Positions 1 to 39,423 of a stretch of DNA of 39,423 bases are shown piece after piece (the first letter of the stretch is position 1; every line of letters begins with the position of its first letter). The position numbers and the translations under genes were made by a program. The notes below the pieces were generated by a model. The model saw only the letters and a list, made by a program, of their open reading frames with translations, ran no database searches and had not been told where the DNA came from. The DNA comes from a virus, in the IMG/VR virus record IMGVR_UViG_3300030380_001480, positions 1-39,423 of that record, one strand, 5' to 3'.

Positions 1-42
1 ACCGCTATAGCTGACTTTTGTTGTGGTGCTACTAACTGTCAT
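1..42 (-). CDS. Partial copy of collar-type tail-fibre gene (first 14 codons)
   Basis: This is the 5' end of the fibre gene found complete at 32318-33586, with the same start codon and the same ribosome-binding site (AGGAG). It is cut by the left contig edge. It shows that cassette A is also preceded, on the circular map, by the same fibre gene as cassette B. It is an edge of the assembly path and probably not a second functional gene. Confidence 0.8.
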   Translation of the reverse strand, partial: MTVSSTTTKVSYSG

Positions 43-61
43 ATCTACTCCTACTTAAATC

Positions 62-89
62 CTTATACCTTATTTTTATGTGTCAGCAA
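62..89 (-). promoter_or_regulatory. Candidate sigma70-like promoter for tail-fibre gene (copy next to cassette A)
   Basis: On the minus strand TTGCTG (84-89) is followed after 16 bases by TATAAG (62-67), in the short gap between the gp16-like stop and the fibre start. The same element is in the second copy at 33606-33633. The match is moderate and no transcript data exist. Confidence 0.35.
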
Positions 90-93
90 AGTG

Positions 94-3000
94 TTACTCT
101 ACCCTTTGTGATTCTGGCGCAATATCTACAAGTTTGTTTAATCCGTTTCTAATTCCAATCGCGTTATTAAAAAACAATAACGAGTTTGTTGCTCTTTGAT
201 GCGACTTTGACCACTGTAAATCTGGGTTAAGCAAGGAACGAGAACCACCCCTAATAACTTTGTCCATTTTGTTTGCTAGGTCTACTGTCGGTATACCGCT
301 TATTAAATTACTTGCTAAACCTGTGCTTCTCCCATAAGCAAATACTGGTTCGTTAGTGTAAAATAAAGCACCTGTATCTATAACCGCAGGAACTAAAGAT
401 GCGTAACTACTTCTTTGAAACGCTGCTTTTCCTATCTCAACAGGGTTGAGTCTTTCATTTAAAAACTCATCTCTATCATCTCTACCTAAAGAGTTTATAT
501 AAGTCTGAGCAGTGTAAGAAGCTCCTGCAAATAAAGTAGTTGCAGCAAAAGCACCCACCGCTTGCAAATCTCTTGCAGTCATGGCGTGTAGGGTTTGTTT
601 TGCATAAGAAACCAACATGAATGTCCTAAACTGCACAATTAACTTCCCCATAGTTCCAGTCATATATTTGTTTAAATTACCTAAATCATTTTGTTGTATG
701 CTTCTTCTTGTCATTCTAACAACAGCAACGGTAAACGCATCTCTGGTTTCAGCACCTTTTGCATCAAATGTGCCATCAGGATTTTTATCCCACTCTTCCA
801 TGTTAGTTTGTCTAAGTTTTTGATTTCTGAAGAAAGGTGATTTTACAGTAACAGCGTGTTTGCGTATTTTGTCATAAACCCTTTCAGCCATATCTTCGTC
901 TAATCCAAGACCAGCCAATCGTTTAGCTGAAATTTTTGTCGATTTAAATGCAGCATCGGTTATGTTTTGCATAGCAGTTTTTGCCGCTACTCTTTCTAAC
1001 ATAAGTGTTATTGGAGCCATACCAGATATATCTGCTGTAACTCTTTTTAAAGGTTGCATAAAAGCAATAGAACCTTCCACTGCCTTATCAAAGAAAGTAG
1101 AACCTTGAGCAACATAATTTTCTACAGGGTCAAATCTGTTGAAGGCTTGATTGATAGCTCTTTCATTTCCAACTCCAAGAAAGTTTACAATATCTTTTGC
1201 AACTTGGTCTTCTAACTCACCATTTTTAGCTCTTTTTATAACAGAACGAAACTCAGGAATTGCTTGCATTAAACCCCTAACGCCACCTATCGAAATAATA
1301 TTTCCAAGTTCTGCAACTTGCGGAAATCCAACCTGATTCATTAATCTGATAAAGTTATAGTCTGCTACAAGTCTAGCTACTCGTGCTGTTTTACTACCTG
1401 CTTTAGCATTAAATGGAGCAGATGATGGGTTTCTTCCTAAAAGCAAATCAAAAAGTATCTCGGCATTTTGTATGTGTGCAGCTGCTTCTTTTTCTAAACC
1501 CTTTTCCTTCCCCTCTGCCTTTATTCCAGATATAACTTTCCTAAAGTCATCTTCAGATTTTATACCTACCTCTGCTAAAGCAATGCGTCCTGTAAGTTGC
1601 TGGGCATAAGTGTCGTACACTCGCTCCGCATCTCTGTCCATTAAGTCCTTAACACGAAGTATGTTTCCATCAGGTAGCGCAAGTTCTGCGTCTACATCAA
1701 TTTTAAGTCTTCTCTTTGCTCTGGCTGGTTCACCTAAAGGTTTACGTCCAAATAAATTAATTAATCTTTGCGCTTGGTCTTCTGTTAATATTTCTTCTTC
1801 AACTAAGATGTCTTTTAAAATATCTTTTTCATCGGTTGTAAATATTCGAGCAAGTCCAGCATCTGTTCCAAACTCTGATTTTTTTATTTTTATTACCATA
1901 CCTTCAGCAATGTTTTGAGCAAGTTCATCATCAAGCTCTGTATCTCCATTTAGTAAAGATTGCTTTAATAATTTAACAACATTATCTTGCCCATAAGTAT
2001 CTGAAAACTCTATGAATTTGTAAGGTTGCCAAAGGTGAGTAAAGTATCTTAAGTTTTCAGGTATTGACTCAAACCCTTTTAGTTGTGCTGCCTTTGCTCT
2101 TCTGAGTAACTCTCTAAAAGATAAAGCAATAGCTTTAGCTGCTTTTTGTACAGCAACAGAGGCCTCAGCCCTTGGATTTTCTATTTGGTCAGAAACCTCT
2201 TCGCCAAACTTTGAACGGTAACTTGTAAAATTTCTTTCAACAATATTTACCCCATCTTCTTTTGCTCGTTGCTTAACTGCTGGATTATAAACTTCGGCTA
2301 CTTTTCCTCTCTCAGTATTATATAATATTGTTTTTTTGATATCAGCAGTAGGAGCCATTGTTGCATTGTTTCTGTTAAAGCCAACACCATCTTCTCCAGC
2401 CCTGCCAAAAAAATCTCTGACAGTATTAAGTAAGCTACCCTTGCCTCTGCCTACGTGGTCTATCCTTGCTTTTGGCCATTCAGAGAATGGCGCATCCCCT
2501 AAGTCTCTGAAATCAGTAATTAAATCATCTGCTTTATTAGGTATAACAATATCATCTGCCCATCGATTTGCTGATGTAGATAGCGATGTAGATGATAACA
2601 AGTTTTGAACTTGTGAGTCATCGCCAAACTGCCTTCTCATTTGCTCTGCATAATCTATTGCTTGTGCGTTTTCTGTTGCTCTCTTCAGTCCAACAATAGC
2701 CTGTTCTAGCTCTGGGTCAGCGGTTCTTGCTAAAGCTCCAAAAGCACCACCAAGAACTAATCCAGCAGTTGCTCCATAAAGGATATCATATGGGTCTTTC
2801 ACAGGGTCTTGACTAACAAGATAACTTTCAATAGCAGCATTACTTGCTGCGCCACCTAACGCACCTCTAAAAATGTTGCCTAACCTTGTTGCTTTTGAAC
2901 CCCATATAGCTGGGCCTAATGCACCACCTGTTACAACACTTGCGCCAATAGCCAGTGGGTCTATAATAGCAGCACCAAATCTTAAACCAACACCACCCCA

Positions 3001-3369
3001 ACCGTAAGATTGAAGTGTTTTTTCATTATCTAAACTTTCTAAAGCTCTTGTTCTTAACGCCTTTGCGTGGTTAAGGTTTCGAGCTTCATCTAAATAATTC
3101 CATGTTTCTACAGGCAAATCTTCTGTAAGCTCATTGAAGGCATCATCATCAAGCCAATTAGATGTATCTACTTCATAATCTTTTTCATCTAATCCATTTA
3201 AAAACCAAGATAAACTATTTTCTTTTTCAAATGCAGCTTGAGCAGCGTCAAACAAACCTACTTTATTTTGTTCAAGACTAATTCTTTCTTGTCTTTCTGC
3301 AAACTTTCTTTCGTCAGCAGTTATCTTTCTAAAAGAACGCCTTATAGGGGTGTCTAAGATATCATTCAT
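94..3369 (-). CDS. gp16-like large internal virion (ejection) protein, cassette A
   Basis: A 1091-residue protein in the position of T7 gp16, the last and largest of four internal virion genes, just before the tail fibre on the circular map. Family members are ejected into the host and help carry DNA across the envelope. The sequence is largely helical. Glycine/alanine-rich hydrophobic stretches lie near residues 125-160 and 163-215, with more hydrophobic segments near 940-960, consistent with membrane insertion. I see no lytic transglycosylase (SLT) motif, which T7 gp16 carries at its N-terminus. Its ATG overlaps the gp15-like stop (ATGA at 3366-3369). It shows no visible similarity to the 1226-aa protein at 33638-37318, which fills the same slot in cassette B. 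Confidence 0.75.
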   Translation of the reverse strand: MNDILDTPIRRSFRKITADERKFAERQERISLEQNKVGLFDAAQAAFEKENSLSWFLNGLDEKDYEVDTSNWLDDDAFNELTEDLPVETWNYLDEARNLNHAKALRTRALESLDNEKTLQSYGWGGVGLRFGAAIIDPLAIGASVVTGGALGPAIWGSKATRLGNIFRGALGGAASNAAIESYLVSQDPVKDPYDILYGATAGLVLGGAFGALARTADPELEQAIVGLKRATENAQAIDYAEQMRRQFGDDSQVQNLLSSTSLSTSANRWADDIVIPNKADDLITDFRDLGDAPFSEWPKARIDHVGRGKGSLLNTVRDFFGRAGEDGVGFNRNNATMAPTADIKKTILYNTERGKVAEVYNPAVKQRAKEDGVNIVERNFTSYRSKFGEEVSDQIENPRAEASVAVQKAAKAIALSFRELLRRAKAAQLKGFESIPENLRYFTHLWQPYKFIEFSDTYGQDNVVKLLKQSLLNGDTELDDELAQNIAEGMVIKIKKSEFGTDAGLARIFTTDEKDILKDILVEEEILTEDQAQRLINLFGRKPLGEPARAKRRLKIDVDAELALPDGNILRVKDLMDRDAERVYDTYAQQLTGRIALAEVGIKSEDDFRKVISGIKAEGKEKGLEKEAAAHIQNAEILFDLLLGRNPSSAPFNAKAGSKTARVARLVADYNFIRLMNQVGFPQVAELGNIISIGGVRGLMQAIPEFRSVIKRAKNGELEDQVAKDIVNFLGVGNERAINQAFNRFDPVENYVAQGSTFFDKAVEGSIAFMQPLKRVTADISGMAPITLMLERVAAKTAMQNITDAAFKSTKISAKRLAGLGLDEDMAERVYDKIRKHAVTVKSPFFRNQKLRQTNMEEWDKNPDGTFDAKGAETRDAFTVAVVRMTRRSIQQNDLGNLNKYMTGTMGKLIVQFRTFMLVSYAKQTLHAMTARDLQAVGAFAATTLFAGASYTAQTYINSLGRDDRDEFLNERLNPVEIGKAAFQRSSYASLVPAVIDTGALFYTNEPVFAYGRSTGLASNLISGIPTVDLANKMDKVIRGGSRSLLNPDLQWSKSHQRATNSLLFFNNAIGIRNGLNKLVDIAPESQRVE

Positions 3370-6341
3370 CTACTTGATTCTCTAAACTTCTGAGCATTTA
3401 TTTCTGCTTGCGTTACAAATTGTTTTATTCTTTGTAAATCAGACTTAGTAGCTTCTACTATTGCTGTTGGAGAATAGTTTTCTCTTATGTATTTTATAAC
3501 AAAGTTATCTAAATTAAAGCCGTCAGTAATAAAATCTATCGCTGCATTAGAAGCTTTTTCAGTTACCTCGTCTATTGGTGTAGTGCCTTCAATATCTGCT
3601 AAAAGTTTTCTATAAAGTTTGTTCTTTTCAAATAGGTTCTTTGTTTGAGCGAACTCATCTGTACCAAGCTCGTAACTGGCATTAAGAGCTATCTTTCTCT
3701 CTACTTCTTGTTTCTTCTTTTTATTTGCCTCAACAACTTGAGACATTCCAATTTCTTGTAGTTCTTGCGGAGTAATTGTTAAAAGTCTTGTAAGACCAGT
3801 ATCATTACCTTGCTCATCTAAAAAAACTCCATCAAGCGGTGTGCCATATGGGTCTGTAATAATGTAATTACCTGCAAATTCATTCTTAACAACTCTTATG
3901 TCACTGGCTTTATATTCCATTGTTGGGTCTAGTATTACTTTCATTGCGGTTTTGTTTCGTGAATCTTCTACTAAAGAACTTTTTACTTCATCTATAGCAC
4001 TTAGGAACACCTGACCTTGTGTATTTAAATCGTCTTTACGTTGATAGTGACCTTCTACAAAAACAAAATCTCTAGCGATATCTTCTCTAGCCCATTCTAA
4101 AGCCTGTTTTACATCGCCTGTACCTACTTCAAGACGGTCTTTCGCCCTTGTTTCTAATAGGTCTTCCATTGCTCTTATGTTTAAAGGCTTGTCCTTGCCA
4201 AAAAAACTTTTATCCATTTCAGCTACAAGTTTTTTAGACTCAGCCTTTAGTAATCCACTCTTAATATTAACTGATACTGGGTCAGCTAATGCTTTCCTTG
4301 TGTCCATAACAGCTTGTTCTAAAGGGTCAAAATCAACTCTAGTATTTAATTCATCAAAAAAAGCTCTTTGCTTTGGGTCTGTTGCGTGGTTTTCAAGAAC
4401 AGTAGAATAATTATCTAAGAAGTTATAAAGATTTAAAGCTTTTTGTATCAAACTAAACTCTTCTGCGTCTGGCGTAAAAGAAGCATCAATGCCAAATTTA
4501 TAACCATTGTTTAATGTAGATACCCAAGCATCGTGTGTAACATTATTCCTAAAAGTAACATTAACAACTTGTCTGGTCTTATCTTCTTCAGACAAACTTT
4601 TGTCAGCTAATATAGAAGATATTACAACTTTTGCGTTTTCTTGTAGCCTGTCTTTACTAATATCGCCTAATGTAACTAGCTCTTCGCCAGTCCCATTTTC
4701 TATAGAGTCTTGTATTGTTTCGTTTTCAAATTGTGTTCTTCTTATTTTTTGTTGTTCTGCTTTAATTTTAAATATATTATCCAATGCTCTACTTGCAGTC
4801 TGACTAACAGTTTTATTTGCGCTTAATTCAAATGATTGTCTTCCATTTAAAGAAGTTGTAAGAGATGATTGTAAAATATTTAACTCTTCGAGTATCACTT
4901 TCTGTTCTTGTTCATCAGCTATTGCTAAGTTTCTAATTTTAGAATTAACCGAATTAAATATAGCACTAACAGCAAGCTCATCTCCTTCTTCTTGCTCCAT
5001 TCCTTCTGGTAAATTAAGCATTGCTTCTTCAAGTATGTCGAATTGCGTTGCTGAAATAATTGTATCTGAAAAATCTTGCCTTTTCTTTTCTGATACTTCT
5101 TCTTGGCTAAAGGAACTTGCAGCTATAACAGATAAGTCACCTTGTTGACTTTGCTTTAAATAATTAGAGTTAATTGAAATTGTAGAGCCATCTTTTTTTG
5201 TATAGGTAAAAGGCATACCATCTCTGATAGCATTAGATGCTTCGTTAAAATCTTTTTCAGTTGCTTCATCGGCTACCATATCTTGTAAAGAACCTACGAT
5301 AATATCTCTTTGTTGCACTTGTTTGTTTGTCTTTAACTTTATGATAGTTTCACTTAATGCTGTTAAATTCTTTTGGTCTAATCCTGCAAAAGATATTTCA
5401 TATTTATTTCCATAACCATCTTGGTAAGTAAAATCTGTTTCACCTTTAATAAGTCCTGTTGATATTTGGTCAACAGAAATAATATCTATCTCATCAAATA
5501 CTGCGCCAACATTAGCTAAAGAATTATTATAAAATATTGTTTTAGATTGTTCTTCAGCTACATCAATAGCATCAAGCAATTCTTGTTCTTCTTTAAAAGG
5601 AAGTTGTCTAGCTTTTGTTTGCTCTCTTTGAACATCAAAATTCATTATTGCAGAAGATAACGGCATAGAACTATCCTCAACAGACTCATATGTTTGTTTT
5701 GTATTAGCTAATATAAGTCTTTTGTCTAAGGTAGAAATATATTCTTCTCTAGTCTGTCCTACAAATCTATTCGCCCCAGACTCTTCCATTGAGTTGAATA
5801 TTAAATTAGCATCTGAAACACCTGCAGTGTAGTCTATTGTTCCTCGGCTGATGTTATCAGCTATAGAGTCTAATCCCTTTATAGAAGATTCAGCTTGTTT
5901 CTGTTGTTTTCTAGTAACAGTGTTCTGCTTTAATGGAATGGTTAATGAAGAAAATCTTGATGCCGTTTTATTTTTAATACCAGATTTAAGTCTTGAGTTT
6001 ATTCTTGGTGCATCTTCTATAGATTTAAAAACATCAGTTAATATTTCATTAGCTCTTGTTTCTACTTGTGTTACATCATCTAGCTCTTCAGCATCTAAAG
6101 AACTTAGCTTCTCATTTATACGAGACATTAATTGTGTATCTAATGTATCTGCATTTATCTTTTGTTGTGCTAGTTCAAAGTCAGCAGCTACTTTTCCTGC
6201 TTTCGATAGTGTTTGCTGAAACCCTGCAAAGGCTCTTCCTGGTGCGGTAAAAGCTGCTGTACTTGCTCTTGGTGATAATTGACCAGCTGCTAATCCTTGT
6301 GTTGGCCCTGCTCCTTGATTGTATAATGGTATCTTAGGCAA
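3366..6341 (-). CDS. gp15-like internal virion protein, cassette A
   Basis: A 991-residue, strongly helical, charged protein between the gp14-like and gp16-like genes, the position of T7 gp15 (periplasmic part of the ejection tube). The first 40 or so residues (IPLYNQGAG, GQLSPRAS, FTAPGRAFA) are nearly the same as in the 671-aa protein of cassette B; the rest differs. The start codon appears to be TTG (6339-6341), aligned with the ATG of the cassette B gene; an AGGAG lies 9 bases upstream inside the gp14-like gene, whose last 8 bases overlap this gene. Role inferred from position, size and composition. Confidence 0.7.
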   Translation of the reverse strand: MPKIPLYNQGAGPTQGLAAGQLSPRASTAAFTAPGRAFAGFQQTLSKAGKVAADFELAQQKINADTLDTQLMSRINEKLSSLDAEELDDVTQVETRANEILTDVFKSIEDAPRINSRLKSGIKNKTASRFSSLTIPLKQNTVTRKQQKQAESSIKGLDSIADNISRGTIDYTAGVSDANLIFNSMEESGANRFVGQTREEYISTLDKRLILANTKQTYESVEDSSMPLSSAIMNFDVQREQTKARQLPFKEEQELLDAIDVAEEQSKTIFYNNSLANVGAVFDEIDIISVDQISTGLIKGETDFTYQDGYGNKYEISFAGLDQKNLTALSETIIKLKTNKQVQQRDIIVGSLQDMVADEATEKDFNEASNAIRDGMPFTYTKKDGSTISINSNYLKQSQQGDLSVIAASSFSQEEVSEKKRQDFSDTIISATQFDILEEAMLNLPEGMEQEEGDELAVSAIFNSVNSKIRNLAIADEQEQKVILEELNILQSSLTTSLNGRQSFELSANKTVSQTASRALDNIFKIKAEQQKIRRTQFENETIQDSIENGTGEELVTLGDISKDRLQENAKVVISSILADKSLSEEDKTRQVVNVTFRNNVTHDAWVSTLNNGYKFGIDASFTPDAEEFSLIQKALNLYNFLDNYSTVLENHATDPKQRAFFDELNTRVDFDPLEQAVMDTRKALADPVSVNIKSGLLKAESKKLVAEMDKSFFGKDKPLNIRAMEDLLETRAKDRLEVGTGDVKQALEWAREDIARDFVFVEGHYQRKDDLNTQGQVFLSAIDEVKSSLVEDSRNKTAMKVILDPTMEYKASDIRVVKNEFAGNYIITDPYGTPLDGVFLDEQGNDTGLTRLLTITPQELQEIGMSQVVEANKKKKQEVERKIALNASYELGTDEFAQTKNLFEKNKLYRKLLADIEGTTPIDEVTEKASNAAIDFITDGFNLDNFVIKYIRENYSPTAIVEATKSDLQRIKQFVTQAEINAQKFRESSR

Positions 6342-6810
6342 TTAAAGTTGCTCCTGTTGATGCGGCATCTGTAAACCCACCGAGAAGTGATTGTTGTGCC
6401 TGTGTTCTAAAAGCCTGTGCTTGCGCTCTTCCTTCAAGCCTTGATAAAGTTGCTTCTGATTCCTTCTGCATTTGTTGTATGCTCGACGCATATTGTATTC
6501 TAGCTGCATCTTTCTCTGTATTGAAATAAGCGTCTGCTAGAGCCTGTAATGGACTGCCAGACATTCTTATACCAGAAGTTGCTGTAGCTACTCTCTGGGT
6601 GCTTATAAGCCTGTCAGACTGCCTTCTAAGCGCAGACTCTTCTTCTCTCTTCTGTCTTTGTAAAAGAATTGCTTCATTCTCAGCAACCTGTGCATTATAT
6701 TCTGCTACTTGTTCTGCAGCACGAGCAGCAGCTTGGTTTCCCTTTGAACCCATGATACCGCCAAGAACCTGACCACCTACGGCTAATGCTGTTAATCCAC
6801 CATCAGGCAT
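6334..6810 (-). CDS. gp14-like internal virion protein
   Basis: A 158-residue protein with a glycine/alanine-rich hydrophobic N-terminus (about residues 5-22), a long alanine/glutamine/arginine-rich helical middle and a small-residue C-terminus. This is the usual profile of T7 gp14-type proteins, which insert in the host outer membrane during DNA ejection. It follows the GNAT-like gene directly (stop and start share base 6810) and precedes the gp15-like gene. A second, partial copy at the right contig edge ends one codon earlier (ASLI instead of ATLIA), because the sequence next to cassette B differs there. Confidence 0.75.
   Translation of the reverse strand: MPDGGLTALAVGGQVLGGIMGSKGNQAAARAAEQVAEYNAQVAENEAILLQRQKREEESALRRQSDRLISTQRVATATSGIRMSGSPLQALADAYFNTEKDAARIQYASSIQQMQKESEATLSRLEGRAQAQAFRTQAQQSLLGGFTDAASTGATLIA
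6348..6424. repeat. Core edge repeat, identical to 39347-39423
   Basis: 77 bases inside the 3' part of the gp14-like gene equal the last 77 bases of the contig. The first difference is G6347 against C39346, 6 bases from the gp15-like TTG start. It marks where cassette A and cassette B rejoin the shared core and implies a 32,999-bp circle for the B form. The length 77 equals a common assembler k-mer size, which would fit a graph branch point, but the assembler is unknown. Confidence 0.92.
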
Positions 6811-7232
6811 TACTTTATCCTCGCCATGCGGTAATAATCACCGCCATCTACACCATATTGTCTCATCAAACCCTCATTCTCAAACCCAAGCCATCGTGCA
6901 AATCGTATTGCTGTTGGGTCATCTGCTGAAACACTTGCCTGTATTCTATCAATATTGTTTTCTGTTTCTATTACATCAAACATATAATAGGTATGCTTTA
7001 CCACAGATTTGTATTTTACCTTACCTAGCTTAGATATAAAGAACCAACCCTCTGCAACCTTACCCCACATAAAATGAATACCGCCCATACCTAATATAAC
7101 ATCATCATACATTAACGTATAACCATGTATTCGCTCTGGCGCAATGAAAGCATCTTTATGTTGCTTTTCAATAACAAACTCTAAGTCTATGTTATCTATA
7201 TCTTTTTTATCAAATGTTCTTAGTTTAAGCAT
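6810..7232 (-). CDS. gp13-like internal virion protein with GNAT-type fold
   Basis: 140 residues. The C-terminal half carries an acetyltransferase-like pattern: a run ending in IQASVSADDPTAIRFARWLGF (split here as IQASVSADDPTA and IRFARWLGF, about residues 97-117), then EGLMRQYG. This resembles GNAT motif B with the bulge-and-helix that binds the cofactor. Podovirus genes in this place, between tail tubular B and gp14, are often GNAT-like internal virion protein A homologues. Whether it binds acetyl-CoA or acts only as a structural or assembly factor cannot be told. Start overlaps the tail tubular B stop by 8 bases, suggesting translational coupling. Confidence 0.7.
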   Translation of the reverse strand: MLKLRTFDKKDIDNIDLEFVIEKQHKDAFIAPERIHGYTLMYDDVILGMGGIHFMWGKVAEGWFFISKLGKVKYKSVVKHTYYMFDVIETENNIDRIQASVSADDPTAIRFARWLGFENEGLMRQYGVDGGDYYRMARIK

Positions 7233-10200
7233 CGAATGTATTAGACCTTCTCATAATTGCAAGTATGGTCATTGGCAAAGGCTGATTCTGTCTTATAACA
7301 ACTTGTGCATCATTATCATACCCAGATGGAAAGAATATTTCTTTATCGCCATTAAATAATGGTATCGGGCCATCCATAGCCATACTGCTATCTCTGAATG
7401 GCATACGGTCAAGATTATCTACATTTGGCCCTGTTTCTGCACCAACTGTATCTATAAATCGTGCTGTTACGCCATGTATTCTTTTTATCTTTCCTTGTGA
7501 TATACCGTCTTCTGCACCACCTTCCATACGCAAAGTCTTAACTAAAGAGTCATAGTTATACCCAACATGAATTACACCGCCAGTTCTATCTAGTGTGATA
7601 CTGCCATTCGTAACTGTTTTGTCTGCATGACTTGCGCCATCTACCAGAACAGCTATAGTCTCACCTTCCAAATGATTTACGCCTGTAACAGCGGATACTT
7701 TTTTACGTGCTTCACCGCCTGATATGTAAGTTGTAAAAGGTGTACCGTTAGTTGCCTTACGCACCACACCGCTGTTGGGTAAGAATACTAAATCTGCATT
7801 ATCACTGATTGCGCCTGTTGTGCCAGTAGATAACGTAATCTTTGCTTGACCAGCCAATGCAACAACCGTTGTTCCAGAAGCAATGTTTGTGCCTGTTACT
7901 ACCATACCTGTAGATATTGTACCTGACACGTTATCTATATCAATGGCGGTAGCACCACTACTGATACCACTTCCGTTGTTTACTTTAGCTGTTGGAAATC
8001 CACTAGCAGAACTCAAATCAACACCTATTGTAAAATTATTATCATCTACTTTGGTTACGATAACACCTGTATTATTAACAGTTGTCATACCTACGATATC
8101 AAATATGGCTATCTGGTCATTTGTTGCAAAGCCATGATTATCAATATTAATGTTTGCTGGGTTTGCTTTGGTAATTGATTTTATACTTTTAGTAGCTGGG
8201 TTCGCTAATTCAAATGTATTTGTTTGCGAGTTGAATACTGTAAAACTATCTGCGTTTAGTTCTGTCATACCCACTACATCATTGATAACCACATCATCTC
8301 CATTGCTAAAACCATGTGAAGAAGATGTAATGGTAACTGTCTGATGGTCTATTGTAACACTGCTAACTTGGTCTGTAGATAATGAAGCGCCTGTAATAGT
8401 CTTAGCTGTGTTTTCTATCGTAACACCAGAGTCTACAAAGAAAGCATCTCTTACTTTCTGACTGAAATTAAATGATTTTAAATACACAATGTGTCGTACC
8501 GTAGAGCTATTGATGGTGCGCTTTACCGATAAATATACTTGGTCTTCTGTGCCACTTGGTATGGATGTAACACTCTCAACAAAACCTGAGTTGCCAAACG
8601 GATGCTGATGCCATCCAACTGTATTGTTTGCAGGGTCATAACTGAGACCTATCAAAACACCATCAGAGCGCACAAACCATAAAATTAATTCTGGTTCTTG
8701 CTGCCATACCATATCTACCAAACCACCTTTAGCAAGATGTTCTCCTAATATGGTTAAGTCTCTTCCCACCAGACCATCCGTATTTAAATCAAAAGTAACT
8801 TCTTTTACTTTCTCACCACTTTTTTGCACCAGTATTGTGCTTGCTCCTGCTCGAAGTGGGCGCACATTCGATGTACCAAAGGTAGTTTCTCGTAATACAT
8901 TTACCGATGTAGGAGTAACGGCAGCTCCTTGTGTGCCACCTGATAAGGTAAACTCTGCGCTGGTAGTAAGAATTTGCAAGAACCGTCCTGGTATCATGTG
9001 CTTGATTACATTCACTTGGTCAGATGCAATCGTAACATTAATGGCATCATCATCATTTGTACCAGGACTATGATTAGTAAAATCATCTGTTACTGACCCA
9101 AAAATACTTTGTGGCTGTGCCGTTGTACCAGCAAAAAACAATCTTTCTTCATAGAATGCTACGGCTCTTGGAAATCCATTTCGACTGCTAAATGCCCCTC
9201 GTGACCAGCGTGTTGTTCCATCTGTTGCATTTTTTGGTAACACAAGTGTGTTAATATTTCCATTTACCGAGTTATTTTGCACCACGGCTGTTGCTGATGT
9301 AGTGCTTGCTACGGCTGTAATTTTAACAAATCCTGTGCCACTATGTTGAAACTGCCATGTATGATTGCCATACACCTCTGAGCCTGATATATGAACAGGT
9401 GCTTGCGCTCCTGTTTGCTCATTACTCCCAGCATCTGTTTTCTTGTACACATTGCCATTGTGTCTAACTAAATCATTCTGTGAATAGGTATCAGACGTAG
9501 ACCACGCGTCATGTTGCACTTCAACAATATCTCTGAATCGAAACAATGATCCTACATCTGATGAATCAAATAAACCAGCCGAAGCGGTCAGTGTCACTGT
9601 TCCTGTATTAGCATCCGATGTAATGGTTGTTGTGCCTATATTCTCATCTTCATAAGGGCCATCTACAAAATCTACATCTGCCAATGTAAAAGACGTAGCC
9701 GTTGTTCGTGTAAGCTGCGCTGGTGCATGACTGCGATGTGCGATAAACATCACATCTGCTGATTGTGCAAAGGTGAGTTCTTTTACTTGTGCTACGGTAT
9801 AGGTAGTCGGTACTTCCACAATTTTACCAGATGTACCCCCTGAAGAATAGGCTGTAAAAGCAGAGCTATTAATACCTGATAACTCAAATGTATTATCTGT
9901 TTTATTTGCAACGGTAAACTCTCTGTTATTGAGTTCTGTCATACCCACAATGCCTTTGAGGAACACTCTATCGCCATCGTTGTACCCATGAGAAGAAGAT
10001 GTAACTTCTGCAGTAGTTCCTGTTGTAATTCCAGTTATGGATTTTGTTGCTTCGGTCAGTATTTCCTCTTCGTTATAAAAACGAATATAGTTGAGACCAA
10101 ACTCCAGCACATAAGATACAGGCTCTTCTGATGCAGTATCTGCGCCATATTCAAAGTTTACGAGTCGTACTTCACCACCATCTTTGGATGAATGCACATA

Positions 10201-10362
10201 AAAACTTCCTGTTCTTCTGGTAATGCCGCCTTGAGGAAAGACCACCATGTTCTGCAAGGTTTGCACCCCTGCATTATATTTTTGTAAATCAACTCTGCCT
10301 TCTAATCTGGGCGTTAACTCACCTGACTGGAAGTTGGTAACAATGGTTGATACTCGTGCCAT
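7225..10362 (-). CDS. Tail tubular protein B (gp12-like nozzle) with inserted beta domains
   Basis: 1045 residues. The N-terminus (MARVSTIVTNFQSGELTPRL) and the segments GGITRRTGS and AFYEERLFFAGT are typical of T7 gp12-like tail nozzle proteins. It forms the distal tail tube below tail tubular A. Three related insert repeats stand out near residues 117-165, 674-722 and 733-783, each with the pattern HGxxxGDxVxxxxVxGMTELNNxxFTV...TFEL, like E1 FCCH-type beta modules in other phage tails. Residues 286-310 (AWSTSDTYSQNDLVRHNGNVYKK) resemble a CBM5/12 sugar-binding module. Both could touch surface glycans. Longer than T7 gp12 (about 790 aa) because of these insertions. One base separates it from tail tubular A. 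Confidence 0.88.
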   Translation of the reverse strand: MARVSTIVTNFQSGELTPRLEGRVDLQKYNAGVQTLQNMVVFPQGGITRRTGSFYVHSSKDGGEVRLVNFEYGADTASEEPVSYVLEFGLNYIRFYNEEEILTEATKSITGITTGTTAEVTSSSHGYNDGDRVFLKGIVGMTELNNREFTVANKTDNTFELSGINSSAFTAYSSGGTSGKIVEVPTTYTVAQVKELTFAQSADVMFIAHRSHAPAQLTRTTATSFTLADVDFVDGPYEDENIGTTTITSDANTGTVTLTASAGLFDSSDVGSLFRFRDIVEVQHDAWSTSDTYSQNDLVRHNGNVYKKTDAGSNEQTGAQAPVHISGSEVYGNHTWQFQHSGTGFVKITAVASTTSATAVVQNNSVNGNINTLVLPKNATDGTTRWSRGAFSSRNGFPRAVAFYEERLFFAGTTAQPQSIFGSVTDDFTNHSPGTNDDDAINVTIASDQVNVIKHMIPGRFLQILTTSAEFTLSGGTQGAAVTPTSVNVLRETTFGTSNVRPLRAGASTILVQKSGEKVKEVTFDLNTDGLVGRDLTILGEHLAKGGLVDMVWQQEPELILWFVRSDGVLIGLSYDPANNTVGWHQHPFGNSGFVESVTSIPSGTEDQVYLSVKRTINSSTVRHIVYLKSFNFSQKVRDAFFVDSGVTIENTAKTITGASLSTDQVSSVTIDHQTVTITSSSHGFSNGDDVVINDVVGMTELNADSFTVFNSQTNTFELANPATKSIKSITKANPANINIDNHGFATNDQIAIFDIVGMTTVNNTGVIVTKVDDNNFTIGVDLSSASGFPTAKVNNGSGISSGATAIDIDNVSGTISTGMVVTGTNIASGTTVVALAGQAKITLSTGTTGAISDNADLVFLPNSGVVRKATNGTPFTTYISGGEARKKVSAVTGVNHLEGETIAVLVDGASHADKTVTNGSITLDRTGGVIHVGYNYDSLVKTLRMEGGAEDGISQGKIKRIHGVTARFIDTVGAETGPNVDNLDRMPFRDSSMAMDGPIPLFNGDKEIFFPSGYDNDAQVVIRQNQPLPMTILAIMRRSNTFDA

Positions 10363-10363
10363 A

Positions 10364-10960
10364 TTACACTCTTACATCAATAAATTCACTTGAGGTCAAT
10401 CTATCTGGTACACCTTCCATAGCATCCATTGCTTTAGCTTCTGATAATCTGGCTTGATATAATTGATATATCTGACCTGATAAGGATGAACTTCCTGTTA
10501 TTGCATATGCAACTTCAGAAGCTAGTTTATGTGCTATTGTGCTTGATAATAAACTGTCATATTCTTCTGTATCGGTAACTCTTGCTACATATATTATCTT
10601 GCAAGCTGTCTCATCCGATAATACTTTTCTTCCTTCTATTTTAAACATAACCTGTGATTCATACGCAGCTATATCTTGATTTATACTATCAGTATAAAAG
10701 GATAGAACACGTAAGCAAAATGGGTCTGTGGGAAGGGAGAACTGGCTTGTAAATCCAAATGCAGGTGCATCAGAATCTTTAGCTAATGATGCTCTGCGTA
10801 TAGCAGAGTTCCAAGGATGAGAGCGCAATACTTGGTCACGTACTGTTGTAAATCTTCTGTTACATAATTTGGCTTCTTTAGAGTTTTCATCGAGAGAAGT
10901 TATTGTAGCTGCACCAAGTAAATCCATTGATTCATTACAAATATCAACAACAGAAGACAT
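10364..10960 (-). CDS. Tail tubular protein A (gp11-like adaptor)
   Basis: 198 residues with the usual features of T7 gp11-like adaptor proteins: a helical start with CNESMDLLGA, then ACNRRF-like CNRRFTTVRDQVLRSHPWN and a PTDPFCLRVL strand. It forms the ring between portal and nozzle. It lies directly upstream of tail tubular B, the standard pairing. Ribosome-binding sequence AAAGGATAAAAG stands before the ATG. A stem-loop lies in the 65-base gap before it and may tune its level relative to capsid genes. Confidence 0.88.
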   Translation of the reverse strand: MSSVVDICNESMDLLGAATITSLDENSKEAKLCNRRFTTVRDQVLRSHPWNSAIRRASLAKDSDAPAFGFTSQFSLPTDPFCLRVLSFYTDSINQDIAAYESQVMFKIEGRKVLSDETACKIIYVARVTDTEEYDSLLSSTIAHKLASEVAYAITGSSSLSGQIYQLYQARLSEAKAMDAMEGVPDRLTSSEFIDVRV

Positions 10961-10985
10961 ATCTTTTATCCTTTAAATTATGTTA

Positions 10986-11017
10986 GGGCAGTACCTTATC
11001 ATGAGTCAGCACTGCCC
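10986..11017 (-). terminator. Stem-loop between decoration and tail tubular A genes
   Basis: GGGCAGT (10986-10992) pairs perfectly with ACTGCCC (11011-11017) around an 18-base loop. There is no T run on the minus strand after it, so an attenuator or RNA-processing hairpin fits better than a full terminator. The place, after the highly expressed capsid genes, is typical for such elements. Confidence 0.5.
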
Positions 11018-11025
11018 CAAATTAT

Positions 11026-11505
11026 TTAGTCTACGGCATATTCAATAATGAACGCCATGTCTCCTAATGTTCCACCAGTAGCATTAAAAGTTGCTGCTAC
11101 ATAAAGTGGCTCACCTGGGTCTGCACTTAAACCGCCAAGCTCATAAAGCTTTTGACCTGTTGTATTTAAGTCAAGAACTTCATAGCGAAGTTCAGCAAGG
11201 GCTGCGCCATCTGCAACAGAAGTTGCAAGACAGTCCTCATCTACAACAGTATTGTCTAACTTATATAAGCCAACATTATAAGTACATGAACCACCTAATG
11301 CATCTGCACCAATCCTGATAGATACAAGATTAGCGTGTGATGGTATAGGAGCAAGATAAACGATATCATTATCTGTGCTGTCACCAGCAGCCAATGCTAC
11401 GTTTCCTGATGCTATTCTGATTCTTCCACCTAACTCACTTGCTGGATTAGCAACTTGAGGTAGTGCAAGATAATTTGCGACTAAGTCGGAATTTTTAGTT
11501 GTCAT
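11026..11505 (-). CDS. Probable head decoration or accessory capsid protein
   Basis: 159 residues, beta-rich, glycine/alanine/threonine-rich and acidic, with no membrane segment. It follows the major capsid gene by 16 bases and has a clear AGGAG before its ATG. Small beta proteins in this place in T7-like marine phages are usually decoration or capsid-stabilising proteins. Residues such as the alternating ALAAGDSTDNDIVYLAPIP stretch suggest a beta sandwich. I do not recognise a named family, so the function is inferred from position. Confidence 0.55.
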   Translation of the reverse strand: MTTKNSDLVANYLALPQVANPASELGGRIRIASGNVALAAGDSTDNDIVYLAPIPSHANLVSIRIGADALGGSCTYNVGLYKLDNTVVDEDCLATSVADGAALAELRYEVLDLNTTGQKLYELGGLSADPGEPLYVAATFNATGGTLGDMAFIIEYAVD

Positions 11506-11521
11506 TTTCTATTCTCCTATC

Positions 11522-12400
11522 TTAGTCTGGTGTTTCATCACAGAATATTTTTACGACTTTGGACTCTTCCATCCGCACCGCACCAATATCCATGCAATAG
11601 TAAACTTGAGTTGCATACCCTTTATCAGAACGCTCATCAATTCTTGCAGAAACATCTTTGCCTATTCCAAGGGTAATACCATCCTCTGCCCATGCAAAAC
11701 ATGAACGGATGTCATTTGAATCTACATCAAGACGATTTGTCATAATAAATTCAAAGCCTAAGAATGTATTGATATCACCTTGAGCAAGAGCTTTTACAGT
11801 GTTGAAGTCTGAACTGGTAACCTGAGTTGTACCAAGTAAGTCTTCAATCTGCTTTGGCCCTACTGCAATGTAACGTGCGATAGAAGGGTCAACATCGTTT
11901 AAGTCCATCTTACGCTTTGCTTCAAGCAACTTGGCAATGGTCAATCCATCATTAGATGAAGCTGAACCTACCATGTTTGCTGTTGCGTCTAGTGTAGCTG
12001 AACCAGAACCTGTTTCGCCTGTTGATGCTGTACCAAGAGCTGCATCGATAATAACATCATCCATAGCACGACCCATAGCTGCTGCTGCGGCTTGTGCATA
12101 TTGTGATGTTGGGTCAATTAACATACGAACTTTATCTTGGTCATCAATTAAGTCTGCATATTCGTATGATGCTAATGATACTCTACGTCTTGCGTGTGGG
12201 GTATCAAGTTGCGGTGTATCACCATGTCGGCTTGTGCGAAGCTGTGCTGTCGCTTTACCAATCTGGTCTATAAATGCGTTCTTACCAACAACATTTTCTA
12301 TATTAACTGCGTCACGTAAACGGCTACCCTTTTGCTGTGAGAGCATTTGCACATTAGCAGAATATTGTTGCACGAACGCGGTTGTTACTTGTGAAGACAT
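11522..12400 (-). CDS. Major capsid protein
   Basis: 292 residues. It begins with the MSSQVTTAFVQQYSANVQML pattern and continues with QLRTSRHGDTPQLDTPHAR and a helical segment (YAQAAAAAMGRAMDDVIIDA) around residues 100-120, as in HK97-fold major capsid proteins of podoviruses related to Bordetella BPP-1 (Phage_capsid_2-type). Directly downstream of the scaffold and a 79-aa gene. AAGGAG precedes the ATG. The order portal, scaffold, capsid, tail adaptor supports the call. Confidence 0.9.
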   Translation of the reverse strand: MSSQVTTAFVQQYSANVQMLSQQKGSRLRDAVNIENVVGKNAFIDQIGKATAQLRTSRHGDTPQLDTPHARRRVSLASYEYADLIDDQDKVRMLIDPTSQYAQAAAAAMGRAMDDVIIDAALGTASTGETGSGSATLDATANMVGSASSNDGLTIAKLLEAKRKMDLNDVDPSIARYIAVGPKQIEDLLGTTQVTSSDFNTVKALAQGDINTFLGFEFIMTNRLDVDSNDIRSCFAWAEDGITLGIGKDVSARIDERSDKGYATQVYYCMDIGAVRMEESKVVKIFCDETPD

Positions 12401-12428
12401 TTTTAACTCCTTCTTTCACAAATTGCGT

Positions 12429-12668
12429 TTATACTTTTATCGATGTGCTACCCTCACGGACACGTCTAGGCTTTTTAGTTGCCGTAGAACTATCGTCTAT
12501 CCGATTGTCTTCAGGACGGTTTGAACCGCTACCCTTTACAACCCAACTCCAAAGCAACTCTGCTTTTTGTTCAAGTTGGCTTATATCTAAAATATCCCTA
12601 TTTGCACAAGTTTGCAAGAGGTTACATATTAACTCGTTTCTAGCAATGATAATGTCATTATTATCCAT
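12429..12668 (-). CDS. Hypothetical 79-aa protein between scaffold and capsid genes
   Basis: 79 residues. The N-terminal half is helical (NELICNLLQTCANRDILDIS), and the C-terminal third is basic and polar (KKPRRVREGSTSIKV). It starts 8 bases inside the scaffold stop, so it is probably translated by coupling. No family recognised. The position suggests a minor head or assembly role. The gene is in the same operon and on the same strand as all virion genes, which favours a real gene. Confidence 0.6.
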   Translation of the reverse strand: MDNNDIIIARNELICNLLQTCANRDILDISQLEQKAELLWSWVVKGSGSNRPEDNRIDDSSTATKKPRRVREGSTSIKV

Positions 12669-13497
12669 GTATCATTTCCATTAATTCATTTACTCTATTT
12701 ATGGCTCTTTGCCTTCCAACATAGTTCTTTTTATCTGTGTATTCTGGAGAGTTCATAATAGAAGTAACTTCTGCTTGCGCTTCACTAGGTGTGAGTTTAC
12801 GTGTTTGTGTTGCATCTGCAATTGTATCTTCACTGGTAGAAGAGCTAACAAAGTTAGCAATTTCAGAAAAATACTTTATAACTCTAGGGTCATCACCAAA
12901 CTTTAAACCACTAGCTAACTCTAATTCATAAATATCAGAGTCCCCAAACTTACCAAGCAAACCTTTAACACTTGCAAGTTTATCATCATAAGCCTGACCC
13001 CATTCTTTTTTTAACCCATTAATGGTTTCTTCTTTTAATGTTTCCTGTTGTCTGCTTACTTCTTCCTGTGATGTGCTTACAGTAGATTTATAATATTCCA
13101 TTACACCACTTACCTGACTAGGTGTAAGGTTAAGTTTATGGGCTATGTCTTTGAAATTATTAGCAACTTCTTCTGTTACTACATTACCATCAACGGCAAC
13201 TTCATACTTATCGGATGTTTCTGGTACACCTAGATACTGATGTATTTTGCCAAGCTGTTCTTCAGATGGGTTTTTAGGGGCAGCTAGTTTATCTGCGCCT
13301 ATAAGTTGTTGTGCATTTACATAGGATTTAGCCAGATTACCTACATCTTTTATGGGGGATAGACTTGGATGTGAGCGTAATTCTTCTGGCAACTGGTTTA
13401 AGAAATCGTTACCAGAACCGCCCTGTGCTACTTCTGCTGGTGTTTCTAACACCGTTGTAGTTGGCTGGTCTACCTGTTCGACTATCTGTTCTTCCAT
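12661..13497 (-). CDS. Capsid scaffolding protein
   Basis: 278 residues, acidic and helical, glutamine/glutamate-rich, with no membrane segment. The middle carries LGVPETSDKYEV, a sequence often seen in podovirus scaffold proteins, and a predicted coiled region (about residues 130-165). Lies between portal-side genes and the capsid gene, the standard place. It would guide procapsid assembly and be lost before DNA packaging. Ribosome-binding site AAGGAG precedes the ATG. Confidence 0.82.
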   Translation of the reverse strand: MEEQIVEQVDQPTTTVLETPAEVAQGGSGNDFLNQLPEELRSHPSLSPIKDVGNLAKSYVNAQQLIGADKLAAPKNPSEEQLGKIHQYLGVPETSDKYEVAVDGNVVTEEVANNFKDIAHKLNLTPSQVSGVMEYYKSTVSTSQEEVSRQQETLKEETINGLKKEWGQAYDDKLASVKGLLGKFGDSDIYELELASGLKFGDDPRVIKYFSEIANFVSSSTSEDTIADATQTRKLTPSEAQAEVTSIMNSPEYTDKKNYVGRQRAINRVNELMEMIHG

Positions 13498-13499
13498 TT

Positions 13500-13745
13500 T
13501 TACTCCTTATTAATCATATTGTTGATGTGTAAGAAAACAGCACGTTTTCCTTCTTCAAAGGCAGATGCATTAGCATCTCCTGATACGTAACTGGTTGTCA
13601 TCCAGTGACATCTGTTTGCTAAGTCTGTAAATACCTTCTTGCCATTTTCAGATGTAAATGTCTGAGTGTACATATCTCTTAGCTGTTCTATTTCTTTTTG
13701 CCTTGCTTCTTGTGTATAGGCTTCATTTTCTATTGATTCTGCCAT
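13500..13745 (-). CDS. Bbp19-like phage protein
   Basis: 81 residues. It has an N-terminal helix and the pattern TFTSENGKKVFTDLANRCH followed by DANASAFEEGKRAVFLHI, matching the small Bbp19-like family found next to portal genes in BPP-1-type and marine podoviruses. Role unknown, presumed structural. Start and portal stop overlap by one base (TAATG); the stop is 2 bases before the scaffold gene. Confidence 0.75.
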   Translation of the reverse strand: MAESIENEAYTQEARQKEIEQLRDMYTQTFTSENGKKVFTDLANRCHWMTTSYVSGDANASAFEEGKRAVFLHINNMINKE

Positions 13746-15340
13746 TATTTACTTACCATCCTAACTGCTTGCGCTGCTTGCGCGGTATCGGCTACATCCT
13801 GTGATAATGCTTCACGTTCTTGCATAGCCTGTTGCATTTCTTGACGTTGTTGTCTCATAGCATCTACTTCACGTTGAGATTTCAATGTCATCTTCGGTAC
13901 ACCCAGACTATCTGTAATGTGCCGTACCAACCCATCTGGGTCTATGTGATCACCTACAGGCAATGCCTGTGCTAATGGCATAAGTATTTCTAGTGCCTTC
14001 ATAGTATTATTGAGACTGCTAGATTTCTGTGCCATAGCAAGTGGTGATACATATTCTATATCAATGTCCCTTCCTTGTATTAATGCTGGTGGTTGTTGTA
14101 GCATATCTTCTCTTAACATTAATGCAAACACACGGTCTATTAATGGACGTAGCATTTCATTCATTAATCTTCCAAGAACAGGGCCAATAACTCTCATGCG
14201 CTCTTCTTGTCTTTGTATAACTTCTGTTGCTGTCATATTAGGAGAGCCACCAACAAGTATTTGGTCTACATAAAAGGCAGAGCGAATAGCCTGTCTTCTT
14301 TGCTCTTCCATATTCAATCCAACATTTGTATTACTGCCTGTATTCAATGGTGTAATCGTATCTCTCGTACCAGAGCGATAGAAGTTTAAACCACCAGGCT
14401 GTGTTCTTACAGGCAACATAAAGCCATCATCAGGAACAAGTAACGGTGGGTCGATTTGTTTTTGCGCTGCCTGTATGATTGTTTTGCTCATTAGGTTTAA
14501 CATTTTAACATCTGGCAATGCCGTCATCGCAGGAGAACGCCCCATTATCTCACCTGTACTTTTTAAGAAACGAGGTACGATGAACGGCATTTCTTCAAAG
14601 CCACCTTCTGATAATATCATGTGTGTTTTACTGCACACATATATCGAAGCAAATGGCATATTTATATTATCACGTTTGGTAATATCTCGTGTCATACGAG
14701 GTGTTATAATATGTAATATTTCAACTGGTTCTTCTGGATTCTTTTTAAATACTTTGGCTATATGGTCACTTATATTCTCTTCACCAAATCTTTGTACCGC
14801 TGCTTTTGCAGAAGACTCATACTTTCGATACACCGTATCTACCATGCCATGTAGGTCTTCTTGAACATAAAACTCTGATATATGGCGTGTAGAACATCGA
14901 AGCTGTTTGTCTTCCCCCATTTCAACAAACATACAGCCTGTACCAAACACAACTAAATCTACATATAACTCATGCACTTCAGTCTCAAAGTTAGATTGAT
15001 TAAATAATCTCATCATACGTTTTGAGGTATCTTGCAACCATTCACGTACATCATCATCTCTGTTTATATCTGTATCTTTGACATCCAGATGAAACCAAGG
15101 TGATGCACCGCTAGTCAGCATACCATGCAATGAAGAAGCCAATAAATCTACAGCTTGCAAAGCTGTGCCATCATATATTTGTTCCATGCGCTTTTCGCCT
15201 TTGGAACGCTTCTTTACTATCTCTGCTTTTCTAGGAAGCATATAATCTGCCAGTTCCTGATAATGGGTATTCCATGTATCTCTCTGGTCTTCAACATACT
15301 CGAAGCGTTTGAGTAATGCTTTTAATTCTTCATCTATCAT
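13745..15340 (-). CDS. Portal (head-to-tail connector) protein
   Basis: 531 residues, the usual size for T7 gp8-type connectors. Recognisable stretches include YMLPRK, LASSLHGMLTSGASPWF, FVEMGEDKQLRC, RSPAMTALPDVKMLN and MTATEVIQRQEERMRVIGPVLGRL (residues about 365-388, given here in parts: MTATEVIQRQEE, RMRVIGPVLGRL). The twelve-subunit ring at one capsid vertex passes DNA and binds the terminase and the tail adaptor. C-terminus is glutamine-rich and helical. Its ATG overlaps the proline-rich gene's stop (ATGA, 15337-15340). Confidence 0.93.
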   Translation of the reverse strand: MIDEELKALLKRFEYVEDQRDTWNTHYQELADYMLPRKAEIVKKRSKGEKRMEQIYDGTALQAVDLLASSLHGMLTSGASPWFHLDVKDTDINRDDDVREWLQDTSKRMMRLFNQSNFETEVHELYVDLVVFGTGCMFVEMGEDKQLRCSTRHISEFYVQEDLHGMVDTVYRKYESSAKAAVQRFGEENISDHIAKVFKKNPEEPVEILHIITPRMTRDITKRDNINMPFASIYVCSKTHMILSEGGFEEMPFIVPRFLKSTGEIMGRSPAMTALPDVKMLNLMSKTIIQAAQKQIDPPLLVPDDGFMLPVRTQPGGLNFYRSGTRDTITPLNTGSNTNVGLNMEEQRRQAIRSAFYVDQILVGGSPNMTATEVIQRQEERMRVIGPVLGRLMNEMLRPLIDRVFALMLREDMLQQPPALIQGRDIDIEYVSPLAMAQKSSSLNNTMKALEILMPLAQALPVGDHIDPDGLVRHITDSLGVPKMTLKSQREVDAMRQQRQEMQQAMQEREALSQDVADTAQAAQAVRMVSK

Positions 15341-15537
15341 TTAATTATCGTGTTACTTGTGCCAGTATCCTGACCAAGTAATCCTGCAACAATGGTAGAG
15401 CCTCTACCTTTTCTGCCTACTCTTTGCCTTCTTACACCTTCTTCAGCAAGAGCTGCGCCTAATTCCATATCTGGTTCTGGTGGTGGTGGGGGCGGTGGGG
15501 GCGGTGCTATTACTCTTGGTGGACTCATGAAACTCAT
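15337..15537 (-). CDS. Small proline-rich protein
   Basis: 66 residues with an unbroken run of nine prolines (residues 12-20) encoded by a C-rich stretch, then an acidic helix and a basic end with VGRKGRGSTIVAG. Such proteins sit between the large terminase and the portal gene in many podoviruses; the function is unknown. It is linked to both neighbours by tight spacing. The proline run probably slows ribosomes and could dampen portal translation, which is inference. Confidence 0.6.
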   Translation of the reverse strand: MSFMSPPRVIAPPPPPPPPPEPDMELGAALAEEGVRRQRVGRKGRGSTIVAGLLGQDTGTSNTIIK

Positions 15538-15548
15538 TTTATTGCTCC

Positions 15549-16838
15549 TTACATGGCAAAAGGATTATATTCATTTACTGCAACTGTTTGTGGTGGTCTT
15601 ACCATTCTTGTTCTTTGCTCAAGTCCAGTTGCAAGATATCTAAAGGCATCTGCCGAATGAGATGTATAGTCATGTCTTGGATGGTCACGAAACACTTTCT
15701 TCTTATCATCCCACTCTTGTCGGTACTGTCTTAACATATCAACACCATCCTGTGTTTTATCTCTATCAAAAAAACACTTAGGTAGCAACATCCTTGTAGC
15801 ATTGATGCCATCAGCTACTTTTATTTTCGGAACAACCTTGAATCTAATACCAAGCGAGAAAGCCGTTTCCAAACGCGATTTGCCAGACCCAAGTTCTCTG
15901 ACTTCAATGTCGTGAGGTGCGAGGTGGTCACCGTATACGAAGTCTTTCCTGTTAAGAACTTCCGCATAGTGGTCGAGGCCCACTCCACTATTCTCGTAAT
16001 AATCAATAATATGTACCGCACCGCCCCTGTAAACCTGTGCAAACCAAATAGCTGTCGCATCATTTATTCCTAAATCCCATGCTGTATGTACTGGCAATGA
16101 AGGGTCATACGGCACTTTTGTTATTCTATTATCATCTTCTGCTTCTGTTATAAGTTTTCCATAATAAGCACCAATAATACTGGCTGTAAAGGAACACTCA
16201 TATTCCTGTTCAAACTGCTCTTCTGTCATTTGCTTCTTAGCAGCTTCTAATTCTTCTTCTTTTACAATACCACTCTCAGAAGCCTTTACCGTCTTCCAAT
16301 ACCATTTGTCCGAGCCTTCTTCACATTCTTGTTTGGCTTGTTGCAATAAATCAAAAAAATGATTATGACCAGCAGGAGTTCCCAAAAATACAGCCGCCCC
16401 CTCTCTGTCAGACAAGGCTGGTCTTACTACCTCCCCCCATACCCTAGGATTCTGCATACCAAATTCATCAAAGATAGCTAAATCTAAATAAATACCTCTC
16501 AATGCATCTGGATTCTCAGCAGATAATAACATTAACCTAGAACCATTTGGAAAATCTACTCTCAACTCAGTTTCATTAAAAGCAACATTAGGTATTACAC
16601 TGGCATAATACTTTACATAATCCCATGCAATTCTCTTAGCTTGTGTAAAGGTAGGAGCAATAAAAGCAACCCTAGGTCTTGGCAATGGACAAGTCAGACA
16701 TTCTTTAATTAAATGATTAACTGCAAAAACAGTCTTGCCAAAACGTCTGTGCATGACTAAAACATTCCAGCGTCTTAGGCTGTTATGCATCTCAGCTTGA
16801 GGCGCACGAGGCTTATACGGTATGGTTATCTGTGCCAT
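15549..16838 (-). CDS. Terminase large subunit
   Basis: 429 residues from the ATG at 16838; a GTG nine bases upstream (16847) could add three residues. ATPase: Walker A-like HRRFGKT (residues 30-36) and Walker B LAIFDE (120-125). Nuclease: acidic residues in AWDLGIND (253-260), APHDIE (307-312) and HSADAFRY (394-401), giving the RNase H-like active site. The motor packages concatemeric DNA into the procapsid with the portal and small subunit. It overlaps the end of the small zinc-ribbon gene. Confidence 0.93.
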   Translation of the reverse strand: MAQITIPYKPRAPQAEMHNSLRRWNVLVMHRRFGKTVFAVNHLIKECLTCPLPRPRVAFIAPTFTQAKRIAWDYVKYYASVIPNVAFNETELRVDFPNGSRLMLLSAENPDALRGIYLDLAIFDEFGMQNPRVWGEVVRPALSDREGAAVFLGTPAGHNHFFDLLQQAKQECEEGSDKWYWKTVKASESGIVKEEELEAAKKQMTEEQFEQEYECSFTASIIGAYYGKLITEAEDDNRITKVPYDPSLPVHTAWDLGINDATAIWFAQVYRGGAVHIIDYYENSGVGLDHYAEVLNRKDFVYGDHLAPHDIEVRELGSGKSRLETAFSLGIRFKVVPKIKVADGINATRMLLPKCFFDRDKTQDGVDMLRQYRQEWDDKKKVFRDHPRHDYTSHSADAFRYLATGLEQRTRMVRPPQTVAVNEYNPFAM

Positions 16839-16983
16839 TTCCCTCACAAGGTGTGTGTACTAATACAAAAGTATTACATTCATTACATGATAAATTTGAA
16901 ATAATTATCTCTATTCCATCTGCATCTTCATCATCATGGTCACCGCCCCATATCAACTCATGTTCGCAATTAGGACACTTCAT
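16813..16983 (-). CDS. 56-aa zinc-ribbon protein between terminase genes
   Basis: Found by reading the minus strand between the terminase genes. 56 residues starting MKCPNCEHELIWGGDHD; two CxxC pairs (CPNC at 3-6 and CNEC at 33-36) form a likely zinc ribbon, separated by an acidic segment. It starts 14 bases inside the small terminase stop and ends 26 bases inside the large terminase gene, so it is compact and frame-shifted against both. Similar short zinc-ribbon proteins are frequent in marine phages; role unknown. Confidence 0.75.
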   Translation of the reverse strand: MKCPNCEHELIWGGDHDDEDADGIEIIISNLSCNECNTFVLVHTPCEGNGTDNHTV

Positions 16984-17368
16984 CGTTACTCCCCATCCAA
17001 GCTATGTTAATCTCAGTATCACCAGTCTTCAGCTGCATCATAGCTTTAGCCTTCTCCCCAAAGTCCTCAGAATTACAATGAGACTCTAACCACCTACTAT
17101 GCGTTCCCATCTCTCTCAATGCCATCACATCTACCTTGGCAGTACCAGTAACAGCCCCTACAAGTAAACCCTCATAGTTACTTCTAAACTCAGAAGAAAA
17201 ACTACTCTTGGCTATCTCATAAGCATCCTTAATATCCTTATTATCATTAAGATACTTATAAAACGTATTCCTACTAATCCCTATACCCCTACATATCTCA
17301 CTAACACTTATACCATCGCCTACCATACGTAGTATAATATCTTCCTTCTTAGCTAACTTCTTAGGCAT
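16970..17368 (-). CDS. Terminase small subunit
   Basis: 132 residues. A helix-turn-helix lies near residues 14-38 (GDGISVSEICRGIGISRNTFYKYL), here read as ISVSEICRGIGISRNTFYK, followed by helices likely used for oligomer formation. It recognises the packaging site and feeds the large subunit. It is the first gene of the leftward late block, with AGGAG five bases before ATG. The divergent early region starts beyond it. Confidence 0.85.
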   Translation of the reverse strand: MPKKLAKKEDIILRMVGDGISVSEICRGIGISRNTFYKYLNDNKDIKDAYEIAKSSFSSEFRSNYEGLLVGAVTGTAKVDVMALREMGTHSRWLESHCNSEDFGEKAKAMMQLKTGDTEINIAWMGSNDEVS

Positions 17369-17643
17369 GGATACTCCTGACTGTGTGGTTGATAGTAGTA
17401 TTTAACACATATATAGAGCGGTGCGCCTGTCTGGGGGTAATGGCCTTAAAATATAGCCCCACTAGGGTACACATTGTAAATATATAGCAATAGGCAATCG
17501 CGTGCTATACACACATGAGATTGTAATGTCTGTCTGATTAGAATTATACAAAACACACTACACAAAATATCTATATTTGAACTACACTATATAACACGGG
17601 CCGATATCAGCTCTAATAGAATAGGTAACTAATACCATATATA

Positions 17644-17677
17644 GTATTGACACGCAATACCAAACACAAGATATAGT
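17644..17677 (+). promoter_or_regulatory. Candidate early promoter with palindromic operator
   Basis: TTGACA (17647-17652) is followed after 19 bases by TATAGT (17672-17677). The -35 box lies inside the perfect inverted repeat GTATTG-acacg-CAATAC (17644-17660). The 13-mer TATTGACACGCAA is repeated at 20169-20181. This fits a phage repressor or Cro operator over a rightward promoter for the ardC-like gene. The spacer is long for sigma70. Confidence 0.5.
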
Positions 17678-17701
17678 ACCACTTAATTAATGTTAAATTA
17701 T

Positions 17702-17744
17702 TTTACTTGTATGGCTTGACTATGTACAATAGCTTGACTATGTA
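17702..17744 (+). promoter_or_regulatory. Candidate early promoter and 13-base direct repeat
   Basis: TTTACT (17702-17707), 17 bases, TACAAT (17725-17730) form a sigma70-like pair. GCTTGACTATGTA occurs twice, at 17714-17726 and 17732-17744, with an 18-base period. The repeat could be a regulator site or a pair of overlapping -35 boxes for the ardC-like gene, which starts 37 bases later. Confidence 0.45.
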
Positions 17745-17781
17745 TGATGTATAACAACTTTACAGAAAAGGATATAAGACA

Positions 17782-18663
17782 ATGAAAAAAGATAGATACC
17801 AAATAATTACAGATACAGTAATTGAGCAGATGGAAAGCCTTGGCAGTGACTGGCTTAAATCATGGTCAACAAGTGCAATGTCAGGACATTACAACGTAAT
17901 CAGTAAAAAAGCATATCAAGGGACTAATACTTTTTTAACAGCTATTAGTTCATATAAAAATGGTTTCAAGTCTAACCAGTGGGCAACCTATAAGCAATGG
18001 CAATCAAAAGGTCATACAGTTAAAAAAGGTAGTAAAGGAACTGAGATTATCTTTTTTGATAAAATTAAAATAGAAGACCCAAAAACAAAAGAAGAAAAGT
18101 TTATCCCATTGCTTAAAGGTTTTTCTATTTTTAATGCTGACCAAATAGACGGTTACCAAACTGAAAAACCAGAAATAATTAAACCAACATTTAACCATGA
18201 ACAAACAGAACAACTTGTCACTAATAGTCAAGCAATAATTAAACATGGTGGAAGTCGTGCGTTTTATACAAGTGAATCTGATTTTATTCAAATGCCGCAT
18301 AAAGCAGATTTTCAGGATATTGACGGTTCATCAGCTATGGAAAATTATTATTCAACATTACTGCATGAACTAACGCACTGGACAGGCCACACTTCTCGAC
18401 TCGATAGAAAACTTGCTAATAAATTCGGTAGCAATGCGTATGCTTTTGAAGAATTAGTTGCTGAAATTGGCAGTGTGTTTTTAACAGCTATGTTAGGCAT
18501 AGAAAAACAGCCGCAATCTAATCATGCGAAATATCTTAATAACTGGCTGGAAGTATTGAAACAAGATAAAAGAGCAATGGTTAAAGCTTTTGGATTGGCT
18601 CAAAAAGCAAGTGACTATATTCTTGCCTATCAAGATAAGAATCAATTACAAGCGGCAGAATAG
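17782..18663 (+). CDS. ardC: ArdC-type antirestriction protein with zincin-like peptidase domain
   Basis: 293 residues. The N-terminal 120 or so residues match the ssDNA-binding ArdC/TraC-primase-like domain (GTNTFLTAIS, SNQWATYKQW, VKKGSKGTEIIFF). The C-terminal half is a zinc metallopeptidase-like domain with HELTH (195-199) and, downstream, EELVAEIG (223-230) as third ligand region. ArdC of plasmid pSa protects incoming ssDNA against restriction. Here it is the first early gene, as expected for a protein that must act at entry. AAGGA stands upstream of ATG. Length fits the family. Whether the peptidase is active is unknown. Confidence 0.88.
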   Translation: MKKDRYQIITDTVIEQMESLGSDWLKSWSTSAMSGHYNVISKKAYQGTNTFLTAISSYKNGFKSNQWATYKQWQSKGHTVKKGSKGTEIIFFDKIKIEDPKTKEEKFIPLLKGFSIFNADQIDGYQTEKPEIIKPTFNHEQTEQLVTNSQAIIKHGGSRAFYTSESDFIQMPHKADFQDIDGSSAMENYYSTLLHELTHWTGHTSRLDRKLANKFGSNAYAFEELVAEIGSVFLTAMLGIEKQPQSNHAKYLNNWLEVLKQDKRAMVKAFGLAQKASDYILAYQDKNQLQAAE

Positions 18664-18673
18664 CCTTTATAAG

Positions 18674-18702
18674 TAGACAGGTAGTTATACACTGCCTGTC
18701 TA
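18674..18702 (+). terminator. Strong stem-loop after the ardC-like gene
   Basis: TAGACAGGTAGT (18674-18685) pairs with ACTGCCTGTCTA (18691-18702) with one T-G wobble and a 5-base loop TATAC. It is followed by TATATAAG and not by a pure T run. Lies 11 bases after the stop, so it may lower transcription into the small early genes or protect the ardC transcript end. Confidence 0.6.
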
Positions 18703-18767
18703 TATATAAGCGCTAGTCAGTGCTTAAAACGCCAACAATGGCATAACAAAAAGAAAAGGGTGAGACA

Positions 18768-18980
18768 ATGGAAAAGCAAGTAATAGAATGTGTAGTAGAT
18801 AGCTACAAAAGATTAAATAATTCTAGCATGGGAAACCCTACTTATGAATTTACTACAACAACAGGATGCAAATATAAAACAAAGCCTAACATATCAGATG
18901 CTTATAAAGTGCATCATGGTATGATAGGAAAGCCTGCTCGATTCACAGTAAGAAACAACAAGATAGAGGGGATAGACTAA
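18768..18980 (+). CDS. Hypothetical 70-aa early protein
   Basis: 70 residues, mostly beta, with YEFTTTTGCKYKTKP and a C-terminal FTVRNNKIEGID, suggesting a small OB- or SH3-like barrel. No family recognised. It has AAGGGTGAG before the ATG. It is the first of a close-packed run of tiny rightward genes, a typical place for host take-over or anti-defence proteins. Confidence 0.6.
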   Translation: MEKQVIECVVDSYKRLNNSSMGNPTYEFTTTTGCKYKTKPNISDAYKVHHGMIGKPARFTVRNNKIEGID

Positions 18981-18981
18981 A

Positions 18982-19137
18982 ATGACCAAGTTTAATATTT
19001 TTATAGCAATAATGATAACATTATTAGCAGTAGCTATGTTTGATTTTATTATTATCAACTGGCTATTAGGTTGCAATACATGGGATAAAAGCCAATGGGA
19101 TGAATATAATTCCTGCTTTAATCCGTTTATGTTTTAA
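18982..19137 (+). CDS. 51-aa single-pass membrane protein
   Basis: 51 residues starting MTKFNIFIAIMITLLAVAMF. Residues 5-29 form one membrane helix; the short tail has two cysteines (31, 45) and several aromatic residues. It starts one base after the previous stop (TAAAATG). Found by direct reading. The function is unknown; small early membrane proteins in phages often act in superinfection exclusion or host inhibition, but that is only inference. Confidence 0.55.
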   Translation: MTKFNIFIAIMITLLAVAMFDFIIINWLLGCNTWDKSQWDEYNSCFNPFMF

Positions 19138-19153
19138 AAGAGGATTCATAACA

Positions 19154-19498
19154 ATGGAATATACAGGATTTAAATTGAATTTAACAGATTATGAAAAAGG
19201 TTTTTTAACTGCTTTTTACGAATCATATATACACCTTGAAAATTATAAATGCCCTAATGGTCAATGGTATGAACATTTATACAATGATGATATGGAATGG
19301 GTAGGAGTGCAAATTGACAAAAGAATGTTTGATATTTGCATATGGTTAAACACAGACAAAGAAGAAATAGAATATCCAAAAGATTTAATTGCTTGTGTTT
19401 ATGAGTGTGGAAAAACAAAAGATGATAACTGGACAACAGATACTAGCACATGTTGGTTTATTACTGATTATGATTTTGAACAACATAAAAGGAAATAA
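19154..19498 (+). CDS. Hypothetical 114-aa acidic early protein
   Basis: 114 residues from the ATG at 19154, chosen because AAAAGAGGA lies before it; an upstream in-frame ATG at 19100 would overlap the membrane-protein gene. The protein is acidic and aromatic (WYEHLYNDDMEWVGV, CWFITDYDFEQH), with four cysteines. No family recognised. It sits in the rightward early cluster. Confidence 0.6.
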   Translation: MEYTGFKLNLTDYEKGFLTAFYESYIHLENYKCPNGQWYEHLYNDDMEWVGVQIDKRMFDICIWLNTDKEEIEYPKDLIACVYECGKTKDDNWTTDTSTCWFITDYDFEQHKRK

Positions 19499-19515
19499 AA
19501 AGAGGAGAATTAATA

Positions 19516-19656
19516 ATGACTAAATATGATTTATTACAAACATTGGAAATGATTTATCCTGACAAAAAAGATTGGTTTGTTGGTGACGATGATGGCACAG
19601 AGGGCGTAGTATGGATATGCTTTTCTATAGAAGAAAAAGAAGATAACAATGAATGA
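19516..19656 (+). CDS. 46-aa acidic early protein
   Basis: 46 residues: MTKYDLLQTLEMIYPDKKDW, then an acidic end (VGDDDGTEG, EEKEDNNE). AGAGGAG stands 6 bases before ATG. Overlaps the next gene by 8 bases (ATGAATGA). No family recognised. The good ribosome-binding site and gene packing argue that it is real. Confidence 0.55.
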   Translation: MTKYDLLQTLEMIYPDKKDWFVGDDDGTEGVVWICFSIEEKEDNNE

Positions 19657-19807
19657 AAATAGTTTTACAGTGACATTTTATCAGACATATAAAGTAAATA
19701 TAACGGCTGATAACAGAGAGGATGCAGCTGAATATGCAGAAATAGCAGTATCACAAGACCCAAGCTTATATTTAACAAGCATAGATTACGAGGTAGAGCA
19801 TGACTAA
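19649..19807 (+). CDS. 52-aa early protein, small beta-alpha-beta fold likely
   Basis: 52 residues: FTVTFYQTYKVNITADN, an alanine-rich helix (REDAAEYAEIA), then LYLTSIDYEVEHD. The strand-helix-strand layout resembles short phage proteins of the type annotated as 'xTVxVxAxNEDEA'. Overlaps both neighbours by 8 bases, suggesting coupled translation with the XRE regulator that follows. Confidence 0.55.
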   Translation: MNENSFTVTFYQTYKVNITADNREDAAEYAEIAVSQDPSLYLTSIDYEVEHD

Positions 19808-19973
19808 AAAACAATTTATGAAAGAGAGAGAGGAACTCGGCTTTACTAGGATACAACTAGCAGATAAACTTGAGTTATCCAGGCAAACTATATTTAACTA
19901 TGAATATGGTCGCTATCCTATACCAAGAGCTATAGTGCTTGCTATGCAAGCTCTTAAACTACAACCAAAATAA
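19800..19973 (+). CDS. XRE/Cro-family helix-turn-helix regulator (57 aa)
   Basis: 57 residues. FTRIQLADKLELSRQTIFNYE (about 15-35, read as TRIQLADKLELSRQTIFNYE) is a classical XRE helix-turn-helix. It contains little more than the DNA-binding domain. Overlaps the preceding gene by 8 bases and ends the rightward early run; two hairpins follow. It could bind one of the repeated operator candidates (17644, 20169, 21597). Confidence 0.8.
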   Translation: MTKKQFMKEREELGFTRIQLADKLELSRQTIFNYEYGRYPIPRAIVLAMQALKLQPK

Positions 19974-19998
19974 TAAATAGGCTATATATATAGGCTAT

Positions 19999-20032
19999 AG
20001 AACGCGAGATATATATATGTGTCTCGCGTTCT
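19999..20032. terminator. Perfect stem-loop after the XRE gene
   Basis: AGAACGCGAGA (19999-20009) pairs fully with TCTCGCGTTCT (20022-20032); the AT-rich loop can pair further. TTATTGTTA follows on the plus strand, so it may end rightward early transcription. A direct repeat TAGGCTATA (19978-19986 and 19991-19999) lies just before it. Confidence 0.65.
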
Positions 20033-20050
20033 TATTGTTATATATCCCCT

Positions 20051-20099
20051 TAAATAAGCGTCCTACTTGCCCTTGAATGGGCAGTAGAACACTTATTTA
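20051..20099. other. Two-part hairpin in the convergent gap
   Basis: TAAATAAG (20051-20058) pairs with CTTATTTA (20092-20099). Inside, CTAC-t-TGCCC pairs with GGGCA-GTAG around TTGAAT with a one-base bulge. The nested arms suggest an RNA structure, either a second terminator for the convergent transcripts or a small structured RNA. Confidence 0.5.
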
Positions 20100-20109
20100 T
20101 ATAAAGGAC

Positions 20110-20137
20110 GCGCGTGATACACGATAGGCAAACGCGC
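20110..20137. repeat. Inverted repeat GCGCGT...ACGCGC
   Basis: GCGCGT (20110-20115) and ACGCGC (20132-20137) are exact inverse copies, 16 bases apart, in an otherwise AT-rich gap. Third inverted repeat within 140 bases. Could be an operator or part of the convergent terminator region. Confidence 0.4.
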
Positions 20138-20168
20138 TAACAATGAATTTATTCAGTATCATATTTTA

Positions 20169-20181
20169 TATTGACACGCAA
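20169..20181 (+). promoter_or_regulatory. Second copy of the TATTGACACGCAA motif
   Basis: Identical to 17645-17657, where it forms a promoter -35 box and palindromic operator. It lies 3 bases before the stop of the leftward nuclease gene. A rightward start here would read antisense through the leftward block. It may be an operator for the phage Cro/XRE proteins. Confidence 0.4.
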
Positions 20182-20184
20182 GCC

Positions 20185-20571
20185 CTAGAGAGAGAGGAGC
20201 TTTACCCAAGCTTCAAGGGTAACAATCGCCACATCATTACCCTTAAATCTTTTATTAATATGTTTAAGATAGAGAGCGCACCGAATAGGTTGATGGTCAA
20301 ACTTAAATATAAGTACAGGCTTGTTATTAGCCTTGTCAGCCGCCTTTACTACCTGTTCCCACCATTCCTTGCGATAAATGCCCACACTGGACTGAGGACG
20401 CTTATATCGCTTGCATTCGATTGTATATCCATCTACCCCAAGTAGGTCACCTCTATCAGCAGTTCTATATTGTTCGATGTCTCTTTTAATATCTTGAAGA
20501 GAGAGGTGCAGTTTTAAATAGTTTGCAACCTCTCTTTCAAAACTAGCTCCTTTGTTGCGACCATTAACCAT
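20185..20571 (-). CDS. PD-(D/E)XK nuclease, Holliday-junction-resolvase-like
   Basis: 128 residues. NKGASFEREVANYL (about 6-19) opens the fold, then RGDLLGVDGYTIECKRYKR (about 40-58), giving the metal-binding E...D...ExK set (E14, D42, E52, K54). The short length matches archaeal Hjc-type or phage resolvase-like enzymes of the VRR/PD-(D/E)XK superfamily. It would resolve branched replication or recombination DNA before packaging, complementing the exonuclease and annealing protein across the divergent promoter. ATG overlaps the Cro-like gene's stop by 8 bases. Confidence 0.75.
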   Translation of the reverse strand: MVNGRNKGASFEREVANYLKLHLSLQDIKRDIEQYRTADRGDLLGVDGYTIECKRYKRPQSSVGIYRKEWWEQVVKAADKANNKPVLIFKFDHQPIRCALYLKHINKRFKGNDVAIVTLEAWVKLLSL

Positions 20572-20752
20572 GATAGAAATCGTTTGCTGTAACCTGACCT
20601 TTACTTGCTATAAATATATTAGTGAGTGTTTTCTGAGATGGTTTGCGCTTACCCTGTATCAATAAAGTAATCGATGATGGGTCTAGCTTGGCTATTTTAG
20701 CAAAGTATCTGCGAGAGATACCACGTTTTATTATATGTTCATCTAATGTCAT
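20564..20752 (-). CDS. Cro-like helix-turn-helix protein (62 aa)
   Basis: 62 residues. ISRRYFAKIAKLDPSSITLLIQG is an XRE-type helix-turn-helix (about 11-33, here IAKLDPSSITLLIQGKRKPS for the core) and the end, GQVTANDF, is characteristic of Cro/C1-type phage regulators. Overlaps the winged-helix gene (ATGA, 20749-20752). With the XRE protein at 19800 on the other strand it may form a simple two-regulator circuit, though no integrase is seen. Confidence 0.8.
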   Translation of the reverse strand: MTLDEHIIKRGISRRYFAKIAKLDPSSITLLIQGKRKPSQKTLTNIFIASKGQVTANDFYHG

Positions 20753-21069
20753 TGCTCTTCTTCCTTATAAAATTCAACTGCCCATAAGATTCTTTGTTGT
20801 TTATTAGAATAGATAGCTTTACGAGTTCTACCATTACCAATAACAAAACCCTTTTCCATTAATGGCTTAAACCTTGGTGAAATACTACTGGCCCTAACGT
20901 CAGGCAATGCTCTATCAACTTCATCCATAGTTGCACCTGATTCACCAAAATGTCTAATAGCATCTAACACCAAAGACTCTAATCGTGTTGGGTCAATCGA
21001 TATAGCTGCATCTATAGATGTATCAGGGTCAGTAGTTCTAACCATTTTATATGCGTCTTTGTTTTCCAT
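20749..21069 (-). CDS. Winged-helix-like DNA-binding protein
   Basis: 106 residues from the ATG at 21069, which has AAGGA eight bases upstream; an ATG at 21075 (overlapping the preceding stop) or one further upstream is possible. TDPDTSIDAA near the start followed by LVLDAIRHFGESGATMDEVDRALPD (read as LVLDAIRHFGESGATMDEV), then SPRFKPLMEKGFV and RKAIYS, reads as a winged-helix domain. Similar proteins lie in phage replication regions. Probably binds DNA; specific role unknown. Confidence 0.65.
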   Translation of the reverse strand: MENKDAYKMVRTTDPDTSIDAAISIDPTRLESLVLDAIRHFGESGATMDEVDRALPDVRASSISPRFKPLMEKGFVIGNGRTRKAIYSNKQQRILWAVEFYKEEEQ

Positions 21070-21071
21070 TT

Positions 21072-21293
21072 TCATTGTCCTTCCATTCTGTATGGTCTCC
21101 AAGCTCCAAAATTAGTTCCGTCGTGCCAAGCGTCGTATGCCACACCTAATAAAAATGGCATGAATTTTGGGTCTTCTGGTCTGTGCGGAATTAAGTTTTT
21201 GTATTTTAATACTTTCTTAACAAATTCTTCTTTGGTCGCTCCTTTTGTAATAACTTTGTGCGCCAGTTTCCAAAACTTTTTTTCGTCATACAT
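21072..21293 (-). CDS. Hypothetical 73-aa protein
   Basis: 73 residues, basic and aromatic (KKFWKLAHKVITKG, AYDAWHDGTNFGAWRPYRM). No family recognised. It lies between the 83-aa gene and the winged-helix gene in the leftward regulatory block, with 2-base spacing to the next start. Confidence 0.5.
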   Translation of the reverse strand: MYDEKKFWKLAHKVITKGATKEEFVKKVLKYKNLIPHRPEDPKFMPFLLGVAYDAWHDGTNFGAWRPYRMEGQ

Positions 21294-21300
21294 ATCGTAA

Positions 21301-21552
21301 TTATCCTTTTATTATTCTTCTTATTTTAAATTTGAAATGCAGAACCTTCATGCCCCAATAAATTCTTGTGTAACGACCTTTGGAATATCCATATATGTTA
21401 AAGGATTTGGGTCTTAGATAAGTCATCCATTTTAAAATATAAAAATTAAATATAACCCATTCACCTTCATTTATTTCACTCCAAGGTCGAGGATGGTCAG
21501 TGGGTATTTTAATATTTGGTTTTTTAAATTTGTTTCCATTTTTGTTTTTCAT
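21301..21552 (-). CDS. Hypothetical 83-aa basic protein
   Basis: 83 residues from the ATG at 21552; the reading frame stays open upstream into the exonuclease gene, but AAAGGACAAAG precedes this ATG and the longer form would overlap a real gene. Very basic and aromatic, with NEGEWVIFNFYILKWM and a lysine/arginine-rich end (FKFKIRRIIKG). First gene of the leftward block. Function unknown. Confidence 0.55.
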   Translation of the reverse strand: MKNKNGNKFKKPNIKIPTDHPRPWSEINEGEWVIFNFYILKWMTYLRPKSFNIYGYSKGRYTRIYWGMKVLHFKFKIRRIIKG

Positions 21553-21596
21553 TGTCTTTGTCCTTTTTTTGTTGATAAATAATCCATAATAACTAT

Positions 21597-21611
21597 TTGA
21601 CATATTGTCAA
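21597..21611. promoter_or_regulatory. Palindromic operator candidate in the divergent gap
   Basis: TTGACA-TAT-TGTCAA is a perfect inverted repeat that presents a TTGACA box on both strands, in the 95-base gap between the leftward 83-aa gene and the rightward exonuclease gene. A regulator bound here would control both blocks. Good -10 boxes at 17-base spacing are not evident on either strand. Confidence 0.5.
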
Positions 21612-21647
21612 TAGGTATGATATCAAGGGTCAAGGAAGGAGAAAACA

Positions 21648-22538
21648 ATGATACCAGATTATAGAAAAGAATATGGCAGTCGAGCCATGCACGTAAGCGC
21701 ATCAGGTGGCACACAACCACTTGATGATTACTTCTTAAAACTATTCATAGACCATCATTTAAAGATAGGTTACCCAGGTTCTGCTAAAATGGAAGGCGGT
21801 AAGGCTGTCCAAAAGATAGTGGATTTATGTCTTGGTCTTGATAACTTTATCAAAGCGAGAGGAGAGCAAGAACAAAAGTCTTTTGAGCAAGCATCTCGAA
21901 TGGTTACACATGAATATGGTTTTTATAAACCAAGAGGCTTTGATGATGGCAAGGATGCAGAAGAACACGCTGAAATCAAACAGCACCTTGTTCAAATGGC
22001 TACCCATGCATTAAAGGGCATGAGAGAATACTTCGGCAATCAACAAATCGAAGGTGAGTATCAGAGATGGATGGATGTGGATGGTATTGATGTGCCATGT
22101 ATGATGTATCTTGATTACGCATCAGCTAAACGTGAGCTTGATTTAAAGTGCAGCTTTCCCACACGCAATCCAATAAAGAAAGACGGTACAAGGTCATGGC
22201 GAATACCATCTCCTAAGACTGAGCCTACAGCAAATCAAGTAATTCAACAGGCAGTATATCACAAAGCAACAGGGCTAGAACCTGCATTGTTATTTGTAAC
22301 AAGCAAGGGATATGAGATTGCTACAGCGCAAACAACTGACTTGCTTAAAAAAGATAGTCTTGATTATCACTTTAACTTAGTCAAACAAAGATGGCTTGTT
22401 CAACAAAACATACTAAAAAACGCAAGTGGTAACTGGCGCACACTCTTTGATATGGTTCAACCAGACTTTGAAAGAATAAGAAACTTTCATGGGCCAGACA
22501 TACATAAAATTGCACAATTACAATGGGGGATAGAATGA
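21648..22538 (+). CDS. RecB/Cas4-like PD-(D/E)XK exonuclease
   Basis: 296 residues. Key parts: GGTQPLDDYFL near 20, EGEYQRW (135-141), MYLDYAS (153-159, metal-binding D156), ELDLK (163-167, D-x-K), and the QVIQQAVYHKATG helix (about 197-209). These are the core motifs of the RecB/lambda-exonuclease superfamily. It would produce 3' single strands for the annealing protein two genes downstream. Strong AAGGAAGGAG before the ATG. First gene of the rightward recombination operon. Confidence 0.8.
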   Translation: MIPDYRKEYGSRAMHVSASGGTQPLDDYFLKLFIDHHLKIGYPGSAKMEGGKAVQKIVDLCLGLDNFIKARGEQEQKSFEQASRMVTHEYGFYKPRGFDDGKDAEEHAEIKQHLVQMATHALKGMREYFGNQQIEGEYQRWMDVDGIDVPCMMYLDYASAKRELDLKCSFPTRNPIKKDGTRSWRIPSPKTEPTANQVIQQAVYHKATGLEPALLFVTSKGYEIATAQTTDLLKKDSLDYHFNLVKQRWLVQQNILKNASGNWRTLFDMVQPDFERIRNFHGPDIHKIAQLQWGIE

Positions 22539-22765
22539 CAGAACAACAATTTGAACAACTTATGAAAGAAGATTTACAAAAGATGAATGACTTTCAAAAT
22601 GAATTACAGCAACAAATAGATGTTATGAATATAAAATTATCTAAAACAATTAAAGAGTTAGATGTAATGACAGAAAACCTACAAGCGTTTGTAACTCTAT
22701 TAAATGAAAACAACAGATTGATAAGGCAGGGCGATGAAAAAAAGACAGATACCACAACATCTTAA
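22535..22765 (+). CDS. Coiled-coil protein (76 aa)
   Basis: 76 residues from the ATG at 22535, which overlaps the exonuclease stop (ATGA); another ATG 12 bases upstream is possible. Almost entirely helical with heptads (MNDFQNELQQQIDVMNIKL, IKELDVMTENLQAF). No catalytic motif. Placed between exonuclease and annealing protein, so it may bridge or regulate them, which is inference. Confidence 0.6.
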   Translation: MTEQQFEQLMKEDLQKMNDFQNELQQQIDVMNIKLSKTIKELDVMTENLQAFVTLLNENNRLIRQGDEKKTDTTTS

Positions 22766-23426
22766 AGACTTAATACACGTGGTTGGCATGACTGAGCAAG
22801 AAGCTACTTGGGATTGTCATGGCACTCCTGTTATTTATCACGATGCGTTAGAGCGTATTGCTGAACATCAAGGCATTATGTTTGATAAGCCTACCATCAT
22901 TGAGACAATAGCAGAAAAAGGTATTGTTGCTATGCTCGTACAAGGAACTAATGGAGATAAAACTGCATGGTCAATAGGTGAAGCTAGTCCCCATAATTCT
23001 AAGAATAGCTATCCGTTTGCTATGTCTGAGAAACGTGCCAAAGATAGAGTAATACTCAAACTTATCGGTGCATCTGGTTTTGTTTATTCAGAAGAAGAAG
23101 CTGATAGTTTTCAAAACCCTAATCGGTTTACTAATCAACCAGAACCACAACCTGAACCTGAAGTAGAAGAGCCTATAGAAGATGGCCCTTCTATCATAAG
23201 AGATACAAAAACTGAAGACCAACAAAGAGAATTAGATACCTTTGAATTAAAGGTGTACCAGTGTGGCTATCACATTGATAAGTTTGTAACAATACAAGAT
23301 GCTAATGCTTGGCATACCAAGAACAAAGCCTTTCTAGCACAAATAAAAGAAAAGTATTCTATAGACCACAAGATAATACAAAAAATGTTTAGAGATAAAT
23401 GGACTGAAATCACATCTAAAAAATAG
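22734..23426 (+). CDS. Erf/Sak-like single-strand annealing protein (probable)
   Basis: 230 residues. The segment YPFAMSEKRAKDRVILKLIG (93-112) followed by ASGFVYSEEEADSF (113-126) recurs in Erf/Rad52-like phage proteins, where a conserved AxKRAxxRAxL helix precedes an acidic linker. An acidic proline-rich linker (about 134-150) separates a small C-terminal helical domain. Lies after a RecB-like exonuclease, the usual partner. Its start overlaps the coiled-coil gene by 32 bases. The family call is by resemblance; a plain ssDNA-binding role is possible. Confidence 0.6.
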   Translation: MKKRQIPQHLKDLIHVVGMTEQEATWDCHGTPVIYHDALERIAEHQGIMFDKPTIIETIAEKGIVAMLVQGTNGDKTAWSIGEASPHNSKNSYPFAMSEKRAKDRVILKLIGASGFVYSEEEADSFQNPNRFTNQPEPQPEPEVEEPIEDGPSIIRDTKTEDQQRELDTFELKVYQCGYHIDKFVTIQDANAWHTKNKAFLAQIKEKYSIDHKIIQKMFRDKWTEITSKK

Positions 23427-23435
23427 GAGTAAAAG

Positions 23436-23738
23436 ATGACAACTTATAATAAAGTAATTGACGTAACATTGTTTGAACCAACACAAACTGAAAATGAAAA
23501 TTTGTTATGTCAGAACATGACGCAGATAGGCACTTGGAATAAAGAAACAAAATCTATTGATGCAGAAACAGTGACACTTGAAGAAAGTAAAACATATTCT
23601 GTACAATTATATGCATCACAATATACAACTGCCAGAGGTAAGAAGAAATTTAACCTTCGTATCTCTGAAGTGATTGATGATGGTAGTGTGAGTAATCCAT
23701 TTAAACCAGCTATTAAAACATTGAACTCACCATTTTAA
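23436..23738 (+). CDS. Hypothetical 100-aa protein, possible ssDNA-binding partner
   Basis: 100 residues, beta-rich, with YSVQLYASQYTTARGKKKFNL and a C-terminus ending NSPF. A GGAG stands before the ATG. It directly follows the annealing protein and precedes a terminator hairpin. Size, beta content and context would suit an OB-fold ssDNA-binding protein, but no binding motif is clear. Confidence 0.55.
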   Translation: MTTYNKVIDVTLFEPTQTENENLLCQNMTQIGTWNKETKSIDAETVTLEESKTYSVQLYASQYTTARGKKKFNLRISEVIDDGSVSNPFKPAIKTLNSPF

Positions 23739-23748
23739 ATTAAAAAAA

Positions 23749-23779
23749 CCCCCTGTCTAGTTTTAATCTACACAGGGGG
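23749..23779 (-). terminator. Factor-independent terminator for leftward transcription
   Basis: CCCCCTGT-c-TAG (23749-23760) pairs with CTA-c-ACAGGGGG (23768-23779) around TTTTAAT. On the minus strand the stem is followed directly by seven T (complement of A23742-23748), the classical form. It would stop the leftward late transcript coming from the lysis genes before it enters the recombination operon. On the plus strand the stem abuts the AAGGAG of the next gene and might mask it. Confidence 0.85.
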
Positions 23780-23791
23780 AAGGAGAATTTA

Positions 23792-24118
23792 ATGAAATAT
23801 TCAAAACAATCTTACGCTGACTGGGATACTTTTGTAAAGTATAAAGAAGATAAATACGAAAGACAAAAAACCAAAGAAAGATTAAGACAACAAAAATATT
23901 ATCAAAGATATAGAAGAAGAAGGTATTGGCTTAATAAATATCAAGAGTCACAAGGTTGTCAGACTTGTGGATATAATAAATCACACAAAGCATTATGCTT
24001 CAGGCATCCAGACGGACTTGTAACAAACTATATAAAGCTACCGATTAAAAAACTTATAGAGTTTGTAAGAACCAAAAATATTATCTGCCAGAATTGTATT
24101 AACGAGCAGTCTTCTTAG
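23792..24118 (+). CDS. Degenerate HNH-like zinc protein
   Basis: 108 residues. Very basic, arginine/tyrosine-rich N-terminal 55 residues, then CQTCGYNKSHKALCFRHPDG (56-75) and ICQNCINEQ (98-106). Two CxxC pairs keep the zinc site of HNH endonucleases of the ββα-metal type. In active relatives the middle motif reads FxHxD with two histidines and the end reads CxNCH; here an arginine and an isoleucine replace expected histidines. It may therefore bind DNA without cutting. It converges with, and overlaps by 20 bases, the leftward 43-aa gene. Confidence 0.65.
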   Translation: MKYSKQSYADWDTFVKYKEDKYERQKTKERLRQQKYYQRYRRRRYWLNKYQESQGCQTCGYNKSHKALCFRHPDGLVTNYIKLPIKKLIEFVRTKNIICQNCINEQSS

Positions 24119-24230
24119 GTTTCTTCTTAGCTTTCTTCATAGCCATAGCAGTCGCAGCTTGTTTCTTCATAGCTTGTGACTTCTTTGGCCTACCTCTCAT
24201 AGAACCATATGTACCTCTACCCATTGGCAT
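24099..24230 (-). CDS. 43-aa lysine-rich protein
   Basis: 43 residues starting MPMGRGTYGSMRGRPKK and ending in lysine/alanine repeats. The ATG at 24230 is preceded by GGAGG at good spacing; the frame stays open further upstream, but that part overlaps the next gene and lacks a site. This MPMGxGTYG type is frequent at the end of lysis regions in marine phages. Last gene of the late block; likely nucleic-acid binding or structural. Confidence 0.65.
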   Translation of the reverse strand: MPMGRGTYGSMRGRPKKSQAMKKQAATAMAMKKAKKKPKKTAR

Positions 24231-24273
24231 ATCAGCCTCCTTTTCTTTCTTTCCTTTGAGGTATGCAACCTCT

Positions 24274-24561
24274 TTACTTCTTGGCTTTGTTTCGTTTGCT
24301 GATTGCTTTTCCTTTTTTACGAGCATCAGCTTTACTGCTTGCACCCCACGCACGAAGGCTAAGTAGTAATCTTGTAGGCTTTCCCTTACTGTCACGTTCT
24401 GGCCCTTTCATATTACCCATTCTTGATAAGAAACTTGCGCGTCTAGGATTATCCCCAGACTTCACAGGACGTTTAAGATTAGCACCAGTAGTGCGCTTGA
24501 AGTGCGCTCTACCAGCCCTGTTTAAACCACCGCTAGGATTCTGAAACCGTTTCGCTACCAT
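24274..24561 (-). CDS. DUF6321-like basic protein
   Basis: 95 residues. GGLNRAGRAHFKRTTGANLK, SGDNPRRASFLSRMGNM and RLLLSLRAWGASSKADARKK are hallmarks of a small family I recall as DUF6321 (name from memory). Highly basic. Found near lysis genes in many marine phages; function unknown. Its first 29 bases overlap the endolysin's end. Confidence 0.75.
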   Translation of the reverse strand: MVAKRFQNPSGGLNRAGRAHFKRTTGANLKRPVKSGDNPRRASFLSRMGNMKGPERDSKGKPTRLLLSLRAWGASSKADARKKGKAISKRNKAKK

Positions 24562-25000
24562 CTACCTGTCTCATTCTATCTACTAAACGTCTAGCTCTGT
24601 TTGTCACTTGTGTGTACCATCTTGAATCTACCATCTCATCTGCTGCACCAGACCAATCTCTTGCATCTACATTTGCCTTCATGCCCTTGAACTTAGATAG
24701 TCTTGGATAACCCAGATTAAACATCATGTTTGCAATTATCAACTGCACCTCTTCTGGCAAATCATTGAAGTCTTTATACAACCTATGACAATCTTCTATA
24801 GTGACTGTTATATCAAGATTAAATGCTGATTGTACACGGCTTTGTTCTATGACTGTGCCAACTCCCATGCTACATTCTGGATCATCTTTGGTAATTAAAT
24901 GTCCAATACCGAACGTAGGCAAGCCAAGATGGTCAAGATATATCTCATACTTACAGCCTTCGTCTTCAGCTAACTCTTCTCTAAGTTTATCTAAGTTCAT
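24533..25000 (-). CDS. Endolysin, GH24 (T4-type) lysozyme
   Basis: 155 residues. The catalytic triad of T4 lysozyme (E-8-D-5-T) is visible as E14, D23 and T29 in DEGCKYEIYLDHLGLPTFGIGH (given in two parts: DEGCKYEIYLD, HLGLPTFGIGH). MMFNLGYPRL near residue 92 is the conserved substrate helix. It cuts the glycan chain of peptidoglycan at the end of infection. No signal peptide, so release depends on the holin upstream. Its ATG overlaps the 36-aa gene's stop (ATGA). Confidence 0.9.
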   Translation of the reverse strand: MNLDKLREELAEDEGCKYEIYLDHLGLPTFGIGHLITKDDPECSMGVGTVIEQSRVQSAFNLDITVTIEDCHRLYKDFNDLPEEVQLIIANMMFNLGYPRLSKFKGMKANVDARDWSGAADEMVDSRWYTQVTNRARRLVDRMRQVDGSETVSES

Positions 25001-25107
25001 TTCTTTTTCTTTTTAAGTTTTTTAAAATCAGCACCAGTTATTTTTTTGCGCGGTGATGCTACTTGAGCAAGTTTTTTTTGCTTTGGTGATAGTTTTTTAC
25101 CTGGCAT
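24997..25107 (-). CDS. 36-aa lysine-rich protein (MPGKKLSP type)
   Basis: 36 residues: MPGKKLSPKQKKLAQ then KKITGADFKKLKKKKK. Read directly from the minus strand. Same type of mini-protein is common in marine phage lysis regions; function unknown. It overlaps its upstream neighbour by one base (TAATG) and the endolysin by four (ATGA). Confidence 0.7.
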   Translation of the reverse strand: MPGKKLSPKQKKLAQVASPRKKITGADFKKLKKKKK

Positions 25108-25232
25108 TATTTCTTTCCTTTTTTCTTTAACATAGATGTAAGTGTTTTAGCTTGCCCTGCATGAGAACGTGATGCCTTACGCAAGCCAGATGCTACCTTC
25201 TTGACTTTTGCCTTTTGCTGTCTTGTCATCAT
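25107..25232 (-). CDS. 41-aa lysine-rich protein
   Basis: 41 residues: MMTRQQKAKVKKVASGLRK, SHAGQAKTL, then MLKKKGKK. Read directly from the minus strand; a start at the second methionine (25229) is also possible. Coupled to both neighbours by one- and four-base overlaps. Strong positive charge suggests binding to DNA, RNA or envelope polymers. Confidence 0.65.
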   Translation of the reverse strand: MMTRQQKAKVKKVASGLRKASRSHAGQAKTLTSMLKKKGKK

Positions 25233-25471
25233 TTCTTTTTTGCCTTTTTCTTTTTACCACTTCTAGTCAAATCAGCGTCTGCTTTACGTGCGCCACCCTT
25301 GCCTGTAGCAAATGAGCGAACACGACCAGCTGCCCACTGATGCGCTGATACTTTAGGTCTACTACCACTAGAATAATATGCACCTAATCCTCTTTGATAT
25401 ACCTGGCCTAACGTGCTTTTGGATATACCAGATGACTTAGAATACTTTGCTACAACGGCTGCTTTGCTCAT
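25229..25471 (-). CDS. DUF5824-like basic protein
   Basis: 80 residues. VYQRGLGAYYSSGSRPKVSAHQWAAGRV (read as GLGAYYSSGSRP and SAHQWAAGRVRSF) matches a small phage family I recall as DUF5824 (name from memory). C-terminus is poly-lysine-like (SGKKKKAKKK). Overlaps both neighbours by four bases. Function unknown. Confidence 0.72.
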   Translation of the reverse strand: MSKAAVVAKYSKSSGISKSTLGQVYQRGLGAYYSSGSRPKVSAHQWAAGRVRSFATGKGGARKADADLTRSGKKKKAKKK

Positions 25472-25647
25472 CCCTTGCTCCTCTGTTTACTAATTCTATC
25501 CATCATAGCTGGTGTAAGTTTACCCTGTCTATATAACTTTGAGGTACGCTTTATCTCTGCTTCTCTTTTCTTAGGATTCTTTGCACCGCGCACATACTTC
25601 TTTGGCACACCTTTTTTTGTCTTGGCAACTTTGGCAAACTTTCTCAT
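25468..25647 (-). CDS. 59-aa basic protein
   Basis: 59 residues: MRKFAKVAKTKKGVPKKYV, then GAKNPKKREAEIKRT and LYRQGKLTPAMMDRISKQR. Read directly. The GVPKKYxxGAKNPKKR pattern recurs in marine phages. ATG overlaps the holin stop and its stop overlaps the DUF5824-like ATG (ATGA both times). Confidence 0.7.
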   Translation of the reverse strand: MRKFAKVAKTKKGVPKKYVRGAKNPKKREAEIKRTSKLYRQGKLTPAMMDRISKQRSKG

Positions 25648-26039
25648 TTAGAAACTCCTTTAAACTTCTCAAAGCTACGCATACCACCAAGACCTAACAT
25701 TCCAAGAAGAATAGTTGTTAAGGTTTCCATGTCGAAACTAGGTAACTCAGGTATTTCAATACCAGCAATCGCAGTTGCGAAAAGAATAAACGGAGTAATG
25801 ATAAAGTGATACGCAAGCGCGAACGCAGTGACCCATCCTGTAAAGGGGCGCCATCCAGCAACAAATATTGACCTGTGTTGAGCTTCTGCTTTGTTGACTT
25901 CGACTTGTGCGAGTTGCGCTTCGTGCGCTTGTTTTTCTGCAAGTGTGGCGATTTCATGGGCAAGTGCGTTCTTCTGGTCTTTGTCCTCAACAAACTTATC
26001 TAATAATCCTGTTACTGGCCCTATCAATGCTTGTATCAT
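25644..26039 (-). CDS. Holin of the 3-TM type (GTA-holin-like)
   Basis: 131 residues. A short helix, a charged coiled region (about 20-55), then RSIFVAGWRPFTGWVTAFALAYHF (part: VAGWRPFTGWVTAFAL), the hallmark of the 3-TM holin family of gene transfer agents and phages, and two more hydrophobic segments (about 75-95 and 105-122). Forms membrane lesions that release the endolysin. Starts three bases after the 71-aa gene; first recognised lysis gene in transcription order. Confidence 0.82.
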   Translation of the reverse strand: MIQALIGPVTGLLDKFVEDKDQKNALAHEIATLAEKQAHEAQLAQVEVNKAEAQHRSIFVAGWRPFTGWVTAFALAYHFIITPFILFATAIAGIEIPELPSFDMETLTTILLGMLGLGGMRSFEKFKGVSK

Positions 26040-26042
26040 TTG

Positions 26043-26258
26043 CTACTCCTCTGGATAACATTGAGCAGTCATTTTGTAATATTGGTTACCATAAAATTGT
26101 TCCCACATTTCATCTCTTGCTAACCAATTACATTGCTGTTCTAACATAGGTTGTTGCAATACCATCTGACCAATAGGATGCCAATCTATACCGTTGTTAC
26201 CCCACATTGCTACCACAAGCACCCACGCTATCTCTGCATTGTGGTGTATTTCTATCAT
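26043..26258 (-). CDS. Hypothetical 71-aa protein
   Basis: 71 residues, tryptophan- and histidine-rich (six W), acidic, with AWVLVVAMWGNNGIDWHPIG near the start. No clear membrane helix and no family recognised. Overlaps the EF-hand membrane protein gene by four bases (ATGA), and is followed by the holin. May modulate lysis; that is inference only. Confidence 0.5.
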   Translation of the reverse strand: MIEIHHNAEIAWVLVVAMWGNNGIDWHPIGQMVLQQPMLEQQCNWLARDEMWEQFYGNQYYKMTAQCYPEE

Positions 26259-26584
26259 TTTTTACTCATCCATGCGCTAACACCCATGTATGCTCCTACT
26301 ATACCACCACCTGTAATATACAGCAAGTTTGATAAATCAGTAAGTAATTTGATACGTGTATCAGGAACAAATGGTGCAAACATTAACAAGGTATACACAG
26401 CCATAAAACATAACACTGCGGTAGCCATGCGTCTTTGTGCTGTAAGTTTGCGAAGTTGTGCATTTTCTTTTCTGTCTTGCATCTCCATGTCATGTAAACG
26501 CATTTCATCATCATCAACTATACCATCACCATCTACATCTAAGTAACTGTATTTACTATCTTTTTCTAATTTCTTTTGTATCAT
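26255..26584 (-). CDS. Membrane protein with an EF-hand-type calcium loop
   Basis: 109 residues. DVDGDGIVDDDE (about 17-28) is a complete EF-hand loop with acidic ligands at positions 1, 3, 5, 9, 12 and glycine at 6. A basic helix follows, then two membrane segments (about 52-72 and 84-103). Lies just before the lysis genes. A calcium-responsive membrane protein in a late operon could act in lysis control or envelope contact, which is inference; no named family. Confidence 0.6.
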   Translation of the reverse strand: MIQKKLEKDSKYSYLDVDGDGIVDDDEMRLHDMEMQDRKENAQLRKLTAQRRMATAVLCFMAVYTLLMFAPFVPDTRIKLLTDLSNLLYITGGGIVGAYMGVSAWMSKK

Positions 26585-26586
26585 GT

Positions 26587-27060
26587 CTAGCCTTTGTTAT
26601 GCCAAAGATAAAGTAGTAATATGCCAAAGCCTACAACAGTTAATACTAAAAATATAATTGCTATTGCTTCCATAAAATGTTTACGAGCTTCACGTTGAGC
26701 ATACATTGTTTCTTGTCTTTGCTTTCTTATATCGCGTTCCATCTTTATAAGTTCTTGCCAAGCGTTCGGCCCACACATACTACTTATAAGTTTACGTAAC
26801 TCATCTCTCTGATTTTCAAGCTGTTTCTTTTGAGTAAATAATTCCATGGCTTCTTGCTCAACAGATTTACCAGAAAATAATTTTTTAAATATAGGGGGGT
26901 TTTTAGCTTCATGGTGCGCTCTATCTATATCTGATACTGCTCCCATCCACCTGGATAAATCTTTACCCATAGACTCAATATCTCTGCCAATAGAAACACC
27001 TTTTTTTAAAGCGTTAAAAGCACTACCAGCTATTGCTATAGCAGAAATAGGGTCAACCAT
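26587..27060 (-). CDS. C-terminally anchored coiled-coil protein
   Basis: 157 residues. A small-residue N-terminus (DPISAIAIAGSAFNALKKG), a charged coiled coil (about 65-130), then one membrane helix (about 131-152) and a short tail. Proteins of this layout are frequent beside lysis genes of marine phages; a spanin-like or virion role is possible. No lipobox seen, so it is not a classical o-spanin. Confidence 0.6.
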   Translation of the reverse strand: MVDPISAIAIAGSAFNALKKGVSIGRDIESMGKDLSRWMGAVSDIDRAHHEAKNPPIFKKLFSGKSVEQEAMELFTQKKQLENQRDELRKLISSMCGPNAWQELIKMERDIRKQRQETMYAQREARKHFMEAIAIIFLVLTVVGFGILLLYLWHNKG

Positions 27061-27061
27061 T

Positions 27062-27289
27062 TTACCTACTCAAAACTTTATCTATCTTATCTTCGACACG
27101 ATGCAAAGCATCCATCACTTGCCGCATATCATCTTTCACATCTTGCTTAGTCGCGTAGTCTTCGCGTGTTCTATTGAGCAATATCTGCAAACTTTTTATC
27201 TCAGCAAACATTTGACGGAACGCCCAGAAAATAGGAGCAAACACAACAGTTAAAATTATATTCCAAAAAAGCATTGGGTCTATTTGCAT
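27062..27289 (-). CDS. 75-aa membrane-anchored coiled-coil protein
   Basis: 75 residues. One N-terminal membrane helix (about 7-25), then a charged coiled coil (TKQDVKDDMRQVMDALHRVE). This N-in anchor plus periplasmic coil is the layout of i-spanins and of small phage Rz-like proteins, though it is shorter than usual. One base separates its stop from the next start. Confidence 0.55.
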   Translation of the reverse strand: MQIDPMLFWNIILTVVFAPIFWAFRQMFAEIKSLQILLNRTREDYATKQDVKDDMRQVMDALHRVEDKIDKVLSR

Positions 27290-27298
27290 TTTAATTCT

Positions 27299-28060
27299 CT
27301 ATGTAAATTCTAAATGAAAATCGGTTGCAGTTTGACGTGAACCTTCGTCAACTGGGTCAGATTGCACATTTTGTAATGTTGAGTTTTGTATAATAAAACC
27401 AATTCTACTATCATCATCTCTAGTTTTGAAATTAGTGCCAGTAAGTTGCTCAAAAAACGAGTTACTTCCAATTGCAGTACCAGCCGTTCCACCAATTGCA
27501 CAATCAACACTATCGCTATTTGGTTGATGTGTTGTTTTAGTGTATATTATGATAACTGGTGGATTATCACTTTGAGTTTCTGGTCGTTGTGTTTGCCCAC
27601 TAATTTCTCCACTATCAGCATTATTTGAAAAACCATTGACTTGCGTTGATTGAATGGTCTGGGATGGAGTAAAAAATAATATTGTATTTTGCAACCATTC
27701 TGCTTGCCCAGTTGTAACTGTGCCAGATGAAATATCAGAAGACGTCATAATTTTGTAACTAAAATCTTCGCGAAATTCTCTATTTGCATCAACAGAATAT
27801 GAACCAATTAGTGTCCAACCTGAGTTGAGATTTTGAGTTGGAACAACTGAACTTGCCGAATTGATACGTCTCTCCCACAGTATTGCTATATCTCCAACAG
27901 AACCTGCTGAAAGACTAGTAGTCATAGTATTTGTAGCATCCTGACCTGCATTACTAGCTCCAGATGGGTCTTCTTGATAAGTTCGAGTATTAAATGACAT
28001 CGTCAATCCTGCTGTTGCTAGTTGATGACCAGATGCCATTATACCTAAAGGGATACCCAT
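27299..28060 (-). CDS. Hypothetical beta-rich virion-associated protein
   Basis: 253 residues, rich in Ser/Thr/Asn/Gly and almost free of lysine, with alternating beta strands; FNTRTYQEDPSGASNAGQD near the start. Base 28060 is shared by its start and the large fibre stop. Composition and position suggest a fibre-associated tip or chaperone-like protein for receptor binding. No family recognised. Confidence 0.55.
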   Translation of the reverse strand: MGIPLGIMASGHQLATAGLTMSFNTRTYQEDPSGASNAGQDATNTMTTSLSAGSVGDIAILWERRINSASSVVPTQNLNSGWTLIGSYSVDANREFREDFSYKIMTSSDISSGTVTTGQAEWLQNTILFFTPSQTIQSTQVNGFSNNADSGEISGQTQRPETQSDNPPVIIIYTKTTHQPNSDSVDCAIGGTAGTAIGSNSFFEQLTGTNFKTRDDDSRIGFIIQNSTLQNVQSDPVDEGSRQTATDFHLEFT

Positions 28061-31000
28061 TAACTTGCCGCCAAGTCACCAACGAGTTGCCATGTATCAG
28101 TAGCAATTTTGATGCAACTTGCTCCACTATGTTGTGCGCGAAACTTGAGGGTTGGTGTTGAATTAACTGTAACTCCAGAGCCACCAGCTACTGTTACTTG
28201 CCCTGCCCCTATTTGTATGAAATCAAGCTTTGTACCTACTGGATAAGCGACACTAGAATTAGGCGGTATTGTAAGGGTGATTGCAGAGCCGTTGGATAAT
28301 GTTACTAGCTTACCACCATCAGCTAAAACGGTGGTGTAGGTTGTGCCTGTCTGTGCGTTAATAGCTTGATAGGCTTGCTCTTGTAAAGCAACAGTACCAG
28401 TAGCATCAGGTAATGTAATGGTGCGGTCTGCGGTGGGGTCGGTAACAGTAAGAGTCGTTTTGTTGTCATCGTTTGTTGCACCTTCAAAGATAAGGTCTAT
28501 TCCTGTATTAAGCCTTACATCTCTGTTAGTAAATAACGTGTGACCATTACCTTGAAACGTCATCCTAGTTGATTCAGAACCAGCAGACATTACTTTAACA
28601 TCTAATCTGCCATCTTCTGTACCATCAGTTTCATCTGCTATATCTGCGTTTATTTTTGCATATACTATTTTTTCATCAGCATCATTCTCTCCAGAAAAAT
28701 TTATATGACCAAGCACATCACCAACAGCAGGGCTTGTGCTATTGCGATATAGGTCTAGTGTAGGGTTTTCTGTAGCACCAGCATCTGTCGAGGTAAGGGT
28801 TAAGTCTCCAGTAATGCTTTGGTCACCAGTGTCTAAAAGAACAGTGCCTGTGGCATCGGGTAAGGTAATGGTGCGATTGGAGCTTGGGTCAGCAACAGTA
28901 AGAGTCGTTCTTACACCATCATTCGTTGCACCTTCAAATTGAAGATTTCTATCTGATGCTAAAAGAACATCTCTGTGAAATTGATTAAAACCAAAGCCTG
29001 TTGAATAATGAGTTACCAATGAACCGCCTGTCATGGTATTGATAACTAACCTACCATCTTCTGTACCATCAGAAGCATCAATCAATCTAGATTCTATTTC
29101 AGTGTAAACAACTTTTTCACCAGCATCATTTTCACCTGAGAAATGAATGTGACCAAGTATGTCATTGTCTGCTGGACTAGAGCTATTTCTGTAAAGGTCT
29201 AATGTGGGGTTCTCTGTAGCACCAGCATCTGTTGAGGTAAGGGTGAGGTCTCCTGTTATGCTTGCACCATCTGAAGTGGTTTCTATCTTTTTGCTGTTGT
29301 CGTGATATAGCTCGACTGCTCCATCGTTGAAAAACTTAGCCGCTGTTTCGCTTCCATCTGCTTTTTGTATCCCAACAAAACTTGCGCCAATGAGCAAAGA
29401 ACCTGTTCCAACGTCTTTAATCCTAGAGTTGCTACCATCGTGACTTATTGTTAAATCTTGAGAAGCACCTACTCTAATTGGTTCATTATCACCTACATCA
29501 ATACCATCAGCAGTAAGCACTCCTGTTATTTCCGCACCAGTGCTAGTGGTTTCTAGCTTCTTACTGTTGTCGTGATAAAGTTCTACTGCACCATTGGCGA
29601 TTCCTACGATACTATTTTCTGTAGTATTCGTTCTTAAAAATAAACTACTTCCTGTTGAATTGATTACTAAATGACCAGTGCCTGTTTCTGAAATATAACT
29701 GTTTGAGCCATCGTGATATATCTGTAAGTCCTGAGATGCGCCTAGCCTTATTCTTTCATCATCGCCTACATCCACACCATCAGCAGTAAGAACCCCTGTA
29801 ACTGTCGCACCGCTTGATGTGGTTTCTAATTTCTTAGTTCCATAATGATATAATTCTGCTGCACCTGTCGATCCATCTGCTAAGAAATAAGTGGCTGTGC
29901 CACCACTTCCATCATCACTTTGTATAATTACATCTTTATCATTAGCACCTTGACGAATATAAAGATCGCCATTAGCATTGTCAATAAAAGTATTACTACC
30001 AGTATGACTCATTGATAAATCACCACCAGTGCCAATTTTTAATGCTACGTTATCGCTAAACGTCAAGTCACCACTGGTCTTTGTATCTGCCGCATCACTT
30101 CTTAAAAACTGGGTGCTGTCTAAACTGTCGATGGTGGTTGCGTTTACATTAGTAAGACTTGCACCACTACCATCAGTAAGCAGAACAGTGCCTGTCGCAT
30201 CAGGTAATGTGATAGTTCTATCGGCTGTAGGGTCTGTGACAGTCAGGGTCGTTTCGTTAGTATTGCTCGTAGCACCCTCAAATTGAATGACTTTACCACT
30301 AACAAGATATATTCCATGATAAAAAATAGTCCCAGTACTACTAGTTTCTAAATTAATTAAATTATTATGATATAATTGAACTGTACTATCATTATTAGCA
30401 ACAATCTGTTTTTCAGTTCCGTGCATTACCATGAAATCTGAATCTGTTGACATATTCAAAATTAAATCTGAATTTGTGTTATCAAAATATAATTCTGCAT
30501 CGCCATCAGTACCAAAAACTGCCTTAACATCATCGCTAAATGTTAGGTCACCAGAAGTCTTTGTATCTGCCGAATCACTGCGTAGGAATGATGTGCTGTC
30601 TACGCTATCAAGGGTTGTAGCGTTTACATTGGTAAGACTAGAGCCATCTCCATCAGCTAACAGGATAGTACCTGTAGCATTAGGAAGCGTGATTGTTCTA
30701 TCAGCCGTTGGGTCAGTGATGGTAAGCGTAGTTTCATGGGCATCAGCCGTAGCACCTTCAAAGATGATAGCGTTAGCTGCGTTCATTGTAACTGTATCAA
30801 CCGTTGTAGTTGTTCCAGCTACTGTTAGCTTTGGCACAAGTAACTCGCCTGTGCTTGGATTGTATCTCAATGCACCAGTATCATCTAGCAAGGCATTAGA
30901 TTCATCGTGAAACACCACAGGGAAGTTTGTATTAGCTGTGCTATCACTTACCGTTGTTGTGGATGCAAGCGTAGCAGTAGCAGCATTTCCTGTTATGTCA

Positions 31001-32313
31001 GAAGATATAGTAGCTGGTAGTCGTGCGTCTAAAACTGTGCCTGATAGTTGTGATGCATCAATTGTCTTGTTTGTCAAAGTATCTGTTGAACTAGCTGTAA
31101 TACCGCCAATGTCTGACAATACTTCAGCAGCAGAGCGTCCTTCTATATCTGTACCATTTACACGCAAGAAATCATCATCTGCCACACCGCTAGTGAATTT
31201 AGGTACGTTTGTGTTGGATATGCCAGTATCTAACGTAGCAGCCGTTCCAAGACCAAGTGATGTTCTAACCGTAGCACCAGTTTCAAGCACAAAGTTAGAC
31301 CCATCACCTACTATAAATCCACTATCTGTAACTGCTAATCCAGCCACATCTTGTAGTTGTGCGTCCAGTCTTGCGTTTGCTACTGTACCTGATAGCTGAG
31401 AAGCATCAATTGTTTTATTGGTTAAGGTTGTTGTGCTATCGGCCGTAATAACCCCTAAGTCACTTACTACCTCTGATGCACTTCTACCTTCAATTACACT
31501 ACCATCTACTTTGAGAAAGTCATTGTCAGCAACACCTGATGTAAACTTTGGTATGTTATTGTTTCCAATACCAACATTCAGTGTTGCTGCCGTGCCAAGA
31601 CCTGAGAAGTTACTCGCATCCAAGTAATAACTGCCCTGTTGACCATCAAGTAAATCTGCATCTAATCCTGATGATGCACCATCTACTGTTTTGATAGCAC
31701 TTAATATTTCAGATGCTGTTTGGTCTGTCGTAGCACTTGCTTCAATGCCATCGAGTTTTGCCTTGTCACTGCTAGACATTAATCCATTTACGGATGAAGT
31801 AGCAACATCTGTAAGTGTACTATCTGCTTCTGGTACACCACTGCTAGAATTAAATTTTAACACACCACCCTTGAGGTCAATGTTATGTGGCAATGTGCCA
31901 GATGTTGTATCTGATTCTGGTCTTAGTAAGGCCCTATCTAATCGTCTGCTTATCTGCTGTATTTGCAATGCCATTCTATCAAGAGCATTTTCATGTGTTT
32001 CTGCTGGGAATGGGTCATTTACTCTGTAATTAGTAGGCTGTGTAAAACCCATATTACGCATTAAGAACACAGTTTCACTTGCAGTAGGGGCAGTAACAAA
32101 AGTAACTGTACCACCATTAACATTACCAGTGCCAGTTACTGCATAGTTTGTACTTCCTGTTCCTATAGACCTAACAGACTCTGCACCTGTTGCTGTTGTT
32201 ACAACAATAACCTTTATGTCTGTTGTTTCTAATATCTCAAATGTAAAACTAAAAGCTGTGGTACTGCCATCGCCTGTATATGTATTTGTTGTTGTGGTAG
32301 TTGTTACTGTCAT
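28060..32313 (-). CDS. Large repetitive tail fibre
   Basis: 1417 residues. Residues 1-130 are a T7 gp17-type attachment domain (YTGDGSTTAFSFTFEILE), shared with the 422-aa fibre. The shaft is built from repeats: VADxDFLxVxGxxIEGRSAxEV units at 258-311 and 373-427; FEGAT...TITLPDATGT at 518-549, 678-709, 1126-1157, 1276-1307; ELYHDNSKKLETTS with ADGxDVGDxExIRxGASQDL at 821-872, 911-962 and part at 1001; GDLTLTSTDAGATENPTLDL at 1021 and 1169. The last 100 residues form a distinct tip (TLTIPPNSSVAYPVGTKLDF). Likely binds the host receptor. Repeats allow variation by internal recombination. Confidence 0.88.
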   Translation of the reverse strand: MTVTTTTTTNTYTGDGSTTAFSFTFEILETTDIKVIVVTTATGAESVRSIGTGSTNYAVTGTGNVNGGTVTFVTAPTASETVFLMRNMGFTQPTNYRVNDPFPAETHENALDRMALQIQQISRRLDRALLRPESDTTSGTLPHNIDLKGGVLKFNSSSGVPEADSTLTDVATSSVNGLMSSSDKAKLDGIEASATTDQTASEILSAIKTVDGASSGLDADLLDGQQGSYYLDASNFSGLGTAATLNVGIGNNNIPKFTSGVADNDFLKVDGSVIEGRSASEVVSDLGVITADSTTTLTNKTIDASQLSGTVANARLDAQLQDVAGLAVTDSGFIVGDGSNFVLETGATVRTSLGLGTAATLDTGISNTNVPKFTSGVADDDFLRVNGTDIEGRSAAEVLSDIGGITASSTDTLTNKTIDASQLSGTVLDARLPATISSDITGNAATATLASTTTVSDSTANTNFPVVFHDESNALLDDTGALRYNPSTGELLVPKLTVAGTTTTVDTVTMNAANAIIFEGATADAHETTLTITDPTADRTITLPNATGTILLADGDGSSLTNVNATTLDSVDSTSFLRSDSADTKTSGDLTFSDDVKAVFGTDGDAELYFDNTNSDLILNMSTDSDFMVMHGTEKQIVANNDSTVQLYHNNLINLETSSTGTIFYHGIYLVSGKVIQFEGATSNTNETTLTVTDPTADRTITLPDATGTVLLTDGSGASLTNVNATTIDSLDSTQFLRSDAADTKTSGDLTFSDNVALKIGTGGDLSMSHTGSNTFIDNANGDLYIRQGANDKDVIIQSDDGSGGTATYFLADGSTGAAELYHYGTKKLETTSSGATVTGVLTADGVDVGDDERIRLGASQDLQIYHDGSNSYISETGTGHLVINSTGSSLFLRTNTTENSIVGIANGAVELYHDNSKKLETTSTGAEITGVLTADGIDVGDNEPIRVGASQDLTISHDGSNSRIKDVGTGSLLIGASFVGIQKADGSETAAKFFNDGAVELYHDNSKKIETTSDGASITGDLTLTSTDAGATENPTLDLYRNSSSPADNDILGHIHFSGENDAGEKVVYTEIESRLIDASDGTEDGRLVINTMTGGSLVTHYSTGFGFNQFHRDVLLASDRNLQFEGATNDGVRTTLTVADPSSNRTITLPDATGTVLLDTGDQSITGDLTLTSTDAGATENPTLDLYRNSTSPAVGDVLGHINFSGENDADEKIVYAKINADIADETDGTEDGRLDVKVMSAGSESTRMTFQGNGHTLFTNRDVRLNTGIDLIFEGATNDDNKTTLTVTDPTADRTITLPDATGTVALQEQAYQAINAQTGTTYTTVLADGGKLVTLSNGSAITLTIPPNSSVAYPVGTKLDFIQIGAGQVTVAGGSGVTVNSTPTLKFRAQHSGASCIKIATDTWQLVGDLAAS

Positions 32314-32317
32314 GGCT

Positions 32318-33586
32318 TTATATCTTTATAATATAGTTGAGAATAATTGTTGGTTGTACGTTGTTGTGTGCTGAACCAGAACCTGTAGAGTTTGTTGAAC
32401 CCGAATTTACAGTCATACTGCTTACCGCACCTTGGCTACCATTACCATAGGAAGCACTAGAAGAAAAACTGACAGACCTAACTACCGAACTATGGCTGTG
32501 CGCTGGTAATTGTGCAGTGGTTAATGTATGTGTTTCAGAACCACCTGTATCACCTAATGTATCGCCATTTAAACCGCCTGTCTGGTCAGTCAAACGATTG
32601 GCAGATGAACCAGACATGTCATCTTTACCAGCAACTACACGACCTTGTAAGTCTGGTAGATTAAATGTAGAAGAGCCATCCCCAACACCGTAGGTAGTGC
32701 CTATAATACCAAATAAAGTTGCGTAAGTGCTTCGACTTACAGCTTGACCACCACACAATAAAAACCCTGTGGGGGCAGATGACCCAGCAAAAGGAATAAC
32801 CATACCAGCTACAAAAGGAAAAATAGTCGAATAACTAAAAGAACCATCGCCATCTGAAACAACTGATTGACCATCTGTGCCATTGCCAGATATATTAAGT
32901 TCACTTGCTGTTACTGCATTAGCATCTATCTGTGATGAGCCTACTGTACTTAGAGTTGCCAAACTACCAAGACCAATAGTTGTTCTTACCGCAGATGCGC
33001 TTGTATCATCTACAATGGTAGCAGCAAACGTAGATATTGGTGTTACATCTGCTGTTCCAGCCACCGCAATAACATCACCGCTTCCATCAAAACCCAGATA
33101 CTTACTGGCCCTCTCTGTTGAGGTAGGTATGGTTATTGAACCTGTATCAGTTTCTGCAAACTTAAATGTTCTATCTAACTCTTCTTGTTGCTGTTGATTT
33201 ACAAAGGTAAGTTTATCTAGTGCATCTTCATGTGCAGCAGCTGGGAAGCTATCATTAGGTGTATAGTCTGTATTTTGTGTAAGTGTCATTACACGTTTTA
33301 GCAAAAGAGTCTCACCGCTTTGTGGTCTTCTGTCTGTTGTATCGTAATTGCTATCGTCAGAATTACCAGTATCAAACTTAAAGGTAACAGTGCCACCATC
33401 TTGCTCACCAGCATTGCTTACAAGATAATCTGTGTTGATTGTTTTAGTAACTTCTGCACCAGTGCTATCTGTTCTTACAATAACCTTTAATTCTGTATCT
33501 AAGAATATCTTAAAACTATAAGCAAAAGCAGAAGTAGTGCCATCACCGCTATAGCTGACTTTTGTTGTGGTGCTACTAACTGTCAT
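32318..33586 (-). CDS. Tail fibre with phage tail-collar tip
   Basis: 422 residues. The first 140 match the T7 gp17-type N-terminal domain (YSGDGTTSAFAYSFKIFLD). Residues about 270-330 hold a tail-collar domain (GSSAPTGFLLCGGQAVSR, TTYGVGDGSSTFNLPDLQGR), and HTLTTAQLPAHSHS follows, as in collar/short-fibre tips. Ends with NVQPTIILNYIIKI. It has the same attachment domain as the 1417-aa fibre four bases downstream, so the two may share or compete for one tail position. It is the gene at which cassettes A and B join. Confidence 0.88.
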   Translation of the reverse strand: MTVSSTTTKVSYSGDGTTSAFAYSFKIFLDTELKVIVRTDSTGAEVTKTINTDYLVSNAGEQDGGTVTFKFDTGNSDDSNYDTTDRRPQSGETLLLKRVMTLTQNTDYTPNDSFPAAAHEDALDKLTFVNQQQQEELDRTFKFAETDTGSITIPTSTERASKYLGFDGSGDVIAVAGTADVTPISTFAATIVDDTSASAVRTTIGLGSLATLSTVGSSQIDANAVTASELNISGNGTDGQSVVSDGDGSFSYSTIFPFVAGMVIPFAGSSAPTGFLLCGGQAVSRSTYATLFGIIGTTYGVGDGSSTFNLPDLQGRVVAGKDDMSGSSANRLTDQTGGLNGDTLGDTGGSETHTLTTAQLPAHSHSSVVRSVSFSSSASYGNGSQGAVSSMTVNSGSTNSTGSGSAHNNVQPTIILNYIIKI

Positions 33587-33637
33587 ATCTACTCCTACTT
33601 AAATCCTTATACCTTATTTTTATGTGTCAGCAAAGTG
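33545..33637. repeat. Core edge repeat, identical to 1-93
   Basis: Covers the start of the collar fibre gene and its leader. Beyond 33637 the sequence turns into the 3' end of the gp16-like gene of cassette B instead of A. The shared bases end one base into the two stop codons (TAG in B, TAA in A). See the left-edge repeat for the circle-length argument. Confidence 0.95.
33606..33633 (-). promoter_or_regulatory. Candidate sigma70-like promoter for tail-fibre gene
   Basis: Minus-strand TTGCTG (33628-33633), 16 bases, TATAAG (33606-33611), ending 20 bases before the fibre ATG at 33586. AGGAG stands before the ATG. It would let fibre genes be expressed independently of whichever ejection cassette lies upstream. 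Confidence 0.35.
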
Positions 33638-36600
33638 CTACTCAATTTTTGACGCTTTAATAGTTGACAAACCTTCTTTAGCTAACAATATCATAGACCT
33701 ATATAATGTATCTATCAGTTGTCTTTTTTCTGGAGCAGTAATATCTTCTGCTTTATAAATTTGCCTAACCATTTTAGAATGACCAGATAAAGTTTTTTGT
33801 AATTCTATTAAGGGCAATAATGTTAAATCTGTTTTTTCTAAAACAGACATTGCTTCTAAGCCTCTGTTATCATTTCTAAGTTTTCTTACAGTATCCATTC
33901 TTCCTTTAATCTTATCAAATTCTTTGTAAAAATCTGTAATAAATTGTGAACCAGCGGAAGGTTGTCTAACTACAAATGCTTTAATAACAGGTAAATCTGC
34001 AAGCGTATCACTTGGTTGCGTTGGGGGAGATACAATACCTTGTTTTTCAAGAATAGAATCCATAGCCTGTAATCCGTATGACCCTAATGTGCTTGTCCAA
34101 GACCTTATAACGTGTTCAATTTTAGCTGGGCTACCCATAGCTCCATCTGTTGTTTCTGATATGAACGCCCCTAAAAATTTTGCTGTTTCACTTGTGTAAT
34201 CATTATATTGATACTCAGGTAAAACATCTTCTAAATATCTCGGAACAATTGGTCTATCTGTAAAGAAACTTCTATTAGCAAATAACTCTATTCCTGGCTT
34301 AATAAAGTCAGGTATTGGGACTATTCCTCCACCACTATCTTTTGCAAAGTTTCCTAAAAATTCTGTTATTGCTTTAGGGTCTTTATCTTTTGCAAAATCT
34401 AACATTTTTTCTGCGCCTGTTCCAAACAAAAGACCTAACTCAAAAGGCTTTGGTATTCTGTAAGCAGTATAATCCCCATCTTCTAATGTTCCATCTCCTG
34501 TTATTACAATCCAAAATAAATCTTTTTGCCATTCTGGAAGTGCTTGATACCTTGGGTCATCATGGTTTTTCATCCATAAGAATACGCTAGGAAGAGTTAT
34601 GTAAGCACCTATAAGACCAGCAGTTTGCAAAGGTCTTGTTTTAAAGGCATCATATATTTTTGCGTAACCTTGTAATCTTGCATTAAAAAAAGCAGAAATT
34701 CTATTTATTGCTTGTATCTGCGAACCCATTTTAGCAAAATCTATAGTAATATCCCTTGCATTAAAACCAGATGCTTGAATGATATCTCTATCAGAAAAAC
34801 CTTCTTTTTCTTTCATTCGTTTAAGTTTTTTATAAGTAAGAGCATACTCCCCAACACGAGGCGCAGTCTCAAATATTTCAGACATAACCCTTAACATTTC
34901 TAATGGGTTAGTAACAGCGTTTCTCATTCTACCGCCAGTAAAATATTTTTTTACATCTTTTGCAAAATAAGCTCTGTCCATACTTACAAACATAGATTGC
35001 ATTGCGCCTGATGTTGAAAAGTCTTTCATTAACTTTGTTCTGCCAATCATATGACCAACACCAATCATACTACTATAAAATGGAAGAAAATTGTTTTGGC
35101 TAAATATAGCTGATTGTAAATTATCTCTAGTAAAATTTCTTGTCATAAATTCTGGAGCAAGCGTAGCACCAGCTCTTAAAAATTTTGATGGTATAGATGC
35201 AAATTTTACAAAAGCATTAGCTTCTGCTTTGTTCATATCTTTTATTGCCCCGGCAATATCTGAACCAACTTCCCAAATTTCTTTTTTACCATTTCTAAAA
35301 ACAGCTATTTCAGTATTACTTACAACCTGACCATCTCTTCTAAATATAGTTAATCCATCAAGAGCAGATTCATTTCTAAATTTTGGCTCTGCTATTGTTG
35401 CTAGTTCCTGTTCTGTTAGTTTAATAGCTTTTGTTTTAGCATCTAACTTACTTATCTCTGGAAATGCCTCTGGCTTTTTTTCAACCATTTCTATAAATTT
35501 ATTAAAAGCATGATTTCTTTCAGCTAATAAAACATTAGAAACAGTATTAAGATATATAGATTCTATGGGGTCTTGTATCTTTGCCTTGCTACCTTTTATT
35601 TTTTTTAAAGGGTTTTGCATAACTGATGTAAACTCAGACCCACTCCCTGTCGCTGTTTCTTCTAATACTCTACTAAAAGGCACATAATTTTTATTCATTT
35701 CTTTAATTAAAGCTAAGTTTTCAACAGATATTACACCAGCATCTTGCATATATTTGAGTATTCTATCTTGATAAGCATCTAATTCTTTAGCAGTTTTTTC
35801 ATATTTTTTTGATTGTGATGATATTACAGTTTGTGAATCTTTTAAATTTATACCTGTTTCAATTCCTCTAGCGTTAAGTTCCACATTTCTTCTTGCGACC
35901 ATATATGAACCTAATGCTTCATATTCTGCTTTTGATTGAAAGGTTTTAAGTATATTTTCTAAAGATTTTCCATTACCTTTGAGTGTTTTAAAATTTAAAG
36001 TTTCGTATGTTAGCTGATGAACTCCCCTACTCACTATTCCAGGTTGCAATCTCATTTGTTTATAAGGGCTTACTAGGTCTATTTTACCACCAGCTTTTTC
36101 ATATTTTTTTACTGCTGCATATATTGGATGTAGTCTATCAAGAAACTGAGTTGCTATTTTTGCCTTGGTTGTTTTTAAATCTGGTAATACTGGTTTTTCT
36201 TTTTTAAATTGTATTCTTGAGTGGACAGATTGAGCAGCTTCTGTAGGTAACTTAATATCTAGCGTTAAATCTTCTATACGAACACCTGATTCAAGTTTCA
36301 TACCAGATTTTTCTGCCTCTGCTAATTTATTAGCTCTTTCTTCTGCTCTTCTCATACTAGGTGTTTTAATGGTTTGAGGAAGTGGTGCGCCTGTCCAATC
36401 TACTTGACCAATAATTTCATGTGGTAAAGGCTCATCTCTAAATTTTGTTATATTTTCGCTTAGTAAATCTTCTCTTTTTTTGGGGTTTCTTGCTATTTCA
36501 ATAGCTAGTTCTGGAAAACTTTTATTGGTTTGTTTTACTCTTTCAGAAATCATATTAGTTGCTTTTGCGCCAAGACCGAAAGAACCTATTACTAAAGCAT

Positions 36601-37318
36601 TGTTTACAAGTTCTTCTTTAGTAGGCATACGTCCATCTAACAGTGGGCCAAGTGAAGAAAAAACCCCCCACTGCGCTGCTAAATTACTAAAGCCTGTAAG
36701 ACCTAATTTTTGAGGTAGAGCAACAGCAGTGCCTAATGTAATACCAGCCTTTGCCCCTTCTTTAAATCCTTCGTCTATAAAAGTTTGCCACCATTCACTA
36801 AAGCTATCAACATGGCCTTCTTCTAATGCTTTAACATAAGTTGATTTAATAGATTCGTTTACAAAAGCAGCACTTCCAGCAGCTATTGAAGGACTTTTTG
36901 TCGCTAAAAATGTTGGTATGGCAGAGCCTATATAAACAGGCAAATCTGCTCCTATCATTGTCATACTTTCAGCAAATCTTTCTAAGTACCCAGTATCTTC
37001 TGGTTCTGGTGAAAGAGAGCGTTGAAAATCTAAACCAATTTTACCGTCAGTATGATACTGCAAGGCCATATTAAAAGTAGAATTACCAAGACCTCTTTTA
37101 AAATATTCGGTAAACTGAGCATCTTCACCAACAGCACTTTCTTTTACTGAGTTCCAAACACTTTGCCAGTAATTTGTTATAGGTTCAGTGACTTCTTCAT
37201 TAGTATTTGAAGGTAACTTACTGTACCCATAAGAACCTAAAATATTGTCATCATTAATATCTTCCGCAGAATCAAACCCATAAAAAGATAAAACATTGTT
37301 ATCGTCTATAATAGTCAA
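33638..37318 (-). CDS. gp16-like large internal virion protein, cassette B, with LPD38-like region
   Basis: 1226 residues in the slot of T7 gp16 but with no visible similarity to the 1091-aa protein of cassette A. Hydrophobic small-residue stretches lie near 118-155 and 188-250. Residues about 700-990 (FASIPSKFLRAGATLAPEFM, RISAFFNARLQGYAKIYDAF, then LPEWQKDLFWIV) resemble the LPD38-type domain of large polyvalent proteins that phages deliver into hosts; named from memory. No SLT motif seen. Start is TTG (37316-37318) with AGGGG six bases upstream; no ATG lies nearby in frame. The gene ends exactly where the shared core begins. Confidence 0.68.
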   Translation of the reverse strand: MTIIDDNNVLSFYGFDSAEDINDDNILGSYGYSKLPSNTNEEVTEPITNYWQSVWNSVKESAVGEDAQFTEYFKRGLGNSTFNMALQYHTDGKIGLDFQRSLSPEPEDTGYLERFAESMTMIGADLPVYIGSAIPTFLATKSPSIAAGSAAFVNESIKSTYVKALEEGHVDSFSEWWQTFIDEGFKEGAKAGITLGTAVALPQKLGLTGFSNLAAQWGVFSSLGPLLDGRMPTKEELVNNALVIGSFGLGAKATNMISERVKQTNKSFPELAIEIARNPKKREDLLSENITKFRDEPLPHEIIGQVDWTGAPLPQTIKTPSMRRAEERANKLAEAEKSGMKLESGVRIEDLTLDIKLPTEAAQSVHSRIQFKKEKPVLPDLKTTKAKIATQFLDRLHPIYAAVKKYEKAGGKIDLVSPYKQMRLQPGIVSRGVHQLTYETLNFKTLKGNGKSLENILKTFQSKAEYEALGSYMVARRNVELNARGIETGINLKDSQTVISSQSKKYEKTAKELDAYQDRILKYMQDAGVISVENLALIKEMNKNYVPFSRVLEETATGSGSEFTSVMQNPLKKIKGSKAKIQDPIESIYLNTVSNVLLAERNHAFNKFIEMVEKKPEAFPEISKLDAKTKAIKLTEQELATIAEPKFRNESALDGLTIFRRDGQVVSNTEIAVFRNGKKEIWEVGSDIAGAIKDMNKAEANAFVKFASIPSKFLRAGATLAPEFMTRNFTRDNLQSAIFSQNNFLPFYSSMIGVGHMIGRTKLMKDFSTSGAMQSMFVSMDRAYFAKDVKKYFTGGRMRNAVTNPLEMLRVMSEIFETAPRVGEYALTYKKLKRMKEKEGFSDRDIIQASGFNARDITIDFAKMGSQIQAINRISAFFNARLQGYAKIYDAFKTRPLQTAGLIGAYITLPSVFLWMKNHDDPRYQALPEWQKDLFWIVITGDGTLEDGDYTAYRIPKPFELGLLFGTGAEKMLDFAKDKDPKAITEFLGNFAKDSGGGIVPIPDFIKPGIELFANRSFFTDRPIVPRYLEDVLPEYQYNDYTSETAKFLGAFISETTDGAMGSPAKIEHVIRSWTSTLGSYGLQAMDSILEKQGIVSPPTQPSDTLADLPVIKAFVVRQPSAGSQFITDFYKEFDKIKGRMDTVRKLRNDNRGLEAMSVLEKTDLTLLPLIELQKTLSGHSKMVRQIYKAEDITAPEKRQLIDTLYRSMILLAKEGLSTIKASKIE

Positions 37319-37320
37319 CT

Positions 37321-39336
37321 TTATCCCCTTGGAACAGCCATTGATTGACTTCCTAAAGTTGTTTCGTCTGGTTCTTCTGTAATTTTTTGCCGTAACTTAT
37401 TTATACCGTTTTGGTATATTTTTGCATTAGGACTAGCTTTCCATGATTGATATTCGGGATGATTTATTATATCTTGTTTAGATGGTTCAGATATACCTCT
37501 GGATGATAAATCTTTTATTATAGTTTCTATTGGAGGGGCATAAGGTTGCAATTGTATAGGTACAGAAGGTTTTTCTTTTTTTGCTTCCTCGTTAATTGAC
37601 TGTTCTGTTTGGTCTTGATTTTTAAATGTTATGACATCCATTTGTTCATTTAAAATATCTTGAATTGTTGCTCTATATGAACTAATAAAATCACTTTTAA
37701 AAATATAATCATCACTTGATGGGCTTAATAATTGGCGAGAAGTTCTCCCATCTTCTATGCCTTTTTTATATAATTCTTCAGATGCCATTGCAAAATTAAA
37801 CTCTCTTACTTTTCCCATCGGGCTTTCACCAGCTAGTTTTGGGCTAATAACAGGTAAAAAAGACTCTATTAATTTGTCAAGTTGCCCTAATCCAGAAAGA
37901 TATTCTTTGTTATTTAACAATTGAAAATTGGATTCTAAATCTACCACTCTTTGTGTAGATAAGTGCACCCCTTCTCTTTCTAATAAAGAATAGCCTTGTT
38001 CTCTTGGCTCTAAACCAAGAGCTTCATCATAAGGAGTTATAAATCTTTGTGTTGGGCTGCTTAATTTATTTTTTCTTACCAAAGTTCTTATAAATCTGTC
38101 TGCATTTACACTTTCTTCTGTAACAGGAGGAGTTACTAATTCATTTGTTAATGATTGTAAAAATTGGTCTTTTACTTCTTCTCCGTTTATGCCTGTTAAT
38201 TTAGAATTCCTAACATCAGAAATTGTTAAATTGCCATCTCTTTTTAATTTTGTAAGTCTAATAACCTCTTGTTGATTTTCTTTTATCTGTTTGTTTGTTT
38301 CTTTTTTTTCTTGAATTTCTATTTCTTTTCTTCCAAGGTTTAAATTTTTTCTGGCTAAATCTTTTACTTGTTGTTTTTCAAATTCCCCCAAGCTGTTAAA
38401 TAAATTTTGTTTAGCTTGGTCTGCAAAAATTCCATTTGAAACATCGTTAAACTGGCTTTCTAAAACAGCTACACCTTTAAATTCATTTGTTGCTACATCT
38501 GAAATATCAACCGTATTAGCAAGAAAAGTAATATTATCATTTGTTATTTCTTGAGATTTTTGAGAAATCTTCTGTATTAAAATATCTCGTATTGCTGCAT
38601 CTTTTATTTTTTCATTTACAGTAGAAGTAATTTCTGATAAATCATCTAATGAATTTGCACTATCTATGTTTTTTGATAAAGAAAGCCTTTTGTTGCTTTC
38701 TGCCTTTTCATTAATTTGACTTATTATTTCTCCTTCTGTTAAAGGTGTCTGAATACCACTTTGTCTTGCAACTCTGTTATCGGATAACAAATTTTCAGTG
38801 GTTGCAAGCCACTCGAATGAGCCTTCGTTCATTCCATTTAATGACTCCAAGTTTTTAAAATAAGAACTATTATAATTATCTAATGCAATTCTATTGCCAT
38901 TGTTAAAAGCGTTTTGTTGAAAATTTAATTTAGATTGTAAGAGTAGCTTATTAATATTATTAACAAGCATTGCTTCTCTTCTTTTTCCATAATTATTTAA
39001 TTTAACATTCTCAATAATTCCATCAGATGCTTTTTTAAATGAAGCGTTTGCTTGAGCTATTGTTGTATCTGTTCGAGATGCTTCTAACTGTGCTATACTT
39101 AATTTTTCTGTTGCTTCTGACATCACTTTTGAGTTGATAGAAACATCTTCTCTTTCTTGTTCAGCTAATGCAAAATTAGTTGCGACTTTACTAGCGTCAC
39201 CAAATGTTTTCTGATAATTAGCAAATGCCCTACCAGGTGCAGTAAAAGCATTTATACTTGCTCTTGGTGATAACTGACCAGATGCTAATCCTTGTGTTAG
39301 CCCTGCTCCTTGATTGTATAATGGTATTCTAGGCAT
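37321..39336 (-). CDS. gp15-like internal virion protein, cassette B
   Basis: 671 residues, helical and charged, with many Asn/Lys/Glu. The first 40 or so residues (MPRIPLYNQGAG, GQLSPRAS, FTAPGRAFA) match the 991-aa protein of cassette A closely at both protein and DNA level; downstream only weak helical resemblance remains, and it is 320 residues shorter. ATG at 39336 overlaps the gp14-like stop as TGATG. It ends with TAA two bases before the gp16-like TTG. It should form part of the periplasmic tube in DNA ejection. Confidence 0.68.
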   Translation of the reverse strand: MPRIPLYNQGAGLTQGLASGQLSPRASINAFTAPGRAFANYQKTFGDASKVATNFALAEQEREDVSINSKVMSEATEKLSIAQLEASRTDTTIAQANASFKKASDGIIENVKLNNYGKRREAMLVNNINKLLLQSKLNFQQNAFNNGNRIALDNYNSSYFKNLESLNGMNEGSFEWLATTENLLSDNRVARQSGIQTPLTEGEIISQINEKAESNKRLSLSKNIDSANSLDDLSEITSTVNEKIKDAAIRDILIQKISQKSQEITNDNITFLANTVDISDVATNEFKGVAVLESQFNDVSNGIFADQAKQNLFNSLGEFEKQQVKDLARKNLNLGRKEIEIQEKKETNKQIKENQQEVIRLTKLKRDGNLTISDVRNSKLTGINGEEVKDQFLQSLTNELVTPPVTEESVNADRFIRTLVRKNKLSSPTQRFITPYDEALGLEPREQGYSLLEREGVHLSTQRVVDLESNFQLLNNKEYLSGLGQLDKLIESFLPVISPKLAGESPMGKVREFNFAMASEELYKKGIEDGRTSRQLLSPSSDDYIFKSDFISSYRATIQDILNEQMDVITFKNQDQTEQSINEEAKKEKPSVPIQLQPYAPPIETIIKDLSSRGISEPSKQDIINHPEYQSWKASPNAKIYQNGINKLRQKITEEPDETTLGSQSMAVPRG

Positions 39337-39423
39337 CAGATTAAACTTGCTCCTGTTGATGCGGCATCTGTAAACCCACCGAGAAGTGATTGTTGTGCCT
39401 GTGTTCTAAAAGCCTGTGCTTGC
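39336..39423 (-). CDS. Partial copy of the gp14-like gene (3' end)
   Basis: The last 28 codons and stop of the gp14-like gene, cut by the right contig edge, in frame with the full gene at 6334-6810. The end differs: ASLI then TGA, instead of ATLIA then TAA. It shows that cassette B joins the same core gene as cassette A. Confidence 0.85.
   Translation of the reverse strand, partial: QAQAFRTQAQQSLLGGFTDAASTGASLI
39347..39423. repeat. Right contig-edge repeat, identical to 6348-6424
   Basis: 77 exact bases; the first mismatch is C39346 against G6347. Further similarity continues through the first 120 or so bases of both gp15-like genes at lower identity, so the swap edge on this side lies inside homologous sequence. 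Confidence 0.92.

Follow-up and report, generated by a model that had tools for sequence, protein, structure and literature searches.

Putative ejection-protein cassettes exchanged as sets in one slot of HTVC010P-like marine phages

Results and Discussion

Organisation of the contig

The window, by which we mean the whole stretch of 39,423 bp that was analysed, is a complete IMG/VR record of class linear. A self-comparison of the window revealed two exact repeats, positions 1–93 being equal to 33545–33637 (93 bp) and positions 39347–39423 equal to 6348–6424 (77 bp), both ending precisely at these coordinates. The contig can therefore be closed in two ways, giving 33,544 bp via a cassette A and 32,999 bp via a cassette B, and with this the repeats, the four large open reading frames and the two closed lengths described in the original prediction were all reproduced. 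The features of the window are as follows.

1–93, joint repeat of 93 bp at the left contig end, holding the truncated start of the fibre gene with its leader, beside cassette A (equal to 33545–33637)
94–3369, minus strand, gp16-like protein of cassette A, 1091 aa, of the T7-gp16 class but lacking the N-terminal hydrolase region (phrog_342, PDB profile matches)
3366–6341, minus strand, cassette A gp15-like protein, 991 aa (position, gene order, N-terminal homology to the B gp15-like protein)
6142–6341, minus strand, first ~65 codons of gp15, conserved, A copy; the similarity between the cassettes stops near its 3' side
6334–6810, minus strand, gp14-like internal virion protein, conserved and bordering the slot on the left (phrog_418)
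6348–6424, joint repeat of 77 bp, copy within the core (equal to 39347–39423)
6425–33544, shared core with tail tube A/B, capsid, portal, terminase, early genes, lysis and fibres (PHROG/Pfam scans)
32318–33586, minus strand, tail fibre, 422 aa, bordering the slot on the right (PHROG tail matches)
33545–33637, joint repeat of 93 bp, core copy beside cassette B (equal to 1–93)
33587–33637 and its copy 43–93, minus strand, leader from the gp16 stop to the fibre start, AAAATAAGGTATAAG...AGGAGTAGAT, conserved right anchor
33638–37318, minus strand, cassette B gp16-position protein, 1226 aa, LPD38 domain (phrog_9854, Pfam PF18857)
37321–39336, minus strand, cassette B gp15-like protein, 671 aa (N-terminus common with the A gp15-like protein)
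39137–39336, minus strand, first ~65 codons of gp15, conserved, B copy (similarity to the A copy)
39347–39423, joint repeat of 77 bp at the right contig end, truncated gp14 gene beside cassette B (equal to 6348–6424)

No tRNA gene was found in the window and no Rfam RNA family matched. Two early proteins of 296 and 230 aa, considered as candidate recombination enzymes, matched no family. Portal, capsid, tail tube A/B, acetyltransferase, gp14-like gene, ejection slot and fibre are all present in the gene order of the HTVC010P-type isolates, with the capsid being 65–73% and the portal 49–58% identical to theirs, which places the phage in the HTVC010P-like group and, by its relatives, suggests SAR11 as a putative host. 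A megablast search with bases 1–25000 found no near-identical phage in GenBank, and no exact 27-mer across the A and B junctions was found in IMG/VR, so that the database offers no second, independent contig from the same population.

The two cassettes

The gp16-like protein of cassette A matches phrog_342 (internal virion protein, E 3.1e-146, profile positions 208–1213), and its family profile hits T7 gp16 (E 5.8e-12) and further PDB ejection proteins (best E 8.7e-34), showing class A to be homologous to the gp16 family of T7-like ejection proteins. The phrog_342 match begins only at profile position 208 and PHROG and Pfam gave no hydrolase match in either protein of cassette A, but the N-terminal hydrolase region is also variably present among accepted gp16-like proteins (PMC8954989). 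The gp15-like protein of A, taken alone, has no family match in PHROG or Pfam.

The gp16-position protein of cassette B belongs to a different family (phrog_9854, E 1.5e-102; Pfam PF18857, LPD38, E 7.4e-43) that occupies the same slot in HTVC034P, Lederberg, HTVC204P and HTVC010P. A homology between the gp16-position proteins of A and B was considered and rejected, as a profile comparison, repeated with 25 B sequences, found no similarity, and a PDB profile search found no likeness of the B protein to any solved ejection protein; it is counted among the ejection proteins by its position. Its structure model was poor (pLDDT 43) and too low for a fold search. The gp15-like protein of B was modelled as all-helical (pLDDT 76.6), its best Foldseek match being an ejectosome chain with a weak score (E 0.034).

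Both gp15-like proteins share their beginning, with 61% identity over the first ~80 residues and homology over the N-terminal ~205 residues (hhalign 99.9%). Because these first ~80 residues are homologous, the similarity at the gp14/gp15 joint is longer than the exact repeat (6226–6424 versus 39221–39423, 90.6%). From the gp15 start the two versions are 95% identical to about +80 nt and 60–65% to +200 nt, after which they are unrelated, and close backbones compared with the window behave in the same way, their identity of mostly 70–100% dropping to 30–60% ~200 nt past the gp15 start. Exchange is bordered ~65 codons into gp15 and, at the far end of the cassette, by the gp16 stop codon. Presumably, the end of gp15 that docks to gp14 stays constant and the tunnel and inner-membrane parts are exchanged.

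The neighbours of the slot are conserved. The gp14-like protein (phrog_418, internal virion protein, E 2.5e-12) adjoins all three cassette classes found in relatives and is 82–95% identical between close backbones carrying different classes, and the leader following the gp16 stop is kept in all classes and partly even in distant backbones. The idea that the leader motif is a late promoter, repeated along the window, was rejected: it has four matches there (two mismatches or fewer) where chance would give 3.0, and the exact ones are just the two copies at the joints.

Cassettes in related phages

The original prediction had suggested looking for either pair next to the same core, and close backbones with A, B and a third cassette were indeed found in separate contigs. 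All 34 complete slots in the IMG/VR relatives hold exactly one cassette, and these fall into three unrelated classes, namely A (T7-gp16-like), B (LPD38 protein) and C, which consists of three genes with gp16-like stretches that are only short. Among the sampled loci, which include fragments of uncultured phages, none of 85 has two large gp16-class genes. The class of gp15 equalled that of gp16 in each of 100 distinct cassettes (A/A 25, B/B 65, C/C 10, mixed 0). Thus, as in P22-type phages, the proteins at the gp15 and gp16 positions vary together while that at the gp14 position is constant. This agrees with the proposal that the two pairs are alternative ejection cassettes moved as a set through one slot, and the relatives also bear out that capsid, tail and N-terminal fibre genes stay the same when the cassette changes.

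The exchange is visible in close pairs. One contig with cassette A (L047) is 95.4% identical over 8.6 kb to one with C (L057) and 96.2% over 10.1 kb to another with C (L049), and in both cases similarity is lost at the slot. On the backbone tree the class label needs 18 changes, compared with 18.3–18.8 for shuffled labels. Mosaicism is also reciprocal: the closest relative of cassette A (L090) has a gp16 that is 90% identical on a backbone only 68% alike, whereas the closest backbone (L005, 96.5% alike) carries a gp16 that is only 39% alike. These comparisons document the exchange, the linkage as a set, the breakpoints and the independence from the backbone and the neighbouring fibre, and we take them to mean that these phages truly exchange their putative ejection proteins as complete, non-interchangeable sets. 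The linkage could partly stem from missing homology at the gp15/gp16 border between classes and not from functional fit.

As to the contig, a gp15 start was detectable in 17 related records, of which 15 have only one; the exceptions are the window and a 64-kb record (L076), in which two gp15 starts and two distinct capsid genes were found. This latter record shows that assemblies of this phage family do contain joined genomes. The right overlap of 77 bp corresponds to a common assembler k but the left one has 93 bp, so that this signature is no more than consistent with an assembly joint. We regard it as almost certain that the 39,423-bp record traces a path of the assembly across two strain variants and is not a single genome. 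An assembly across two strains, named in the original prediction as an alternative, was right for the contig, and the single gp15 start in 15 of 17 records agrees with it. It is also a warning that short-read assemblies of such phages can fuse alleles into a single contig.

Proposed explanation and alternatives

Very probably, the contig represents two co-occurring variants and a slot that is exchanged often among phages of this group as a matched ejection set. Two variants of ~33–33.5 kb each of one HTVC010P-like short-tailed marine phage would have been joined in the assembly graph, differing in the slot from the gp14-like gene to the fibre leader with its gp15-like and gp16-position proteins. 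Co-infecting phages would most likely swap the slot by homologous recombination, with gp14 and the first ~65 codons of gp15 as left anchor and the ~51-nt leader and the fibre start as right anchor. In T7, gp15 has been located with its N-terminal domain at gp14, and it binds the N-terminus of gp16 through its C-terminal part (PMC8954989). Accordingly arranged, the constant N-terminus of gp15 would fit the constant gp14, and the need for gp16 to match the C-terminal part of gp15 would make the set move as a whole. The ejectosome role of the slot proteins is suggested by gene order and, for A, by homology, and selection would most likely come from inner-membrane or periplasmic barriers to DNA entry.

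Since ejection proteins of podophages generally have to pass the envelope of their own host, the cassettes might instead be host-range determinants, each class fitting another host lineage. This is unlikely, as the SAR11 strain HTCC1062 was the host for isolates with B (HTVC010P, HTVC034P, Lederberg), C (HTVC035P, Skadi, HTVC024P, Greip) and D (HTVC028P) and FZCC0015 for isolates with B (HTVC204P) and C (HTVC203P), and the host-range switch considered in the original prediction thus finds no support.

The cassette might also hitchhike on selection for the tail fibre, which adjoins the slot and is variable, and islands in marine-phage metaviromes do centre on host-recognition genes (PMC3909814). 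However, fibre type does not track cassette class: fibres are 92% identical between a B and an A carrier (L007 and L008) and 98% between a C and an A carrier (L011 and L119), yet only 58% between two A carriers (L020 and L021). Moreover, sequence similarity returns at the gp16 stop codon, which places a recombination point between the cassette and the fibre, and we regard hitchhiking as quite improbable.

It is still less probable that the whole contrast is an artefact in which one cassette from an unrelated phage was wrongly joined to the core. The contig ends do fall inside genes, in sequence also present in its interior, and the 64-kb record is a precedent for joining, but A and B both lie between identical gp14 and fibre-leader sequences, their 3' junctions match those of relatives in that the adjoining leader is close to the one found with A (L012, L021), C (L009, L011) and B (L007), and separate contigs of close backbones carry A, B and C.

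Finally, although the contig as assembled holds both cassettes, a single genome using or switching both, be it of 39.4 kb or a heterodimer as suggested before, is highly improbable, as two cassettes were found in none of the relatives of single genome length, isolates of 33.6–36.4 kb have one each, and the contig ends are truncated genes. The slot also differs from a site-specific phase-variation cassette, which would have both versions and a recombinase in one genome, since no integrase, invertase or other recombinase was the best PHROG/Pfam match of any of the larger ORFs.

Returning to two variants with an exchanged slot, the putative injection apparatus, and not the receptor-binding fibre alone, can change rapidly as an allele of marine phages, and gp14 with the N-terminus of gp15 would be the interface that lets unrelated injection machines plug into one virion. 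This would predict that periplasmic or inner-membrane resistance or exclusion in SAR11-type hosts is specific to the cassette class. A tentative idea, which may well prove wrong, is that abundant marine phages share a pool of at least four unrelated injection machines fitting one docking module, their type being random with respect to lineage through fast reshuffling driven by type-specific entry blocks from hosts or resident phages in the periplasm or inner membrane.

Comparison with known systems

Cultured HTVC010P-type pelagiphages have the same slot with a single cassette of class B, C or D; they differ in that class A was not found among the isolates examined and in backbone proteins only 48–53% identical to those of the window. 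Low-recruiting metaviromic islands of HTVC010P-like phages also include internal virion proteins, and a 5.3-kb island of HTVC010P is likewise bounded by a fibre gene and holds an internal virion protein, whereas the hypervariable region of Skadi is located in other genes (PMC3909814, PMC6487183, PMC10504331). A long-read study of the HTVC010P island saw diversity at the nucleotide level and not in gene content (PMC6487183), in contrast to the slot described here, where content varies by class.

The T7 ejectosome shares the order gp14-gp15-gp16-fibre and the gp16 family of class A, but the class A gp16 of the window lacks the N-terminal hydrolase region, the gp16-position protein of class B shows no detectable homology to gp16, and the three genes of class C have only short gp16-like stretches.

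A parallel in behaviour is offered by P22-like phages, in which the genes of the periplasmic and inner-membrane parts rank with the most mosaic and variable genes of the virion, the gp14-like gp7 is conserved and gp20 and gp16 have to match (PMC10883804). Sf6 gp16 or gp20 was nonfunctional singly in P22 but the pair worked with P22 gp7 retained, and ejection-protein exchange with HK620 genes altered the sensitivity of P22 to inner-membrane exclusion (PMC10883804), which by analogy makes an escape from such exclusion via cassette exchange, the defence evasion considered in the original prediction, plausible. The P22-like variants are, however, divergent forms of the same proteins, about 21–75% identical, whereas the slot proteins described here have no detectable homology beyond the N-terminus of gp15 and differ even in gene number, on backbones that are 95% identical at the nucleotide level.

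Results and Discussion

Both cassettes lie on the minus strand with their neighbours in common, in the order gp14-like gene, gp15-like gene, gene at the gp16 position, leader and fibre:

Cassette A, minus strand, 991 + 1091 aa
Cassette B, minus strand, 671 + 1226 aa

The gp16-position protein of cassette A (A16) is an internal virion protein of the T7 gp16 family that lacks the N-terminal hydrolase region (phrog_342, E 3e-146), and among PDB entries its family profile matches ejection proteins, T7 gp16 included. A long form of the class A protein (1365–1427 aa) with about 300 additional N-terminal residues, showing a weak tape-measure match in one case, occurs in L008, L026, L073, L042 and other loci of related phages. 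Its counterpart in cassette B (B16) is a phrog_9854/LPD38 protein, and a protein of this type occupies the equivalent slot in HTVC010P, HTVC034P, Lederberg and HTVC204P. No similarity was detected between A16 and B16, and at the gp15 position the A and B proteins have only the N-terminal ~205 residues in common (hhalign 99.9%). The predicted model of the B gp15 is all-helical, its top PDB match being a weak one to an ejectosome chain. Class C consists of three genes, the final one encoding a phrog_684 virion protein, and its gp15-position protein has ~300 N-terminal residues in common with that of A. Pelagibacter phage HTVC028P (L103) carries a fourth arrangement, D, in the equivalent slot (565, 954 and 985 aa), which gave no match to the three class profiles.

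Using the tail-tube protein, each gp16-position protein, a conserved-leader DNA pattern and a B16 profile as queries, we gathered about 200 IMG/VR loci, some of which overlap on one contig. The proposed exchange of the cassettes as pairs is borne out by these relatives, as all 34 complete slots contain exactly one cassette (A 21, B 5, C 8) and the gp15 class, assigned from the part past residue 250, equals the gp16 class in 100/100 distinct cassettes with both genes callable (25 A, 65 B, 10 C). For the large B set gp16 served as the query, a choice that gives no bias toward any gp15 class.

In a backbone tree of capsid and tail-tube proteins with 41 tips we counted 18 class changes versus 18.8 for shuffled labels, and label-blind thinning to 39 tips gave 18 versus 18.3. 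With near-copies retained (53 tips) the values were 18 and 23.3, thus the classes cluster only among near-clones. L047 (A) is 95.4% identical to L057 (C) across 8.6 kb of backbone and 96.2% identical to L049 (C) across 10.1 kb, and A, B and C are all present in the window's own clade (93–97% protein identity). The nearest relative of cassette A has a backbone just 68% alike, that of cassette B a tail tube 73% alike. Contigs of all three classes came from a single sample, 3300029309: L008 (A), L163 (B) and L053 (C).

On the gp15 side, close backbones mostly show 70–100% nucleotide identity to the window until ~200 nt inside gp15, past which identity drops to about 30–60% where the cassettes differ; the step is the opposite one in L090, which combines cassette A with a distant backbone. 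On the fibre side similarity returns immediately 3' of the gp16 stop codon, and the leader AAAATA(A/G)GGTATAA...GGAG...ATG is kept in more distant backbones too. The adjoining fibre is exchanged independently of the cassette.

Is the contig one genome or two variants? The window is the entire IMG/VR record (39,423 bp), and self-comparison reproduced the terminal repeats of the original prediction without a mismatch (1–93 with 33545–33637, 39347–39423 with 6348–6424) as well as closed forms of 33,544 bp via A and 32,999 bp via B. The left end lies within the fibre gene and the right end within the gp14 gene, as expected for an A-core-B path in a graph containing a single shared node. The right overlap of 77 bp matches a k of common assemblers, but the left one measures 93 bp, so the pattern is consistent with a k-mer boundary without proving it. 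The best account is that two variants were assembled together, the chimera already named as an alternative, because the gp15 N-terminus, present twice in the window, occurs once in each of 15 other records and two genes of the gp16 class occur together in none of 85 loci. The sole other record with two such N-termini, L076 (IMGVR_UViG_3300025889_000115, 64,029 bp), contains two different capsid genes (78% and 72% identical to that of the window) and is apparently two different phages of the group joined in one assembly. The same counts speak against one genome carrying both cassettes.

A host-range switch, also suggested originally, is not supported by the isolates: phages of classes B, C and D grow on the SAR11 strain HTCC1062 and those of B and C on FZCC0015, so that cassette class does not follow host strain among these isolates.

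The core encodes portal, capsid, tail tubes A and B, terminase, lysozyme and holin, and the nearest isolates are HTVC010P-type pelagiphages (capsid 65–73%, portal 49–58% identity). Further features are:

7225–10362, tail tube B, 1045 aa versus ~800 aa in many relatives, with E1_FCCH repeats and a weak carbohydrate-binding match
11026–11505, small virion protein, encoded between the capsid and tail tube A genes
17782–18663, ArdC-type anti-restriction protein with a zincin-like metallopeptidase domain
19976–20105, two strong hairpins side by side in a stretch between early genes, no Rfam match
28060–32313, large fibre gene with internal repeats
32318–33586, fibre gene, N-terminal ~160 residues homologous to those of the large one (41% identity)

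The small virion protein exists in two versions on otherwise close backbones (~43% versus 93–98% identical), therefore its gene is also exchanged.

Conclusion

Metaviromic islands are known to include internal virion proteins for an obscure reason (PMC3909814), variation in a pelagiphage island that contains an internal virion protein was reported to concern sequence and not content (PMC6487183), and Skadi has a virion-core region of low similarity (PMC10504331). In the literature searched we found no description of set-wise exchange between unrelated cassettes. The outer-membrane pore of T7 consists of gp14. Its periplasmic tunnel is built from gp15, whose N-terminal domain sits at gp14 and whose C-terminal part is bound by gp16, the protein that enters the inner membrane (PMC8954989). 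The cassettes agree with this layout, in that gp14 and the adjacent N-terminus of gp15 stay constant and the remainder of gp15 is strictly linked to gp16. As this linkage fits T7 and has a precedent in P22, our best reading is that whole sets are swapped by homologous recombination at the conserved flanks, and we infer that selection on them would act at the envelope. P22 with either gp16 or gp20 of Sf6 alone is non-functional, both together work alongside P22 gp7, and with an HK620 set P22 partly escapes exclusion by the inner-membrane protein SieA (PMC10883804).
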